Of a stretch of 64,000 nucleotides of DNA, positions 1-64,000 are shown piece after piece. Source of the DNA: Legionella fallonii LLAP-10. GTDB lineage: Bacteria; Pseudomonadota; Gammaproteobacteria; Legionellales; Legionellaceae. The notes below the pieces were generated by a model. The model was not told where the DNA came from and made no database searches. It worked only from the letters and a program-made list of their open reading frames with translations. The position numbers and the translations under genes are program-made. Every line of letters starts with the position of its first letter. The stretch's first letter is position 1. The stretch lies in assembly GCF_000953135.1 (NCBI RefSeq), contig NZ_LN614827.1, positions 301,001-365,000 of the forward strand. The letters run 5' to 3'.

Positions 1-92
1 TCGTGATGATGGTCGTGATGATGGTCGTGATGATGGTCATGATGATGGTCGTGATGATGGTCATGATGATGGTCGTGATGATGGTCATGACC
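1..92. repeat. 12-bp tandem repeat coding for HHHD units
   Basis: At least seven imperfect copies of a 12-bp unit (gatgatggtcgt or gatgatggtcat on the + strand) run to the left edge. On the minus strand they encode the His/Asp tail of the gene above. Third-position changes (CAC/CAT) separate the units, so the tract is translated. Copy number probably varies between strains by slippage. Confidence 0.85.
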
Positions 93-488
93 ATGGCAAT
101 CGTTATCGCAGTGGTCATGAGTGTTACCATGCTTTCTATTTTTTTTACGTTTCTTGGGGCGGTCAGGATGTGCAGGCATAGAAGCATGTGCATGTTCTTC
201 ATGTCCCGTTTCCTCATCATCCCAAAGCGTTTCCATCTCCATTTTTTCGTCAAGCACAATCTCTTCTGCCAACAAAAGTTGGTTGACTTTGTTTTGTATG
301 GCAGTCGCATCTTCGGAGGTACACAATAGGCTGATGCTTTTATTCGTGGTGGTCAAGTCTATGGCCACTCGTATTAATGGCAGCTCTTGGTCCTCATTTA
401 AAATATGCTTAATTTTCTCTGCAGTTTGTTCGGGAGCGAGAAAGGGGAGAGTATCCAAAAGGCGGAATCGATAATTATAATAATACAT
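1..488 (-). CDS. His/Asp-rich putative metal-binding protein (partial, 3' end outside window)
   Basis: About 162 codons are visible, starting at an ATG (488-486) preceded by a clear GGAGG ribosome site; the reading frame runs off the left edge without a stop. The first ~85 residues (beginning MYYYNYRFRLLD) form an ordinary soluble domain that I do not recognise. They are followed by a charged HEEHAHA segment, a Lys/Arg-rich stretch (PKKRKKNRKHG) and then a run of HHHD units encoded by a 12-bp tandem repeat. Such His/Asp tracts bind Zn or Ni. The gene is divergent from a Zur-type regulator with a Zur-box-like palindrome between them, so a role in zinc storage, delivery or uptake under Zur control is likely (inference). 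No signal peptide is seen. The function of the N-terminal domain is unknown. Confidence 0.8.
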   Translation of the reverse strand, partial: MYYYNYRFRLLDTLPFLAPEQTAEKIKHILNEDQELPLIRVAIDLTTTNKSISLLCTSEDATAIQNKVNQLLLAEEIVLDEKMEMETLWDDEETGHEEHAHASMPAHPDRPKKRKKNRKHGNTHDHCDNDCHGHDHHHDHHHDHHHDHHHDHHHDHHHDHHH

Positions 489-585
489 TGGTTTCCTCCA
501 TTATAAAGGACTGTATAGGCGTTAAAGAGGGCTAGTAGAATGAACGATCTGACCTATAACGCTACAGAGCATGCTATGGCTTTTA

Positions 586-608
586 AAAGTGTTACATTGT
601 AACATTTT
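586..608. promoter_or_regulatory. Candidate Zur box
   Basis: The core TGTTACATTGTAACA (590-604) is a perfect dyad around its centre base and is flanked by A/T on both sides. It resembles the gammaproteobacterial Zur operator (ATGTTATAnTATAACAT type). It lies about 100 bp upstream of the His-rich gene and 145 bp upstream of the zur-like gene, so it could control either or both. Confidence 0.6.
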
Positions 609-753
609 ATTGATAAAGAACAAGACGCATTAAGTAATTTTTAAACCACAGGAGTATTGTGTTAAATAATTAGGGAGTTGTTTAATTATTTTTCTGTGAA
701 GTCAGGACTGTGCTACAATGTCTCACTTGAACGATTAAATTTAAAAAGAATTG

Positions 754-1200
754 ATGAAACACAATTTGTTGGATAAAGCTTATAAACATTGTATGAGCCA
801 CGGCTATAGATTTACGGAGCCAAGAGAGCGTGTCCTCAAAATATTGGTGGACGAGCGAAAACCTCTCGGCGCCTACGATATATTGCAAAGACTATCAATG
901 GAGGTTGATAATCCTAAGCCTCCAACAGTTTATCGTGCCATTCAGTTTTGGCATCAAGAAGGATTTATTCATTGCATTGACAGTCTCAAATCCTACGTCG
1001 CTTGTTTGCATGGACATCATGTGGGGCAGGCTCAATTCCTCATTTGTAACCGATGCGATTTTGTCAAAGAACTAGAATGTATGATTGATTTCACTTCGGT
1101 AACCGAATCAGCTGCTGCTATTCAATTTTCAATTATAAATTGTACTGTAGAAATCAAAGGGGTATGTGCTAATTGCACTTTGTCCAATCTAGAGAATTAA
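754..1200 (+). CDS. zur: Fur-family zinc uptake regulator (Zur-like)
   Basis: A 148-residue Fur-family repressor. The N-terminal winged helix (to about residue 80) has the family pattern TEPRERVLKIL, AYDIL, PPTVYRAIQFW. The C-terminal dimerisation/metal half carries LHGHHVGQAQFLICNRC (metal ligands plus the first CxxC-type Cys) and ends in GVCANC, the second structural zinc pair. These features fit Zur better than Fur, and the neighbouring His-rich gene and Zur-box-like dyad agree. An in-frame TTG lies just before the ATG; the ATG at 754 is preferred. Expected role: with zinc bound it represses zinc import genes. The substrate metal is inferred, not proven. Confidence 0.85.
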   Translation: MKHNLLDKAYKHCMSHGYRFTEPRERVLKILVDERKPLGAYDILQRLSMEVDNPKPPTVYRAIQFWHQEGFIHCIDSLKSYVACLHGHHVGQAQFLICNRCDFVKELECMIDFTSVTESAAAIQFSIINCTVEIKGVCANCTLSNLEN

Positions 1201-1342
1201 TCCTCAGCGAGCATTGCATCATGGCTTTGAGGCACATATAACTACTCTGAATAATCTTTATTTGATGTTTGTGTCAAGCCAACGGATGCGGCTCAAGAGA
1301 CTCATAAGCTTGGGCAGCTTTCTCTCCATTTTAATTTAAAAT

Positions 1343-1378
1343 AAAGAGGTGTGTCGTTAATGATACACCTCTTTAATA
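1343..1378. terminator. Bidirectional intrinsic terminator
   Basis: A perfect 10-bp stem (aaagaggtgt / acacctcttt) has A-rich sequence on the left and TTTAATATT on the right. It lies between the convergent zur-like gene and the coiled-coil gene and can serve both strands. Confidence 0.75.
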
Positions 1379-1398
1379 TTGTTCTACTCCTTCTCGCA

Positions 1399-4050
1399 TT
1401 ACATGGATGATTGTATGCTAGAACGATGTTCTACCTCATCACTAGCTTCAGACGTTAGCTGCTCTTTTTCAATTTCTGCTTTTAACGCATTTATTGAGCC
1501 TTTTAACTCACTAACTCGCTCCATTGATGATTTCTTAGAATCTTGAACAGCTGAAACACCAGTGAATGCTTCTTTCACGCTTTGTACAAATCTATGGATG
1601 GCACCCAATATTCCTCTAGACTCAGATAATTTTTTTGTATTCTCGGGACAAACACAATCATCACATTCCTTTATAATATCGTTCTTCCCTTTTCTCTCGT
1701 AAATGTAATCATCCCGTAAATTAATTAATTTGTTACAGATCACCTGTGCTTCCTTGGCGGCTCCAGTAAAGCCACTTTTTTCTAAGGCATTGGCTTTCTT
1801 CATCATTCCTTCTATCTTTCCATCAATTCCTAGATTGTGTATTGTCGCTTTGCGAGCTTTTATTTCAGGTGTGTCAGGCTGAGGCTTTATCGCTATATCG
1901 ATAATTGCCTCTTCTTTTTTCGCTGTTGTCACATTAGGATCTTTGAGGTCGGGTACTCGCTCTTCTTGTTTCACTACTACTTCAGTAGGATCTTTGATTT
2001 CAGTTGGTTGTACTATTATTTCTTCTTGTCTCGCTTCAGCGATTAATTCCTCATCTTTTTTGGGGGGCTCGATTACAACGCTTTGCTGTACTTCTTGATG
2101 GATATTTTGTTGAGGTACATCAACTACTCTTTCTGTCTGAACCGTTGTCGTAACCACTTCTTCTTTTTTCATTGCGGCAACAGTCTCTAATGCTGAATCA
2201 CGAGAAGATTCTGCTTCCTGTAGCCCACGAATTCCGCTAGATAATTCGTTCTCTATGGATTGAAGAAACTCATCTGTCGTATCTAGCGCTGTCTGTTTAG
2301 AAGTAACCTCTTGAATTACTCTAGCTTTAGATGATTCGGCTTCTTGTACACCAGTAGGATTTACAATACCTTCTTTTGCCCCCATATCGTTTAATTTTTG
2401 TTGAACCTCTCGGGCTCTTTTTTCTTCGGCTATCCTTTTTTCTTCGGCTAATTGTTTGTTTCTTTCTTCCGATTTTCTTGCTTCATCTATCTTTCGTGCT
2501 TCTTCTAGCCTTTTTGCTTCAGCTTCTTCACGTTGTTTTATCTCCTTGCTTGTTTCCAATAAAGTCGTATTTTGGGGCGATTGAGCAATAAATTTTTCTA
2601 CGGCGTCTCTCACTTCACGTTTATCTTTATTTTTCTGTACTGCGGCTGTTACATCGGAATTTCCTCCAGATATAGCCGCCCTTCGTCCAGTTATTTTACT
2701 GGGATCTATCATACCTGGGGTGCTATTTTTTTTACGTATCTCCGCTACGCCTTCACTTAGAGATTTTCGTAAATCATCTAATCCATCTTCACCTATCAAA
2801 TCTAATAATTGCTGTTGATTTTCTGTAAGCTCTACCTCATCAAGGTCTTCATCACCTATTGTTACTGCTAAATCTATCAACTTGTCAGTTAGGTATTCTC
2901 TCTCTGCTCTTGCTTCTTGCCTCTTTTGGGATTCTATACCCTTTCTTTGGAGCTCCCCTAGATCTATATCACCTTTCCCAACGGGGGGCGTAGTGGTCGA
3001 GGGGCTAGGCTCTTGTACCTTGTTATTATCTGAGGAAAGAGTCACTTTCTCTTTTTTCGCTGATGATAAACCTCCCATGGGGGGCGGTGGTGGAACATTA
3101 AATTTAGCTGGAGGTGGTGGAACATTAAATTTAGGTGGAGGTGGTATATTAATGTCAGGAGGAGGTGGCGGCGCATCAGGTATTTGACTGACTTCCTCTG
3201 AAGAACTTTGCTGTTTTGCTCTTTCTTCCTCTGCTTTTCTTTGATTCTCTTCCTCTTCAAGTTTCCTTTTAGTTTCAATTTTTTCTAATTCTGTACCCAC
3301 TTGGCCTTTAACATCTTTTAATTTACCTTCCATCGCCTCTTTTTTTTGTTTTAATTGTGTGAGGAGTCCCTCTTGGCTTTCTAGGGCTTGTTGGTATTCG
3401 CCTTGACTTGCTTGAGCAGTTTTTAATTTTGTTGATAATTCACCAAATTGGCTCAGCAAACGCTCTATCTCTGCTTCTTTAGTTCTAATGCTTTGTTCAT
3501 AGCGTTGAATTGCTTCCCGTTTTTCTTGTTCAATTTGTTCTTGAGTTTTTTCTGTTACTTGTGTTCCACCGGATTTTCTTAACGTTGTCCCTCCATCTTT
3601 TAATTGTTGCACCATGTCCCCACTGGGATCCGTGTTAGTTTGGGGCCTCTCTGGAGTGCTAGTTGTAGGGGTATTTCCGGTTTTATCCCCTTTTGCTTTA
3701 GGAGTAAAATTAAACGGAGGTGGAGGTGGTGGTACACCATCAAACTGGGGCGCATCAGGTACGGATTGAATGCTTGAAGATAATTCGGTTGTGCTATTTT
3801 TTATTTCTCTGGATTTTACAGTAAGTTTGTTTATTTCATCCTTAATGTTTTTTTGCAAGCCCTCAATTTCTTTCACTATGCCATTAATTGCGACCGCATT
3901 GCTATCTACTTGCCTTTTCGTTGTTTCAACGTTTGTGACTTCATCACGGAGCCTTCTAATTTCACCCTGTAGCAATGAAACTTTTCCTGCCAGCTCGGCC
4001 TGTTTTTTCACTAATCCTTCTACAGGATCTGCCTCTGATCTGCCTCGCAT
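1399..4050 (-). CDS. Large coiled-coil protein with polyproline (FH1-like) blocks; effector candidate
   Basis: An 883-residue hydrophilic protein with no signal peptide or membrane segment. The N-terminal ~95 residues are heptad coiled coil. Two proline blocks follow: PPPPPPFNF near residue 110, and near residues 290-330 an array of PPPPP runs separated by FNV/INI units. Between and after them are long Gln/Glu/Lys-rich coiled coils, including an Arg/Glu/Ala-rich helix near residue 520. A CDDCVC motif lies near residue 800, and the Ser/Glu-rich tail ends HRSSIQSSM. Alternating polyproline and coiled coil recalls formin FH1 or WASP-type regions that bind profilin or SH3 domains; no FH2 domain is seen. 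The start follows an AGGTG site. I propose a Dot/Icm-type effector acting on host actin or scaffolds (inference); no enzymatic domain was recognised. Confidence 0.75.
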   Translation of the reverse strand: MRGRSEADPVEGLVKKQAELAGKVSLLQGEIRRLRDEVTNVETTKRQVDSNAVAINGIVKEIEGLQKNIKDEINKLTVKSREIKNSTTELSSSIQSVPDAPQFDGVPPPPPPFNFTPKAKGDKTGNTPTTSTPERPQTNTDPSGDMVQQLKDGGTTLRKSGGTQVTEKTQEQIEQEKREAIQRYEQSIRTKEAEIERLLSQFGELSTKLKTAQASQGEYQQALESQEGLLTQLKQKKEAMEGKLKDVKGQVGTELEKIETKRKLEEEENQRKAEEERAKQQSSSEEVSQIPDAPPPPPDINIPPPPKFNVPPPPAKFNVPPPPPMGGLSSAKKEKVTLSSDNNKVQEPSPSTTTPPVGKGDIDLGELQRKGIESQKRQEARAEREYLTDKLIDLAVTIGDEDLDEVELTENQQQLLDLIGEDGLDDLRKSLSEGVAEIRKKNSTPGMIDPSKITGRRAAISGGNSDVTAAVQKNKDKREVRDAVEKFIAQSPQNTTLLETSKEIKQREEAEAKRLEEARKIDEARKSEERNKQLAEEKRIAEEKRAREVQQKLNDMGAKEGIVNPTGVQEAESSKARVIQEVTSKQTALDTTDEFLQSIENELSSGIRGLQEAESSRDSALETVAAMKKEEVVTTTVQTERVVDVPQQNIHQEVQQSVVIEPPKKDEELIAEARQEEIIVQPTEIKDPTEVVVKQEERVPDLKDPNVTTAKKEEAIIDIAIKPQPDTPEIKARKATIHNLGIDGKIEGMMKKANALEKSGFTGAAKEAQVICNKLINLRDDYIYERKGKNDIIKECDDCVCPENTKKLSESRGILGAIHRFVQSVKEAFTGVSAVQDSKKSSMERVSELKGSINALKAEIEKEQLTSEASDEVEHRSSIQSSM

Positions 4051-4647
4051 TTGGTCACCTACTTGTTGAAATTGAAAGGAAGGAAAACTTGCCTTTGTTC
4101 CTCTGTAATTATAAAAAACATTGTGTGTTTAATTTGATCATAGGCGATAGGCGTAAATATGCAAATTGAAATAGCTATTTAGACAGATTTTTTGAATGGC
4201 TATATGGGTGAGTAAAGAGAAAAATATCAATTTTATCAGTGAAATAACGACGCTGTAATTTTCTGCTCTTATATCGCATCAATGACGCAGGTTTTAGAAT
4301 ACCTCATTGGTCTTCATATACTAGCTACCTGGAGCATGATTATGATCAATGTCGTCAAAAAGTAGTTACTATCGTCTTGTTGATATTTTGTCCCTCATGT
4401 TGTAAAATTGGCCAGAATTTGGTGTGCTGAAATCTTTATCACCTAATTAAGAGAGTCATGTTGCTATCATGAGTCCCTAATAAAACAATAGCCTAGGCAC
4501 AATCAATCAAGTCATGATACGAACGCAAAGTGAAGAGCATTTCACCTATGAGACAACCTCAATTTTTGACAGAAATACAACGCTGGATCGATTAACATCT
4601 TAGTCTCAGTACCATAGTCAATCCAGTATATCAGGAGCAGTGTAACA
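4051..4647. other. Intergenic region without recognised gene
   Basis: About 600 AT-rich bases between two divergent effector-like genes, presumably holding both promoters. I found no conserved reading frame, RNA gene or repeat. Confidence 0.5.
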
Positions 4648-6567
4648 ATGGGCAAAACCAAGACTAAACAAGAAATAGATATATTGGTAAGAGCATTTAT
4701 AAATGCAAGGTTTGATGGTCAGAATAATACCAGCGTCCTTAGCCGAAAGAGTGAGGGAAATAAGACACAACCTTTAGCCGCTCTAATTGATACAGAAACA
4801 GAGTTTGGTCTACTAGAGGTTGCCTTAAATGCGGCTATAGTAAGAGATCCGGATTATAAGAGTGGTGAGATATCCATAAAGCATCTAGGAGGCAGTGCTA
4901 TTCCTGTTTTTTTAGCGGCTTTCAATGAGGTTAATCTTGTTTTTCGCTTGTTACCCAAGGGGCCATACATCACTTCTTATAAGGATTTGCAAGAAGGACA
5001 GACTAAAGAACATTTGCCCAAACAATATTTCTTTAATAAGTTAAAATATAGAGACAAAACATATCATCTAGAAGTGATAGAATGTTGTGACAAAGGAAGT
5101 TTAGAGCTACAGGCACGAAATAATGCTGAACTCCTCAAGAATAAACAACAACTTTTGTTAAGCTATTCAATAAATATCCTGCAGATCATGATTGATTTTA
5201 AGGCGGTAGGCATTGTTTTTCCCGATATTAAACCCAGTAATTTTCTCGTTACTAATGATGGGCGTATAGTGATTGCGGATATCAAAACATTATTAGATAT
5301 ACGCGATAAAACATCTGTTCTTAAAGGGGAGGTGATGAATACTCCCATTTATGAATCTGGCAGCGGGTTAATGAGGGCTTCGCAAGGATTAGCCAAGAGC
5401 GAATCTTTTGGTTCTGTTCGCAGTAAAACCATCAGTATTGATGAAATTGAATTAAAATCTCGATATATGGTTGGGGTTACTTTATACGAATTGGCAACAG
5501 GCCAGATGGTTGCAATCGCTTTAGCAGAAAAACAAAAAATAGCATTCAATTTGCGAGAAGAAGCAAAATATCATTACGATCAAATTCAGAAAAATGGTAC
5601 CGCAGGAGAGATCGCGCGGGCAAAGACGGAATATGATACTAAAGAGGATGAATATCAAAGGCTCAGTAAGAAGCGGCCTCATGATGAAATGAGTTTTGAG
5701 TTGGATGTTTTTAAAAAAGAAGTTGGCTCCACGTTAAAAAAAATCATCCAATCTTTTATCAATGCGGATAGAAGCCGTCGTATGAGCTTTGAGGCTGCTC
5801 TTAAACAACTTTGTGCATTGAAGGGGGCATTGCTCTTACTCAGACCGAGAAAGAGTTCTTATGAAGCAATTGCTAGTTCTTCTGCTTCCGCTGATGGAAA
5901 TATAGCTATGCCGTCATCATCTCAGGTAGTTGCTGAAGACGAACGACAAAGTCCAAAAGTGAAGAAAAGGAAAGACAATTTTGTAGAGAAAAAAAGAGGG
6001 ATATTTCAGAAAGATCGAACAGTGAGTGTTTCTACTGTTATTGACAAAAAGATAAAGGATGTCCCGGCTGAGCCTGAAGCCCCACAACCTGCAACATCGC
6101 GAGAATCTCTTTCACCATCGAAGAAGAAGATAGAGTTTACTGTAAAGCGACCGACTGAAGAGGAATCTTCAAGTGTGCGAGTAAAAAAAGGATATTCCGA
6201 AGAGAAAAAAAGAACGATATTTCAACGAAATCGAACAGCGAGCTCACCCGTTGTTGTTGATCCAAGAGTAACAAAGTCAGAAGAGACCTCGTCATCAGAA
6301 GTATTGCCACGCTTTTCCATGTTTAAAGATTTAATATCACCTAGAAAATCATCTAAAGCGTCACTGTCTCCTCGAATAGCTACGCCTTCATCCTCTAGTG
6401 AAGAAGTGACTCACTCCATTGAGGAAGAATCATCGTCAACAGGAAAAAGCATTCCTAGAGATAACTTTTTCAAAGAGGAAAGGGCTGTTCGTCAACAAGC
6501 AAAAGACTTGTCAAAAGAGCCAGAGGTACCGCACAGTAGCCAAACTCCATCATCCTCTTCGCAGTAA
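4648..6567 (+). CDS. Protein-kinase-like effector candidate with Ser-rich repeat tail
   Basis: A 639-residue protein. Residues ~100-390 look like a diverged eukaryotic-type Ser/Thr kinase: the catalytic loop is FPDIKPSNFL (191-200), giving the Asp-x-Lys-x-x-Asn signature although HRD is replaced by FPD; the metal-binding loop is ADIK (D211) in place of DFG; and SRYMVGVTLYELATG (~271-285) matches the F-helix region. The glycine loop and VAIK lysine are not obvious. A coiled segment follows, then a low-complexity Ser/Lys tail (residues ~400-639) with two copies of a motif of the form KVKK...EKKRxIFQ(K/R)xRT. The start has an AGGAG site. The architecture resembles Legionella LegK-type translocated kinases (inference); catalytic activity is plausible because both Asp residues and the Asn are kept. 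Confidence 0.75.
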   Translation: MGKTKTKQEIDILVRAFINARFDGQNNTSVLSRKSEGNKTQPLAALIDTETEFGLLEVALNAAIVRDPDYKSGEISIKHLGGSAIPVFLAAFNEVNLVFRLLPKGPYITSYKDLQEGQTKEHLPKQYFFNKLKYRDKTYHLEVIECCDKGSLELQARNNAELLKNKQQLLLSYSINILQIMIDFKAVGIVFPDIKPSNFLVTNDGRIVIADIKTLLDIRDKTSVLKGEVMNTPIYESGSGLMRASQGLAKSESFGSVRSKTISIDEIELKSRYMVGVTLYELATGQMVAIALAEKQKIAFNLREEAKYHYDQIQKNGTAGEIARAKTEYDTKEDEYQRLSKKRPHDEMSFELDVFKKEVGSTLKKIIQSFINADRSRRMSFEAALKQLCALKGALLLLRPRKSSYEAIASSSASADGNIAMPSSSQVVAEDERQSPKVKKRKDNFVEKKRGIFQKDRTVSVSTVIDKKIKDVPAEPEAPQPATSRESLSPSKKKIEFTVKRPTEEESSSVRVKKGYSEEKKRTIFQRNRTASSPVVVDPRVTKSEETSSSEVLPRFSMFKDLISPRKSSKASLSPRIATPSSSSEEVTHSIEEESSSTGKSIPRDNFFKEERAVRQQAKDLSKEPEVPHSSQTPSSSSQ

Positions 6568-6578
6568 ACGTTGGACCC

Positions 6579-6612
6579 CCCTCATCTATAGCCTAATAAC
6601 TATCGGTGAGGG
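6579..6612. terminator. Hairpin between convergent kinase and ung genes
   Basis: The arms ccctcatctatag and ctatcggtgaggg pair with two mismatches around an 8-base loop. The position between two convergent stops suggests a shared terminator, though there is no immediate T run. Confidence 0.4.
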
Positions 6613-6627
6613 AGGATCCCATGCTTT

Positions 6628-7296
6628 TTATAAGCTCCAATCAATAGGATCTCGACCCTGTGTCGCTAAAAAAGTATTTGCTTTTGAAAAATGACGACAG
6701 CCATAAAAACCTTGATGAACAGAAAATGGTGATGGATGGGCCGCAGTTAGCACCAGATGTTTTTTATCACTAATCAAAACATTTTTATTTTTTGCATGAG
6801 CTCCCCACAATAAAAATACTAGTGGGTGAGTATGATGATTTAATTTTTTAATGACATTATCAGTAAAAGTAGTCCAGCCTATTTTAGAATGAGACTGCGG
6901 CTTGCTTTGTTCCACGCTGAGCGAGGTATTGAGCAATAAAACACCTTGGTTGGCCCATTTTTTTAAACAACCGTGGGTCGGAATAGGGAGGTTCAAATCA
7001 TTTTTTAATTCTTGAAAAATGTTCTTCAATGACGGAGGAGGCGTAACCCCTGGTTTTACAGAAAAAGAAAGACCATGAGCTTGTCCTGGACCATGATATG
7101 GGTCTTGTCCCAAAATCACCACTTTGACTTGCTCATAGGGCGTTTCTTTAAATGCGTTGAATAATTCATTCTGGGCCGGGTAAATTGTTTTTCCTGCCAT
7201 TTTTTCTTGCTCAAGAAATTGTAAAATAGATTTGAAATACGGCTGTGCCTTTTCATCTCCTAAGACGTCGGCCCAAGTTGTAACGGAATCTGTCAT
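6628..7296 (-). CDS. ung: Uracil-DNA glycosylase, family 1
   Basis: A 222-residue UNG that removes uracil from DNA in base-excision repair. The water-activating loop GQDPYHG, the PPPSL loop, LLLNTSLSV and the C-terminal HPSPFSVHQGF with its catalytic His are all present. The start is taken at MTDSVTTWADVL because this aligns with the N-terminus of E. coli Ung (LTWHDVL); a longer frame to 7353 exists but adds 19 residues the family lacks. Length is close to the usual ~225. It is transcribed towards the kinase gene. Confidence 0.96.
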   Translation of the reverse strand: MTDSVTTWADVLGDEKAQPYFKSILQFLEQEKMAGKTIYPAQNELFNAFKETPYEQVKVVILGQDPYHGPGQAHGLSFSVKPGVTPPPSLKNIFQELKNDLNLPIPTHGCLKKWANQGVLLLNTSLSVEQSKPQSHSKIGWTTFTDNVIKKLNHHTHPLVFLLWGAHAKNKNVLISDKKHLVLTAAHPSPFSVHQGFYGCRHFSKANTFLATQGRDPIDWSL

Positions 7297-7554
7297 AACA
7301 ATCTCGCAGTTTATGATGGAGGGCATAGTAGCACAGAGCCTTTGTGAAATCACTTTAAGCCGCTCTTAAACTCATCAAGGGGCTTTTCCAAACCTCTGGA
7401 AAAAGTAATAATAGGATTAGCATCAACTGATCATTGCTGTACTAATCCTAAAATAGGTGCAATTAGTTATGTGAGCAGCGTACTATGTATGAGCATGTTG
7501 CTGATCAGTCGCGATAAAATTATTAATAATAATGACGAAAGGATTAAGTACTTT

Positions 7555-8628
7555 ATGAAAATCAAATTACTCGCGCAATATACCAATCTATTTAGGATAA
7601 AGAAACACTGGCAGTGCGGGTTGTTTAGTCTATTGTTGTCAATGAGCTGTTGGGCTACTAGCAGTGATGCTGAGCTGGCCAAAAAAATTGACACGATTGA
7701 GAAAAAATCAAAATCAGTAATCGGCATTACCGCTATTTATATCGAGAAAAATAAGATAGTTGGGCATAACAGTAACAAACGTTTTTTTATGGCAAGCACT
7801 ATCAAACTCCCAATAGCCTTAGCTTTTTTGCACCGGGTGGATGAAAAACAAGATTCTTTGAATCGTGTTATTAAGATGGATATGAAAAATTCTGTCCCTG
7901 GTTCCGGATCTTTGCATCATCTATTTGAGAAGAAAAAGCTCAATATGTCCATGCAACAAATACTCAAATACATGATGAGAAATAGTGATAACAGTGCGAG
8001 TGATACTGTGCTGCATGCAGTGAATGGACCGGAATATGTGAAAAAACGTATGGATGCATTGGGATTTAAAAATATTTACGTCAACCGCTCTATCCTGGAA
8101 ATGTTCTTAGATACCAATCATGTGGATCATGCTTATTTAAATAAACCTCAACCGGTTAATGCGTGGCAAAAAACCTTTAACCAGGTTCCTCTTGAGCAAA
8201 AAAAATTAGCTTGGCAGCGTTTTGAAAACGATACACGTGATACCACAACCCCTGAAGATATGGCTAAATTGCTAGTAAAAGTATATAAAAAGCAAGCGCT
8301 TTCTGAGGCAAGCACCAAAGTACTGATGAATATTATGGAGCAATGCAGAACTGGTAGAAGCAGGATAAGAGGCTTATTGCCCGGCTCTGTGAAAGTAGCT
8401 CACAAAACCGGAACATGGGCAATATATGAGCAGGATTATTTGAGGTATCCAGGCGTTAAAAAATTATACCGCTTTGCCAGCGACGTGGGTATTATCACTT
8501 TACCCAATAATAAAGGGCATATTGCTATCGCAGTATACGTTAAATCGCAATCAGCGAGTGATTATCCTCGCAGTCGAGCTATTGCCCTGGCAAGTAGAGC
8601 TGTTTACGATCATTTTATGCGACAGTAA
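7555..8628 (+). CDS. Class A beta-lactamase-type serine hydrolase, secreted
   Basis: A 357-residue protein from the ATG at 7555 (AAGGA 11 bases upstream). A hydrophobic segment ending SMSCWATS (~residue 35) is a signal peptide with a long basic n-region. The three penicillin-binding motifs are present: S81-T-I-K84, S144-D-N146 and K284-T-G286, plus TTPEDMAKLL, typical of class A. The omega-loop Glu (Ambler 166, normally ExxLN) is not clear; the corresponding part reads LDTNHVDHAYLN. Without that Glu the enzyme could be a slow beta-lactamase or a related serine hydrolase acting on peptidoglycan. An upstream frame start at 7471 is less likely because it adds a hydrophilic extension before the signal peptide. 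Confidence 0.85.
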   Translation: MKIKLLAQYTNLFRIKKHWQCGLFSLLLSMSCWATSSDAELAKKIDTIEKKSKSVIGITAIYIEKNKIVGHNSNKRFFMASTIKLPIALAFLHRVDEKQDSLNRVIKMDMKNSVPGSGSLHHLFEKKKLNMSMQQILKYMMRNSDNSASDTVLHAVNGPEYVKKRMDALGFKNIYVNRSILEMFLDTNHVDHAYLNKPQPVNAWQKTFNQVPLEQKKLAWQRFENDTRDTTTPEDMAKLLVKVYKKQALSEASTKVLMNIMEQCRTGRSRIRGLLPGSVKVAHKTGTWAIYEQDYLRYPGVKKLYRFASDVGIITLPNNKGHIAIAVYVKSQSASDYPRSRAIALASRAVYDHFMRQ

Positions 8629-9006
8629 GTTCACAATAGCCCTCTTCAGAAACTCGCTGAGGAGGGGGAAGTGCGAGGAGCGACGAATTAATTCGCCTCC
8701 TTAGTAGCGTTTTCGACGAGTTCTAATAAAACCAATAGGATCTCAATCCTATTGGTAACTGTTCATGTAAGAGTCCCCATTCCAGTAGGTTGAGTCAAAA
8801 TGCCCCCTGCGCCCGCTCGCGGAACTTTGTTTGGAAATAGATAGTTAATCGTGGGAGCGGGTTAGGGACTTAGAATGCTCTTTATTCTTTTACCTAACTA
8901 TATTTTTTGAGGATCTTTCAGAGACAAGCTGCGCGACGTAGAGAGAAGGTTGAATTCCTTACATCAATGGAAGTAACGCTGGGCTTGAGTTCATAGGGAA
9001 TCCATG
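8629..9006. other. Intergenic region with degenerate repeat
   Basis: No gene is recognised. Around 8672-8700 there is a near-palindrome (aggag, cgaatt/aattcg, ctcct) that may act as a terminator for the beta-lactamase-type gene. Positions ~8795-8870 resemble sequence at ~32650-32715 (shared GCCCC, TTTGTTT, GAAAT, GATA and G-rich blocks in the same order), suggesting an old dispersed repeat. Confidence 0.4.
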
Positions 9007-9035
9007 TTGATTTAATTTTGTAAACACAGTATAAT
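9007..9035 (+). promoter_or_regulatory. Sigma-70-type promoter
   Basis: TTGATT (9007-9012) and a consensus TATAAT (9030-9035) are separated by exactly 17 bases, 40 bases upstream of the next start codon. Confidence 0.65.
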
Positions 9036-9074
9036 TATACTCCATGTGTGCCTTTGAAATTTTTTGAGATTATT

Positions 9075-10091
9075 ATGAGTCAATTTTGTTATTTTGCTGC
9101 AAGCTCATGGAACGCAAATAATTTTAGTGGATTGGATCTAGAAAATTTAACACAAAAACAATTTATGGATTTTGTTTTTAATAAGATCCTAACTTCAAAA
9201 TATACTATTGAACAGTTTCTATTTGAAGATGAAGAAAATGCCCTTTTAAATAGTAGAATGACTGATACTCTTCCTTCAAAACCGGGACATGGACAAGAAA
9301 AAAAGCGTCTCTTTGAAATTATGTTTAAAATTAAAGGTATTGATAAGCAAGGATTATTAGAGTGTGACAATAAAATAGATCTAAATAAATTAGAAATAAC
9401 CGACTTAGTAGTCTCTGGGTTTATATATCATGATCAAGGCAAATATAAAGCGGTGCAGTTGAAAGAACAAATAGGAAAGAATTATATACAGAAACGTCTT
9501 GAAAGAGAACCAGTAGAATTGAAATGTACTCTTGACTTTAAGGAAGAAATTACATCATTGAAAAGTGATAAAGATTCTAATAAAGAAAGTACGACAACGT
9601 TGAAAAAACTAAGAAATAATATTGAACTGTTAGAAAAAGCCATCGAAGATTTAGAAGTTTATTCTAAAGAGCACTCTGGAGTTAGTCCTAATAAAGAGAG
9701 AGAGGCGCACGCTTTATATATCCAACTTAAAGACTTTTGTGCGGATCTAAAAAACGAGACCTACGTTAAAAATAACTTTAATGCAATGAAAACTAAATTT
9801 GACAAGATAATAGACGATCCTTTGATTGAGAAGCTTGCTGAGCATAGAACATTTCATAAAAATGTTTTGGCAAATATTTTGCTCTACTTGACTATTATTG
9901 GCGGTTTAATTGATATTGGGATGCGTATAAGTTCATATGCAACTACAGGTCATTCATATGGTTTATTTAGTAAAACAGATGGTCAAAAGCAAATAGAAAA
10001 AATTAGTGAACGATTTAAAACGTTAGAACAAGAGTTACCAATAGAAGATTCTGAAAACGAAAATGAGATTCGACTAAATTCCAATACTTAG
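9075..10091 (+). CDS. Unknown protein with C-terminal membrane segment; effector candidate
   Basis: A 338-residue Lys/Glu-rich protein, mostly helical and coiled coil, with one hydrophobic segment near residues 270-292 (VLANILLYLTIIGGLIDIGMRI) followed by a short region containing YGLFSKTDGQKQIEKI and an acidic tail. The single late membrane segment followed by an amphipathic helix is common in Legionella effectors (general knowledge). The ATG at 9075 is chosen; a GTG at 9048 is in frame. No enzymatic motif was recognised. It has its own consensus promoter. Confidence 0.65.
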   Translation: MSQFCYFAASSWNANNFSGLDLENLTQKQFMDFVFNKILTSKYTIEQFLFEDEENALLNSRMTDTLPSKPGHGQEKKRLFEIMFKIKGIDKQGLLECDNKIDLNKLEITDLVVSGFIYHDQGKYKAVQLKEQIGKNYIQKRLEREPVELKCTLDFKEEITSLKSDKDSNKESTTTLKKLRNNIELLEKAIEDLEVYSKEHSGVSPNKEREAHALYIQLKDFCADLKNETYVKNNFNAMKTKFDKIIDDPLIEKLAEHRTFHKNVLANILLYLTIIGGLIDIGMRISSYATTGHSYGLFSKTDGQKQIEKISERFKTLEQELPIEDSENENEIRLNSNT

Positions 10092-10173
10092 TTTGATGCG
10101 ACACAAATAACCCCACATAATTACGAGGACGGGTCTGTGTATATTTCTCCGAATGCTACCACTTCCGCCTTAT

Positions 10174-11949
10174 TCAGGGGGCTATAGATTGATGAGCAAC
10201 TTGCTGCTCTACTTCCTTATCTGCTAACAGTGGTTGTTTCTCTTCATCAAACATTCTTAGTTTTCTTACCCCTCTTGAGGCGCTTAGTTGTTGCTCTAGT
10301 CCCGATTCATCTTCTCTCCTGTTTTGTGGGGCAGGATTGGCTATGGGCTGCTCTTTTTCATGTTCTGCCGGATGTTTAACAAATAAACTTTCAGTGCCCC
10401 ATCCTATTAAACCACCCGTTACTGTTCCTAATAATGGTAGAACAATTAAACTGACTCCTAATGTCCATGGAATAAGGCAAAGATCTACAACTAATCCAAG
10501 ACACAATCCAAGTAATCCACCTAAAAGTTTCCATAGATAGGAATGATAGTGAGGTGTTTCCTCTATAACAGAGGGTTCACGAGAGGTAGTTGATGTATTA
10601 TTAGTTGGTTCTTGCTCTATAATTAAAGGGCTTATCTGCGATAAATGCCCTGTTTGCAATTCTTTGAATGATTTTTTCCTATGCAGGAATAGTTCTTGGA
10701 GCACTGTTGCCGATGGTATTTCTTGTTCTACTAGTGCAAGCGGTTTCGTATTTCCCTTTTGTTCCATGTCTGCAACAGGTGTTAGCCGTTTATTTAAACC
10801 AAATCGGGCATTTTGCCTTCTAAGCTGTCGAAAGGGAGTTAATGGTGTGCTATTAATTTTAAGGGAAGAAAGGAGAGCATCCTCTGCTTCTTTAATTTTC
10901 TTGTTGTCATGTTTTCTTAAAGTGGGGATCAAACGATAACCATCATCAATCCATTTCTTGAAATTATCGAATCCTTGTTTGTCTTTGGCGGATAACGCTG
11001 TTAAATTTTTTGCTTGTTTAAGTAATTCATGCCAACGCTCAAAGTACTCCATCGCTACATCACAAACTTGAGCAAATTCTTTTTTAGTATGTACGCCATT
11101 TTTATATTTTAGCTCAGCATCAATAACTTGCTGCAGCGCTATTTGGATCTTTTCAATATGTCTTTCGTAAGCTAGGCCGTACCACTTGATTTGTATTTCA
11201 TCCTGTAGCGACTTAACGGGGATGAACGGGTCTTTTACTCCTATGGACTTATACCCGCTTACTTTTTCATGGGTCGTATACTCATCACCCACATGACGGA
11301 CAGAACTATATATGCCTAGTGTTCTATCACTTTGATCGATAATACCTGGTCGCACCCCTGCTTTGTATAATCGCGGCTCAATAGCTGCTAAAATTTTATT
11401 GTATTCCTGCTCTTTACCTTCAGGAATGTAAATAGTAATTTGCATTCCGTTGGATACGCGTAAAATATCACGCATAGCCAGTTCTTTCTTTTGTCTCGTG
11501 AGTCCGTGGTCGCTAAGAAATTGTTCATCTACCTGGCTGATCTCATGCAGCAACCTTTGAGCCGCATTGATTCTTGCCGTTTTAAAACAAGGTACTCGTT
11601 GTTCGAGCAACATGGGATAGAGCAGATCCCATGCCTTGTCCAGATCTGCTGGATGTATACTTAAATGAATTTTCCATGCAGAGTCTTTGTAACCCTTCAT
11701 TTTGTCCAATTTAAAGGCTGCAAACGCATCAGCATCAGTATTTTTCTCTGATAATTGGCCATTATCTCTATTTTCTGCTGTATTAGGCTTACTCCACGGA
11801 CTCAGTACGCCACCAATATAAGCAACGTAGTCACCAACTTTTATCTTGGTAAACTGGGGATAAGTGAGATTTAATTTAGAATAGGACATTTCCAATAGAT
11901 CGCTATCTTCAGCTATCATTTCTTCGGTATTCTTTGTTTGGCCAGGCAT
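10174..11949 (-). CDS. Membrane-anchored protein with OspF/SpvC-like phosphothreonine-lyase region
   Basis: 591 residues. Residues ~90-250 match, in order and spacing, the features I recall for the SpvC/OspF family: KIHLSI with H95 (SpvC KFHISV, general-acid His), CFK with K123 (SpvC WKV, base Lys), R164 followed by GMQITIYIP (SpvC ARVSLGAQFTLYIK), IEPRLYKAGVRPG (SpvC ESRLSENGVISG), then SDR and YSSVR with R218 (SpvC YLSYR). This enzyme family removes phosphate from MAP-kinase phosphothreonine by beta-elimination. A helical region follows, then two hydrophobic segments (~471-493 and ~497-518, Gly-rich) and an acidic tail. OspF and SpvC themselves are ~240 residues with no anchor. The assignment rests on motif matching from memory, not a search. 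A translocated effector is inferred. No good ribosome site is seen. Confidence 0.55.
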   Translation of the reverse strand: MPGQTKNTEEMIAEDSDLLEMSYSKLNLTYPQFTKIKVGDYVAYIGGVLSPWSKPNTAENRDNGQLSEKNTDADAFAAFKLDKMKGYKDSAWKIHLSIHPADLDKAWDLLYPMLLEQRVPCFKTARINAAQRLLHEISQVDEQFLSDHGLTRQKKELAMRDILRVSNGMQITIYIPEGKEQEYNKILAAIEPRLYKAGVRPGIIDQSDRTLGIYSSVRHVGDEYTTHEKVSGYKSIGVKDPFIPVKSLQDEIQIKWYGLAYERHIEKIQIALQQVIDAELKYKNGVHTKKEFAQVCDVAMEYFERWHELLKQAKNLTALSAKDKQGFDNFKKWIDDGYRLIPTLRKHDNKKIKEAEDALLSSLKINSTPLTPFRQLRRQNARFGLNKRLTPVADMEQKGNTKPLALVEQEIPSATVLQELFLHRKKSFKELQTGHLSQISPLIIEQEPTNNTSTTSREPSVIEETPHYHSYLWKLLGGLLGLCLGLVVDLCLIPWTLGVSLIVLPLLGTVTGGLIGWGTESLFVKHPAEHEKEQPIANPAPQNRREDESGLEQQLSASRGVRKLRMFDEEKQPLLADKEVEQQVAHQSIAP

Positions 11950-12069
11950 AGGTTAATTCTTGGAGATAAATACAAATCGAGGGCTTATTGTACCATAAAT
12001 GATCATATTGAAGAAGAGCTCTTTTTGCTGTAAACCCGGAATACTCAACAGGAGCCCATCGATTGCTTT

Positions 12070-12741
12070 TTAAAGATTAATCCATTCTTCCGGTGTAGAC
12101 GATAATTTTTTTATCAATTCAAAGAGCATCCCAGCATGATATCCATCGCATACCGCGTGATGGAGTTGTGCTGCTATGGGAAGCACTACTTTATCTGCTT
12201 GTTGTGTGTATTTACCTATAGTGATAATAGGCGCTAAATAACGAGCATCATCATAAATATTCAAATTAAATGCTGTGAAATCAAGCCAAGGGACACATGA
12301 AATAGGGAATGTATTTCCAGGCTCTCCTTCTTTCGGAGTAAAAGCCTTTGTCGCCCCATAGGTTTCCATATCAGTAAGATAATTAAGATAAAAAGCTGAA
12401 AAATCTTTATTATAAGGCGTCCATAGATTAGAAAATGTTTTATCATCATCATGAAATAGGGTATAGCAAGGAGACCTAAAATTCCAAATACCAAGCTCAC
12501 CTTGCTCACTATAATCAATGCGTAGTTCTTCCTGTTGATTAATAGCAGTCGTAATAAGATAAATCATTACGGGATATAGTTTAATTGACTCTTTCTTGCA
12601 TAGAGATAAGAGTTTTCCGATATCGATGTGGATTGTCAGGCTGTAAGTACATTTAACTTGTTGAGAATAATGATCAAAATAGGGTTTCCTTGGCCATGTA
12701 TCTAAATTAATTACATTGAATAAAGGAGAATCATTTTTCAT
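12070..12741 (-). CDS. catA: Type A chloramphenicol acetyltransferase
   Basis: 223 residues, close to the usual ~219 for trimeric CAT. The catalytic motif HHAVCDGYH places the active His at residue 195, the same number as in classical CAT, with D199. Other family signs are the N-terminal DTWPRKPYFDHY, LYPVMIYLITTAIN, and FPISCVPWLDFTAFNLNI. It transfers acetyl from acetyl-CoA to chloramphenicol; as a chromosomal copy it could have another acceptor. No mobile element flanks it and its base composition looks like its surroundings, so it is probably a resident gene. Confidence 0.9.
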   Translation of the reverse strand: MKNDSPLFNVINLDTWPRKPYFDHYSQQVKCTYSLTIHIDIGKLLSLCKKESIKLYPVMIYLITTAINQQEELRIDYSEQGELGIWNFRSPCYTLFHDDDKTFSNLWTPYNKDFSAFYLNYLTDMETYGATKAFTPKEGEPGNTFPISCVPWLDFTAFNLNIYDDARYLAPIITIGKYTQQADKVVLPIAAQLHHAVCDGYHAGMLFELIKKLSSTPEEWINL

Positions 12742-12884
12742 TTTTACTCACTTAAATAATATTGCATTATCCTGAGACTTCTGGATGATAAATTAATAAA
12801 CAATAGAAGTAAATTTTAAAAAACAGTAGAAAATAAATGATGAATGGTTTGTAATGATAAAATCTCTAGCAAAAGGAAGAGCAA

Positions 12885-13484
12885 ATGAAAATTATTATAG
12901 TGGGTGGTACTGGAACGATAGGCAAGGCCGTTTCTAAAGAATTAGCACAACGTCATACAATTATTTCTGTTGGCCATACACGTGGTGATTTTCAAGTTGA
13001 TATCAGAGACTCTGAATCAATAGAGGCGCTTTATAAGGCCGTGGGCCCTTTTGATGCCTTAGTCGCTGCGACCGGAGAGGTGCACTTTGGTTCTTTAACA
13101 GAGTTTACCGAAGAACAATATAATGTTGGTTTGAATAGCAAGTTAATGGGGCAAATTAAATTGGTGCTCATTGGGTTTCAATACATTAACAATGGGGGCT
13201 CATTCACGCTGACGAGTGGTATTCTCAGCAATGACCCAATCCGCTTTGGTTCTTCTGCTGCTATGGTTAATGGGGCTATTGATTCTTTTGTAAAAAGCGC
13301 GGCTATTGAAATGCCCGATCGTTTGCGTATTAATGCAGTAAGTCCTACAGTGCTCTCAGAATCAATGGATAGTTATGCGCCCTATTTTCGTGGGTTTGAG
13401 CCCGTCTCTGCCAGTCGTGTTGCATTAGCGTACAGTAAAAGTGTCGAGGGAGCACAAACAGGTATTATTTATCGCGTTGAATAA
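12885..13484 (+). CDS. Small short-chain dehydrogenase-like protein
   Basis: 199 residues with a Rossmann nucleotide motif VGGTGTIG at the N-terminus and SDR-like ATGEVHFG (in place of NNAG) and TSGILS (catalytic Ser strand). The classical YxxxK is absent: the helix reads SSAAMVNGAIDSFVKSAA, followed by RINAVSPTVL. A family of short SDRs with this AAMVNGA pattern exists, so this is a subfamily trait rather than damage, but the catalytic mechanism is unclear. AGGAAGAG precedes the ATG. It is divergent from the acetyltransferase gene. Confidence 0.8.
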   Translation: MKIIIVGGTGTIGKAVSKELAQRHTIISVGHTRGDFQVDIRDSESIEALYKAVGPFDALVAATGEVHFGSLTEFTEEQYNVGLNSKLMGQIKLVLIGFQYINNGGSFTLTSGILSNDPIRFGSSAAMVNGAIDSFVKSAAIEMPDRLRINAVSPTVLSESMDSYAPYFRGFEPVSASRVALAYSKSVEGAQTGIIYRVE

Positions 13485-13557
13485 AGAGCTTATCTTAAGT
13501 GGATTTCATTTGAGATATCTTCTATAAGCCGATACAACCTTAAGAGATGACCATAAA

Positions 13558-14361
13558 ATGACAGTTAGGCTATTTTTTATATTTTTATTCTTATTCTCCG
13601 GAATAATTTGCGCTGCGATTCCTGAACCTCTCATGTTTCACGATAAACCACTTGACCCTTTGTGCTTTTATAACAGGGAAGGTGAGTCTCAAGTGCTTGA
13701 TCTTAACAAATGTGGGTTAGCAGAGAAAAAATACGTACAGAAAGGACGTAATTCTGAACTAATAACCAAGGGATTTATCGGGTATAACTGGCAGGATCCT
13801 GAGTTTCAAAATGCCACGGAAGGATATAGTTATTATAAATACTTCAATGCAGGTAAGAGCTTATATTGGCTTTATACCATTAACAGTGGCGGGGGAAGTG
13901 GAACATTTACTGCCATCCATTTAGTTAAAAGAACAAGTCCCAATACCTTAGACATTAAAACTTTATTTAGCGGTGATCGTTGTAATGGGGGTGTACAAGA
14001 CGTTTCTGAGGCCAACAATCAATTGACTTTTAGTGTCAATCTCACTGTTTATGACTTGGTCACTTTATCAAAAAAATCATCTCAGTCGATTAGGCCATAT
14101 GATGATTTAGCTGCATGTGCCGTTTGTTGTATTGCTAAGGCCTTCTATACAGTAGATGCAAAGGCTCTGGCACAACTTAAATATGTCGAGTTAAATAATG
14201 TTAAAAATACAGACGAACTACCACAGCAAGGAGTTGAGCAGTCTTGTTTTAATAAATTATTACTTTCTTATACTTCTGCAGGAAAAACCACGTTTAAGCA
14301 AAGTACGCTGGATGAGTTTACAGATAAGTTCAACCAAATGTGTATAAAAACAAAAAATTAG
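13558..14361 (+). CDS. Secreted protein of unknown function
   Basis: 267 residues with a strong signal peptide (hydrophobic residues 4-19, probable cleavage after CAA). The mature part has several Cys residues (FYNREG near the start, GDRCNGGV, AACAVCC, SCFN, QMCIK) that could form disulfides, and beta-rich repeats such as LYWLYTINSGGGSGTFTAIHLVKR. I do not recognise the family. It is probably periplasmic or exported. Confidence 0.7.
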   Translation: MTVRLFFIFLFLFSGIICAAIPEPLMFHDKPLDPLCFYNREGESQVLDLNKCGLAEKKYVQKGRNSELITKGFIGYNWQDPEFQNATEGYSYYKYFNAGKSLYWLYTINSGGGSGTFTAIHLVKRTSPNTLDIKTLFSGDRCNGGVQDVSEANNQLTFSVNLTVYDLVTLSKKSSQSIRPYDDLAACAVCCIAKAFYTVDAKALAQLKYVELNNVKNTDELPQQGVEQSCFNKLLLSYTSAGKTTFKQSTLDEFTDKFNQMCIKTKN

Positions 14362-14816
14362 CTATGGCCCAGCGAGACACCTCATGGCCATTAAGTTAAG
14401 GGAGCATTTAATACCGAATTACCGCGGCATCGACCGCGGTATCCATAACTGAGCCACATCATGGACCCCGCGGTCGATGCCGCGGGGATTCGAAATATCT
14501 TAACTTAATGGCAGTGGTGAGATAGTTCTGCAAAAATAATGGTTTTATTTGATAATTACTATCAATGATTGTTTGGGGGGCGCTGTCAAAAGGATATACT
14601 AATACGTTCTTTGCGATTAAAGAACAAATACCAACAGACTCCATTGAAAAACTAAATTAGTTTGACAATGAATTAGCTTTAATAAGTACTGAATTAGCAA
14701 ATAAACTTTCGGCGGGGTAAGCAAGCCTGATTCACTCTTGAGAATTAAGGAGTCGTATCGGGCACGCTACCATGCCAATAAGATTCTTTAGAACAAACTT
14801 TGTCCGCGATACACTG
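14362..14816. other. Intergenic region between secreted-protein gene and E1 gene
   Basis: It contains the nested inverted repeat at 14387-14512. The rest (14513-14816) has no recognised gene; short frames here have no ribosome site or family resemblance. Confidence 0.5.
14387..14512. repeat. Nested inverted repeat, related to the MITE-like elements
   Basis: The outer arms are a perfect 14-bp pair (gccattaagttaag at 14387-14400, its complement at 14499-14512). The inner 32-base arms (14415-14446 and 14461-14492) are complementary with a few mismatches, and each contains its own dyad ccgcgg...ccgcgg. The inner arm pattern (cgaattaccg.gg...ccgcggtatcc) resembles the ends of the elements at 32716 and 45996, suggesting a shorter relative. 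Confidence 0.8.
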
Positions 14817-15929
14817 TTAATAGCGTGTTAAGCGGTGATTCACCGTTTCCATCCAACTAATGATCCCTCCACGTAAATTACTTATGTGTTGAAACCCCGC
14901 ATTTTTTAGCTGCTGACACACTGTTGCACTGCGCATACCCGATTTGCAATACACGACTATTGGTTTATCTTGCAGTAAAACGCGTTGTGCTAGTTGGCTG
15001 GAGAAGGACGATAAGGGCATGTGTGTGCCTCCAATGTGGCATATATCCCGTTCATAAGGCTCTCGAACATCGAGTAATTGTATGGCATCAGAGTCCGCGG
15101 CTAACAGCTGTGCCAAATCGCTCGCTGTTATTTCGGGAATATCAGCTAAAAAGGCTTGGCATTGGTTCATATGCTCATGAAATTCAATGCTTGGGTGTTG
15201 AGTACAATCATGTTTGGTAATATCAAAATGCTTAAATTGCATGGTTAATAAGTCCATGCTTAATAAGGTACCCGATAAAACGTGTTCACTGCCTAAAATA
15301 ATTTTAATCGCTTCCATCGCTTGCAAACAGCCCGCGACGCCTGGCAAGACACCTAAAACACCCGATAGAGAACAATTAGGTGACATATTCGCTGGAGGAG
15401 GGGCGGGATATAAGCACTGATAGCATGGACCACGATTATAATTAAAAACACTTAACTGGGCTTCATATTGATAGATACTTGCGGAAATCAACGGCTTTTC
15501 TAAGGAGCGACAAACGCTATTTAACAGGTATCTTGTAGAGTAATTATCACTGGCGTCGAGTACCAAATCATAATCAGCAACGATATTCGATGCATTGGCT
15601 GCTGACAAAAAGTGTTGATAAATTTCTATAGAGACATGGGAGTTAAGCGAACGCAAGCGTTCCCCTATAACTAACGCTTTATTACGACCAATATCTTGTT
15701 CAGTAAATAAAATTTGTCGTTGCAGGTTACTTAATTCAATTTGGTCTCCATCCATGATCCCTAAAGTGCCTATGCCACTGGCTGCTAAATATTGCAATGC
15801 GGGACAACCCAATCCTCCGCCACCTACACACAATACTCTGGCGTTTTTGAGTTTTGTTTGTCCTTCCTTGCCAATAACCGGTAAATGGCGACTGTAACGG
15901 AGCAGTTCTTCCTGGTTTAATGAGTGCAT
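14817..15929 (-). CDS. MoeB/ThiF-type E1 with C-terminal rhodanese domain
   Basis: 370 residues. Residues 1-245 are an E1 adenylyltransferase: RYSRHLPVIG, nucleotide loop VGGGGLGCPAL (35-45), QRQILF, LDASDNYSTRYLLN, NCSLSGVLGVLPG with candidate catalytic C186. The first zinc pair is C169-x-x-C172; the second, normally CxxC, reads C242-TQH. Residues ~270-370 are a rhodanese domain with active loop CKSGMR (C338). Family role: adenylate the C-terminal Gly of a ubiquitin-like carrier and convert it to a thiocarboxylate using rhodanese-borne persulfide. Its gene starts two bases after the carrier gene stops, so the pair is translationally linked, and a TfuA gene precedes them. This context, within a YcaO/TfuA cluster, argues for sulfur supply to the peptide rather than molybdopterin or thiamine. 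Confidence 0.88.
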   Translation of the reverse strand: MHSLNQEELLRYSRHLPVIGKEGQTKLKNARVLCVGGGGLGCPALQYLAASGIGTLGIMDGDQIELSNLQRQILFTEQDIGRNKALVIGERLRSLNSHVSIEIYQHFLSAANASNIVADYDLVLDASDNYSTRYLLNSVCRSLEKPLISASIYQYEAQLSVFNYNRGPCYQCLYPAPPPANMSPNCSLSGVLGVLPGVAGCLQAMEAIKIILGSEHVLSGTLLSMDLLTMQFKHFDITKHDCTQHPSIEFHEHMNQCQAFLADIPEITASDLAQLLAADSDAIQLLDVREPYERDICHIGGTHMPLSSFSSQLAQRVLLQDKPIVVYCKSGMRSATVCQQLKNAGFQHISNLRGGIISWMETVNHRLTRY

Positions 15930-15931
15930 TT

Positions 15932-16198
15932 TTACCCTCCCACAAGAGCGGTGACAATATCGATGTTATCGTTTTCGCTGATAGGAATATCTTGCAGTTG
16001 ATTTAAATTTTTCCCATTCACATAAATATTCACATAAGGGGTTAATGCACCATCGCTGTCGAGAATATTAGCCCGAAGTTTTTCATAATATTGGCACAGT
16101 AAGGGAATGAGTTGAGATGTATTATCAATAGGTAATTCAAGTTGATTTTGGTTGTCGGTGAAACGAACCAAAGAGGAATGCACGTTGACTTTAGCCAT
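15932..16198 (-). CDS. ThiS/MoaD-like sulfur carrier protein
   Basis: 88 residues with the beta-grasp pattern VNVHSSLVRFTDNQ ... PYVNIYVNGKNLNQL ... ISENDNIDIVTALVGG. The protein ends exactly in Gly-Gly, the site adenylated and thiocarboxylated by E1 enzymes. It is most like the MoaD/CysO branch. The E1-rhodanese gene follows after two bases. Probable role: carry sulfide equivalents to the TfuA/YcaO thioamidation step (inference). Confidence 0.88.
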   Translation of the reverse strand: MAKVNVHSSLVRFTDNQNQLELPIDNTSQLIPLLCQYYEKLRANILDSDGALTPYVNIYVNGKNLNQLQDIPISENDNIDIVTALVGG

Positions 16199-16265
16199 AC
16201 TTAACTACGCTGAATTTAAATGTTTTTCAATTTAATTTTTTTAGGGCGGTATGTCAATCAGAAAG

Positions 16266-16303
16266 AAAAAAGCATCCGTCTCTCAACGAGGTCTAATGCT
16301 TTA
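16266..16303 (-). terminator. Intrinsic terminator downstream of first tfuA-like gene
   Basis: Read on the minus strand, a 7-bp outer stem aaagcat/atgcttt closes an imperfect inner hairpin and is followed by T6. It overlaps the tfuA stop by a few bases. It may reduce read-through into the carrier/E1 pair, which would then also need its own promoter. Confidence 0.6.
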
Positions 16304-17713
16304 TTGGTGGTGTTCATTAAACATGATTTGCGCATCATAAATCCATTGATAATATTCAACTTTCACAGAACTTAGCGCGTGCACAGAAGAGGCCATTAAA
16401 TAGGCATGCAGTAGAGAAGTAAACAGGGGGCGGCTAACAGGGATATTGGCAAGCCACATCTTAAATTGCTGTTGGGTATAATGACGCCAGATTTTTAATT
16501 GCTTGAGATGATGTGTTAAATAATGTTTTGAAATAATTAAATTAGGCTGTTTCATCTGTTGGTTAATGGCAAAGAGTAATACCAGGATAACCTTTAGAAC
16601 CTTTTGGGCACCGGCGGTAATGTGTTCAGGAAGATCATAATAATGTGCGAGAGCCGGTAGATTTTCCTGCAATTGCCGGTCAGTCAAATGAAGTAGGCAG
16701 ATCGATTGACAGATTAAAGAGTAAACCGCAGATAATGAGGCGTGGTCTTTGTAAATAGCGAAATCTTTTTCCGGTGAATATAATTGATTTTCATCGATAT
16801 AATGAATAAGCGCGGTGTTATCTATAGCGTCTTTTTCCTCAGATGAAAAAACAACTAATTTTTGCAGGAATGAAACGACTTCTGCGCGCAACATATAATC
16901 TAGAGGGGATTGCTGATGCAGAGTATAAATCTGCTGTTCGATGGTTGGTAGCCAATCTGCATTATGCTTAAAGGGAGTTGTATTGGCGAATAAAATCAAC
17001 TCTCTTAAGAAACAGGTCATGACACTGTGCTTGCTTTGCGGCGCTGATTTTTTCTTCATCGAAGAATATTGTGAGTGAATATGTTGCAGAGCCAATATGG
17101 CATCATTCTTTTTCACATCAACTAGGCCGTGCTGTTTTAGCCATTGTGAGAAATCTTGATATTGATTGCTATCAGTTTTAGATAAATGCTGAAGTGCTTT
17201 AGTTAAGGAGCGATAGGGGTAAAACTGGGCTTTACAGTAGGTTAGCAACTGATTTTGAGCTTCCTGAGTTAAGGCGTTTTCTTCCCTGGCTTTCTTACAG
17301 GTTGCTCGGATATTTACCATGGCATCATTAAGGGCACGAAACTGTCCATTGTTATCAAGATGTAAAACGGCCACTTCATCATCATCAGTCAGTATATTTT
17401 CTTTGTAATCGACAAATACTTCGCCAAAACCATGCATGCCATAATGGTGTAATTCGGCAGCGCGCAAAGCCCCCATACTGGCAGCACCCCAAACCTCTAT
17501 GCCGTTCTCTAGGGCCAACAATAGCTCTTTATGCCAAACGGCAGGTGTTGTTTCATACAACCCATCAATGATCACAATAAGTGCCGGATCTAAGCGCAAT
17601 AGCCTAATGATGTCGCCGCATTGAACAGGTGGATGATAATTGGCGTTGGGGAACAATTTAACTGCGATTTCTATGTCCAGTGATGGGCCTAAGAATACAT
17701 GAGCTGCATGCAT
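16301..17713 (-). CDS. TfuA-domain protein (copy 1)
   Basis: 470 residues. The N-terminal ~130 residues are a TfuA domain: HVFLGPSLD, YHPPVQCGDIIRLLRL, IIDGLYE, PAVWHKELLLALE, GAASMGALRAAEL, YGMHGFG, DDDEVAVLH. The rest is a helical region that the second copy shares at lower similarity. TfuA proteins pair with YcaO enzymes and are needed for backbone thioamidation in known systems. This copy is divergent from the barrel/YcaO operon and points towards the sulfur carrier and E1 genes, linking it to sulfur delivery. The C-terminal 340 residues are much longer than a bare TfuA domain and unassigned. The ribosome site is weak. Confidence 0.9.
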   Translation of the reverse strand: MHAAHVFLGPSLDIEIAVKLFPNANYHPPVQCGDIIRLLRLDPALIVIIDGLYETTPAVWHKELLLALENGIEVWGAASMGALRAAELHHYGMHGFGEVFVDYKENILTDDDEVAVLHLDNNGQFRALNDAMVNIRATCKKAREENALTQEAQNQLLTYCKAQFYPYRSLTKALQHLSKTDSNQYQDFSQWLKQHGLVDVKKNDAILALQHIHSQYSSMKKKSAPQSKHSVMTCFLRELILFANTTPFKHNADWLPTIEQQIYTLHQQSPLDYMLRAEVVSFLQKLVVFSSEEKDAIDNTALIHYIDENQLYSPEKDFAIYKDHASLSAVYSLICQSICLLHLTDRQLQENLPALAHYYDLPEHITAGAQKVLKVILVLLFAINQQMKQPNLIISKHYLTHHLKQLKIWRHYTQQQFKMWLANIPVSRPLFTSLLHAYLMASSVHALSSVKVEYYQWIYDAQIMFNEHHQ

Positions 17714-17817
17714 GAGGGGATGTCCAAAATAAAAACAATAGTCCTAATGTCAGAAGATTATAGATTATTTTGTCAAATTATGTGAGTATTAGTCGCCAAA
17801 AATAAAGGACTAACATT

Positions 17818-18555
17818 ATGAAAAAAAAGCAACTATTTATTTGTGTGATGGGAATATTAGCTAACAGTGCTTATGCTGGCACTATGGGTGATGTAGCCGT
17901 TAAAGATTACTTTATTCCTTTCGTCGTAGGGGAGGCTGCGGTCACTTGGAATACGACAGAGTCTGTGAGCATTTTCGGAAATCCTCCAAGCCTAGACAAG
18001 CAGTTATGGGGTGGCCGTGGTGCTGTTGGTATCGCTCATTCCTCCCCTAATCGTTTTGGCTATACTGCTGAGATTGGTTGGGGATACTATGGTAGCACCT
18101 CATCATCTAACTCCGGTACGTCTACTGGCGGAACCTTAACCATTTCTAATGATAGTTATTTATATGGTTTTGATTTGTTAGCCGGGGTAACTTATAACTT
18201 TGATCCGTTCCAATTGTACTTAAAAGGCGGAGCAATGGCGGAGAATCGCCGTACTAAGGGTTTGGCGGTGTTCAATAATGTCAATAATGGTAAGAGTTAT
18301 GTCTCAACGAATACCATTAATGCCATCGCTACCAATGTCTTACCCGAAATTAAGGTAGGAGGTCTGTATTCTCTTAATGAGCATATTAGTCTTACCCTCG
18401 CGTATATGCATGTCTTTGGAAATAACGATTTTGCAGCAACAGTCTCCGGTGCTTTTTCAAACCCTTCTGCAACAACAAGTATTTCTTCTGTAGCTAATAC
18501 ACAGAACCCCTCACTTGATAGCCTTTTATTTGGATTGGTTTATCAATTCGCATAA
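17818..18555 (+). CDS. Outer-membrane beta-barrel protein
   Basis: 245 residues with a signal peptide MKKKQLFICVMGILANSAYA|GT and alternating amphipathic strands ending in a C-terminal aromatic strand (LLFGLVYQFA), the usual barrel end for Bam recognition. It resembles the small surface barrels (OmpA/opacity-like) common in Legionella. It is the first gene of the rightward operon, 29 bp before the first ycaO start, so it may be co-transcribed with the RiPP genes. It could be a self-protection or outer-membrane exit component, or just a neighbour. Confidence 0.85.
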   Translation: MKKKQLFICVMGILANSAYAGTMGDVAVKDYFIPFVVGEAAVTWNTTESVSIFGNPPSLDKQLWGGRGAVGIAHSSPNRFGYTAEIGWGYYGSTSSSNSGTSTGGTLTISNDSYLYGFDLLAGVTYNFDPFQLYLKGGAMAENRRTKGLAVFNNVNNGKSYVSTNTINAIATNVLPEIKVGGLYSLNEHISLTLAYMHVFGNNDFAATVSGAFSNPSATTSISSVANTQNPSLDSLLFGLVYQFA

Positions 18556-18584
18556 ATGTTGATGTGAATGAAGGAATAGATGAG

Positions 18585-19766
18585 ATGTTGGATTTAGGCG
18601 GAACGTATCGTGCGGTAAGTCCTGAAGAAACTTTAGATAAGATTGTACCGATGTTATGGCCCATTTTTGGCATTACGCGAGTGGCGAATATTACTGGTCT
18701 TGATGATTTGAATATTCCCACTTATATTGCCATTAGGCCTGACTCAAAAATTTTATCTACAGCACAAGGTAAAGGAGTGACGCATGAACTTGCTAAAATT
18801 TCTGCCATTATGGAGTCTATAGAAAGCTGGCATGCTGAACGACTTTTACCGCCTAAACTATTTGGATGTTACCGACAATTATGTAAACAACATTCGATGA
18901 TAGCGCCTGAGGACTTGGTGAATGGCAATTTTGGTTTTACTCTAGATGCACTACAGCAAAAAGAGTTAGCCTGGTCCAGCGGTGTTGAATTAAATACTGG
19001 GAAAGAAATCTATTTTCCCAGTTCGTTAATTGATCTAGATTCCCATATACTAAACGACAATCGATTAGGCTGTTTCCCAGCGACATCGAATGGCCTGGCT
19101 TCCGGTAACTCTTTAGACGAAGCTATTTGTCATGGTATTTTCGAGGTGATAGAGCGACACTGTTGGGCGCTTGCCGAACACTCTGCTCCACGCTATATCG
19201 ATAGTGCAACTATTAAGGCCACACATCTGCTGGCTCTTTTAAATAAGGCGAATAGCGACTCCATCCAGTTTAAAATTTGCGAGCTGACTACTGAGCTTGG
19301 GGTACCGGCTTATAGCGCAGTCCTTTTTGATAGGAGAGGAACTCGACAGCTGGATTTTTTTATTGGCGCAGGGGCCCATTTGTCTAGTGTGGTTGCCTTA
19401 TCTCGTGCGGTAACAGAAGCTATCCAATCGAGACTTACTATGATCTCTGGTTCAAGGGATGATATTTTTCCTGCTAACTATCAATTTAAGAAAAAATTTA
19501 CGCGTAATGACACAGCAGGTTTTCATTCAAAGCATCAAGCAGCATTTGTAGAAACGAAGGTTCCTGATGATTTTACTCGCTGTATTGATGAATTACTGCA
19601 ACGACTGAAGCAACAAGGCTTCGAGCAAGTGATTGTGTATAATCATACGCGTAGCGAGTTAGGTATTCCTGTCGTTCATGTCATTATTCCTGGGATGGCT
19701 TTTGACTGGTTTAAGCACAAAACACAAGCGTATGTCCCTGATTTTTTTTGTGAACACGCACGATGA
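18585..19766 (+). CDS. YcaO-domain protein (copy 1)
   Basis: 393 residues from the ATG at 18585 (AAGGA with 9-base spacing; a GTG at 18564 lacks a good site, and this start aligns with the second copy). ATP-binding motifs are intact: HELAKISAIMESIESWHAE, NGLASGNSLDEAICHGIFEVIER, and SRAVTEAIQSRLT with SGSRDD. YcaO enzymes phosphorylate a backbone amide oxygen so that a nucleophile can replace it. The PxPxP C-terminus of azoline-forming cyclodehydratases is absent and no cyclodehydratase partner domain is fused. Together with TfuA this fits thioamide formation (inference). It overlaps the next gene by 4 bp (ATGA). Confidence 0.93.
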   Translation: MLDLGGTYRAVSPEETLDKIVPMLWPIFGITRVANITGLDDLNIPTYIAIRPDSKILSTAQGKGVTHELAKISAIMESIESWHAERLLPPKLFGCYRQLCKQHSMIAPEDLVNGNFGFTLDALQQKELAWSSGVELNTGKEIYFPSSLIDLDSHILNDNRLGCFPATSNGLASGNSLDEAICHGIFEVIERHCWALAEHSAPRYIDSATIKATHLLALLNKANSDSIQFKICELTTELGVPAYSAVLFDRRGTRQLDFFIGAGAHLSSVVALSRAVTEAIQSRLTMISGSRDDIFPANYQFKKKFTRNDTAGFHSKHQAAFVETKVPDDFTRCIDELLQRLKQQGFEQVIVYNHTRSELGIPVVHVIIPGMAFDWFKHKTQAYVPDFFCEHAR

Positions 19767-20944
19767 GTGAGATGATTGACTTAGGTGGCACGGTGCGTGC
19801 GGTCAGCGCTGAAAAAACCTTAATGAACATTGAGCCTATGCTCTGGGACAAATTTGGTATTACTCGAGTGGCCAATGTCACAGGATTAGATGATATTGGT
19901 ATTCCTACCTATATTGCTATTAGACCTGGTGCTAAATTGTTAACCACAGCTCAGGGAAAAGGCATTACTCACGAGCTGGCTAAAGTTTCTGCCATGATGG
20001 AATCGATTGAGGGGTGGCATTGTGAACGTATGGCTCCTCCTGCTTTATTTGGTTCTTATCAGAAACTGAATGATCATTATCCTATGCTGACCTTGAGCCC
20101 CCATATTAATCATGGTCCTTTTGCCTGGGGGGACATCCAATCCTTGGCCATGCCCTGGGGAAAAGGCAGGGAACTTATTAGCAATCAGGAAATACATTTT
20201 CCCTATACAACATTTTATGTAAATACCACTTTTTTTCAGCCCGGATATCGCTATTTTCCGCCAACAACTAATGGCTTGGCCTCTGGAAATACGCTTGAGG
20301 AAGCGATTTGTCATGGGGTATTTGAAGTGTTAGAGCGTGAATTTACTGTAGAAAATTTATTTGTATCACAATACAACCAAGTCGATTTAACCAGCATCAC
20401 CTCGCCACATTTGCTTGCTTTAATTAACAGTATTCAACGTAAAAATCTTCGCTTAGAAGTTTGGGATATAAGTACCAAAATGAATATTCCCGCTTATCTC
20501 ACTATTTTGCATAATCCCGATGAAATAAGAAATGTGGGAATGATGATGGGAACCGGGGCTCATTTTTCTAGTGTGGTCGCCCTATCACGCGCTATTACCG
20601 AGGCGATTCAGGCCCGTTTAACTATTATTTCAGGTTCACGAGACGATCAGACTCCGCGCGTATATAAAAAGATAAAAGGAGTTCGCGGTGATTATGATAA
20701 GATGTTTGCAAAAACCAGCATGCACAAGACACCATTTATTGAAACCAAGCTTCCGAAGGATTACAGTTTCTCTCAATGTCTTAAAGACTTATTAAACATT
20801 GTAAGAGAACATGGGTTTGAGCAAGTTATTGTTTACAATCACACCCGTGATGATATTAATATTCCGGTGGTGCATGTAATGATTCCAGGACTACGTTATC
20901 TGCATGGGACTTGTTTTTCTTGCTCTTTATCCCGAGTATCTTAA
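19763..20944 (+). CDS. YcaO-domain protein (copy 2)
   Basis: 393 residues, a paralogue of the preceding protein and similar over its whole length. The ATP site is intact: HELAKVSAMMESIEGWHCER (E71, E80, E83), NGLASGNTLEEAICHGVFEVLER (170-192), SRAITEAIQARLT, SGSRDD. The C-terminus (TCFSCSLSRVS) differs from copy 1 and also lacks PxPxP. The ATG overlaps the previous stop, so translation is coupled. Two ycaO genes side by side suggest two modification sites, a heterodimer, or one active and one helper subunit; both keep the ATP residues, so both may be active. Confidence 0.93.
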   Translation: MSEMIDLGGTVRAVSAEKTLMNIEPMLWDKFGITRVANVTGLDDIGIPTYIAIRPGAKLLTTAQGKGITHELAKVSAMMESIEGWHCERMAPPALFGSYQKLNDHYPMLTLSPHINHGPFAWGDIQSLAMPWGKGRELISNQEIHFPYTTFYVNTTFFQPGYRYFPPTTNGLASGNTLEEAICHGVFEVLEREFTVENLFVSQYNQVDLTSITSPHLLALINSIQRKNLRLEVWDISTKMNIPAYLTILHNPDEIRNVGMMMGTGAHFSSVVALSRAITEAIQARLTIISGSRDDQTPRVYKKIKGVRGDYDKMFAKTSMHKTPFIETKLPKDYSFSQCLKDLLNIVREHGFEQVIVYNHTRDDINIPVVHVMIPGLRYLHGTCFSCSLSRVS

Positions 20945-20956
20945 GTGAGGCAAGAG

Positions 20957-22414
20957 ATGTCAGCATATGAAACACACGTTTTTTTGGGACCTACGCTTGA
21001 TTTGCAGACAGCTAAAAGCTATTTAAACGATGCCCATTATCATCCACCAGTTCAGTGTGGCGATATGATTCGCTTATTACGATTGCAACCCAAGCGAATT
21101 ATTTTGATTGATGGATTATACGAACAAGTACCGGCTGTGTGGCATAAAGAAATCATGCTGGCACTAGAACAGGGGATTGAGGTTTATGGTGCAGCTAGTA
21201 TGGGGGCGTTGCGTGCCGCCGAATTGCATCGATACGGGATGATTGGTATAGGCAAAATATTTCAGGACTTTGCCACCAATCAACTAACTGATGATGATGA
21301 GGTCGCTGTATTACACCAAGATATTGCTCAGGGCTCATTACCATTAAACGATGCTATGGTGAATATTCGTGAAACATTAGCTCAGGCTTATCAAGCAAAA
21401 ATCATTAGTAGTCCTATGCAACAAGCATTATTAACGCACTGTAAATCGCAATTTTATTTCAATAGATCATTAAAACGCGCCATCATGCAAATGGATGCTG
21501 AGTATCAAGAAGAGCGCCTTAATCTATGTGATTGGTTGAATCAATATGGCATCATTGATGTAAAACGTCAGGATGCTATTGCTGTGCTGGAATATGTACA
21601 GAAAGCTCCTCTGCCGCTAACCGATAGGCAGCCGAAACAAGGAAAAACTGGTGCGATACCCTATACGAAGTTTATTGCCTCTTTGGTGGATGATGTAGTG
21701 GCAACAGCTTTTTCAACGGTGCAATCATGGTTTCCTGATAAGGAAAAAACACTTACTTTATTGTCTCTGCAAAATCCAGAGACTTACCACTTAATCACCG
21801 AATTGGCTAGGCTAATTAAAAATGCCTATTCTGTGATTAATGCAGAAGAGCTATTAGACAACGACACGCACTACCTGCATTATATAGAAGAGCATCAGCT
21901 TTATTTCCCCCCAAAGTTGTATCAATTTTTTAGTCATCATCAAGAGTTGTCTGCATTATATTTCTGGATGTTGCATTACACCTGTTTAGGAAATATCACG
22001 GAGCAAATAATAAAAAGTTATTTGCCTGCTATGGCGTTTTATTTTGATTGTGACGTTATCTTGGACTCTCAATCTAATCTAGAGTTATTATCCTACACCT
22101 TACTGTTTATCTTATTGCTGCATCAACAGCTCAATGACGAACAATTAGCTATAAAACGAAGCATCTTTGAAGAGCATTTACAGGAAATTCATTTTTGGCG
22201 GCGATATAAGCAGCATAAAGGAAGAGATGATGCGCATGATTCCTCGTCTGAGGTGCTTGATATTAAGCGAGCCTTGGATTTTGTCATGATTTATATGAAA
22301 ATCACCTACATCCATCATGGAGTGAAAGATTTTAAATTGGGTTTAGCTAAAATACCCAATTATTTTCATTGGGTTTATGATGCAATGACGCTTTATGCGC
22401 AAACGGATTGTTGA
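20957..22414 (+). CDS. TfuA-domain protein (copy 2)
   Basis: 485 residues from the ATG at 20957, with a GAGG site 6 bases upstream (a GTG at 20945 is in frame). The TfuA domain (HVFLGPTLD, YHPPVQCGDMIRLLRL, LIDGLYE, GAASMGALRAAEL, DDDEVAVLH) is nearly the same as in copy 1, while the helical C-terminal region is more diverged. It follows the two ycaO genes directly, the usual order for YcaO/TfuA pairs. Possibly one TfuA serves each YcaO. Confidence 0.9.
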   Translation: MSAYETHVFLGPTLDLQTAKSYLNDAHYHPPVQCGDMIRLLRLQPKRIILIDGLYEQVPAVWHKEIMLALEQGIEVYGAASMGALRAAELHRYGMIGIGKIFQDFATNQLTDDDEVAVLHQDIAQGSLPLNDAMVNIRETLAQAYQAKIISSPMQQALLTHCKSQFYFNRSLKRAIMQMDAEYQEERLNLCDWLNQYGIIDVKRQDAIAVLEYVQKAPLPLTDRQPKQGKTGAIPYTKFIASLVDDVVATAFSTVQSWFPDKEKTLTLLSLQNPETYHLITELARLIKNAYSVINAEELLDNDTHYLHYIEEHQLYFPPKLYQFFSHHQELSALYFWMLHYTCLGNITEQIIKSYLPAMAFYFDCDVILDSQSNLELLSYTLLFILLLHQQLNDEQLAIKRSIFEEHLQEIHFWRRYKQHKGRDDAHDSSSEVLDIKRALDFVMIYMKITYIHHGVKDFKLGLAKIPNYFHWVYDAMTLYAQTDC

Positions 22415-22423
22415 GTACCTAAT

Positions 22424-23320
22424 ATGTTCCATTTTCAATCCTATGGTTTAACCTTACGTAGTAGCATCTTGTTGCCAGGATATAAACATCTTGAGTTTAT
22501 GGAAGCGCTAAAGATTGATGCAGAAATTATTGAGGGAAAAGTATCCTCTAAAGGGATTAACAATCCTGTAGAGCAAGGGCTTTTTTTTCAAGTCAATCCT
22601 AATGAAATATGGTTTAACATACCGAATGTGGCTCGTTTTTTGGTGCAAAATGGTGAGTGTATTATTATGGAGCCTAAATTAGGGGTCGATGAAAATACGC
22701 TGGCTTTATTTTTGAGTGATCCTTGTTTGGTTGCCTTATTAATGCAACGCGGTTTATTTGTATTGACCGGTAGCGTGTTACAAATCAATGACACTGCGAT
22801 TGCTTATTTAGGCGAACATTGCTCAGGAAAATCATCAATTGTTGCGGCTTTAATGCAACAAGGGTATTCGCTAATGTCTGATGGATTATGTGTAGTAAAC
22901 CAGGATGGTTTGGTTTTCTCGGGGCCTGCTCATATTGAATTATGGGAGGACCGTATAAAGTCTCTTGATATTCCTCTGCATGGGTTACAAAATATAAGGC
23001 CTGGGCTGAAAAAATATCGATTGCCTATTCACGAATCATTTTCTACTCACCCTTTACCATTAAAGAACGTCTATGCCATCAACTTACAGAAAGTGACCTT
23101 ATTACACTCTAAGAATTTAACCGGCAGTGAAAAAATTAATTTTTTGCAAAAAAATATTTATAACAAAACTTTTTTGTCTGGCCTCAAGAAAAACCAGTTA
23201 TATTTTAATTACTGTGCACGTTTGGCTCGGCAAATCCAAATGGCTTTAGTTACATTCAACGTAATGGAGTTTAATACACAGGACATGATTGCTTGTATGT
23301 TGGAGTCTGCTAATGGCTAG
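22424..23320 (+). CDS. HPr-kinase-like P-loop protein
   Basis: 298 residues. A P-loop GEHCSGKSS (130-138, K136) is followed by MSDGLCVV, as in HprK/P-related proteins found in lasso peptide and other RiPP clusters. There is no HPr substrate partner here. The N-terminal 120 residues (MFHFQSYGLTLRSSILLPG) form a separate domain typical of these RiPP-associated homologues. A role in phosphorylating the peptide (Ser/Thr core) or regulating the pathway is possible but unproven. It overlaps the sulfotransferase start by 8 bp. Confidence 0.8.
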   Translation: MFHFQSYGLTLRSSILLPGYKHLEFMEALKIDAEIIEGKVSSKGINNPVEQGLFFQVNPNEIWFNIPNVARFLVQNGECIIMEPKLGVDENTLALFLSDPCLVALLMQRGLFVLTGSVLQINDTAIAYLGEHCSGKSSIVAALMQQGYSLMSDGLCVVNQDGLVFSGPAHIELWEDRIKSLDIPLHGLQNIRPGLKKYRLPIHESFSTHPLPLKNVYAINLQKVTLLHSKNLTGSEKINFLQKNIYNKTFLSGLKKNQLYFNYCARLARQIQMALVTFNVMEFNTQDMIACMLESANG

Positions 23321-24239
23321 TGACAGCGGCATAGTATGGTTAGCCTCTTATCCCAAATCAGGTAACACTTGGTTTAGAGTGTTTTTGACGCATATTTTAA
23401 AGGGAAACTCCCTCGCTCTGAGCTTGAATAAGCATACACTTGTCGGTACAGGCTCTGCTGCGCGTTTTGTCATGGATAAAGCCTTGGGATTTGACAGCCG
23501 GTTATTGCTTGATGAGGAACTTGCAGACTTACGGCCCGCAATTTATACCTGGCATGGACAACAACCAGGAGTGCAATATTTTAAAATCCATGATGCTTAC
23601 CATGAGCCATCTAAGGGCGTTCCTATAGTCCCCAAAGAAGGAAGTCTTGCGGTCATTTATTTTATCCGTAATCCTCTCGATGTGGTGATTTCTTTTGCTC
23701 ATCATATGAATAGTTCTATTGATGATGCAATTAAGATGATGAACTCTCCCCTTTTGGCATTAAAAGGGGCGGCAGCAAAACCAATGTCACAAGCTCGTCA
23801 GCTTTGTTCTTCCTGGTCATTCCACGTAGATAGTTGGACTACAGCATGTGATACTAAGCTATTAGTATTGCGTTATGAAGATATGCATGCATCTCCCTTC
23901 GCGACCTTTTCTCAGGCTCTGGATTTCTTACAGTTGCATGTTGATGCAGAAGCTATTGTGCAAGCGCTAAAACAAAGCCAGTTTGAACAGTTGAGACAGG
24001 AGGAGCAACAATATGGATTTAGGGAAAGTGCCGCTGCCAATAGAGCTTTCTTTAGAAAAGGTATTGTTGGGGATTGGGAAAATACGCTGAAGGAGAGCCA
24101 AGTAGCGCGTATTATTGCTGATCATGGGACAGTGATGCGTCGTTTTGGTTATTTAGACGAAGACAATCGACCAATTCGCTCTCAAGGGGTATTAAAATTA
24201 AAGGAGGGAGCCAATGGAAGCCTCGATTCTTCAGCGTAA
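23313..24239 (+). CDS. PAPS-dependent sulfotransferase
   Basis: 308 residues from MASDSG. The 5'-phosphosulfate loop YPKSGNTW (13-20), the 3'-phosphate motif RNPLDVVISFAHH and the C-terminal RKGIVGDWEN are the three signatures of the sulfotransferase-1 family. It transfers sulfate from PAPS to a hydroxyl or amine. Its overlap with both neighbours places it in the RiPP operon, so O-sulfation of core Ser/Thr or of another precursor residue is the natural guess. The longer frame beginning at 23289 would overlap the upstream gene more and adds nothing to the fold. Confidence 0.92.
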   Translation: MASDSGIVWLASYPKSGNTWFRVFLTHILKGNSLALSLNKHTLVGTGSAARFVMDKALGFDSRLLLDEELADLRPAIYTWHGQQPGVQYFKIHDAYHEPSKGVPIVPKEGSLAVIYFIRNPLDVVISFAHHMNSSIDDAIKMMNSPLLALKGAAAKPMSQARQLCSSWSFHVDSWTTACDTKLLVLRYEDMHASPFATFSQALDFLQLHVDAEAIVQALKQSQFEQLRQEEQQYGFRESAAANRAFFRKGIVGDWENTLKESQVARIIADHGTVMRRFGYLDEDNRPIRSQGVLKLKEGANGSLDSSA

Positions 24240-24501
24240 AATTCAAAAGCATCCACTCGTCTGTGCAACCGTCATCGATAACGAATTAGTAGTGATGAGT
24301 AGTCAGGATAATGTTTATTATCGTATTAATGCATCAGGCATTCAGATCTGGAGTTTTCTTGAATCCCAAATATGTTCTGTGCAAACAGTTGTTGAATTTA
24401 TTGCTGATTATTATGGTTTAGAGCACAGCCAAGTATTCTCTGATGTGCAATTATTCGTTTTGCTCATGTTGGAGAAAGGCTTTTTGCAGTATGCCGATTA
24501 G
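24214..24501 (+). CDS. PqqD-like RiPP recognition element
   Basis: 95 residues with the PqqD fold pattern: HPLVCATVIDNELVVMSSQDNVYYRINASGIQIWSFLE followed by a helix ending MLEKGFLQYAD. GGAGGG precedes the ATG. PqqD-like domains bind leader peptides and present them to the modifying enzymes. It overlaps the sulfotransferase gene by 26 bp and is the last gene of the rightward modification operon. Confidence 0.9.
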   Translation: MEASILQRKIQKHPLVCATVIDNELVVMSSQDNVYYRINASGIQIWSFLESQICSVQTVVEFIADYYGLEHSQVFSDVQLFVLLMLEKGFLQYAD

Positions 24502-24508
24502 CTAATTG

Positions 24509-26014
24509 TCAGCAAACCGTTGTTGTCTCCATCACTTGCTTTATAACCTGATGAGTAATAATACGTGCTTGCTCCACCACTTGCCCTATCTCAATCATTT
24601 TAAAATGAGAGCCTTTGACCAGTTCTCCAAGAGCAAATATGCGCGAAGAGCCCGCCGCGTTTGGAGCAAGCACTTGATGGGTCTTGGTATCAATACAAAT
24701 ACCGCCTAGAGGATGTTTTTTTATCAGCTTCTGTTTGAGTAGGTTAACTAGCAGCGGCACTGTTTCAGGATTATTTCCCGAGCCTACTGCAAGAATAATA
24801 TGGTCACATAAGATGGGTTTTTCTTGTTCTAGCGCAACGGAAAAATGAGTAGGTGTTTTTACAATGTCAGTTAATCCCTTATGAACAGATAATTGTTGTC
24901 TCCGCATCATCGCGTAAATGATCTGGGCTTTATTCAAGGGAAAGGAACAAAGGAACGTCGACATTAAGCGAGCATCATTTTGCAAAAAAAGTTGTTGCTG
25001 CTCCACGGGAAATTGCGGCCAAAGCCTGAAAGTAATTTGATAAAAACAAGATAATACGGATTGCCAAGCCGTTTTATGCCGCACTGCGTGATGTATTTCA
25101 TAGCGAATACGCTCTAATGGACTTAGGCTTTGAATTAAATTGATGGTCTTAGAAAGGTCAAGCGCTTCGGGTAAATAGGGTGTTATTTCTTGTTCGAACA
25201 AGCTAATTAGCGAGGGTAGTAGAGGTTGCGAATGGCGATGAAGCAACAAATTTTGAATATTAATAGGCGTTAAATACCGCATCATGGGAATAGGATGAGA
25301 GCCTCTTACAGAACTTAATAATCCTAATCGTGAAATCATCGTGATTGGTCCTTGATGTTTTTGTTGCCGCAATTTCAGTGCTACATCAATGGCGGTTAAA
25401 CGGGAGCCAATAATACCCACGTGATAATGGGTTGGCAGATTTTGATACGCCTGCATATCCCAAGGATTAATTTGATAATGGGGAATAAGATGAAGATGGG
25501 CGAATAAATTGGAAGGTAAATGACCTATGGCTAAAATGACTTGGGTGACCTGATAGGTCACTTCTTGGTTTTTATGACGAGCATGAATTTGGTAATGAGC
25601 TGAATCTATTGGAAAAATATCCAATACATCATGCTCTATACAGGGAATTATCTCTAATGCGTTGCTATTTTGAAGGGTAGCAAATTGCTCTTGAGCATAT
25701 TGACCAAAATAATGTCGTGCAGGAAATGTTGTTAATTGTTCTTTATATCGTGCAGTTAACCACTGTGAAAAATGGTGATATTTTTCCGGGATTAACGTCA
25801 TATATTCTTTAGGCAGGTTAATGCAAAAGGCTTCTTCCCTCAAGCTATAAGGCGTTCCCCAGCCAATATCTGAGCTTTTTTCAAATAAAAGGATGTGGAT
25901 TTTTGTTTCGAGGTTTAACTCATTTAATGCCTGACTCAATTGTAGGCATAAAGACACTCCTGCAGGTCCCCCTCCCACTATAGCTATTTTTATTAAACCA
26001 GAGTCATTGAGCAT
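24509..26014 (-). CDS. FAD/NAD(P)-binding oxidoreductase-like protein
   Basis: 501 residues from an ATG at 26014 that has AGGA 6 bases upstream (an in-frame start at 26095 adds 27 residues of poor match). An N-terminal dinucleotide fold IKIAIVGGGPAGVSLCLQL is followed by FEKSSDIGWGTPYS, a typical FAD-NAD(P)-binding domain (PF13454-like), and a second nucleotide motif HVGIIGSRLTAIDVALKL. The C-terminal half carries AGSSRIFALGELVKGSHF. It converges with the pqqD-like gene and is transcribed away from the precursor gene. It could hydroxylate or oxidise the peptide, reduce a cofactor, or be unrelated to the cluster. Confidence 0.8.
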   Translation of the reverse strand: MLNDSGLIKIAIVGGGPAGVSLCLQLSQALNELNLETKIHILLFEKSSDIGWGTPYSLREEAFCINLPKEYMTLIPEKYHHFSQWLTARYKEQLTTFPARHYFGQYAQEQFATLQNSNALEIIPCIEHDVLDIFPIDSAHYQIHARHKNQEVTYQVTQVILAIGHLPSNLFAHLHLIPHYQINPWDMQAYQNLPTHYHVGIIGSRLTAIDVALKLRQQKHQGPITMISRLGLLSSVRGSHPIPMMRYLTPINIQNLLLHRHSQPLLPSLISLFEQEITPYLPEALDLSKTINLIQSLSPLERIRYEIHHAVRHKTAWQSVLSCFYQITFRLWPQFPVEQQQLFLQNDARLMSTFLCSFPLNKAQIIYAMMRRQQLSVHKGLTDIVKTPTHFSVALEQEKPILCDHIILAVGSGNNPETVPLLVNLLKQKLIKKHPLGGICIDTKTHQVLAPNAAGSSRIFALGELVKGSHFKMIEIGQVVEQARIITHQVIKQVMETTTVC

Positions 26015-26235
26015 GAGCATTCCTGTTGGCCGTGTGATTATGTCTCTTCTTAACCTCAGAAAAAATATCATCCCAACGAAGTGAGGGAGCTCCAATTTAT
26101 TGAGAAGTTATGTGATTATAGATTAAGGCATTGTTATTTATATGAAAAGATTAAATATTGCTATGATTTTGTGTAGATTCAATTTTTAAATTTGGGTTAG
26201 AATAGCAATCAGGAACTTGCTAGAGGGATATTAAA

Positions 26236-26430
26236 ATGTCACAAAAGACAGAAGAATTTTTAAAACAATGTAGTGAGAATCAGCAAAAGTTAAATGAAAG
26301 CGTAGGATATTGTGCCCCATCTCTCGAGGCACTTGATCTCGACGATTTGATTGATACTCGCGGAGGGAGTGCTACCAGTACAACAACGACAGGAGCAGCA
26401 GTTGCTGCTGGTGTTTCCGCTGTATTTTAA
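26236..26430 (+). CDS. RiPP precursor peptide with Gly-Gly leader
   Basis: 64 residues, with a GAGGG ribosome site. Residues 1-44 look like a leader: charged N-terminal half (MSQKTEEFLKQCSENQQKL), then SLEALDLDDLIDTRGG, an acidic helix ending in Gly43-Gly44, the cleavage site of C39 peptidase exporters. Residues 45-64 form the core: SATSTTTTG followed by Ala/Val/Gly and ending GVSAVF. The core has seven Ser/Thr residues before or at position 52 plus one later Ser, and no Cys, Lys, Asp or Glu. The two Cys (12, 26) are in the leader. The next gene is the matching peptidase-exporter, 18 bp away. A candidate -10 (TAGAAT) lies near 26200. Confidence 0.88.
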   Translation: MSQKTEEFLKQCSENQQKLNESVGYCAPSLEALDLDDLIDTRGGSATSTTTTGAAVAAGVSAVF

Positions 26431-26448
26431 TTCTAGATTTTATTCATA

Positions 26449-28596
26449 ATGCCGCAGTTTCACTTAAAACGTGTCAAAACTCCTATTTTGATGCAGATGG
26501 AAACAGTAGACTGTGGTGCTGCTGCCCTTGGAATCATTTTGGCATACCATAGGTGTTATATGCCTCTTGAAGTACTCCGTACCGAATGTTTAGTCGCTCG
26601 CGACGGAGTAAGTGTATCTAATCTTATTAAGGCTGCTCGCCGTTATGGAATGGATGCTACTGTTTATCAACAAGGGTTATTTCCAGACATTAAATTGCCT
26701 GCCATTTTATTTTGGAATTGCAAACATTATGTAGTTCTTGAAGGAAGTAAAGGGAATAAGGTTTATATCAATGATCCCAAGCAAGGCCGGCAGGTGATTG
26801 ATTGGCAGATGTTCAACAAGCAGTTTTCAGGAATAGTCATTCAATTGCAAGTAAATGCTGATTTTAGAAAAACCAGCAAGCCCAGACACGGGGCCGTCGA
26901 TTTATTGCCTTTTTTTCGTGAGCAGCGACGCTCATTAGCCTGGTTGTCTTTGAGTGTTATCATGCTGTCATTGCTTAATGTAAGCCCATTAATTTTTACT
27001 AAGTTATTTGTGGATAAAATCGTTTCCCATCATGGGAGCTATAGTACGAGTTGGCTTTTAGCGGTAATGAGTTGTCTATTAATACTGCAGTTGTTGGTGT
27101 CCTACAGCAGTAGAAAGTTATTTCGTGTTTTAGAGACACGATTTGCAGTACAGTTGAGTAAAAAACTTATTCATCACTTGTTACACTTACCATTGCGATT
27201 TTTTGCTTTTAGACGCGCTGGAGATTTAGTTTATCGCATACAAGCTGTCGATCGTCTCGCTGGGGCGCCATGGTCTGCTTTTTGTTCTATGGTTATTGCC
27301 ATGAGCCAAAGCACTATTTCCTTTATACTGATGTTTCTTTATAGTCCTTTATTGAGCGTAATTGCCTTAGTTGGTATGACTATTTATTTTGCTGCAATAA
27401 AGTATTGTCAAAAAAAATGGCAGCATATTGCCCATGTCGTTAAGGCACGTATGACCGAGTTAACTGGGTTAACGGCCACTTACCTCTCTACGGTGACGCA
27501 AATCAAAGCACAATGTTCGGAGGAGGTCTACTTCGTCAAATGGCAGCAATTTCTAAACAATTATTTAGGTGCTCATCATCAGGTATCGGGTAAGCAACAG
27601 CTGCTTCAGTTAATCTCTTTATCGCTCTTCTCCTCAGGTTATCTTGGTGTATTAGTCTTAGGCATTTATTTTGTTAGCCAAAATCGAATGACTCTTGGGG
27701 AAATGATGGCATGCCAGGTTTTATTCTTGTCATTTAATGAAGCATTGATGCACCATATGAAATTGGGTCATCAACGTGAGCAAATAGAAGCTGATTTACA
27801 AAGCATTGCTGATATTACTCAGTACCCTATGGAATCGATAAAAACGCAATCTGTAGTTAAGAGGCAACAATCTATGGGTAAAATCCAAGTCGTTGATCTC
27901 ATCTTTGGTTATAGCCGTGAATTCAAGCCTTTGTTTAATCAACTTCATCTAACTATTGAACCAGGAACCCAAGTGGCTTTGGTTGGAGCTTCGGGCTGTG
28001 GCAAAAGTACGCTAATCCATTTGCTTGCGGGTCTTTATCAGCCATGGTCTGGTACCATTTTGATTGATGGTATTCCCTTATCTGATTATTCAATAGCAGA
28101 AAGAGCGCGCTTGATCGGCGTTGTTGGCCAACAACAATTTTTTTATCAAGGCAGTATTAAAGAGAATCTTTGTTTGTGGCAAGACGGTTATTCCAATACA
28201 GAGATCATGGCCGCATTACAGATGGCTTGTCTTGATGATTGGATAACACAAATTGAGGATGGACTTGAATATCAGTTATTGGATGGAGCGACTAATATCA
28301 GCGGCGGGCAGCGGCAACGACTGGAAATTGCGCGGACGCTATTGGCTAAACCCCCAATTTTACTGCTAGATGAGGCAACCAGCTCCTTAGATCCGCTGAT
28401 TGAAGAACAGATTAAGAAAAACTTGCGTCGCTATGCTGCGACCAAAATTGTCGTGGCGCATAGGCTCAATACCATTCACGATGCAGATACCCTCTTTATC
28501 CTCAAAACCGGGCAAATAGTTGATTGTGGTTCGCAAAAACAGCTGATTACCAAAAAGAGTCCTGCATTTGCAGAGTTATTCGCTCTATCAAACTAA
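26449..28596 (+). CDS. C39 peptidase-containing ABC exporter (PCAT/bacteriocin type)
   Basis: 715 residues. An N-terminal C39 peptidase domain has Q16, catalytic C22 in METVDCGAAAL, H93 in KHYVVLEG and D109 in YINDP. Six membrane helices occupy ~155-430. The nucleotide domain has Walker A GASGCGKST, signature ISGGQRQR and Walker B ILLLDEATSSLD. Such proteins cut the leader after Gly-Gly and export the peptide. It directly follows the precursor gene, which carries Gly-Gly at residues 43-44. Confidence 0.95.
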   Translation: MPQFHLKRVKTPILMQMETVDCGAAALGIILAYHRCYMPLEVLRTECLVARDGVSVSNLIKAARRYGMDATVYQQGLFPDIKLPAILFWNCKHYVVLEGSKGNKVYINDPKQGRQVIDWQMFNKQFSGIVIQLQVNADFRKTSKPRHGAVDLLPFFREQRRSLAWLSLSVIMLSLLNVSPLIFTKLFVDKIVSHHGSYSTSWLLAVMSCLLILQLLVSYSSRKLFRVLETRFAVQLSKKLIHHLLHLPLRFFAFRRAGDLVYRIQAVDRLAGAPWSAFCSMVIAMSQSTISFILMFLYSPLLSVIALVGMTIYFAAIKYCQKKWQHIAHVVKARMTELTGLTATYLSTVTQIKAQCSEEVYFVKWQQFLNNYLGAHHQVSGKQQLLQLISLSLFSSGYLGVLVLGIYFVSQNRMTLGEMMACQVLFLSFNEALMHHMKLGHQREQIEADLQSIADITQYPMESIKTQSVVKRQQSMGKIQVVDLIFGYSREFKPLFNQLHLTIEPGTQVALVGASGCGKSTLIHLLAGLYQPWSGTILIDGIPLSDYSIAERARLIGVVGQQQFFYQGSIKENLCLWQDGYSNTEIMAALQMACLDDWITQIEDGLEYQLLDGATNISGGQRQRLEIARTLLAKPPILLLDEATSSLDPLIEEQIKKNLRRYAATKIVVAHRLNTIHDADTLFILKTGQIVDCGSQKQLITKKSPAFAELFALSN

Positions 28597-28618
28597 AGTG
28601 GCTAAGGAGACTGATTCG

Positions 28619-30334
28619 TTGAGCATAAGAGCAGAAGAGCAAGTGATAAGCCTTAAAAAATTGCTTTATTCTTTTTGGTTAGAAAATAAATTCTTATGTT
28701 GCTGCATGATGCTGTTATTTCTTCTGACGGCACTAATCAGTATGTTTCGCCCTGTTATCGCCGGGTCTGTGTTTCATGGCTATCAAATAAAACAGGTTAG
28801 ACTCATAACTGACTCGGTGTATGCCTTATTAGTATGCAATGGATTTATTATTATTTTGAGTGCGGTACGAGCGCTCATTTATATGCGTTGTGAAATAAAA
28901 GTCCTATTGCAGCTGCAAAAAGCGGCAATGAAAAAGGTATTACAGCTACCCTTAGATTTTTTTGATCGCTATACTACGGGGGATTTAGTTCATCGTGTTT
29001 TGTGGGTCACTTCACTCAGTCAGTTATTGCAGGTTAACCAATTAGGCGTTGTTTTTTCATTTTTGAGTTTGCTCGTCAGTTTTAGCCTGATGTTTTATTT
29101 TAATTGGCAGCTGACACTCGTGGTGTTTCTCTTAGTCGCTCTTTTTACCTTGTTTGCCGTATTGAGTTCTTTGCGTCTTTTGCCGTATTTGGAAGAACAT
29201 GCAACGGATGTTGGACGGGCTTATGGTTTTTTATATCAGGTAATTAATGGGATTACACGCATTAAATTATTTTCTCGTCAATCTAATGTAGCGTCTTTAT
29301 GGAATGCAATGTACGTTTCTTCTCGTCATAGGCTACAAAGCACTTACAGTAAAGGCGTTTTAGGTTATGCCTTTTTTAATAGCATTCCGCTATTGCTTTT
29401 GCTCATTGTTTTTGCTGTGAGCTTACTACAACGCGAGAGCATCTCCTCTCCGTATTTTGTCGTATTTTTTTGTGGCTTATGTTTGCTAATGACCAATATA
29501 GTCACGTTTTACCTCAATGCGGGGGGACTGATCGACGCCTTGATCGCCTATAGACGTATTCAACCTATTCTTGATTTTCCCATTGAAACAACATCAACTA
29601 ATTCGATTGGCACGGATGAGTTTATTGAGCATATTAGTATGCGAGACCTTTATTTTTCGTATCCTAATTCCAAAATATCTGTTTTAAAGGGAGTCAATTG
29701 CCAGATCTCCCAAGGACAGCATGTGGCTTTCGTCGGTTTATCTGGTTCAGGGAAATCTACGCTGATAAAATTATTATTGGGATTTTATTTTCCTCAGCAA
29801 GGCCAGGTTGCCATCAATGGCAAACCCTTGCAAGAGCTTGATTTACCTCGATTGCGTTCTAATATTGGCGTCGCTTTGCAAGATGGTCAATTAATGAATG
29901 GTTCTATTTTGGAAAATATTATTGGCCACTCAGCTGCTACAGAAGAGGAGGCTTGGCAAATGCTTGCTGAACTAGGAATGCATCAATTTATTCATGCATT
30001 ACCTATGGGCATTCACACCGTTGTAGCACAACACATGAATCTTTTGTCCGGTGGACAAAAACAAATGTTATTAATAGCAAGGGCTTTAGTCGGTAAGCCA
30101 CAACTATTGATATTAGATGAGGCCACTAATTCCTTGGATGAGGTAGTTCAGGAAATGGTTATTAAGCGCATCAATCAATTAGCAATAACTCGAATTACCA
30201 TTGCTCATCGCCTGTCTACTGTCAAAGATGTAGATAAAATCTTTGTGTTGCATCAAGGAGTCATTGCTGAGGCTGGCAGCTACCAGCAATTGCTTAAGCA
30301 AGAAGGTTTCTTTGCTCAATTAGCCACGAGTTAG
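28619..30334 (+). CDS. ABC exporter (fused membrane/ATPase), second transporter of the cluster
   Basis: 571 residues from a TTG at 28619 with AGGAG 9 bases upstream; an ATG at 28568, inside the previous gene, is the alternative. Membrane helices fill ~25-290, followed by an ATPase with Walker A GLSGSGKST, signature LLSGGQKQ and LLILDEATNSLD. It has no C39 domain. It may form a heterodimer with the peptidase-exporter, give immunity, or move the product by itself. No membrane-fusion protein or TolC-like gene is found nearby. Confidence 0.9.
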   Translation: MSIRAEEQVISLKKLLYSFWLENKFLCCCMMLLFLLTALISMFRPVIAGSVFHGYQIKQVRLITDSVYALLVCNGFIIILSAVRALIYMRCEIKVLLQLQKAAMKKVLQLPLDFFDRYTTGDLVHRVLWVTSLSQLLQVNQLGVVFSFLSLLVSFSLMFYFNWQLTLVVFLLVALFTLFAVLSSLRLLPYLEEHATDVGRAYGFLYQVINGITRIKLFSRQSNVASLWNAMYVSSRHRLQSTYSKGVLGYAFFNSIPLLLLLIVFAVSLLQRESISSPYFVVFFCGLCLLMTNIVTFYLNAGGLIDALIAYRRIQPILDFPIETTSTNSIGTDEFIEHISMRDLYFSYPNSKISVLKGVNCQISQGQHVAFVGLSGSGKSTLIKLLLGFYFPQQGQVAINGKPLQELDLPRLRSNIGVALQDGQLMNGSILENIIGHSAATEEEAWQMLAELGMHQFIHALPMGIHTVVAQHMNLLSGGQKQMLLIARALVGKPQLLILDEATNSLDEVVQEMVIKRINQLAITRITIAHRLSTVKDVDKIFVLHQGVIAEAGSYQQLLKQEGFFAQLATS

Positions 30335-30394
30335 AAGCCGAGAGCTGTAATAATCGTTCTTAATAACCATATATTATGATACACTGCACGAATT

Positions 30395-31042
30395 ATGAAA
30401 ATTATCTTATCACTATTATTTTTTATCAGTGCCTTTGCTCATGCTTTTTCTTGTTATGAGCCACAAGTAATCCATCAAAAACCCATACAATTTGATAAAA
30501 AACGTATTGCCTTAACTCGGGAATATCAATTAAGCCATTATGGTATTGATTCAAAATCTATTAATATAGAACCGAAAATGATCGTGTTGCATTGGACCTG
30601 CATCTCCGATTTTAATTTGACCTTTCGCATTTTTAATAAATCAACTTTGCCAGATAACAGACATGATAAACTACCAGGTGATTTAAATGTTTCCAGTCAT
30701 TTTATAGTGGATAGAGATGGCAGTATTTATCAGCTCATGCCTGAAACTTGGATGGCGCGACATGTCATTGGTTTAAATCATTATGCCATAGGAATTGAAA
30801 ATATTGGTGGTGTCGATGGGAAAGATGATTTAACAAAAGCCCAAGAAAAGGCTAATGCCTTCCTTGTTTGCTATTTAAAGAAAAAATATCCTGCTATAAA
30901 ATACGTCATTGGCCATAATGATTATTTGCAATATAAAAACACCTCGTTATGGATAGAGAAAGATCCTAATTACCAAACAGATAAAACTGATCCAGGTCCG
31001 ACATTCGTAAAGAGAGTTAAAAAATTGATTGCTAATTCTTGA
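30395..31042 (+). CDS. Secreted N-acetylmuramoyl-L-alanine amidase (Amidase_2)
   Basis: 215 residues with a signal peptide ending SAFAHA|FS. The zinc site of the AmpD/PGRP fold is present: H66 in VLHWT, H174 in IGHNDY and D199 in KTDPGP; SSHFIVDRDGSIYQL and IGIENIGG are also typical. It cleaves the amide between N-acetylmuramic acid and L-Ala in peptidoglycan, in the periplasm or outside the cell. It is 60 bp past the exporter, without overlap, so its link to the RiPP cluster is uncertain. Confidence 0.9.
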   Translation: MKIILSLLFFISAFAHAFSCYEPQVIHQKPIQFDKKRIALTREYQLSHYGIDSKSINIEPKMIVLHWTCISDFNLTFRIFNKSTLPDNRHDKLPGDLNVSSHFIVDRDGSIYQLMPETWMARHVIGLNHYAIGIENIGGVDGKDDLTKAQEKANAFLVCYLKKKYPAIKYVIGHNDYLQYKNTSLWIEKDPNYQTDKTDPGPTFVKRVKKLIANS

Positions 31043-31054
31043 ACTCTATTGTAA

Positions 31055-31076
31055 GTCGGGCAACAAGCTACCCGAC
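31055..31076. terminator. Hairpin between convergent genes
   Basis: A 6-bp GC-rich stem gtcggg/cccgac with a 10-base loop lies between the amidase gene and the next minus-strand gene. There is no T run, so a terminator role is only likely. Confidence 0.4.
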
Positions 31077-31111
31077 GTTGTAGTACTCTAAGGAACACAT
31101 TATTGCAAGGA

Positions 31112-32515
31112 TCAACATTGGATATTTAGATTAACTGTTTTATCTTCAGCTTCTTGATGTTCATTATCTACCACATTATCTTCTGCTGGAGTTCTTAATT
31201 CCTCTCTTAGATCCAGCAGGTCATTTTTTAAACCACTCTCTCGTGTAAAGCGCTCTTGGTCCGCTTTTTCTTCAGCGGTAGTGAGACTGCCAATGAGGAT
31301 AGCGCGCAAAACGCGCAAAATAATGTGCATCAATGGCTTTGGCGGCTCAGCTTTTAGAAGATCTACATCAACTTGTTCTACAAAGGTTTCTACAGCAGCA
31401 TTGTATTTATTAAGCATTTGGTCTCTCATGCCATCAGCAGAAAGATGAGGATATGCTTCGGGGATGTATAGGGCTGATTGTAATTGATCATGTAATTTAC
31501 CAAGCCTAGACCTTAGTGAAGTTAAATAATGCGGTAATGGAGAGTCTATACTGTTCTCTTTAATATGTTGTTCACTACGCTCTCTAATTACCTGCTGCGC
31601 TTGCTCAACTAAGGCATTAAACGTTGCTATTTTTTCTTGAGTCACCGCAAGAGATGGTTGGGGTTTCGGATCTTGCAATATCTCTATTTTAAAATTTGTA
31701 GCTAGAGTATTTAACGGCGCCATCACCTTATCCAGGAAATACTGAAGATTAGTGTCAAGGAATAGTTGTGCCTCCTCTCTACAAGCAGAGGCTTCCGCTA
31801 AAGCGGTTAATAATTCTTTAGGAGGGCTGTTTTTATTTTCTAATACCGCAGCGATTCGTTGGATTTTATCTGCAACCTGTTGATTGAGCTCATCGATATT
31901 AGTGAACGATATATGGGATTTCGGTGACGTTGTTGCGTTATTGCGTGGTACAAAATCTTTTGTAGCGGTTTGTAACTGAAGAATTTTTTCATGCAGTCGT
32001 TCTACTTGAACTGCTGCCGCTCGCTCCTTAGGCGATTGTTGGTATTGTTCAAGGCTCTGTGCATAATTTACGGTAATAGAATCAAGGACAACTCTGGCTA
32101 TTTCTGCTTCCTTTTCGGCAAAAACAGCTTCTTCTCCCTTTTTAGCAACAACAATCCCATGTTCTATTTCACCGGAAGCCAGTGTGGCATAATTTTCAAG
32201 ACCAATGGCTTTAATGACATCATCTTGTAAGCGAGTTTTATTTTTATTAAGTAGTATCTCTGCTGCATCATTTAGGATAGGGCGCATATAGGCATCCATA
32301 TTTCCCGCCCTGGCTAAGTTCTCTATAAATACATCCCTGTCTACTATTGGAGTTACAAGAGTATCAAATAGTCTTGATAATTTGCCTAAGTTGGTACTGA
32401 CAGCATCTTGCACAATTTTTCTTGCTTGATTTTGAGATCCATGAGGATTAGGTGGTTTTTTCAAATGTTCAATAAAATGTTCTTTGAAATAATCAATAAA
32501 AATTTTATCAGTCAC
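31112..32515 (-). CDS. Coiled-coil protein of unknown function; effector candidate
   Basis: 467 residues from a GTG with a strong AAGGAG site 8 bases upstream. It is almost entirely helical, Glu/Gln/Lys/Ala-rich, with no signal peptide. A short hydrophobic stretch HIILRVLRAILIGSLTTAEE lies near residue 400, and the tail is acidic (EDNVVDNEHQEAEDK). No family was recognised. Its size, composition and surroundings fit a Dot/Icm substrate. Confidence 0.6.
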   Translation of the reverse strand: MTDKIFIDYFKEHFIEHLKKPPNPHGSQNQARKIVQDAVSTNLGKLSRLFDTLVTPIVDRDVFIENLARAGNMDAYMRPILNDAAEILLNKNKTRLQDDVIKAIGLENYATLASGEIEHGIVVAKKGEEAVFAEKEAEIARVVLDSITVNYAQSLEQYQQSPKERAAAVQVERLHEKILQLQTATKDFVPRNNATTSPKSHISFTNIDELNQQVADKIQRIAAVLENKNSPPKELLTALAEASACREEAQLFLDTNLQYFLDKVMAPLNTLATNFKIEILQDPKPQPSLAVTQEKIATFNALVEQAQQVIRERSEQHIKENSIDSPLPHYLTSLRSRLGKLHDQLQSALYIPEAYPHLSADGMRDQMLNKYNAAVETFVEQVDVDLLKAEPPKPLMHIILRVLRAILIGSLTTAEEKADQERFTRESGLKNDLLDLREELRTPAEDNVVDNEHQEAEDKTVNLNIQC

Positions 32516-33013
32516 GAAAAAAACTCCTTTTAGGCTACCTTATTCAATTATAGTCAATACTTGTATAATCAATGCTTAAGAGATTATGAACAATTAATAA
32601 TGTAGTGTTATGGTAGCTGCGATAATAAGGGGGCTAATACTTCGATGGTACAAAACGCCCCTTCGCCTGCGTAAGACGTTTTGTTTAGAAATCGATAATA
32701 ATGCACGGGTGAGGGCTGAGGTATTTCCACCAATTTTGATTAAAGATCGAATTACCGTGGCTTGACCCCGGTATCTACAAGAGGGGTAATTGTTAGTTTA
32801 AGCCCAAGAAATAGACTGGATTATGAAGAAATAGAGGTGATTTAATAATGCAACGTGGGGATACCGTGGTCAAGCCACGGTAATTCGAGAGAAGTTATCA
32901 TTTTGTGGGGATACCTCTGGGGCGAGGGGCTGAAATAGGTCTTACTATTTAGCCTGTGAGGGGCAGCGAGATATCTGGCTCCGTGCTCCAGGCGCAGGCA
33001 TTTACTTGTAAAG
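32516..33013. other. Intergenic region with MITE-like element
   Basis: It holds the repeat at 32716-32920. On both sides is degenerate repeat sequence (~32650-32715 resembles ~8795-8870). No gene seen. Confidence 0.6.
32716..32920 (-). mobile_element. MITE-like element, copy B
   Basis: About 205 bp with terminal inverted repeats (ctgaggtat... and ...atacctctg) and internal arms containing the dyad cgaattaccgtggcttg / caagccacggtaattcg. The reverse complement matches the element at 45996-46222 along its length with small gaps. Flanking octamers ggtgaggg (32708-32715) and ggcgaggg (32921-32928) differ at one base, a decayed target duplication. There is no coding capacity. Confidence 0.8.
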
Positions 33014-33973
33014 CTATCCTGCTTTCATGCGGATATTGGCTGATTGGCATTGCATGTCAAACGTTTTGATAAAATCAATTAACTTTTGTTTAAGAGCTGG
33101 TAAATCATTAGTAAGCCTGGTTTGTTTCAGTATGGTAAGTTCAGTTAAATCCTTATGCGCAGAAGTATACGTACCTCTCATATAATTAACAGCGGTACAT
33201 TCTTTGGCTCCTTTGATGACTGCGTATTCTGATTTTTCTACAATTTCTTCTATAGGTTGCCCTGTCCACCACGGTTCATTTTGTTTGGTTATTGGATGAA
33301 GGAACGTCAATGAATGACTCAATGTATCACCGTTAAATGCTTCAGGAGCACAATAATGTTGCGCTATATGAGTAGGAGCATACAGCTGGGCTCTTCTCAT
33401 ATCTTTTTTCCAGAAGTTGATTTGCTCATGCCATTCCCAGGAGTTAAAATTAGTTACAAAAGTTTGCAATACGGCGAGAATCGAAAAATCATAATGGCTT
33501 TCACAATGATCTTTACCGTTCAATAAATAAGTAATTCCATGCTGCTCGTGATGTTCTAGTTGAGCCAGTAATTGTAGAGCAATCTGTTTGCCTTGTTCAT
33601 CATAAGGCAGGCAATCTACCATCATGGGCCCCATAAATTTGACATCTAATGCCCATAAAATATACTCCCAAACAGAGCACTCCTCGAAAATTCGTATAGA
33701 TTTATCTATTATCAAGCCGCGTTTTACTAGTAATTGAGGGTATCTCGTCAACATGTGCTGAATTTCTAATGACTCCCTCTCTATCAAGCAATCAGCAAGT
33801 CTGGCTCTTAGGCGCTCTGCTTTAGCCAATCTATAAAAGGTTCGACAAGTAAACGCAAACATATTATGACTGAGCCTATTGTCCTGCAATTCAGTTCGAA
33901 TATTATCGGTTAATTCTTCAGATAAAAAATTAAAGGGGGCTAATTGTTCTGTTTCGTCATGTTTTTCGTACAT
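33014..33973 (-). CDS. F-box-like protein of a Legionella effector family (candidate)
   Basis: 319 residues from the ATG at 33973 (an in-frame GTG lies 9 bases upstream). The N-terminus FNFLSEELTDNIRTEL ... FAFTCRTFYRLAKAERLR has the LPxEL...C+xF layout of F-box domains, which dock to Skp1 in host ubiquitin ligases. It continues with IQHMLTRYPQLLVKRG, WEYILWALDVKFM and MVDCLPYDEQGKQ, a pattern I associate with a recurrent Legionella effector domain. No transmembrane part. The F-box call rests on pattern only. Confidence 0.6.
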   Translation of the reverse strand: MYEKHDETEQLAPFNFLSEELTDNIRTELQDNRLSHNMFAFTCRTFYRLAKAERLRARLADCLIERESLEIQHMLTRYPQLLVKRGLIIDKSIRIFEECSVWEYILWALDVKFMGPMMVDCLPYDEQGKQIALQLLAQLEHHEQHGITYLLNGKDHCESHYDFSILAVLQTFVTNFNSWEWHEQINFWKKDMRRAQLYAPTHIAQHYCAPEAFNGDTLSHSLTFLHPITKQNEPWWTGQPIEEIVEKSEYAVIKGAKECTAVNYMRGTYTSAHKDLTELTILKQTRLTNDLPALKQKLIDFIKTFDMQCQSANIRMKAG

Positions 33974-34057
33974 TAGTTGCACTCACATTTAATGAGCCTA
34001 TATGGTACAGCGAGACTCATTATTGTTCAATGATGTTGTATTAGGTTCTTCTGGTTT

Positions 34058-35689
34058 CTACGATTTCAAGGCGGCATAGCCTGGAATGGCGCTTAAGTTG
34101 ATAGTGCCAAGGTCGGTTTTACCCAGGAACTCATTAGCATAATGTTGATATATTTCGGCATCCATAAAAACATCGAACAAATCAGGATCTATATGTCCTT
34201 CCATTTTCATCGTTCCTAAAACACTTAAGGCTGTCGGTAGTGACATCGCCTTTTTGTAGGGTCTATCGCGGGCAGTTAAGGCTTCAAAAATATCCGCTAT
34301 AGCGATAATACGTGCTGGTAAAGGCATCTGCTCTTTAGTTAACCCTCGGGGATATCCCGTTCCATCCATTTTTTCATGATGACTGCCGGCTAACTGAGGT
34401 ACGTTTTTTAGATTTTTGGGATAGGGGAGTGACTCAAGCATTTTTATAGTCATGGTGACGTGGTTATTAATTATGTTTCGTTCTTGATGAGACAAAGTGC
34501 CCTTCTGTATTTTGAGCATATGTACTTCTAACTCGGATAAAAAGGGCTCCTTCTGGCCGGATGGGCCTATCCAATAGCGCCTGGCAATCTCATTGATAAC
34601 GTCGAGTTTTCGTGGATCAAATTGTTCCCCGCCGATATTACATTCACGGATAACTGCACGTTCGTTGTCCAGTTGATGCAATTGCTCCTGTAGATTTTTA
34701 TTGCTTTGCAAATTGAAGATGCTACCGGTGATCTTTTGGAGCTGTTCTTGTAGCTCATGAATGATGGCATCTCGTTTTAGTACTTCAAAACGAGTGTCGA
34801 TTAAGTATACTCCATCAATGATCATTTCTAGTTTGGTGGCCTTATCCACCACCGCTTCAGGGGTAGTGATTTTGCCACAATCATGTAGCCACGCGGCGAC
34901 CTCTAACTCATAGAGTTCGTCGTCAGTCATATTAAATTCTTTTAGTGGCCCTTTGTCTATTTTGCAAGCAGCTAGAGCTATCATACGAGCAAGAACCGGG
35001 ACTCTTCGACAATGTCCTCCTGTATAAGGTGACTTTTTATCAATAGCCTTGGCAATGAGTTGTATCAGGGCATCAAACAGGCCTCTCTGAGCATTGATGA
35101 GTTGGCGGTTGGTAATTGTTACCGCGGCTTGGGAGGCCAATGATTCCACTATCTGTTGGTCTAAGGGAGAAAATGGAGTAATTGTTCTTGTTTGGGGATC
35201 TAGAGGATTGATGAGTTGAAGCACGCCAATGACTTCATTTAAATGATTGGTCATAGGAACAACAAGGAAGGATTGAGAGCGGTACCCAGTTGATTTATCA
35301 AAATTCTTAGTTCCCGATAAATCAAATTTCTTATTATGATACGCATCTTTAATATTAATAGTTTTTCTGCTTATTGCCGCCCAGGGAGCTAGCATTCGAT
35401 CATTGGCTCGACCTTGTTTATCATACAAGGGTAAGTTGGCAAATGTTACTTTATCTTTGCTGGTGCCACCTAGATGAATATTCATAGAGGTATTGATCAT
35501 GATTTCAAATTTCAGTTCTTTATCTTCAGTACAGGTATAGAGAGTTCCTCCGTCAGCATGAGTGATTTGTTGCGCTTTTTGCAGAATTAATTCTAATAAG
35601 CGAACATGATCTTTTTCTGCAGATAGAGCGGTGCCTATATCCGTAATTTCCTTCAGTAATTGAGAAAAGTGATTTTCGGTCAACGTCAT
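34058..35689 (-). CDS. GAF/HD-GYP domain phosphodiesterase
   Basis: 543 residues. A GAF domain covers ~28-195 (ADGGTLYTC, FLVVPMTNHLNEVIGVLQLINP). The HD-GYP domain follows: HD pair H269-D270 in LHDCGKI, and HHEKMDGTGYP (437-447), IADIFEALTARDRPYK. Between the two motifs is an insertion of roughly 100 residues with coiled coil, which is unusual for HD-GYP. HD-GYP enzymes hydrolyse c-di-GMP. No membrane segment or receiver domain, so activity is probably set by a small ligand bound to GAF. Confidence 0.92.
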   Translation of the reverse strand: MTLTENHFSQLLKEITDIGTALSAEKDHVRLLELILQKAQQITHADGGTLYTCTEDKELKFEIMINTSMNIHLGGTSKDKVTFANLPLYDKQGRANDRMLAPWAAISRKTINIKDAYHNKKFDLSGTKNFDKSTGYRSQSFLVVPMTNHLNEVIGVLQLINPLDPQTRTITPFSPLDQQIVESLASQAAVTITNRQLINAQRGLFDALIQLIAKAIDKKSPYTGGHCRRVPVLARMIALAACKIDKGPLKEFNMTDDELYELEVAAWLHDCGKITTPEAVVDKATKLEMIIDGVYLIDTRFEVLKRDAIIHELQEQLQKITGSIFNLQSNKNLQEQLHQLDNERAVIRECNIGGEQFDPRKLDVINEIARRYWIGPSGQKEPFLSELEVHMLKIQKGTLSHQERNIINNHVTMTIKMLESLPYPKNLKNVPQLAGSHHEKMDGTGYPRGLTKEQMPLPARIIAIADIFEALTARDRPYKKAMSLPTALSVLGTMKMEGHIDPDLFDVFMDAEIYQHYANEFLGKTDLGTINLSAIPGYAALKS

Positions 35690-35891
35690 TTTTAAATCAT
35701 GTGTATTAAAGGGTATGGTTAGATTATAGTAAACATTGTATAAAATGTTCTCATGAAGTATAATGAGCGGCCATACTGGTTGGCCATAAATTGATTTTTA
35801 TTAAACAAGGAAATGAATATTAAACGTGCAATATGGATGTAAAAAGCTATTAATTAAACGGCTAACTTCATTTTATATTGTGGATCTTTAA

Positions 35892-38800
35892 ATGACAAGT
35901 ACGATTAATATTCTTCAGGAATTGGATTTATGTTATGAAAAAAATCAATTACCTGTTATTGAGTCTTCTGTTGAGCCTAATGGGGGTGCTCTCAATGTAG
36001 AAAAGGCATTGAGCGATAATCCTGAGTGTTGGGAGACTATTAAAATAGGTGCCGCCCACCCGGAAAAGAAAACGATTGTTCTCAACTATAACGGGTCTGA
36101 TGAGCCAGATGGGCTGTATCTGAAAAAGAGAATCGTCAGTAAATTAATTGATGATGGCTTTATCATGTACTATCCAACAGCGGATGGATTGCAACCTATA
36201 ACAGAATCAACGGATATTGATGCCATTTTTCCTTGTGTGATGCCTGTTCTTCCTGCGCAAGAAAGCGACGTCGTAAAAAAATTAAATACAAGCCGCGAGC
36301 GCGTTGATTTTTTAGATGAATCTCGGTTAAGTCAGTTAAGCTCTAAAATTTTAGAGTCTCCTGATGTCTATTTTCATTTTGTGAATTTTCTCTTTTTGGA
36401 AGATCTTAATGCTCTTTATCAGGAGATGGGCTATTCAGAAGCAATAAACACTGAAGATAAAAGTGGCATTGAATGGGATTTTGCTTCATCTGAAAATGAA
36501 AGGGAGGTTGACGATTGGTCAAAACAGCGAGAGAAATTCGAGAAAAAAATTAAAGAAGTACACGATAAATATCAATTCCCACCCTGTTTCTTACCAGCAA
36601 CTAATAATTCTCCACTTTCTGGAGAGATAAGAGAGGGGCTCTATTTCAATTATGTATTAAGTCAGCATCCTGACTTAGTAAAAAAATTACGTCACTTAAA
36701 ATCAACTAATCGAGCATTGCCAGTAATTTCCTTTCTGAATAAAGCAGAAAATTTGAAGGCGCTCTCTGTAGAGAATTGTGATCCGCTCCCTGAAGAAGAG
36801 GATATTAAACTTCATAAAACTTCATTACGATATTTAAGCATTCAAGCAGAAACATTATCTGCAAAATTGCTATCAACGCTACTGAATAGTTCGCCCGAGT
36901 TGCATACTTTATGTATTTACTTAGCAGGGTTATATGAAAATGAATTTACTTTATATGAAAAAAGCTTAGCCAATTTAAAAAAGCTTGTTTTGGGAAGCGG
37001 AGTAGGCATAACAACGCAAAATTTAAAAGATTTATTGCAAGCGGCTCATAATATAAATGAACTAGAGCTTAGTCGTATTTATATAACAGATGAAGATGAA
37101 TCCTTTCAAATGCCTTCCAGGCCTTACCTAACGAAGATTGATATCCGGAATAAGACTTTTTCATTTGAGATGTTAAGCCGACTCATTGATGCAGCGCCTA
37201 ATCTTGAAGATTTATCGATTTCGGAAATAAATAATAACCTATTTGATCCCTCGCTGTTGACCATAAAAAATAAATTAAACAAGCTCAAGAATCTTGAAAT
37301 AACAACATCTACATTTGATGCAGAGCAACTTTTTTCTCTGTTACAATCGGCCCCGTTCTTAAATAAGCTGACATTTCATAGTTGTATTATTAATAATGAG
37401 CTGAATTTGCAAGCTAACTCTCTTCCTTTTTTAACTGAATTTGATGGAACCTACACTTATTTTACTTGCGAGCAATTAAAAAATATTTGGGATGCAGCGC
37501 CCAATTTAAGTAAAATTACCATTCATAAGCCTGATAATTTTTTTGAATTTCTCAAGAGTTTACCATCGGATTTTTTGCCTTCTTTAACATTTATTGATTT
37601 CCCATCGTCCAGGTTAACTTCTGCGGAATTAACCCAATTAATTAGGATAGCACCCAATCTGCAAAGAATTGTCTTTATCGCTCCAACAAATGATAAAGAG
37701 TTAAACACCCTTAATCTATTTAGGCAAAGCTACCCTCATATTTCCATTGACTGGGTTGCATGGTTGGCTCACGCAGAACAAAGCAATACTTATAATTCTC
37801 CTAGCAGTTTCCAGTCACTCGATGGGAAAATTGGTAAGGAGGAGGGAGTTCCCACTTTACCGGCTAGAACGTTATTTAAAACAAAAGGAGCAACGCAACC
37901 CCCTGTTTCTAGTTATCACCTTCATTCTTTGTCTTGGAATTCGTCTTATGGAATCTTTACCCCCATATATCCTAAGTCTATAAATCTGGAGTCAGTTGAT
38001 GAATCATTAAATTTAACCAATCAACAATTAGAAAAAGCATTTGAGACGCAAGAAGCGACCTCTAAACAGGTCTATGGGCAAATTAACTTTTTAAAACCAG
38101 CAATTAATCAATGGATGCAATTACCTGCTTTAAGCACGAGAGATGAACTAGTGCATTATGCAGTGGAGCATCCTGATTATGAGTTAAAGCGAGATAAGAG
38201 TTCAGGTTATTATTTCATTAAGTTTCATCAGCCTATTAAATCTTGTATTGTAAATTACCTTCTTAAACCAGGCTCGGATCAGGACGAGGTTCTTTGTGAA
38301 AAAATTGCAAAAGAACATCTTGAATGGATAGCCCAGCTGTCATTTGCCCCCCAGGGAAATTTAATCGATTCAGAATCTTATCACAACTTGTTACAGCTTG
38401 ATGTTTCATCACGTATCCGTGTTTTAGCATCATTTTGCCAGTTTCAAAAAACTTCAGCCCCCGAAGATCTTAGCGGAGATACTGTTGATATTCTTAATGG
38501 CTTGCTTCAAGTACAAGCTGGGGTATGCCGACATAGGGCGCAATTATTTGTTGCTCTAGCGAGTGAATTAGGAATAGATGCTAGTTTAATCGATAATGAT
38601 GTACATCAATTTGTCCGGGTACATTATCATGAGGCTACGTTTACCATAGATTTAGGTGGCGGTGAGGCCGATGTTCTGGAGCTACCCATGCCTGCAGTGA
38701 CTACTAACGGGGTGCAACAGCCAAAAAAACAGGTGAAAGCTAAAAAACAGGTTCTTCCTTTATCTACTAACAATAGATTTCAAACATGGAATAGCGTCCC

Positions 38801-41800
38801 TATTGCTACGAATAATCCAGAGGACTTAGTGACACTGCTCACGGCTAAAGATGCTTTTGCCAGACGGTGGCTTATTTTCAAAGAACGCAAGGAAATTGAA
38901 ACACTACATCATCTTTCATTAGCCGCCCAAAATACCTTTTTCTCACGTGATCTAGATTCTTTGCGTCTGCAAAATCTCCGTATAGACCAAGGTAAAGAAC
39001 AATGGGTAGATAGTCCCGTGAGTTTATTTTTAAAAGAAGCAGTTTTAAATCCTAAGCAATCTTATACCTGGTTTGTTGATTGGTCAGATCCCAAGGCGAG
39101 GCATGTGGGGTTAAATAGCATTATTGATAATGATCGTCGTAATCTACATGGTTTGGATATTCCGCCTAATGTACATATAGTGGTGGTATCAAATCAAAGC
39201 TCAGCTTATAAAATGGGTGATGATTTTTATTCTCGTTTTGATGCGATAAGCCAAGCACCAGAGCTTCCTTTGTTAAACTGGCCTGAAGTGAAGTTAAATC
39301 AACCAATACAGGAGCATGATGTTTTGTTCCCTTATTCTTTGGGTTGGGAGTCTACTTTAATAGGACGACCTATTTTTGATGATGGCGTTTTGGGAATAGT
39401 CCCTGGTGCTCTAATGAACGCTGCTCAAAAAGAAATTTGCAAATTAACGTTACATAATGCCCCTTTGGATGATCCTAAATTTCGTTTTTTTATCAATGAG
39501 TTATTAGTAAAAAAACGTTTTTTCTTTAATGGCGAGTGGCAAAAAGTACCTAACGGTTTTCATATTGATTTTGCCATGCCAGATTTAAGTGTTTATCCTG
39601 CCATTCAACCGCCCAAGGCAGAACCAGAGCAAGTCCGTGTGCTGAATCAAGCGACGTTGACCTTGTTTTTTAAGCAATACAAAATTACGAACAAGCAGAC
39701 ATTGAAGCCTTTACCCGGTTTTTTTGCATCACATCATTCACTTGAGTTAGTTGTCACCGATAATTTATCTGAAATCCAGTGGTATAGCTTGTTGAAAGAA
39801 GCTCAAGAGCATCAATGTGCTTTAACTATCAAAGCAACACCCAAGGTTTTTGTTCCTGAGCCATTAAGAGAGAAGGTGATGCCCATCGTTGCGTTAGAAT
39901 CTTCTAATCTTTTGATTCTTTCCACCGATAAAGACGATGAAGAAGAGCGTAGAAAGAAAAAAGGGGCTCTTACCATTAACGTGGATACAAAAACCAGTTT
40001 TAACAGTTTGTTTTACCATGTTGATTTAAAGAATAGGAAGTTCACAGGGCAGGAAACTCAATTATTAGCAGCGATTAGATCGGCGCGACCTATTATTCTT
40101 AAAGGACAGTTTTCTCCCCTTCTTGCCCAGCAGTTGCAATCACTTTTTATCAATCCACCTTTTTTATGGATTAATGGGGAGCCCGTTTCTGTAAGTAATA
40201 TGACGATTATCACTGATGATGCAACTCCTTTTAAAGCGATTAGTCCTATTGCTCATGTCTATAAACCTGAAGATGATTTTCGTCGATTAGAGAAGCAATT
40301 AGCTCAACGTTTGCAACAAACCTATCAAGAGTTGAAGTGGGCACCTTGTCATAGCCATTTTCTTGATTTGCCCGAAGATGAGGCACAACAAGAGAGCTGG
40401 GTTAACTGCTTGATCAAACGTTTGCAATGGGGCTCGGGAGCACTCCCTAATAAGGCTGAGCCGACAACACCGCAAGAGCTATTTGATTATTTAGAGCAAA
40501 AGAATATGGCCTTTTTAATCAGCAAAACGGGGGCTGGGAAAAGTCATTTTGTGCAAAAAACACTGTTTAATTATGGAAAATCAATTAATAGGCCGATTAA
40601 AATTTATTATGAATTAACTTCGTTGAAAGCGTTTCTTGCTCACCAGGAAACCAGCCAACCCATTTTATTTCTCGATGAAGCTAATTTGTCTAACGAACAT
40701 TATTTGTTACTCGAGGCTATAGTGCGGGGTGATAAAGAATTTTGGTTTGAGGGAGAGTGTTATCCATTAAGGGGGCATAAAATTATCTTTGCGGGTAATC
40801 CTACTCACTATGAAGGGCGTTTTGCTCCTGATTTGTTAAAACGATTCCCTAATTATTTTCCTTTTCAGGGAGAATCCATAGAAAAAATAATAGGTCCATT
40901 ACTGAGTCATTATGAACAGAGTAAGCAATTAATGGCGCTTATAAAACATTATTATACTAAAGCGCAAGAAGCAGGATTGAATATTTCTTCACGCAATGCC
41001 CAAATGAGTTGCTTGCGCTTTTTAATCTTAAAAGAGTCTCCGCAAACTAAGATGATGCAAGATGATTTTTTAATGCGTTATGCTCTATTAAGTGAAATTA
41101 AAACCTTAGCCTTAGATCAAAAACGAAGCCAGGAACTACGCAAAGACATCAAACAGATAACAGGCTGGAAAGGGAATAAAAAACAGATAAAAGCGATGGC
41201 ATTGCAGTCATTACCGCAAACAGAGAATAAACTGTATGTCTGGACGTCTTCGCGAGTTAGTGCTGTATTTACTATCGACATCTTAATGAAGCTCAGAGAA
41301 AAGAAAATAAAAGGTGAGTTAGCACAAGAGCTTGGCATCAATGGTATGCTTCTTGAGAGCGATCCTGGGCATGGTAAGAGTCAATTGATTTTTTCATTAT
41401 TACGGGCTAAAAGTATCGATTATGTTGTGATTAAAGCAACGGAGCCTAAAGACTTAGAAGCACAACTTCTGGATGCCTTTCATCACGGGCTAGTGGCTTT
41501 TTGTGATGAATTCAATACCAAGGTTAATGAGAAACTGATGAATGCATTGCTTTCTGGATATGATCTTGATGGCAATCCCCCTAAGGTTTCAGGTTTTTGC
41601 TTACTGGGGGCGCAAAATCCGCATCATAAATTTATGGATAGGACTCCTTTGTCAGATGCTCTTGATAATCGACTGATATTGCAGGAGCTAGTCCATTATA
41701 GTGTACAAGAGCTGCAGCAAATTTTAGTTGAACGATTCCATCTAGAACCTTCCGAAGCATTGGTATTGAGTGAGGAATACACTTCCGCACGTGATTATGC

Positions 41801-41903
41801 GGAACAATTAGGTTTATTCCCAGCCCCCAATCCTAGGAATTTAATCAATACGGTCGAGGGGGAGTTAAATCGGAAGGGCTCATTAGTAATGGGCAAGGCC
41901 TAG
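35892..41903 (+). CDS. Giant LRR / transglutaminase-like / double AAA+ ATPase protein
   Basis: 2003 residues, no signal peptide. Residues ~310-630 are leucine-rich repeats of the ribonuclease-inhibitor type (units such as LLDAAPNLEDLSIS and LLQSAPFLNKLTFHS). Around 870-925 is a transglutaminase/protease-like core: GVCRHRAQLF with C879, VHQF with H905 and TIDLGGG with D920, a complete Cys-His-Asp triad. Two AAA+ modules follow: SKTGAGKSH (K1550) with ILFLDEAN (D1595), and SDPGHGKSQ (K1829) with FCDEFN (D1872), both like MoxR/midasin-type ATPases. The middle (950-1500) is unassigned. The LRR arrangement suggests binding to a protein target. A translocated effector is plausible from context (inference). 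Only a weak ribosome site precedes the ATG. Confidence 0.8.
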   Translation: MTSTINILQELDLCYEKNQLPVIESSVEPNGGALNVEKALSDNPECWETIKIGAAHPEKKTIVLNYNGSDEPDGLYLKKRIVSKLIDDGFIMYYPTADGLQPITESTDIDAIFPCVMPVLPAQESDVVKKLNTSRERVDFLDESRLSQLSSKILESPDVYFHFVNFLFLEDLNALYQEMGYSEAINTEDKSGIEWDFASSENEREVDDWSKQREKFEKKIKEVHDKYQFPPCFLPATNNSPLSGEIREGLYFNYVLSQHPDLVKKLRHLKSTNRALPVISFLNKAENLKALSVENCDPLPEEEDIKLHKTSLRYLSIQAETLSAKLLSTLLNSSPELHTLCIYLAGLYENEFTLYEKSLANLKKLVLGSGVGITTQNLKDLLQAAHNINELELSRIYITDEDESFQMPSRPYLTKIDIRNKTFSFEMLSRLIDAAPNLEDLSISEINNNLFDPSLLTIKNKLNKLKNLEITTSTFDAEQLFSLLQSAPFLNKLTFHSCIINNELNLQANSLPFLTEFDGTYTYFTCEQLKNIWDAAPNLSKITIHKPDNFFEFLKSLPSDFLPSLTFIDFPSSRLTSAELTQLIRIAPNLQRIVFIAPTNDKELNTLNLFRQSYPHISIDWVAWLAHAEQSNTYNSPSSFQSLDGKIGKEEGVPTLPARTLFKTKGATQPPVSSYHLHSLSWNSSYGIFTPIYPKSINLESVDESLNLTNQQLEKAFETQEATSKQVYGQINFLKPAINQWMQLPALSTRDELVHYAVEHPDYELKRDKSSGYYFIKFHQPIKSCIVNYLLKPGSDQDEVLCEKIAKEHLEWIAQLSFAPQGNLIDSESYHNLLQLDVSSRIRVLASFCQFQKTSAPEDLSGDTVDILNGLLQVQAGVCRHRAQLFVALASELGIDASLIDNDVHQFVRVHYHEATFTIDLGGGEADVLELPMPAVTTNGVQQPKKQVKAKKQVLPLSTNNRFQTWNSVPIATNNPEDLVTLLTAKDAFARRWLIFKERKEIETLHHLSLAAQNTFFSRDLDSLRLQNLRIDQGKEQWVDSPVSLFLKEAVLNPKQSYTWFVDWSDPKARHVGLNSIIDNDRRNLHGLDIPPNVHIVVVSNQSSAYKMGDDFYSRFDAISQAPELPLLNWPEVKLNQPIQEHDVLFPYSLGWESTLIGRPIFDDGVLGIVPGALMNAAQKEICKLTLHNAPLDDPKFRFFINELLVKKRFFFNGEWQKVPNGFHIDFAMPDLSVYPAIQPPKAEPEQVRVLNQATLTLFFKQYKITNKQTLKPLPGFFASHHSLELVVTDNLSEIQWYSLLKEAQEHQCALTIKATPKVFVPEPLREKVMPIVALESSNLLILSTDKDDEEERRKKKGALTINVDTKTSFNSLFYHVDLKNRKFTGQETQLLAAIRSARPIILKGQFSPLLAQQLQSLFINPPFLWINGEPVSVSNMTIITDDATPFKAISPIAHVYKPEDDFRRLEKQLAQRLQQTYQELKWAPCHSHFLDLPEDEAQQESWVNCLIKRLQWGSGALPNKAEPTTPQELFDYLEQKNMAFLISKTGAGKSHFVQKTLFNYGKSINRPIKIYYELTSLKAFLAHQETSQPILFLDEANLSNEHYLLLEAIVRGDKEFWFEGECYPLRGHKIIFAGNPTHYEGRFAPDLLKRFPNYFPFQGESIEKIIGPLLSHYEQSKQLMALIKHYYTKAQEAGLNISSRNAQMSCLRFLILKESPQTKMMQDDFLMRYALLSEIKTLALDQKRSQELRKDIKQITGWKGNKKQIKAMALQSLPQTENKLYVWTSSRVSAVFTIDILMKLREKKIKGELAQELGINGMLLESDPGHGKSQLIFSLLRAKSIDYVVIKATEPKDLEAQLLDAFHHGLVAFCDEFNTKVNEKLMNALLSGYDLDGNPPKVSGFCLLGAQNPHHKFMDRTPLSDALDNRLILQELVHYSVQELQQILVERFHLEPSEALVLSEEYTSARDYAEQLGLFPAPNPRNLINTVEGELNRKGSLVMGKA

Positions 41904-42031
41904 TGCAGCATGCCATCAATTTCAGTGATTTCAAAAAAATGTCCATGGAGGTTCATTGGGTGCGCCATTCCAGTTTTATTAATAAACACTAATTCTACTC
42001 GTTTATTTGGAGAAGCCATTATCGGCCTCAT
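41900..42031 (-). pseudogene. C-terminal fragment of a multicopper oxidase
   Basis: On the minus strand a 43-codon open stretch reads MRPIMASPNKRVELVF, then INKTGMAHPMNLHGHFFEI and TEIDGMLH before a stop. The HPMNLHGHFFEI piece is the copper-ligand motif HPxHLHG of the last cupredoxin domain of multicopper oxidases, with one His replaced by Asn. The frame is closed by a stop just upstream and no other domain remains, so it is a gene remnant. Its stop codon overlaps the last codons of the giant AAA+ gene. Confidence 0.75.
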
Positions 42032-42212
42032 ATCGAGCTAAGCTTGATTATTAATGGTTCAGATATAGTTTTTCATATCTCTTTCGAGGCAGATATTGTT
42101 GGTTTCTTGGGGCACTTTTTCTGCGCATATTTGATGAAAGTATAGAATAGGTTTATGGTTTATGGCGGAATAGACCAAATCAAACTTAGAGAACTGCATT
42201 AAGGAGAATTGC

Positions 42213-43409
42213 ATGTTAAATCAGTCAAAACAAAAAATAGTCTGTGTGCTTTATGACGATCCTAAAAATGGTTTTCCACCACGTTATGCTCGTGATTCCA
42301 TTCCTGAATTGATGCGCTATCCGGATGGCCAGTCTCTACCAAGTCCAAAGGCAATAGATTTTAAACCAGGAGAACTGTTAGGCTCGGTTAGTGGCGGTTT
42401 AGGTTTAAGATCTTTTCTTGAAGGATTAGGGCATGATTTTGTCGTGACCAGTGATAAAGAAGGGCCTCAATCAGTTTTTGCACAAGAATTAAAAGATGCC
42501 AATATAGTGATTTCTCAACCTTTTTGGCCTGCTTATTTAACTCGCGAACGAATAGAGCAAGCCCCTAATTTGCGACTGGCTATTACCGCTGGTATAGGTT
42601 CCGATCACGTTGATTTAGAGGCAGCCAAAGAACATAACATTACTGTATGTGAAGTTACTTTTTGTAATAGCATTAGTGTTGCAGAACACGCGGTCATGAT
42701 GATTTTAGCCTTAGTACGTGATTTTATACCTCAATATAAGACGGTAGTTGATGGGGGATGGGATATTGCTGACTGCGTAAGCCGCTCTTATGATCTCGAA
42801 GGAATGCAAGTCGGATGTGTGGCTGCTGGACGTATTGGCTTGGCTGTTTTAAAACGGTTAAAACCTTTTGATGTGGGATTACATTATACAGACAAGCATC
42901 GACTTCCTATTCAAGTAGAGCAAGAGTTAAATCTTACCTTCCATCCAACGGTAGAGTCTTTAGTGACACGCTGTGATGTAGTTTCCATTCATTGTCCCCT
43001 ACACCCAGAGACAGAACATTTATTTGATGATCAATTAATCAAAAAAATGAAACGTGGTGCTTATTTGATTAATACGGCGCGCGGCAAAATCTGTGATAGA
43101 GATGCTATTGCTAAGGCACTGGAGTCCGGACAATTAGCTGGTTACGCTGGCGATGTTTGGTTTCCTCAACCTCCATCAAGTAGTCACCCCTGGCGTTTTA
43201 TGCCCCATCACGCAATGACTCCTCATACTTCAGGCACCTCATTATCCGCTCAAGCACGGTATGCCGCCGGGGTAAGAGAAATATTGGAGTGTTGGTTTAC
43301 CAATAAGCCAATAAGAAATGAGTACTTGATTATGCAACATGGTCATTTAGCTGGAGTAGGAGCCCATTCTTATAGTGAGGGTAATACCACTATAGGTGTA
43401 GATGTGTAG
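42213..43409 (+). CDS. fdh: NAD-dependent formate dehydrogenase
   Basis: 398 residues, the length of the Pseudomonas-type single-subunit enzyme. Family signs: GFPPRYARDSIPELMRYPDG near the N-terminus, substrate-site QPFWPAYLTRERI, AITAGIGSDHVDL, NAD loop VAAGRIGLAVLKRL, LINTARGKICDRDAI with the catalytic Arg, and PHTSGTSLSAQARYAAG with the catalytic His. It oxidises formate to CO2 with NAD+ in the cytoplasm. AAGGAG precedes the ATG. Confidence 0.95.
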   Translation: MLNQSKQKIVCVLYDDPKNGFPPRYARDSIPELMRYPDGQSLPSPKAIDFKPGELLGSVSGGLGLRSFLEGLGHDFVVTSDKEGPQSVFAQELKDANIVISQPFWPAYLTRERIEQAPNLRLAITAGIGSDHVDLEAAKEHNITVCEVTFCNSISVAEHAVMMILALVRDFIPQYKTVVDGGWDIADCVSRSYDLEGMQVGCVAAGRIGLAVLKRLKPFDVGLHYTDKHRLPIQVEQELNLTFHPTVESLVTRCDVVSIHCPLHPETEHLFDDQLIKKMKRGAYLINTARGKICDRDAIAKALESGQLAGYAGDVWFPQPPSSSHPWRFMPHHAMTPHTSGTSLSAQARYAAGVREILECWFTNKPIRNEYLIMQHGHLAGVGAHSYSEGNTTIGVDV

Positions 43410-43734
43410 CGGTTTCTATTTAAATGAAGTCAATCTATTGTTGGTCGGGTTCTTGGCCCAATGGCGCTACCTTAAGAAAAGGAAGAAAAAATCGTAGCCC
43501 GTATTAGTGCAGCATAATACGGGAATACCCTAGCTCAGTGCACTGAAATCCCGGATTACGCTGCGCTCATCCAGGCTACAAAAACTTAAGGTAGCGCCAT
43601 TGGGTTCTTGGCCTAATGGCAGTACCATTAGGCCCATATCTAGTTCTTATTAATATACAAGAATCCAAGAAGCTTTTTTGCGGTTTAAAAGTTATTGTCT
43701 ACACTTTAGATATAAAATGACAAGGGAGTCGAGC
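43410..43734. other. Intergenic region with palindromic repeat
   Basis: Nearly filled by the element at 43447-43634; the rest carries the promoter region of the YbjQ-domain gene. No further gene seen. Confidence 0.6.
43447..43634. repeat. Composite palindromic element with direct and inverted repeats
   Basis: A perfect 20-bp inverted repeat (cccaatggcgctaccttaag at 43457-43476, complement at 43585-43604) encloses an inner palindrome (gtagcc near 43495 to ggctac at 43578). A 19-bp direct repeat (gggttcttggcc[c/t]aatggc at 43447-43465 and 43602-43620, one mismatch) flanks it, and a perfect 10-bp hairpin (43610-43634) closes the right side. No coding capacity. Confidence 0.8.
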
Positions 43735-44994
43735 ATGACCATCACTACGGGTTTATCTGGGAATGAAGTCTATTGTCTCGCAAAGAAAAATTATACCCCT
43801 GGTTCTATTGTTGTTGGTAATAGTGTTCACTCCTTAGGCATTATTGGTAGCGTTGGCTCGGGATTAAAAGCTATGCTGGGAGGAGAGCTGCAACAAATCA
43901 CCACACTTATTGAAGAGGGGCGAGAAACAGCCTATAAACGGATGTTAGAGGAGGCGACTACGAATGGGGTAACAGGCATTACTGGTGTTACCAGTCAATT
44001 GATTATTCATGGCTCCAATATTGAATTTTTATCGATAGGCTCTGGAATTAATGCTGGCAGTACCGCAAGCAAAGAGAAATTTTCAACTTCCGATGATGGT
44101 CAAGAACTCTATGCGCAATTAGATGCAGGGTATAAACCTATTTGTTTTTCCTTTGGTAACGTTGCATACTCCATGGGCTTAGGGCGTGGAATTTTAGGTG
44201 CTCTAAAAACCTTTGGCCGTGGTGAAATAAAAGAGTATTCTGATATTTTCAATAGAACGAGGCATTTGGCTTTAAACCGTATTATTGCTCATGCCAAGCA
44301 ATATAAAGCTAATGCTGTACTGGGAATAAAAACTACGGTACTCCCATTCGGTGGGGTCAGCGAGATGCTGATGATAGGCACTGCTTCTTATAACCCTCAG
44401 TTGAAATTAACTATTGGCAGTGTGGATAGTGATGATGATTTTAATACTGCTAAAGATTATATAGTCAGCAGCGATATGACTAATATTGAAATGTGGAATA
44501 TGGCGAATATGGGATATGCGCCAATGAAGTTACTATTAGGTACTTCCGTATATTCACTGGGGCTGGTTGGTGGCATTACCTCTGCTTTAAAATCTTTTTT
44601 TAGAGGAGAAATTAACGAGTTAACGCGAATGATTTATGCTGCACGAGAACATGCCTTAGGTTTAATCACCGATGAGGCCAAAGCCATAGGCGCGGATGAC
44701 ATTATTGGGGTAAAAACCTATGTGTATCAATTGGGCAATGGTCTTGTCGAATTCTTAGCTATTGGTACTGCAGTAAAAAAATCTTCTCGCATTAAAACCG
44801 AGTCAGAACAACTTACTCCTCAAGCTATTGTTGTCGATAAAGATACGTTTTATGATTCAACTAATGTGGACAGCCTAACCGTAGATGTTAACCGCGGAGC
44901 AAAACCAATAAATCGCGGCTCTACGTCTTTTTTACTTCCAGCATTGATTATTATTATTTTATTCATTTCATTTTTTTGGCAGATATTTCATTAG
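43735..44994 (+). CDS. Three-domain YbjQ (UPF0145)-like membrane-anchored protein
   Basis: 419 residues from the ATG at 43735 (GGGAG 6 bases upstream). Three YbjQ-like domains lie at ~9-104, 121-218 and 248-347, each with G.S.HSLG..G.....K....GE then AR..A......A...GA..I.G(I/V)K and an ending FL.IG(T/S). Residues ~397-415 (LLPALIIIILFISFFWQI) form a C-terminal membrane anchor. Single-domain YbjQ proteins are about 100 residues and of uncertain function (heavy-metal-binding-like or pentameric). The tail-anchored triple form is unusual. Confidence 0.85.
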   Translation: MTITTGLSGNEVYCLAKKNYTPGSIVVGNSVHSLGIIGSVGSGLKAMLGGELQQITTLIEEGRETAYKRMLEEATTNGVTGITGVTSQLIIHGSNIEFLSIGSGINAGSTASKEKFSTSDDGQELYAQLDAGYKPICFSFGNVAYSMGLGRGILGALKTFGRGEIKEYSDIFNRTRHLALNRIIAHAKQYKANAVLGIKTTVLPFGGVSEMLMIGTASYNPQLKLTIGSVDSDDDFNTAKDYIVSSDMTNIEMWNMANMGYAPMKLLLGTSVYSLGLVGGITSALKSFFRGEINELTRMIYAAREHALGLITDEAKAIGADDIIGVKTYVYQLGNGLVEFLAIGTAVKKSSRIKTESEQLTPQAIVVDKDTFYDSTNVDSLTVDVNRGAKPINRGSTSFLLPALIIIILFISFFWQIFH

Positions 44995-45077
44995 TCTGTA
45001 ATGATGCCTTCTTTGAAGGGATGTTCCTTGTGTCACTATGCAATTAAGCAACGAGTTATTGGTAAGAAGAGGTATAT

Positions 45078-45857
45078 ATGAATGTATTGACAGATAAAAC
45101 CATTTTAATAACGGGTGCTTCAAGTGGTATAGGCGAGTCTTGTGCGCGCTTATTTGCAAGTCAAGGTGCTAGACTCATTTTAAGTGCTCGTCGTGTGGAG
45201 CGTTTAGAAGAGCTTGCTCAGAAATTATCTCATCAGCATAATAAAGAACACTATATTTTACCTCTAGATATACGTAATAAGGCAATGGTAAAAAAGCAAT
45301 TAGAAACTTTACCCAGTGAATTGCAGGCCATCGATATACTAATTAACAATGCTGGCTTAGCTTTAGATACGTTACCGATACAACAAGGTATTGAAGATCA
45401 TTGGGATACAATGATTGACACCAATATTAAAGGACTGTTGTATGTCAGTCGTGCGGTAATACCAGGTATGTTAGAGCGAGGAACAGGACATGTAATCAAT
45501 GTTGGTTCCATTGCCGGACATGAATGTTACCCCAATGGTAATGTGTATTGCGCCACTAAATCGGCAGTTCATGCCATTTCAAAATCAATGCGATTAGATC
45601 TTTTAGGAAGTTCTATTCGCGTTACAGAGATAGCACCAGGAGCTGTGCACACAGAGTTTAGTGAGGTGCGTTGGAATGATAAGCAAAAAGCTTCTGATTT
45701 TTATAAAGATTTTGAGCCTTTAATTGCTCAAGACATTTCTGATGCTATTTTTTATTGCATCACTCGTCCAGCACACGTGAATATTGAAGAGATGATCATT
45801 ATGCCTACTGTACAGGCTTCAGCTAATCACTTATTTAGAGGCTCTAACAATAAATAG
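45078..45857 (+). CDS. Short-chain dehydrogenase, YdfG-like (3-hydroxy acid / serine dehydrogenase)
   Basis: 259 residues with a full SDR set: TGASSGIG, NNAGLA, NVGSIAGHE and catalytic YCATK. The C-terminal part (RVTEIAPGAVHTEFSEVRW...) matches YdfG-type NADP-dependent 3-hydroxy acid dehydrogenases. Substrate not determined. Confidence 0.88.
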   Translation: MNVLTDKTILITGASSGIGESCARLFASQGARLILSARRVERLEELAQKLSHQHNKEHYILPLDIRNKAMVKKQLETLPSELQAIDILINNAGLALDTLPIQQGIEDHWDTMIDTNIKGLLYVSRAVIPGMLERGTGHVINVGSIAGHECYPNGNVYCATKSAVHAISKSMRLDLLGSSIRVTEIAPGAVHTEFSEVRWNDKQKASDFYKDFEPLIAQDISDAIFYCITRPAHVNIEEMIIMPTVQASANHLFRGSNNK

Positions 45858-46382
45858 TAGCCCCCTCAAAATAAGACGCTGATAGGGCTGGGTTCTTGCC
45901 CCATAGCGGTAAAGCTAAGGAGTTTTACTCGTTATAAGCACTTAATGATTAATAAAATCCCGTTTGGACTGAGGAAGCGTCTACGTCGTCTCGAACTGAG
46001 GTATCTCCACAGAGTTATAACTTCTCTCGAATTACCGTGGCTTGGCCACGGTATCCACACGTTGCATCATTAAATCACCTCTATTTCTTCAATGAAGTGG
46101 TTAAAAATGAAATTTAATCTAGTGTATTTCTTGGGCTTAAACTAACAATTACTCATCTTGTAGATACCGTGGTCAAGCCACGGTAATTCGCTCTTTAATC
46201 AAAATTTGTGGGGATACCTCAGGTCTCGAAGCCTTCACAGCACGATGAGCAAGACTTCGATGCGTGGCTAGAGTACTTCCGCAGTCCGAACGGAGCGAGG
46301 ATAAGCAGGGTTAACTCCCCTTAGAATGATATTGCGCTCTTAGCTTGACGGCTATGAGCCCTTTACCGAAAACGGCTACTGT
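45858..46382. other. Intergenic region of nested repeats
   Basis: It contains a large imperfect palindrome (left half ~45893-45995, right half ~46223-46370) split by the MITE-like element. The palindrome arms include ccgtttggactgaggaag on the left and its near-complement cttccgcagtccgaacgg on the right. No gene seen. Confidence 0.65.
45996..46222 (+). mobile_element. MITE-like element, copy C, with perfect target duplication
   Basis: 227 bp bounded by ctgaggtat (45996) and its exact complement atacctcag (46222). The octamer gtctcgaa occurs immediately on both sides (45988-45995 and 46223-46230), a textbook 8-bp target-site duplication. The inside carries two near-palindromic arms (cgaattaccgtggcttgg... 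and ...caagccacggtaattcg) and matches copy B in reverse orientation. No coding capacity, so it must move with help of a transposase elsewhere. Confidence 0.88.
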
Positions 46383-47633
46383 TCACATTCTCATCGAGCG
46401 TTGAGGCTCTCTTTCAGGCATTTTAAAGTCAGCTATATCAACACCAGAAGGTTCTGGCTTATCTCCAGGATGAAACTCATTGCCATTTCCATGATATAGC
46501 TTTCCATCACCATTAGAATATGCCATGACTTTATTCGTTGCTTTATCCACAACAATAAAAGCTCTCTCTTTGTGGCTTTGATCTAACATAAAATCGGCCA
46601 TCTCTTTGGTCGATGGGAACGACAGTTCTGCTCTGCCATTTTTTATTTCAGGTTCTTTACTATATAATTTTTTATAATCTTCAATGATAGGAGCTAGCTT
46701 TCTACTCTGAATAGACGTTTGCACTTGCTGCGGGCTATCGCTTAATAATTTTTCTAATTCAGGAACAGAGGCGTCTTTATATTTTTTATTAAGTTCCGTC
46801 CATTGTTTTACTTGCTTTGCATCCATATAGCCGTTCAATTGAGCTATTTTTTTATAAGCGATTAGTAATTCAATTTCTTGTTTCGTAGTTAAATTATTTT
46901 TAGGACTACTATCAACATTATCCTGACGTGGAGTACCTGGTTGTTTCTTTGCTTGTTCCGCTTGTTCTATTTCTCCCGCGCTTTTACCTTTATATTGGGG
47001 GTATTTGTCAAGGAGATCCATTTTTCTATCATACTGTTCACTTACTTCTATAGGCCCTTTAACAAGACCAATTAATTCTTTCATATGGTGGTCTCTTCTT
47101 GCTTGTAGCAATTGAGCACTATTCATACTCTCATATTCCGGATATTTTTGATGAATTTTTTGTTCTTTGAGGAGGTCAGCATAAAGCATTCGTGCTCCTC
47201 GCTCTCTTTTTCTTTGAATGTCAATTAGGCTCTGTAGATCCTGGTCTTTTCTATCGCCGATTAGAGGGGTTTCCAGAGCATAAGGTGCGTCATCTTCTAA
47301 AGGGGGATGAGCTTTTCTCATTTGTTCTGCTTGTTTTATCTCGCTAGCATTTTTTTCTTTATATTTGGGGTATTTCTGCTCCAGTTTTGCTTTGGCATCA
47401 TGTTGGTCTCCTGTCGATAGAGGTTGGCTTTTGAGCGCGATTAATTCGTTTATATCATTATCTCTTCTTGCCTGTAATAATTGAGCGTTATTCATACCCT
47501 GATATTCTGGATATTGTTTATGAACTTCTTCTTCCTTATTTATTTCAGCTAAAGCCATTCGGCTCCCTATTCTTTTTTTCCTTTGAATCTCGAGTAATGT
47601 ATCAATTGCTTTATCTCTTTTGGAGTAGCTCAT
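46383..47633 (-). CDS. Helical protein with two ~100-residue internal repeats; effector candidate
   Basis: 416 residues. Two copies of a helical unit (residues ~8-107 and ~133-228) share IQRKxxxGxRM, KYPEYxxMNxAQLLQARRD, and KYPxYKxKxAxEIxQAEQ. The C-terminal 180 residues are a separate domain including FPSTKEMADFMLDQSHKERAFIVVD and KLYHGNGNEFHPGD. The tail MPEREPQRSMRM is charged. No signal peptide, no known family. Effector role is inferred from surroundings. Confidence 0.65.
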   Translation of the reverse strand: MSYSKRDKAIDTLLEIQRKKRIGSRMALAEINKEEEVHKQYPEYQGMNNAQLLQARRDNDINELIALKSQPLSTGDQHDAKAKLEQKYPKYKEKNASEIKQAEQMRKAHPPLEDDAPYALETPLIGDRKDQDLQSLIDIQRKRERGARMLYADLLKEQKIHQKYPEYESMNSAQLLQARRDHHMKELIGLVKGPIEVSEQYDRKMDLLDKYPQYKGKSAGEIEQAEQAKKQPGTPRQDNVDSSPKNNLTTKQEIELLIAYKKIAQLNGYMDAKQVKQWTELNKKYKDASVPELEKLLSDSPQQVQTSIQSRKLAPIIEDYKKLYSKEPEIKNGRAELSFPSTKEMADFMLDQSHKERAFIVVDKATNKVMAYSNGDGKLYHGNGNEFHPGDKPEPSGVDIADFKMPEREPQRSMRM

Positions 47634-48176
47634 AAAATGTTCTCCGTTTAAAGTTATGTATTTAGTATATGCAATAAGCGCTTTATTTGGCTAATTTTTG
47701 AGCTATGGAGTTAAGGAGAAGAGAATTAAAATGACATGTTTGTGCAAAAATCTATCAATGGAGAGGATCTTGGTCTATTATTATTACATATAGGTGATGA
47801 TATATCCTGACTGAACCAGTAAATAATTTCAGATTGGGAGATTGTTTTGGAGAGTGGTGTGTACGCCTAGATGGTATAGGAAACCTGAAGCTCTGCATAA
47901 ATCTCCAAAGTACATTTCAGCTGCGGCTCAGGTTTAAGGTTGTCATTGCCTGTACTCTTCTCTTCTTTGAGACCTTGTTAATTAATTCGTCTAAGATGAA
48001 CACTAGTTGCCATTTCCTGCGTAAATAATGGACATTGCTTATTTGTAGTGAATTAATTAGCAAGCTCTAAGACAAATCAGCATCTCTTTGAAAGCAAAAG
48101 GAAAATCGGTCTATATTTGAGCAATTGTTATTCATAATATATAATTAATGGACAAGCATAATACCAGGAAGTAATC
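47634..48176. other. Intergenic region without recognised gene
   Basis: About 540 bases. A 64-codon frame at 47834-48028 has no ribosome site and no family resemblance. The right end contains the ribosome site (AGGAAG) of the lipoprotein gene. Confidence 0.45.
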
Positions 48177-48431
48177 ATGAATAAGTTAATAGCTGCTATT
48201 ACTGTAAGTGTTCCAGTGCTTTTGCTAACCAGTTGTACAATAGATACCGTGACTGGTGTTGATACTGTAGTATATGATCCAGGATATAGTAATGATTATG
48301 TTTATTCCGTGGGGTATTATAATAACAGACCTTATTGGGGAAATAATTATTATTATGTTGGATATCCCGGTTATCTTTACAGCTGGGGTGATAATGGATA
48401 TTGGGGTGGTGGTTACTACAACGGCTATTAG
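48177..48431 (+). CDS. Small Tyr/Gly/Asn-rich lipoprotein
   Basis: 84 residues. A signal sequence ends in the lipobox LLTSC (Cys20), so it is lipid-anchored. The mature part is very rich in Tyr, Gly, Asn and Trp (NNYYYVGYPGYLY, NGYWGGGYYNGY), with few charges. AGGAAG lies 6 bases before the ATG. Function unknown; such proteins are often surface or outer-membrane anchored. Confidence 0.8.
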   Translation: MNKLIAAITVSVPVLLLTSCTIDTVTGVDTVVYDPGYSNDYVYSVGYYNNRPYWGNNYYYVGYPGYLYSWGDNGYWGGGYYNGY

Positions 48432-48469
48432 AACAACGAACCTCGATAAGCCTTCATATCTTTGTGCGA

Positions 48470-48500
48470 CTGGATACCGCGTTTGATGCGTGGTATCCAG
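48470..48500. terminator. Hairpin between lipoprotein and efp genes
   Basis: A perfect 9-bp stem ctggatacc/ggtatccag encloses a 13-base loop. It lies between convergent genes and could stop both; there is no T run. Confidence 0.45.
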
Positions 48501-48556
48501 TAGACGGTGTTCAAATAAACAGAATGCTCTTTTATTCCCAAATGTAATTTAAGGAA

Positions 48557-49126
48557 TTATTCTTTAGCTCGAGAAACGTATTCACCCTTACGAGTATCTA
48601 CTTTAATTAACTCGCCTGTTTGGACAAACAAAGGTACGCGAACTACAGCACCAGTCTCCAATTTTGCTGGTTTTCCGCCGCCACCAGAAGTATCGCCTCT
48701 TACCCCAGGGTCTGTTTCAACAATTTCTAGAATAACAAATGTAGGTGGTAATACTTGTATGGGTTCGTTATTCCACAGAGTGACGATACAAACATCCTGC
48801 TCTTTTAACCATTGGGCTGCATCGGCAAGAACAGCTTCACCTAGCGCATATTGTTCAAAATTATCGGGAACCATAAAATGCCATTGTTCTCCATCATTAT
48901 AGAGATATTGCATTTCAACATCTGAAACATCAGCTGAAGGTAAGGTATCACCAGATTTAAAAGTGCGTTCTACAACGCGTCCTGTTTTTAAATTACGAAT
49001 TTTTACTCGTGTAAATGCTTGGCCTTTACCTGGTTTTACGAATTCACAATCAAGAATGTTACAAGGTGCATCGTCAACCATTACTTTTAAACCATTTTTA
49101 AATTCGTTAGTGCTATAGATTGCCAT
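48557..49126 (-). CDS. efp: Elongation factor P
   Basis: 189 residues, full length for bacterial EF-P. The modification loop KPGKGQAF places the target lysine at K34. The C-terminal part has the third OB domain [28 protein letters not shown] relieves ribosome stalling at polyproline. The divergent neighbour is EpmB, which supplies beta-lysine for K34. Polyproline proteins occur in this window (the coiled-coil protein at 1399). Confidence 0.98.
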
Positions 49127-49197
49127 TAGTGCTCCATAGTTGAGATTTTTCTTTATTTTCGTTACAGTTCGTACAGTTTATCAAGTCTATATGATTA

Positions 49198-50181
49198 ATG
49201 CGAGAGACCTCTTTGAGTTGGCAGAAAATTTTAGCACAAGGATTTACATCGGTAAGTGATTTACTTCATTATTTAGAACTCCCTATAGCTGAAGGTAGTT
49301 TGCTAGCAGAAAAAAAATTTCCTAGCCGTATCCCTTTAGGATTTGCAAAGCGTATGCACAAAGGTAATCCACACGATCCTTTATTATTGCAAGTACTTGC
49401 CTTGGGAGAGGAGCTTGAGGAGACGGAGGGATATGGGCCTGATCCACTTACAGAATTAGATACTATTCCTTTGAAAGGATTAATACACAAATATCATGGC
49501 CGTGTTTTATTAACCATAACTGGTGTTTGTGCTGTCAATTGTCGCTATTGTTTTAGAAGGCATTTTCCTTATCAGAACAATAATCCTGGACGTAGTGGGT
49601 GGAAAGAAATCGTTCATTACATCGCAAATGATGCTAGCATCACGGAGATTATTTTAAGTGGAGGTGATCCTTTACTTGCATCTGATGTAGTATTAACTGA
49701 ATTGATTCAACTACTAGAAGACATCCCTCACGTACATACTGTGCGTATACATACTCGTATCCCTATTGTATTTCCAGAACGAATAGAAGAGTCATTACTG
49801 AAGTTATTATCAACGACACGCCTTAAAAAAGTAGTGGTATTGCATTGTAACCATCCGCAGGAGCTAAATGACGAGGTGAGGCAGGCGTGTAGTGATTTAC
49901 AAAAAGCTGGCTGCCTTTTACTAAATCAATCAGTTTTATTGGCGGGTATCAATGATCAGGCAACCATTTTGGCAGAATTAAGCCAGGCTTTATTTGCTTA
50001 TGGAGTCCTGCCTTATTATCTTCATCTATTAGATAAAGTAAAGGGCGCCGCTCACTTTGATATGCCTTTTGTTAATGCTCAGACAATTTATCATCAATTG
50101 CAAACACTGTTGCCAGGATATTTAGTCCCTCGTCTGGCCAGAGAAGAGCCAGGAAAATTGCATAAAACGTTACTACTCTAA
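49198..50181 (+). CDS. epmB: EF-P lysine 2,3-aminomutase EpmB
   Basis: 327 residues. Radical-SAM cluster motif CAVNCRYCF, followed by SGGDPLL and HTRIPIVFPERI, typical of lysine 2,3-aminomutase relatives; the short size and neighbourhood to efp identify EpmB (YjeK). It makes (R)-beta-lysine for attachment to EF-P K34 by EpmA, which is not in the window. Divergent from efp across 71 bp. Confidence 0.95.
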   Translation: MRETSLSWQKILAQGFTSVSDLLHYLELPIAEGSLLAEKKFPSRIPLGFAKRMHKGNPHDPLLLQVLALGEELEETEGYGPDPLTELDTIPLKGLIHKYHGRVLLTITGVCAVNCRYCFRRHFPYQNNNPGRSGWKEIVHYIANDASITEIILSGGDPLLASDVVLTELIQLLEDIPHVHTVRIHTRIPIVFPERIEESLLKLLSTTRLKKVVVLHCNHPQELNDEVRQACSDLQKAGCLLLNQSVLLAGINDQATILAELSQALFAYGVLPYYLHLLDKVKGAAHFDMPFVNAQTIYHQLQTLLPGYLVPRLAREEPGKLHKTLLL

Positions 50182-50330
50182 AGCTTTTGCTACGTTACTA
50201 TTACTGTCATCCAGGGCGTAGCGAGGGATCTCTTGCAAAACTCATTGTGCCATATTTAAGAGCTCCTTCGGATGGCCGCATAGCAACTGCCTTGAATTAG
50301 GTAACGTACAAATAGGCCGACAAAATATCG

Positions 50331-52400
50331 CTAAATCTCCTCATCCCCATAAAGTTTTATTAATTTTTCCTGAGCACAGTTACTTCCTTGAGTATTGGGC
50401 TTATACGTTCCATCACTGTGCATTTCCCATGTGTTGCTATTATCTTTAAGATAATTTTTTATGATTTCTTGCTTGATTCTTTTTTTACATTGCTCATCAA
50501 GAATTGGAAACATTATTTCAATACGGTGATATAAATTTCGCTCCATGAGATCCGCACTAGAACAAAAATAATGCTCTTCATTCTTAATTCGGAAATAATA
50601 AATTCTATGGTGCTCGAGGAAGCGTCCAATAAAGGACAAAACTCTAATATTATCCGATACTCCTGGTAATCCTGGTTTTAAACAACAAACACCTCGCACG
50701 AGGAGGTTAATTTTGACTCCAGCCTGGGATGCTCTATATAAGGCTTGGATTATCACTTTATCCGTTAATCCGTTAACCTTGAGCATGATTTCCGTTTCAG
50801 CACCTTCTGCAGCCGCAGTAGCGCATTGTTCTATATATTGTAATAATGTTTTTTGCAGGGTAAACGGCGAATGGCTTAACGCTTTGAGTTTGACTACTCT
50901 GCCTAATCCGGTAAGTTGTTGGAATATAATTTGTGCATCAGAGGCTATAGTTGGCTCACAAGTTAATAGGCCAAAATCCGTATAGCGTTTTGCCGTTTGT
51001 TCATGATAATTTCCGGTACTTAAATGCACATAACGCTTTAATTTGCCATGAGTCCGTCTTACGACTAAAGTCATCTTGGCATGAGTTTTATATCCCACTA
51101 CTCCATAGAGAACTAATACTCCTGCCGCATGTAATTTATTCGCTAATTTTAAGTTGGATTCTTCATCAAAACGGGCTCGTAATTCAATAACCGCAGTTAC
51201 CTCCTTCCCTGAATGAGCTGCATTCACTAATGCATCTACCATTACAGAACCAGAGTGAGTACGATAGAGAGTTTGATTAATTGCTAGAACGTTAGGATCG
51301 GCGGCTGCTTGTCTTACAAAGTCGATCACTACATCAAAACTTTGATAAGGATGATGAAGTAAAATATCTTGTTCATCCAATACGTTAAATAAATTTCGTT
51401 CTGATTTGGGGAATTTAGGATATTGCGCAATTAGCGTAGAATAGTTTAAATCGGGTCTATCGCTAATAGTATTAATGGCCCGAGTATATCTTTGTAGGTT
51501 AACAGGCCCATCACAATAATAGGTATCTTCATGTCTTAAATGATATTTCTGCAATAAAAAATCAATTATTTTTTCAGGGCATTTGTTCTCAATTTCTAGT
51601 CTTACCACATGACCATAATGACGAGAGAATATTTCTCGTTGCACGGCTTGAGCGAGATCATCAATTTCTTCTTCCCGCAAAAATAAATCACTATTACGGG
51701 TCAAGCGAAATGCATAACAACCGCTGATTTCCATGCCAGGGAATAGGCTATTAATATGAGTTTGAATAATGGAGGATAAATAAACAAAATAATGCGCTCC
51801 CCCACATAACTCGGAGGGTAAATGAATCATTCTGGGGATAGAGCGTGGCGCATGTACCACTGCATAGTCAATATTACGATCAAATGCATCCTTACCACTT
51901 AGCGAAATAATAAAATTCAAGCTTTTATTGATTAACTGAGGAAGTGGATGAGCTAAATCGAGCGCTATGGGGCTAATGATTGGTAGAATTTCGTGCTTAA
52001 AATAATGTTTTGCCCATAAATGAATATCATCTGTCCATTCATGCGTTTCAAGAAAATAGATATTTTCCTTACGCAGGGCAGGGAGAAGTTGTTTATTGAA
52101 TATATTGTACAATTGATCAATAAGTTCGTGTGCCCTATGGCTGATTTCGCTATAGGCTTCATCGGCACGTAAACCATCGATGGTTAGTTTTCCTGAAGAC
52201 ATAGCTACTTTTTCTTTAAGGCCTGCCACTCGTATTTCAAAAAACTCGTCTAAATTACTGCTGCAAATACTGAGAAAGCGCATCCTTTCTAATAAAGGAA
52301 CACGCTCATCATTAGCGAGCATAAGAACTCTCTGATTGAAGGCAATCGCTGAGAATTCCCTATTGATATAATATTCCGGATTATCAAGCGTATTATCCAT
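50331..52400 (-). CDS. ppk1: Polyphosphate kinase 1
   Basis: 689 residues, the usual PPK1 length. N-terminus NREFSAIAFNQRVL; catalytic region GYKTHAKMTLVVRR (His autophosphorylation site), YVHLSTGNYHEQTAKRYTDFG, and LEHHRIYYF. It makes polyphosphate from ATP. It has its own start (ATG at 52400) and is 93 bp downstream of the ChrA-like gene on the same strand. Confidence 0.97.
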   Translation of the reverse strand: MDNTLDNPEYYINREFSAIAFNQRVLMLANDERVPLLERMRFLSICSSNLDEFFEIRVAGLKEKVAMSSGKLTIDGLRADEAYSEISHRAHELIDQLYNIFNKQLLPALRKENIYFLETHEWTDDIHLWAKHYFKHEILPIISPIALDLAHPLPQLINKSLNFIISLSGKDAFDRNIDYAVVHAPRSIPRMIHLPSELCGGAHYFVYLSSIIQTHINSLFPGMEISGCYAFRLTRNSDLFLREEEIDDLAQAVQREIFSRHYGHVVRLEIENKCPEKIIDFLLQKYHLRHEDTYYCDGPVNLQRYTRAINTISDRPDLNYSTLIAQYPKFPKSERNLFNVLDEQDILLHHPYQSFDVVIDFVRQAAADPNVLAINQTLYRTHSGSVMVDALVNAAHSGKEVTAVIELRARFDEESNLKLANKLHAAGVLVLYGVVGYKTHAKMTLVVRRTHGKLKRYVHLSTGNYHEQTAKRYTDFGLLTCEPTIASDAQIIFQQLTGLGRVVKLKALSHSPFTLQKTLLQYIEQCATAAAEGAETEIMLKVNGLTDKVIIQALYRASQAGVKINLLVRGVCCLKPGLPGVSDNIRVLSFIGRFLEHHRIYYFRIKNEEHYFCSSADLMERNLYHRIEIMFPILDEQCKKRIKQEIIKNYLKDNSNTWEMHSDGTYKPNTQGSNCAQEKLIKLYGDEEI

Positions 52401-52493
52401 GGGCTACTTTATTTCCTTTTTGTTTAACAAATGTTTGTTATCCTGAACGCAGTGAAGGCACTTTTCAGTCACTCAAGAGAACAAGGCAAATTA

Positions 52494-53027
52494 CTAACGA
52501 ACCATAAAAAAACAAATAGCAATGAACCCTAGAAAGCCATAAAAAGGCGATAGATTCCAAAGGGCCAGCGCTAAAAAGAATAGAATGCATGCTATAGCCA
52601 TGGGGATAGAGACATACATGCCGACAACCCCTTGAGCAACAGAAAAAGTTGCAGCGGCTAACAAGGCCAAGCCTCCATATTGAACCGAGATCATAATTTT
52701 ACGTGTGACTGGTCCATCGTGAGACGTTAGCCAATGATACCCTACGATTGCCATAAGTAAACCAGGGAGATTCAGACTAATAATCGCAAGAAATAGTCCC
52801 AGAAAACCAGCTGCTTTATATCCTATAAGTGCCGCTAATTTTACTGCAGTGAGCCCTGGAAATAAAAAACTCGAACCTAGCATCCCAACAAATTCTTCAT
52901 TACCAACCCAGTGTCTATAGTCTACTGCTTCATACTCCAAGAGTTTTAACATGGAGTTACCTCCACCTAAGGAGATAAGGCCAATTTTGCCAAAACTGTA
53001 GATAATGTTTAACAGAGTTCGGATCAT
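52494..53027 (-). CDS. Single-domain chromate-transporter-family (CHR) membrane protein
   Basis: 177 residues with about five hydrophobic helices. The N-terminal FGKIGLISLGGGNSMLKLLE and the FLFPGLTAVKLAALIGYKAAG segment match the CHR domain (PF02417). Short CHR proteins usually work as pairs of half-size subunits; only one copy is seen here, so it may act as a homodimer. Its ATG overlaps the stop of the upstream gene by 4 bp. Confidence 0.85.
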   Translation of the reverse strand: MIRTLLNIIYSFGKIGLISLGGGNSMLKLLEYEAVDYRHWVGNEEFVGMLGSSFLFPGLTAVKLAALIGYKAAGFLGLFLAIISLNLPGLLMAIVGYHWLTSHDGPVTRKIMISVQYGGLALLAAATFSVAQGVVGMYVSIPMAIACILFFLALALWNLSPFYGFLGFIAICFFMVR

Positions 53028-53644
53028 GATTTGTCGATGCTTTTTAAAAAAGTTACATATTCGCAGGAAACCTGGTCATCCAGCAAGTGCTTATTAATAG
53101 TTTCTACTAGCGGTAAGGATTTACCTTCAATACATGCACTGAAATATACTTTATCATTAACTTTAAGTCGGGCTAGTTCAAGCTTTACATGCGGAGTTGT
53201 TGCAAATTTATAAGTAAACGATGTCTTTTGTACATTAATTTTCTTTCCAAAATTTTGTGCTTGATGCAATATTTCTTGTAAATGATCAATAGATTCCTGT
53301 TGCTGATCGGGGTAATCGGTTACTGCATCAAGATTAATCTTAGTTCCATACCCTAGCGCTTTATTAGAGTGTTTCACTAAAGGTTTATAAAGAAGCTGAT
53401 TACGCCGGTATTTGATATTATAATTTTCATTGGGTAGTAGATAATAGCAATCTTCTTTGTGTTTTTGCTGATAGCACGTAATATCGAGTAGAGCGTCATC
53501 AATCTTATGCAGGTTAATGATCTGATCTTCTGGCCAAAAATAACGTATTTCCCACTTAACAATATCTGGCTGCTCCATAAAACTAGAAAGAGGGAGTATT
53601 ATTTTTGTAGAAAATTCAAAATTCCAAATAAATCGTTGGTTCAT
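53024..53644 (-). CDS. Conserved-looking protein of unknown function upstream of chrA-like gene
   Basis: 206 residues from MNQRFIWNF (a longer frame starts at 53677 without a ribosome site). Alternating charged beta strands, with KWEIRYFWPE near the start, YNIKYRRNQLLYKPLV in the middle and YKFATTPHVKLELARLKV later, recall the strands of CYTH/triphosphate-tunnel enzymes, but the EXEXK signature is not present. It is translationally coupled to the CHR protein and upstream of ppk1. Family uncertain. Confidence 0.65.
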   Translation of the reverse strand: MNQRFIWNFEFSTKIILPLSSFMEQPDIVKWEIRYFWPEDQIINLHKIDDALLDITCYQQKHKEDCYYLLPNENYNIKYRRNQLLYKPLVKHSNKALGYGTKINLDAVTDYPDQQQESIDHLQEILHQAQNFGKKINVQKTSFTYKFATTPHVKLELARLKVNDKVYFSACIEGKSLPLVETINKHLLDDQVSCEYVTFLKSIDKS

Positions 53645-53795
53645 GCTGTTTTCACCATTTGTCAAGGCTAGCGCCATTGATTTGAATCAAAAATTCACGT
53701 TAAGTCTAATCTTGAGCTACTCGTAAAATGAACTATAAAGAGTATATACTAGTAACCTATCCTGCAATAATAAAAAAGCAAAGGAAGGGGGATTT

Positions 53796-56234
53796 ATGGG
53801 TATTGCATTGTTTTTGGTTTATTTAATATTCACGTTAGTAGTGCTTTATAGAGCGACTAACTCATTGGTTTGGGAAATTGGTAGTATTCTTTATTTGATT
53901 GCAGCCACTTTCTTTATAGGTCTGCCCTTCATTCCCGGTTTAATATTATGGCTGGTCATTATTAGTGCGATTGTCGTGGTGCAAGTTGAGCCGGTACGGA
54001 TGTTGATCAGTGATTTTCTCTATAAAACAGCAGGTAAATCAATCCCTAAATTATCTAAAACAGAAGAAGAAGCATTGAATGCTGGAGATACTTGGCTTGA
54101 GCAAGATATTTTTGTAGGGAAGCCGAATTGGGATAGATTAGCCAGTGTTAGTACGCAGTTGTCTGCTGAAGAGCAAGCTTTTCTTGATAATGAAACTCAA
54201 ACCTTATGCAGCATGCTCGACAACTGGGAAGTCAGTCAGGAGCGCGATCTACCTGCTAAAGTATGGACTTATATTAAAGAAAGTGGCTTTTTAGGATTGG
54301 TTATCCCTAAAGAATATGGTGGTAAAGGTTTTTCCGCGCGAGCTCATTCTGATGTGGTGATGAAAGTCGCTAGTCGTTCAGGGGTTGCTGCTGTAACGGT
54401 TATGGTTCCTAACTCTCTTGGTCCTGGTGAATTAATAAACTATTATGGCACGGAAGAACAAAAGTCTTACTATCTGCCGAGACTTGCCAAAGGTATAGAC
54501 ATACCTTGTTTTGCTCTTACTGAGCCTGGAGCAGGAAGTGATGCTACGTCTATTCAATCCAGTGCGATAGTGCTCAAGAAAACCGTTGAAGGAAAATCTA
54601 TTCTTGGCTTGAATATTACTTTAGATAAACGATGGATTACTTTGGCTCCCGTCGCTACCTTAATCGGATTAGCGGTCAACTTAAAAGATCCCGATGGTTT
54701 ATTACAAGGGGAAGGACAGGAAGGAATCACCTGCCTGTTAATTCCACGTGATACTGAAAACTTGGAAATTGGAAACAGGCATTTGCCCGCAGATCAACCA
54801 TTCATGAATGGAACCTTGCGTGGTAAAGATATTTTTGTGCCAATCACCACGATTATCGGTGGACAAAAGAGGGCAGGAACAGGCTGGCAAATGCTCGTGG
54901 AGTGTTTATCAATAGGCCGATCTATTTCTTTGCCGGCATTAGGTGCTGCATCTTCCTCCGTTTCTTATTTGACATCAGGAGCTTTTGGACGTGTCCGTCG
55001 TCAGTTTAATGTGGAAATTGCTCAGTTTGAAGGGATAGCAGAAAAGCTTGCTGAAATCGCGGGATTGAATTATATAATCAATGCTACTCGCTTGTTAACA
55101 GTTGCGGCTGTTAACGAACATAAGAAGCCCTCGGTAGCATCCGCGATTACCAAATACTTTAATACTGAATTAGGCCGATCTACTGTTAATACGGCTATGG
55201 ATGTGCATGCGGGCCGTGCTGTAGTTGTTGGTCCTCGTAATTATTTAACCAACATGTATCAAGCTATCCCCATTTCTATTACAGTAGAAGGGGCCAACAT
55301 CATGTCTAGAAACTTGCTTATTTTTGGACAAGGTTCTATGGCGTGCCATCCATTTGTTCGCGATGAGTTTTATGCCATTTCCGCGGAAAATAAAGAGGCC
55401 TTTAGAACATTAATTTGGAATCATATCCAATATTTCATGCAGAATCTTGCTAAAACTATTTGTTCCGCATGGACCGGTGGGTTATTTATTTCTGTTCCAG
55501 ATAATTCGATGAAAAAGGAATACAAGCGATTAGCGCGTCTAAGTCATGCCTTTGCTTGGCTTGCAGATTTATCATTAATCTATTTGGGAGGCGAGTTAAA
55601 GCGAAAAGAGCGTTTATCAGCAAGACTTGCAGACGGTATGTCCTATTTATACATGGCCATGGCCTCATTAAGAGCGGTGCAAATGAATGGGGATCATCCT
55701 GATGAGCAAGTGCATGCGAAATGGGCTGTAGATTACTGCTTTTATCATGCACAGAAGTCAATGATTGCCTTATGTCAAAATTTCCCATCTCGTCCTTTAG
55801 GGTTCTTAATGCGTTTGCTAGCGTTTCCTTTTGGGCAAACCATGCGCTATCCGTCAGATAAACTGGATCAAAAATTAGCACGCTTAATGACCGCTAATAA
55901 CCATTATCGAGATAGAATGAAGAATTTTATTTACTTAAGCGGCGATGCGAAACAACCCGTAGATCGTATGGAGCACGCCTTGCAGTTAATTATTGAAACT
56001 GATGGCTTATCACATAAAGTGGCGGATTTAAAACGCTATAAATTCGGCCAATTAAAAGATAAATTGCAAGAAAAAGTATCCAGTGGTGGGATAACGCAAC
56101 AGGAGATGGATAGTCTGCTTGCAGTTGAAGACGCGCGTTGGGATGCTATTTTGGTTGATGAATTTACTTTTGATTCAATGAAAAAGAAATCATTCAATTC
56201 GGTTATTGATGATGTTAAATCTCCATTGAGATGA
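53796..56234 (+). CDS. fadE: Acyl-CoA dehydrogenase FadE
   Basis: 812 residues, the length of the long membrane-linked FadE (YafH) form. Two or three N-terminal hydrophobic helices (~3-70) precede the dehydrogenase domain: FVGKPNWDRL, VIPKEYGGKGFSARAHS, FALTEPGAGSDATSI, KRWITLAPVATLIGLAV, and a long C-terminal region with GAASSSVSYLTSGAFGRVR. It catalyses the first step of fatty-acid beta-oxidation at the inner membrane. Confidence 0.96.
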   Translation: MGIALFLVYLIFTLVVLYRATNSLVWEIGSILYLIAATFFIGLPFIPGLILWLVIISAIVVVQVEPVRMLISDFLYKTAGKSIPKLSKTEEEALNAGDTWLEQDIFVGKPNWDRLASVSTQLSAEEQAFLDNETQTLCSMLDNWEVSQERDLPAKVWTYIKESGFLGLVIPKEYGGKGFSARAHSDVVMKVASRSGVAAVTVMVPNSLGPGELINYYGTEEQKSYYLPRLAKGIDIPCFALTEPGAGSDATSIQSSAIVLKKTVEGKSILGLNITLDKRWITLAPVATLIGLAVNLKDPDGLLQGEGQEGITCLLIPRDTENLEIGNRHLPADQPFMNGTLRGKDIFVPITTIIGGQKRAGTGWQMLVECLSIGRSISLPALGAASSSVSYLTSGAFGRVRRQFNVEIAQFEGIAEKLAEIAGLNYIINATRLLTVAAVNEHKKPSVASAITKYFNTELGRSTVNTAMDVHAGRAVVVGPRNYLTNMYQAIPISITVEGANIMSRNLLIFGQGSMACHPFVRDEFYAISAENKEAFRTLIWNHIQYFMQNLAKTICSAWTGGLFISVPDNSMKKEYKRLARLSHAFAWLADLSLIYLGGELKRKERLSARLADGMSYLYMAMASLRAVQMNGDHPDEQVHAKWAVDYCFYHAQKSMIALCQNFPSRPLGFLMRLLAFPFGQTMRYPSDKLDQKLARLMTANNHYRDRMKNFIYLSGDAKQPVDRMEHALQLIIETDGLSHKVADLKRYKFGQLKDKLQEKVSSGGITQQEMDSLLAVEDARWDAILVDEFTFDSMKKKSFNSVIDDVKSPLR

Positions 56235-56286
56235 AAAGCTGACAATTCATTCGGCTGAAAATGAATATAAGTTGTTGTTTTTCTAG

Positions 56287-56328
56287 GCATCGCACTCACT
56301 TATTCCTCAATATACTGAGTTGCGATGC
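56287..56328 (+). terminator. Hairpin downstream of fadE
   Basis: The arms gcatcgcactca and tgagttgcgatgc pair over 12 bp with one bulged base, around a 17-base loop. It is 50 bp past the fadE stop. Confidence 0.45.
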
Positions 56329-56476
56329 TGATAAGTTCTAAATTTTTACGTTCTTTTAACATCTACATATAAAATCAGTAGCATAGCTTGTGCTTCTAAT
56401 TTGCTATAATTTTACAAAGCATTTGACGTGTTATTTGTGTTTTATGCACAAACAAAATTTAAAGAGAGAGTAAATT

Positions 56477-57256
56477 ATGCCAGCACCAACTCTTCCCGCG
56501 AATCTAAAAGATCCTTTATTTAAGTGTATGGAGGTCTCGGGGACTACCATAGAAGGCTCACAATATTTTGCAGACCAGTTCAAAGGCTTGCTGATTGCAA
56601 CGAAAACGCAGGATCAATTTTCTGATCTTCTGAACCGGGTACAGGATTTTGCTAAATATACGGCATTTAAATTGCGTTCTAGCAGTGAACCTTGGCTGGG
56701 ACAAATCAATGACTCTTCTGATTATAAGAAAATGCAAGCCGAAATGGCTCTGAGTGCAGCCCGTGATCTGGACAATATGAAACTAGGCACTTCCAATAAG
56801 GCTGCCTTTGAATTTGCTATAAGTGATAAGTCCGAGTTTCTGCGTGGCTATTCAGCAGATGGTCAGGCATTGGATCCTAAATCGTTAGGGTCTATGGATA
56901 CATTATTTAATTCATACCTTGCCGAGCATAATATGGTCAGTGAGGGTAGTGTACTGTATGAAGCTACCGATCAAGGTAAGCCAAAGAAAGATGCACAAGG
57001 AGTTGCAATCAAGGCTGATCCGCAACAGGTTAGGGACTTAATTAATGATCCGCAGCAAGGATATGCTAAGTATTTAGAAGGCAAGGGAGTTAATGTTACT
57101 TGCCAGGAGCAACAATACCCATCACCACAAAAAGATATGCAGGCCCAACAAGCAGTTAAAGATGCTGTTGCTGTTAAAGAAAGTCTTGAAGCCAGCAGTG
57201 TTGAGGTAGAAACACCAACCGCAGAAACTCAGTCGACTATGAAGGCAGGGGGTTAA
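56477..57256 (+). CDS. Cytoplasmic protein of unknown function
   Basis: 259 residues with a GAGAG ribosome site. Soluble, mostly helical; residues ~180-215 contain ADPQQVRDLINDPQQGYAKYLEGKG and the tail is low-complexity (ESLEASSVEVETPTAETQ). No signal peptide or membrane helix. I do not recognise it. It overlaps the murU stop by 4 bp on the opposite strand. Confidence 0.65.
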   Translation: MPAPTLPANLKDPLFKCMEVSGTTIEGSQYFADQFKGLLIATKTQDQFSDLLNRVQDFAKYTAFKLRSSSEPWLGQINDSSDYKKMQAEMALSAARDLDNMKLGTSNKAAFEFAISDKSEFLRGYSADGQALDPKSLGSMDTLFNSYLAEHNMVSEGSVLYEATDQGKPKKDAQGVAIKADPQQVRDLINDPQQGYAKYLEGKGVNVTCQEQQYPSPQKDMQAQQAVKDAVAVKESLEASSVEVETPTAETQSTMKAGG

Positions 57257-57912
57257 AAGCTATTGGCTGCATTAAGCCTTTCTATAGAGCCTATATCAAA
57301 CCAGAACCCTTGATGTAGGCTTCCTGTCGCTTCATTCCGTGATGCATAGTGTTTCAGCAATGGTGCAATAGAGTAGCGTCCCAGTTTATTTTCTGTAAAT
57401 ATTTTGGGGTGGTAACAGGCTATACCGGCAAACGTGTAGTTACAATCAGTATTAGTTAGGATGTGCTCGTTATTTAGACCGAAATCACCATGATGCTGTA
57501 AAGCAGGATTTTTATGAACTAAGATGAGATGTAAACAGTCTACAGAAAATGTTTTGATTTGTTTGAAATCATAATCAGTGTAGATATCTGCGTTGACGGT
57601 AATAAAGGGTTTATTGTCGAAAAAGGGGAGTGCTTGTATAATTCCTCCGCCTGTTTCTAAGCCTCCAGGAGGTTCGGGTGAATAACAAAGCTCTACTCCC
57701 CAACGTGAACCATCGCCTAAATAGCGCCGAATTTGTCCACCTAGATAAGCATGATTTATAATTATTTTCTCAAAGCCAGCTTTTGCCAAATTAATTACAT
57801 GATGCTCTACTAAAGGTTTACCTTTTACAATACAAAGCGCTTTAGGGCATAATTCGGTTAGGGGTCTTAAACGTTCTCCTCTACCCGCCGCTAATATCAT
57901 TGCTGTATTCAT
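57253..57912 (-). CDS. murU: N-acetylmuramate-1-phosphate uridylyltransferase
   Basis: 219 residues with the nucleotidyltransferase motif AMILAAGRGERLRPLT, PKALCIVKGKPLVEH, ETGGGIIQALP and NADIYTDYD. It transfers UMP to MurNAc-1-phosphate in the peptidoglycan-recycling shortcut. It follows amgK with a 4-bp overlap (ATGA), the order known from Pseudomonas, and sits near lptD as in other gammaproteobacteria. Confidence 0.93.
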   Translation of the reverse strand: MNTAMILAAGRGERLRPLTELCPKALCIVKGKPLVEHHVINLAKAGFEKIIINHAYLGGQIRRYLGDGSRWGVELCYSPEPPGGLETGGGIIQALPFFDNKPFITVNADIYTDYDFKQIKTFSVDCLHLILVHKNPALQHHGDFGLNNEHILTNTDCNYTFAGIACYHPKIFTENKLGRYSIAPLLKHYASRNEATGSLHQGFWFDIGSIERLNAANSF

Positions 57913-58889
57913 GGCAAATAAACTCTATTTTGTAGAAAATGAAAAAATGGATGTAGTTCTTCATAAATTTCACTACACTCAAGTACGTATTTTAATGTAA
58001 GAGGTAAATTACCGAGGTATCCTGGTTTATTATCGCGTAAATGCAGACGACAGAAAATCCCTAAAACCTTTAAATGTCTTTGTAACCCACAAAGATCAAA
58101 AGCACGTATGAACTCTGGTAATGAATACTGCTGTGCTACCTCGCTCTGTGAGTGAAAAAAAGCGACCCATTCTAAAACTTGTTCTCTAGACCAAGAAATA
58201 TAACAATCTTTTAGTAAGGAAACTAAATCATAAGTCAAAGGCCCACGCATTGCGTCTTGAAAATCAATAACTCCCAAAATATTTTCTTCTTGCTTGGTGA
58301 TGAGCATCAAATTACGGGAGTGATAGTCTCGATGGATAAAAGTCAGTGGTTGTTTCGATACTTCAGTCGCGATCCATTCCATAGTTTTTTGTATTATCGC
58401 CAATTCTTCCTCATGCAAATCTAAAGACAGATAGGCGTTAAAAAACCATTCAGGGCATAAGCTCATTTCTTTTAACATAAATGCTTTATCAAAAAAGGGA
58501 AGTTGAGGATCTTCTATTGGGCATTCTTGAATCTTAAATAAGGTATCTATTGCCTGATGATAATAAGTATTGACGGTTTCTACATGCAGTTTATTGAATA
58601 GTAGTTCATCGCCAAAATCGCTTAATAATAAGAAACCTTGCTCCAAGTTGATAGCGCGAATTTCTGGAACAGGTACCTTAGCCTTATTCAGGGTTTTTGC
58701 AACATGAATAAAGGGTACTAGGTCTTCTTTCTCCGGCGGAGCATCCATAATGATCTGTGTTAAGTTACCACAACAAAGACGGTAATATCGTCTGAAACTC
58801 GCATCCCCTGTTAGTGGATGTAAAATAAAGTCTTTAATTTTAATGGTATCAGTTAACCACTCTTTCAGTGCGTTTTCTCTTTCATGCAT
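57909..58889 (-). CDS. amgK: N-acetylmuramate/N-acetylglucosamine anomeric kinase
   Basis: 326 residues from the ATG at 58889 (GGAAG 6 bases upstream; an in-frame start at 58922 adds 11 residues). An aminoglycoside-phosphotransferase fold: LTGDASFRRYYR, catalytic FIHRDYHSRNLML and metal motif GVIDFQDAMRGPLTYDL. It phosphorylates the anomeric position of MurNAc or GlcNAc for MurU. Divergent from lptD. Confidence 0.93.
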   Translation of the reverse strand: MHERENALKEWLTDTIKIKDFILHPLTGDASFRRYYRLCCGNLTQIIMDAPPEKEDLVPFIHVAKTLNKAKVPVPEIRAINLEQGFLLLSDFGDELLFNKLHVETVNTYYHQAIDTLFKIQECPIEDPQLPFFDKAFMLKEMSLCPEWFFNAYLSLDLHEEELAIIQKTMEWIATEVSKQPLTFIHRDYHSRNLMLITKQEENILGVIDFQDAMRGPLTYDLVSLLKDCYISWSREQVLEWVAFFHSQSEVAQQYSLPEFIRAFDLCGLQRHLKVLGIFCRLHLRDNKPGYLGNLPLTLKYVLECSEIYEELHPFFHFLQNRVYLP

Positions 58890-59148
58890 GCTATACTTCC
58901 CGTCTTTATTTCTGGCTTGCAATTAACATCTGTTGGCAATTCTACTATCTTGGCCGAATTATCTACAGACCCTAAAATATTGCAAATTAATTCTAATTCA
59001 GGCCACACAATTGAATGTGACACGTTTGATTGAGCACTATTAGTCGGACTGCTATCTTGGATAAAATGTTTGAGAGTCCATTGACGCGTGACACTAGAGC
59101 TAGTGCGGATTTAGTCTATTGTGTGCATAATAAGGCATTTTATTAGCG

Positions 59149-61866
59149 GTGAACATAAAGTTTTGGAATAAGCTAAAGAATTATTTTTTCTCCATCGCCA
59201 TATTGCGTGATTTCTTTTATTATTTTTCAAAATCGTTATCGCACAAAAATCGTCAATTATTTCTGTCTCTAAAATGGTGGCTATTTTGCACCAGTATGGT
59301 TGCCTGTATTACTCCTTTGATTATTTATCATCGATTGGCTTACTCTTCGCCGTTAATTAATGAGCCTGTTCAGGCCTGTGTTATTGCCCGAGATGTTGAT
59401 CTAACGGATGCAATAAGAGCTAAATTTGCCCAATGCTTAGGTTGGAAATCCGATCAAAGCTCCCCTATTTGTTTAGGGACTTATCAGCCTATTGCGGTTA
59501 CCCCTTTAGATGATAGTGAGCAAATACGTATTCAGGCGGATCGCGCCTCATTCTACAAAAATGAGCGTTCTACTTTATCAGGGCACGTAGAAGTGCAACA
59601 GTCTCAAAGAGTAGTTAACGCACAGACAGCTTATGTTTACAGAGACCCAGCAACGAATCAAGTAACAAAAATTGAATTTCTAGGTGAGGTTCATTATTTA
59701 GAACCCGGCAAACTAATGATTGCTAGAAAAGCAACAATTAATCCACAAGACAGATCGGGACAGACCGAAGATGTTCTATATCGTTTTAATACGGATAGGC
59801 GTCAAGCAATTCTGCCTGCTTGGGGGCGAGCTAGTATTATTCAACGTTTTGCTAATAAAGACTACCTGTTGCAACAAGTAACGTACACAACTTGCGCTCC
59901 CCAAGATAAGGCGTGGGATATAAAGGCTGAGTCTATCACTATAGATGATGCAAAAGGCAAAGGAGTTGCCAGGAATGCTGTAGTCCGCATTCATGAATGG
60001 CCTGTATTTTATACTCCTTACATGAGTTTCCCTACGAATAAGGAACGTAAATCAGGTTTCCTTATGCCAATGATTGGTTATTCCAATGTTGGTGGTTTCG
60101 ATTTGGGTTTACCTTATTATTGGAATATTGCACCGAACTATGATCTTACTTTCGTACCGCATTATTATTCAGAGCGGGGAGTAATGATAGGGGGGGAGTA
60201 TCGTTACTTAACGTCCAATAGTTCAGGAATTATTACTGGGAACTTTTTACCTAATGATAAAAAGTTTAATAATTTTCTGCAAAATAATGAAGTGCAATTT
60301 CCTCTGCTAAGAGGCATGTCAGCCAGTCGCTGGTCATACGGTATTTTGAACACAACAAATCTAGCCTCTAATTTGCAATTAAATATTAATATGCAGCAGG
60401 TGTCTGATGACTATTATTTACAGGATTTCAGCACTAACTGGTCGGTAATAACTCAGAGGCAAATATTAAAGCAAGCCGATTTAACTTATTCAACAGAGCA
60501 TTGGACTTTAAGAGGGATGGGGCAAAGTTATCAGACATTACACCCCATAAATGAAATTCCAGTTGCTTCAGTCTATGAGCGGTTACCACAACTTATGGCT
60601 CGGGGATATTATTACGATTTACCTTTTAATGCGAATCTCAACATTTTGGGCCAGTACGATCAATTTCGCTGGGCTGAGCGGTTTTGGAATAACAGTCCAG
60701 TGCAAATGCCCCAAGGCCCCAGGTTTCATTTAAATCCCGTATTGTCTTTACCCTTAATGAACTCTTGGTCCTTTGTGACGCCTTCAATACAATTTGTTGA
60801 AAATTATTATGAGGTACATAATAGCACTACGAATAATAATTTTAATTTTAACGCTTTCAATTGGCGAGTGCCTGATTTCAGTTTTAATCATCCAGGTTTG
60901 ACCGGGCATTCCACCGATTATAATCGTTTTATTCCTCGATATAGCGTAGATGCGGGCTTATATTTTGATAGAGACTTTAATTGGAGTGGCCGCTCTTATA
61001 GTCAGACAATAGAACCACGATTATTCTATCTAAATGTCCCCTATCAGAATCAGACCCCCATACCTGTTTATGATTCTGGTTTTATGATATTTAACTTTGA
61101 TCAATTATTCAGAACTAATAGATTTTCCGGCTTTGATCGCATTGGCGATGCCAACCAATTATCCTATGCTGTTACCTCCCGCTGGTTGTCTGCGGAAACA
61201 GGTGCCGAACTCGCTAATTTTTCTATAGGTCAGATTAAATATTTTGCTGATAGAAAAGTGCAACTATGCCAAAGTCCCACGGGTTTCTGTATTGATAACC
61301 CGTATACTTTTGGCCGTTTGTCTTCAACCTCGGATACTTCACCGATCGCTTCTCGGCTCGTGTATCATTTTAATCCAGTATGGAATATCACCGGAGACTA
61401 TATTTGGGATCCGGCCACCCATGCAACGAATAATGGCGATTTAAATTTGCGTTACCAGCCAGCACCTAATTCCATTATTAATTTGGGTTATTCTTATTTA
61501 GTTAATGGAGATGTAACACAAGTGAGAAATAATGGAACCGAAGATAATGCTCTTCATCAGGCGATTATTGCTGCTTCTTGGCCAATAAGTGTAAGATGGA
61601 GCGCTGTAGGTGCATACAGTCATAATATTAGTAAAAATTACAGCATGATGTCTTTACTCGGTGTCCAATATGATAATTGTTGTTGGGCTGTACGCCTATT
61701 GGGGGGAAGGATGTTTAAGAGTTTAAATGCAGAATTTGATCCCCGATATAACAACAATGTTTATTTGCAGATATTATTAAAAGGTTTAGGATCGGTAGCT
61801 AACGGAGATCCTAATGGTATATTGACGACTTACATTCCAGGGTATAATGATCTTTTTAGTCGTTGA
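59149..61866 (+). CDS. lptD: LPS-assembly outer-membrane protein LptD
   Basis: 905 residues from a GTG. A hydrophobic segment near residues 43-62 is the signal region. An OstA/LptA-like domain follows (IRIQADRASFYKNERSTLSG, VEVQQSQRVVNAQTAYVYRD), then the beta-barrel. Conserved Cys sites are TTCAPQDKAWDIKAE and the vicinal pair DNCCWAVRLLGG, which form the disulfides LptD needs. It inserts lipopolysaccharide in the outer leaflet with LptE. The start is uncertain because the N-terminus is longer than a normal signal peptide and lacks a good ribosome site. Confidence 0.95.
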   Translation: MNIKFWNKLKNYFFSIAILRDFFYYFSKSLSHKNRQLFLSLKWWLFCTSMVACITPLIIYHRLAYSSPLINEPVQACVIARDVDLTDAIRAKFAQCLGWKSDQSSPICLGTYQPIAVTPLDDSEQIRIQADRASFYKNERSTLSGHVEVQQSQRVVNAQTAYVYRDPATNQVTKIEFLGEVHYLEPGKLMIARKATINPQDRSGQTEDVLYRFNTDRRQAILPAWGRASIIQRFANKDYLLQQVTYTTCAPQDKAWDIKAESITIDDAKGKGVARNAVVRIHEWPVFYTPYMSFPTNKERKSGFLMPMIGYSNVGGFDLGLPYYWNIAPNYDLTFVPHYYSERGVMIGGEYRYLTSNSSGIITGNFLPNDKKFNNFLQNNEVQFPLLRGMSASRWSYGILNTTNLASNLQLNINMQQVSDDYYLQDFSTNWSVITQRQILKQADLTYSTEHWTLRGMGQSYQTLHPINEIPVASVYERLPQLMARGYYYDLPFNANLNILGQYDQFRWAERFWNNSPVQMPQGPRFHLNPVLSLPLMNSWSFVTPSIQFVENYYEVHNSTTNNNFNFNAFNWRVPDFSFNHPGLTGHSTDYNRFIPRYSVDAGLYFDRDFNWSGRSYSQTIEPRLFYLNVPYQNQTPIPVYDSGFMIFNFDQLFRTNRFSGFDRIGDANQLSYAVTSRWLSAETGAELANFSIGQIKYFADRKVQLCQSPTGFCIDNPYTFGRLSSTSDTSPIASRLVYHFNPVWNITGDYIWDPATHATNNGDLNLRYQPAPNSIINLGYSYLVNGDVTQVRNNGTEDNALHQAIIAASWPISVRWSAVGAYSHNISKNYSMMSLLGVQYDNCCWAVRLLGGRMFKSLNAEFDPRYNNNVYLQILLKGLGSVANGDPNGILTTYIPGYNDLFSR

Positions 61867-61953
61867 TTTCGGGTAGAATTTAAACAAATCTGCTTGTATT
61901 TTGGTTAAGAATAACCTAAATTGCCCGGCAAAAGAGTAAATGAGGATTAAGGC

Positions 61954-63243
61954 ATGTTTAAAAAATTGGCGTTAGTATGCGCATTATTTTCAGCAGTTGG
62001 GATTGCTGAAGGTAAGCAACTTTTAGATAAAGTAGTTGCTATAGTGAATGATGGAGTAATTACTTCTAGCGAATTGGATAAACAAGTAGAGCTTTCCAAA
62101 GCGCAAATATTAGCTCAGAAAATGCAAATGCCTAAAGAGTCTGTATTACGCAAGCAAGTATTACAGCATTTAATAGATGTTGATTTGCAGCTACAAATGG
62201 CAAAGCAAAATGGTATTAATGTAGATAATAATGAGCTTAATAGTGCTATTGAACGAATTGCCACTATGAATCACATTACCTTGGCACAACTACGTGAGGA
62301 AATTAAGAAGCAGGGCATGAGTTGGGAAGAATATAAAAATAATATTCGGAAAGAGATGCTTATTACTCAACTACAGCAAAAAAATGTTGGAAAAGATGTA
62401 ATGGTTTCTAATGAGCAAGTCGAGCAATATTTAAAAGCTGGCACAGCAGTAGATAATTCTAAGCTAACCTATCGTGTACAAAATATAGTTATACCATTAA
62501 ACGAAGAGCCAACCCCTGAGCAGGTAAAAAAAGCAAAAGCTCGGGCAGAAAAGTTGCTCACTAAAATTAAAAAAGGTGATGATTTTAGCCGTTTAGCTAT
62601 TGAAGAATCTAGCGGCGAATGGGCTCTTGAAGGTGGGGATTTAGGCGAAAGACACCTGGCCGAACTTCCTGAGATTTTTGCAAAAGAAGTGATCAACATG
62701 AAAGTCGGGCAAACTGTTGGTCCACTACGTACTGGCAATGGTTTCCAACTAATAAAACTGGTGGCTATAGGTGGGGATAATCAAAAGCATATTATTACTC
62801 AAACTCATGTGCGCCATATTTTGCTCAAGCCCGATGCCAGTATGTTACCTGAAGAAGCGATGAAGCAGGTTAATAATATATATCAGCAAATTAAATCAGG
62901 AAAAGATTTTGCTTTGATGGCTAAACAATATTCTTTAGACTCTTCTAGTGCAGTGAAAGGAGGCGATTTAGGGTGGGTTAATCCAGGCGAATTAGTCCCT
63001 GAGTTTGAGAAAACAATGAATGACCTTCCACTGCATAAAGTCAGTAGCCCAGTCAAAACTGTATTTGGTTGGCACCTTATTGAAGTTTTGGAGCGTAAGC
63101 AAAAAGATGATTCAGATGCCTTTAAAAAACAACAAGTAAGACAGTTTTTACAGCAACGCAAATTTGCTGATGCCGTACAAAATTGGCAACAGCATTTACG
63201 CTCACAGGCTTATGTGAACATCCTTGACAAGGAATTGGCATGA
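61954..63243 (+). CDS. surA: Periplasmic chaperone / peptidyl-prolyl isomerase SurA
   Basis: 429 residues. Signal peptide MFKKLALVCALFSAVGIAEG; SurA N-domain (KVVAIVNDGVITSSELDKQVEL ...); two parvulin domains (YRVQNIVIPL ... GGDLGERHLAELPEIF; VRHILLKPDAS ... KGGDLGWVNPGELVPEFE). It escorts outer-membrane proteins such as LptD to the Bam complex. The gene lies 87 bp after lptD and overlaps pdxA by 4 bp. Confidence 0.97.
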   Translation: MFKKLALVCALFSAVGIAEGKQLLDKVVAIVNDGVITSSELDKQVELSKAQILAQKMQMPKESVLRKQVLQHLIDVDLQLQMAKQNGINVDNNELNSAIERIATMNHITLAQLREEIKKQGMSWEEYKNNIRKEMLITQLQQKNVGKDVMVSNEQVEQYLKAGTAVDNSKLTYRVQNIVIPLNEEPTPEQVKKAKARAEKLLTKIKKGDDFSRLAIEESSGEWALEGGDLGERHLAELPEIFAKEVINMKVGQTVGPLRTGNGFQLIKLVAIGGDNQKHIITQTHVRHILLKPDASMLPEEAMKQVNNIYQQIKSGKDFALMAKQYSLDSSSAVKGGDLGWVNPGELVPEFEKTMNDLPLHKVSSPVKTVFGWHLIEVLERKQKDDSDAFKKQQVRQFLQQRKFADAVQNWQQHLRSQAYVNILDKELA

Positions 63244-64000
63244 AACCACTGCTCATCAGTAGTGGTGAGCCTGCGGGTGTTGGTCCAGATCTATGTTTGG
63301 CTCTTGCAAATTATGAGTTCCCAATAGTTGTTTTAGGCGATCCGTCCCTGTTGGCTGTGAGAGCAAAAGAATTAAAACAAGAAGTTCATTTCATTACTTA
63401 CCAACGAGGAGAGGATGTAGAAACTCGACCTGGTTTTTTAACGGTGTTTCCCGTGGTTTGTCCCAAACAAGTAGTGTGTGGACATTTAGATCCTCAAAAT
63501 GCATCTTATGTCATCGAGTTGCTAACGCTAGGTGCTACTTTATGTTCACAAGGAGAGTTTTCAGCTCTTGTTACAGCCCCTGTACACAAAGCTAACATTA
63601 ATGCCGCTGGTATCGCTTTTACCGGACATACAGAATTTTTTGCTCAATATTTTAATGTAAATACAGTTGTAATGATGCTTGCTTGTGAGCAAATGAAAGT
63701 TGCTTTGGTTACTACTCACCTGCCACTACGTTTAGTATCCGAATCTATTTCTTCCTCGTTAATTATTGATGTAATTAGCCAACTACATCATTCATTAATT
63801 AATGAGTTTGGAATTAAGGCTCCTAGAATTAAAGTTGCTGGATTGAATCCTCATGCTGGAGAGTCAGGTTACTTAGGGCGTGAAGAAATCGAAGTGATTT
63901 CTCCCGCACTGATTTATTTGAAAGAACAAGGAATAAATATTCAAGGTCCTCTTCCGGCAGATACAATGTTTACTCCGGAACATTTAACCGATTGTGATGC
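63240..64000 (+). CDS. pdxA: 4-hydroxythreonine-4-phosphate dehydrogenase (partial, 3' end outside window)
   Basis: About 253 codons seen, starting at the ATG overlapping the surA stop (ATGA). N-terminus MKPLLISSGEPAGVGPDL, TAPVHKANINAAG, TGHTEFFAQ, VTTHLPLRLVSE and GLNPHAGESGYLGREE, all PdxA motifs with His metal ligands. It acts in pyridoxal phosphate synthesis. The surA-pdxA order is conserved in gammaproteobacteria. Confidence 0.97.
   Translation, partial: MKPLLISSGEPAGVGPDLCLALANYEFPIVVLGDPSLLAVRAKELKQEVHFITYQRGEDVETRPGFLTVFPVVCPKQVVCGHLDPQNASYVIELLTLGATLCSQGEFSALVTAPVHKANINAAGIAFTGHTEFFAQYFNVNTVVMMLACEQMKVALVTTHLPLRLVSESISSSLIIDVISQLHHSLINEFGIKAPRIKVAGLNPHAGESGYLGREEIEVISPALIYLKEQGINIQGPLPADTMFTPEHLTDCD

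What the first reader, a model, noticed from the sequence alone, without database searches (positions are those of the whole stretch)
14817..30334. A RiPP gene cluster joining YcaO/TfuA, a dedicated sulfur carrier with E1, and a sulfotransferase
Seen directly: two YcaO, two TfuA, a Gly-Gly-ended carrier, an E1-rhodanese, an HPr-kinase-like protein, a sulfotransferase, a PqqD-like protein, a flavoprotein, a Gly-Gly precursor, a C39 exporter and another exporter, packed with overlaps. Known: YcaO+TfuA makes backbone thioamides; E1+carrier makes protein thiocarboxylate. Inference: an in-cluster sulfur relay feeds thioamidation of a short Ser/Thr/Ala core, which is then sulfated and exported. I know no described RiPP with this set, but cannot search.
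Basis: partly seen in the sequence, partly recalled or inferred. Interest (0 to 1): 0.95.

Follow-up and report, generated by a model that had tools for sequence, protein, structure and literature searches.

The report
Twice-sulfurised peptide cluster in Legionella kin
A genome of the Legionella family carries a compact 14-gene cluster around one small peptide whose active end is strongly conserved across a family of 22 precursors; its enzymes are predicted to swap backbone oxygen for sulfur with a sulfur-carrier pair of its own and would then likely add sulfate (and perhaps phosphate) before export, a combination that I did not find in the papers I could search.

Summary
The set occurs in 4 of 143 genomes of the window's family (13-14 of 14 genes each).

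Precursors form two families of 22 (commonest cores SATSTTTTGAAVAAGVSAVF and ESTTVAAVSIGVSAVSA): cores are 90-92% identical within a family, leaders 51-66%. 43 of 44 leaders carry the YxxPx[hydrophobic] motif of lasso-type leaders and the PqqD protein resembles lasso recognition proteins, but no lasso cyclase or protease is present. YcaO and TfuA each form two old paralogue lines.

The E1/carrier pair looks dedicated: in the three other carriers the cluster E1 is the only E1 over cut-off and no strong ThiG is found. In the window's genome, however, the thiamine operon has no E1 of its own, so sharing is possible. All four carriers encode PAPS-making enzymes, as do 43 of 139 non-carriers.

Single parts have precedents (ThiS or MoeB near TfuA; sulfotransferase near mycobacterial YcaO-TfuA; methanobactin with thioamide and sulfate). 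The combination looks new. Product chemistry is untested.

The parts
14817..15929 (-). E1-like adenylyltransferase fused to rhodanese domain (predicted carrier activator and sulfur donor)
   Evidence: Pfam ThiF E=4.7e-80 and Rhodanese E=1.7e-14; cluster E1s form their own clade
15932..16198 (-). ThiS/MoaD-like sulfur carrier, 88 aa, C-terminal ...TALVGG
   Evidence: Pfam ThiS E=1.5e-5 over cut-off; NCBIfam MoaD family below cut-off; relatives in the 3 other clusters, one of them cut short
16301..17713 (-). TfuA1, 470 aa, with about 250-residue C-terminal extension of unknown function
   Evidence: Pfam TfuA E=2.1e-43; own clade with G129 and G005 orthologues
17818..18555 (+). Outer-membrane-like protein with signal-peptide-like start, conserved member of the cluster
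   Evidence: 36-59% identical relatives in the 3 other clusters; no Pfam match; no solved relative
18564..19766 (+). YcaO1
   Evidence: Pfam YcaO E=6.1e-74; best NCBIfam McrA-glycine thioamidation YcaO, below cut-off; aligns to MJ1094 6pe3
19763..20944 (+). YcaO2, 51% identical to YcaO1
   Evidence: Pfam YcaO E=1e-70; separate clade from YcaO1; alignment
20945..22414 (+). TfuA2, 489 aa
   Evidence: Pfam TfuA E=8.2e-44; aligns to solved TfuA 6xp8 over residues 12-220, E=4.6e-30
22424..23320 (+). HprK/PEPCK-fold P-loop kinase-like protein
   Evidence: Weak Pfam and NCBIfam hits; model pLDDT 92.6 matches PEPCK and HprK folds; invariant G135-K136-S137 and D153 in 15 homologues
23313..24239 (+). 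PAPS-dependent-type sulfotransferase
   Evidence: Pfam Sulfotransfer_1 E=4e-28; nearest solved relatives Teg12, Teg14; start codon read
24214..24501 (+). Discrete PqqD-type RiPP recognition element
   Evidence: Pfam PqqD E=6.6e-9; best NCBIfam lasso_PqqD_Bac, below cut-off; solved lasso RRE TbiB1 5v1u E=1.6e-5
24509..26017 (-). FAD/NAD(P)-binding oxidoreductase-like protein
   Evidence: Pfam NAD_binding_9 E=3.3e-25; present in 3 of 4 clusters, not found on the G005 contig
26236..26430 (+). Precursor peptide, 64 aa; leader 26236-26367, core 26368-26427 (SATSTTTTGAAVAAGVSAVF)
   Evidence: 44 precursors (this one included) in two core families
26449..28596 (+). C39 peptidase-containing ABC exporter
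   Evidence: Peptidase_C39 E=7.1e-31, ABC_tran E=2.9e-32; best NCBIfam NHLM_micro_ABC1, below cut-off
28568..30334 (+). Partner ABC exporter without peptidase
   Evidence: ABC_membrane and ABC_tran; best NCBIfam NHLM_micro_ABC2, below cut-off

Best explanation
The 14-gene cluster encodes one conserved Gly-Gly-leader peptide and enzymes that are predicted to put sulfur into it twice: as backbone thioamides fed by the cluster's own carrier/E1 relay, and likely as sulfate esters from PAPS, before it would be cleaved and exported. Inferred steps, in order: (1) the PqqD protein binds the leader through its YxxPx[hydrophobic] motif, as in lasso peptides; (2) the E1 adenylates the C-terminal Gly-Gly of the carrier and its rhodanese domain supplies persulfide, giving a thiocarboxylate; (3) the two TfuA proteins release that sulfur to the two YcaO enzymes, which activate backbone amides of the core with ATP and swap O for S, each YcaO/TfuA line probably serving its own sites or step; (4) the sulfotransferase, with PAPS made by the CysD/CysNC-type enzymes encoded elsewhere in the genome, sulfates Ser/Thr hydroxyls, and the HprK-fold kinase may phosphorylate another; (5) the C39 exporter cuts after Gly-Gly and, with the second ABC protein and perhaps the outer-membrane-like protein, releases a modified 20-residue peptide. 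Shown here: the genes, their families, their co-conservation, and the strongly conserved core. Not shown: any chemical step or the product.
For: Family matches for the steps. Same set in 4 of 143 family genomes, 13-14 of 14 genes each, in different gene orders. 44 precursors, cores 90-92% against leaders 51-66% mean pairwise identity within each of two families; every listed core keeps TTxAA[VI]xxxxSA. 43 of 44 leaders match [YW]xxPx[LVIFAM] at -20/-19, and the PqqD aligns to lasso RREs. YcaO1/YcaO2 (four genomes) and TfuA1/TfuA2 (three genomes; G097 left out) each fall into two lineages shared across genomes, so both pairs are old and kept. Cluster E1 is the only E1 over cut-off in G097, G129 and G005, where ThiG has only weak partial hits or none. 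E1 also sits by YcaO-TfuA in 5 of 11 other TfuA loci of the window's class, one as a partial match. APS kinase in 4 of 4 carriers against 47 of 143 family genomes overall; a CysD-family gene next to it in all 4. Kinase fold confirmed. Chemistry precedent: TfuA hydrolyses ThiS-COSH and feeds YcaO (PMC13185837 passages; PMC13063428 passage).
Against: No product or enzyme activity measured. In one of four carriers (G097) the carrier and both TfuA genes look interrupted in the assembly, so the relay may be dispensable or decaying there. The window's thiamine operon lacks an E1, so the cluster E1 may not be exclusive. The genome holds a second YcaO/TfuA/E1/ThiS locus that could cross-talk. Most NCBIfam matches are below equivalog cut-offs. 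G005 lacks the flavoprotein and has a nitroreductase-family protein nearby, which fits azoline oxidation in that relative. 43 of 139 non-carrier genomes also have APS kinase, so PAPS supply is not specific; G097 and G129 have a second PAPS-reductase-family protein that could use PAPS. The window's PqqD did not find G005's PqqD-position protein by BLAST; that assignment rests on the alignment.
Confidence: 0.66

Rival explanations
1. The YcaO enzymes make oxazolines or methyloxazolines on the Ser/Thr-rich core (linear azol(in)e peptide), the ThiF-domain protein acting only as a docking partner.
For: YcaO is the usual cyclodehydratase; both core types keep several Ser/Thr (8 of 20 and 6 of 17 residues in the commonest cores); G005's contig carries a nitroreductase-family protein, the family of azoline oxidases (recalled).
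Against: Two TfuA proteins; YcaO best NCBIfam matches are the McrA-thioamidation YcaO; the E1 is a full ThiF domain plus rhodanese next to a Gly-Gly carrier; no nitroreductase in the window's cluster.
Confidence: 0.12
2. The carrier/E1 pair is mainly a thiamine (cofactor) system that happens to sit beside the RiPP genes.
For: In the window's genome the thiO-thiS-thiG-thiDE operon has no E1, and the cluster E1 is the only chromosomal one over cut-off; six sister thi loci, picked from the top E1 hits, have an E1 near thiO/S/G.
Against: Carriers G097, G129 and G005 keep the pair with no strong ThiG; cluster E1s form a 100/99 clade apart from the main thi-operon E1 clade; the carrier gene lies at the other end of the cluster in G097 and G129 yet stays in it.
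Confidence: 0.1
3. The pair is shared: the RiPP cluster's E1 also charges the thiamine carrier in this species, so a secondary-metabolite gene has taken over a vitamin step.
For: Thiamine operon with ThiS and ThiG but no E1.
Against: A second E1 on contig C2 could do it instead; no biochemical test.
Confidence: 0.35
4. The sulfotransferase and kinase act on something other than the peptide, or only one of them acts on it.
For: Both would compete for hydroxyls (inference); APS kinase also occurs in 43 of 139 non-carriers.
Against: Sulfotransferase, kinase and PqqD lie side by side in all four clusters (G005's PqqD by alignment); HprK-like kinases with discrete RREs phosphorylate RiPP precursors in lasso and LPP systems (PMC10368454, PMC13381572, passages).
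Confidence: 0.35

Closest known systems
TfuA-related thioamidated RiPP clusters (thioviridamide family, thiovarsolins; genome mining in PMC8120280, PMC6511847)
   Same: Adjacent ycaO and tfuA near a precursor gene; MoeB or ThiS is drawn in some clusters, two tfuA or several ycaO in others (PMC8120280, sections and legends read); a sulfotransferase near mycobacterial YcaO-TfuA (PMC6511847, passage).
   Different: Here all of these occur together with a discrete lasso-type RRE, an HprK-fold kinase, a C39 exporter pair and an outer-membrane-like protein; Legionella is not named in PMC8120280's main text.
McrA-glycine thioamidation (YcaO/TfuA with thiocarboxylated ThiS)
   Same: Same enzyme families; NCBIfam's McrA-thioamidation models are the best matches of both YcaO and both TfuA; relay chemistry as stated in PMC13185837 and PMC13063428 (passages).
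   Different: Substrate here is a short, probably exported peptide; E1 and carrier are encoded inside the cluster; enzymes doubled; matches below equivalog cut-offs.
Methanobactin (Methylocystis type)
   Same: Backbone thioamide plus sulfonated Thr in one RiPP, with PF00685 sulfotransferase and FAD enzyme in some operons (PMC3621798 passages).
   Different: [quoted passage not shown] Cys-bearing, copper-binding peptide. 41 of 44 cores here have no Cys.
Paeninodin-type lasso peptides and linear polyphosphorylated peptides (PMC8498205, PMC10368454, PMC13381572; passages)
   Same: Discrete PqqD RRE, Y/WxxP leader motif and HprK-like kinase; a putative sulfotransferase gene in some Firmicutes lasso clusters.
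   Different: No lasso cyclase or B2 protease here; a C39 exporter for the leader; YcaO/TfuA instead.
RaxX, tyrosine-sulfated RiPP (PMC8872720, passages)
   Same: Gly-Gly leader, cluster sulfotransferase, peptidase-containing ABC exporter.
   Different: None of the 44 cores here has a Tyr; no thioamidation is mentioned in the passages seen.

Membership tests
YcaO/TfuA thioamidated RiPP | YcaO and TfuA genes adjacent | tested here: met
   YcaO2 19763-20944 directly followed by TfuA2 20945-22414
YcaO/TfuA thioamidated RiPP | Leader-core precursor encoded in the cluster and co-inherited | tested here: met
   26236-26430; present in all 4 carrier clusters
YcaO/TfuA thioamidated RiPP | Thioamide in the product | not testable with these tools
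   No mass or NMR data
Thioviridamide-like thioamitide | Core ending in Cys for the C-terminal aminovinyl-cysteine ring (feature recalled) | tested here: not met
   All 22 type A cores end in F and all 22 type B cores in A
Lasso peptide | Discrete PqqD-type RRE and YxxP leader motif | tested here: met
   (models below cut-off); motif 2-3 residues further from the cleavage site than the -17 given in PMC10368454
Lasso peptide | Asn-synthetase-like cyclase (C) and transglutaminase-like peptidase (B2) | tested here: not met
   Neither family among the Pfam hits of the 14 cluster proteins
Proteusin/NHLP or Nif11 peptide | Nitrile-hydratase-like or Nif11-like leader | tested here: not met
   Precursor matches no Pfam or NCBIfam model at E<=0.1, though the exporters resemble the NHLM pair below cut-off
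Methanobactin | MbnB/MbnC maturation pair and Cys-bearing core | tested here: not met
   No such family among Pfam hits of the cluster proteins; window core has no Cys
Linear azol(in)e peptide (TOMM) | Flavin dehydrogenase and E1-like/Ocin-ThiF docking protein with the YcaO | tested here: inconclusive
   No nitroreductase in the window's cluster but one beside the G005 cluster; the ThiF protein here has a full ThiF domain with rhodanese
TfuA/ThiS sulfur relay | Gly-Gly-ended ThiS-like carrier with its own E1 and sulfur-donating domain | tested here: met
   Gly-Gly tail in G000, G129 and G005, cut short in G097
TfuA/ThiS sulfur relay | TfuA fold and candidate Ser/Lys hydrolase residues | tested here: inconclusive
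   TfuA2 aligned to 6xp8 with the ASMGALRA and D[VI]KRQDA stretches kept; which Ser and Lys are catalytic was recalled, not checked
HprK-type RiPP kinase | HprK/PEPCK P-loop fold | tested here: met
   [not shown]
HprK-type RiPP kinase | Phosphorylates the precursor | not testable with these tools
   No assay

The most novel reading that the evidence does not exclude
This is the founding locus of a new RiPP class in which a lasso-type recognition protein steers one strongly conserved core through two specialised YcaO/TfuA pairs, a dedicated sulfur-carrier relay, a PAPS sulfotransferase and an HprK-fold kinase, giving a peptide that bears thioamides, sulfate and phosphate at once; and in this species the RiPP's E1 has also taken over the thiamine operon's missing E1 step.
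Probability: 0.25. Interest if true: 0.85.

Novelty: new variant of a known kind. Interest (0 to 1): 0.7.

Why it matters
According to PMC13063428 (passage), thioamide-forming YcaO systems outside sulfide-rich habitats tend to use a thiocarboxylated carrier plus TfuA. Here carrier, E1, TfuA, YcaO and substrate are packaged together, and in three genomes no strong ThiG clouds the picture, so the relay could be studied as a closed unit. One identical core in 12 of 22 precursors of each family, with all 44 leaders different, points to a product whose exact structure matters. The combination also suggests that RiPP parts (lasso-type recognition and kinase, thioamide enzymes, exporter pair) can be mixed as modules. 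A vitamin operon that seems to lean on a secondary-metabolite E1 would be an unusual link between the two.

Tried and rejected
Chance or mis-annotation: rejected by the four-genome co-conservation. Lasso peptide: rejected, no cyclase or B2 among the Pfam hits. Proteusin/Nif11 leader: no match. Pure cofactor role of the E1/carrier: rejected for G097, G129 and G005 by the lack of a strong ThiG (the weak hits in G097 and G005 pass the cut-off only when summed with neighbours and cover 58-69 of 247 positions); left open for the window's genome. PF02597 found no ThiS in G097, G129 or G005 although the clusters there carry one, so that model is too insensitive to prove absence; I rely on ThiG instead.

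The top PqqD hits are entries named Cake, Scone, Bagel and 'Pyrrolo-quinoline quinone', matching only 25-54 residues; I disregard them and use TbiB1 and the two PqqD-named entries. HprK is absent from the 50 rows shown but present in Foldseek.

Rows dropped: the YcaO tree left out G204, the TfuA tree left out the four G097 pieces, TfuA rows were cut to 300 residues, and the partial G388 E1 and YcaO were never entered. Of 11 non-cluster TfuA loci, four are on short stretches (5-11 kb), so E1 in 5 of 11 may be an undercount; ThiS was found in 2 of those 5. No row for the window's sulfotransferase, kinase, PqqD or outer-membrane-like protein was listed in the 11 at E<=1e-3 (overlapping weaker hits hidden). 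One search scored only the 7991 candidates sharing most words, so 44 precursors may be an undercount.

Not in print: rests on the searches only; most subscription journals are not held. PMC5126622 (passages) says L. oakridgensis has bacteriocins not present in the other species of its set; this cluster may be among them, unnamed there.


Full report
What is there. The window is part of a 4,434,890-base, three-contig genome (window = G000:C1:301001-365000). Relatives in the same family group carry precursor peptides identical to ones named Legionella oakridgensis (P0008, same letters as G097) and L. massiliensis (P0018, same letters as G129), so I call it a Legionella-family genome; the tool gives neither its species nor its family name. 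Between 14817 and 30334 lie 14 genes. Pfam and NCBIfam place them as listed under parts; the precursor and the outer-membrane-like protein match no model there.

The set is a real unit. A profile of 16 precursors found matches in 4 of 143 genomes of the family group: G000, G097, G129 and G005, each in a different genus. BLAST with the window proteins recovers 14 of 14 cluster genes in G097 (three of them in pieces or cut short) and G129; in G005 13 of 14, counting a PqqD-position protein recognised only by alignment, with the flavoprotein not found on the contig. Five flanking window proteins (CAT, SDR, two unknowns, amidase) matched nothing in these stretches, which held about 1-6 kb beyond the cluster on each side. 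Gene order differs: in G097 and G129 the carrier lies at the far end beyond the second exporter; in G005 the order is rearranged.

The peptide. A second search with an alignment including the G129 and G005 peptides gave 44 precursors, the window's included (only the best 7991 candidates were scored). They fall into two families of 22. Type A cores after the Gly-Gly (Gly-Ala in one): SATSTTTTGAAVAAGVSAVF in 12 of 22, ten different cores in all. Type B: ESTTVAAVSIGVSAVSA in 12 of 22, seven different cores. All 44 leaders differ. Mean pairwise identity is 0.90 and 0.92 for cores against 0.51 and 0.66 for leaders (end-anchored, ungapped; 0.69 and 0.84 over the last 20 leader residues); two cores of one family differ at up to 6 of 20 or 5 of 17 places. 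All 17 distinct cores keep TTxAA[VI]xxxxSA. 41 of 44 lack Cys and none has Tyr. 43 of 44 leaders hold [YW]xxPx[LVIFAM] starting at -20 or -19; the exception has Cys for Tyr. PMC13381572 (passages) gives [Y/W]xxPx[L/V/I/F/A] as the motif read by discrete lasso RREs; I added M to the last class. PMC10368454 (passages) puts the motif at -17 to -12 in lasso leaders, so spacing here is 2-3 longer. The cluster's PqqD is closest to lasso-type PqqD models, below their cut-offs, and to the solved lasso RRE TbiB1.

Thioamide enzymes. Both YcaO proteins score best against the McrA-glycine thioamidation YcaO model and both TfuA proteins against its TfuA partner, below the equivalog cut-offs. TfuA2 aligns with the solved TfuA 6xp8 and YcaO1 with MJ1094 6pe3. 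Trees put YcaO1 of the four genomes in one clade (92/91) and YcaO2 in another (100/99), inside a joint 100/99 clade; TfuA1 and TfuA2 likewise split (99/97 and 97/91; three genomes). So both duplications appear to predate the split of these genera and both copies are kept, which argues for two distinct roles (inference). Each TfuA has about 250 residues beyond the TfuA domain with no family match over cut-off.

The sulfur relay. PMC13185837 and PMC13063428 (passages) state that TfuA hydrolyses thiocarboxylated ThiS and delivers sulfide for YcaO; the primary paper was not held. Here carrier and E1-rhodanese sit in the cluster. Is the pair dedicated? In G097, G129 and G005 the cluster E1 is the only E1 over cut-off, and ThiG has only weak partial matches (at most 24.8 bits with neighbours) or none, against 321-327 bits in the five of twelve examined genomes that have a strong one. 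Cluster E1s form a 100/99 clade apart from a 100/99 clade of five thi-operon E1s; a sixth thi-linked E1 (G087) lies outside both. Against exclusivity: in G000 a thiO-thiS-thiG-thiDE operon exists with no E1, while six sister thi loci have one within the fetched stretch (chosen from top E1 hits). The only other G000 E1 over cut-off is on contig C2. Either may serve thiamine. Elsewhere, E1 lies by YcaO-TfuA in 5 of 11 other TfuA loci (one a partial match), from 13 TfuA-bearing genomes among 369 of the class, and PMC8120280's legends draw MoeB and ThiS in some clusters, so the relay as such is not new.

Sulfate and phosphate. The sulfotransferase is nearest, among solved proteins by E-value, to Teg12 and Teg14. 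It would need PAPS. All 4 carriers have a strong APS kinase (206-230 bits); over the family group 47 of 143 do, so 43 of 139 non-carriers do as well. This was noticed after the fact and is not corrected for kinship. In each carrier a CysD-family gene and a gene of CysNC size lie side by side (Pfam-checked in G000). The PAPS-reductase family, which includes CysD, has one member in G000 and G005 and two in G097 and G129, so in the window's genome PAPS is not obviously headed for reduction. The kinase model (pLDDT 92.6, 15 sequences) has the PEPCK/HprK fold and an invariant GKS and Asp. HprK-like kinases with a discrete RRE phosphorylate RiPP precursors in two described systems (PMC10368454, PMC13381572, passages). 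Two precursor records and two kinase records from metagenomes report the same longest-contig lengths (11855; 18386), suggesting further clusters.

Export. A C39 peptidase exporter and a second ABC protein resemble the paired NHLM exporters, below cut-off. Cleavage after Gly-Gly would free the 20-residue core.

Weak points. G097's assembly shows the carrier and both TfuA genes interrupted; whether by decay or sequencing error I cannot say. G005 has a nitroreductase-family protein nearby, compatible with azoline chemistry in that branch. The genome has a second YcaO/TfuA/E1/ThiS locus. Nothing about the product is measured.

Verdict. Observation confirmed; interpretation partly supported. It works like a TfuA/YcaO thioamidation pathway with built-in sulfur supply; it is a variant of a known kind, novel in its combination and peptide family rather than in any one part.

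Noticed in passing
L010:13244-19739 (G000:C2, 238,761-base contig): A second, separate operon of TfuA, YcaO, E1-rhodanese, ThiS, ATP-grasp and a 420-aa unknown, beside a CsrA-family gene and TraL/TraE/TraK/TrbI-type conjugation genes. G082:C2 carries it at 72-90% identity (L041); relatives of the 420-aa unknown lie near YcaO/E1/TfuA in G498 and G256. PMC3218107's Figure 2 legend lists ycaO and tfu among genes drawn with F-type systems. Its substrate is unknown.
   Followed up: partly
L012:935-4417 (G000:C1:1603000-1609000): Thiamine operon thiO-thiS-thiG-thiDE without an E1 (ThiF), while six sister loci have one.
   Followed up: partly
L017:3199-3387, 11533-12947, 16347-17746 (G097): Carrier and both TfuA genes of the L. 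oakridgensis-like cluster appear interrupted in this assembly. Described only.
   Followed up: partly
L031:14090-14890 (G005): Nitroreductase-family protein beside the type B cluster, with no counterpart in the window's cluster.
   Followed up: no
window 16301-17713 and 20945-22414: TfuA proteins carry C-terminal extensions of about 250 residues beyond the TfuA domain, with no family match over cut-off.
   Followed up: no
window 12070-12741: Type A chloramphenicol acetyltransferase family gene over its NCBIfam cut-off, outside the conserved cluster.
   Followed up: no
window 35892-41903 and 4648-6567: A 2003-aa protein with a weak F-box-associated LRR match and a 639-aa protein with a protein-kinase match, eukaryote-like.
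   Followed up: no
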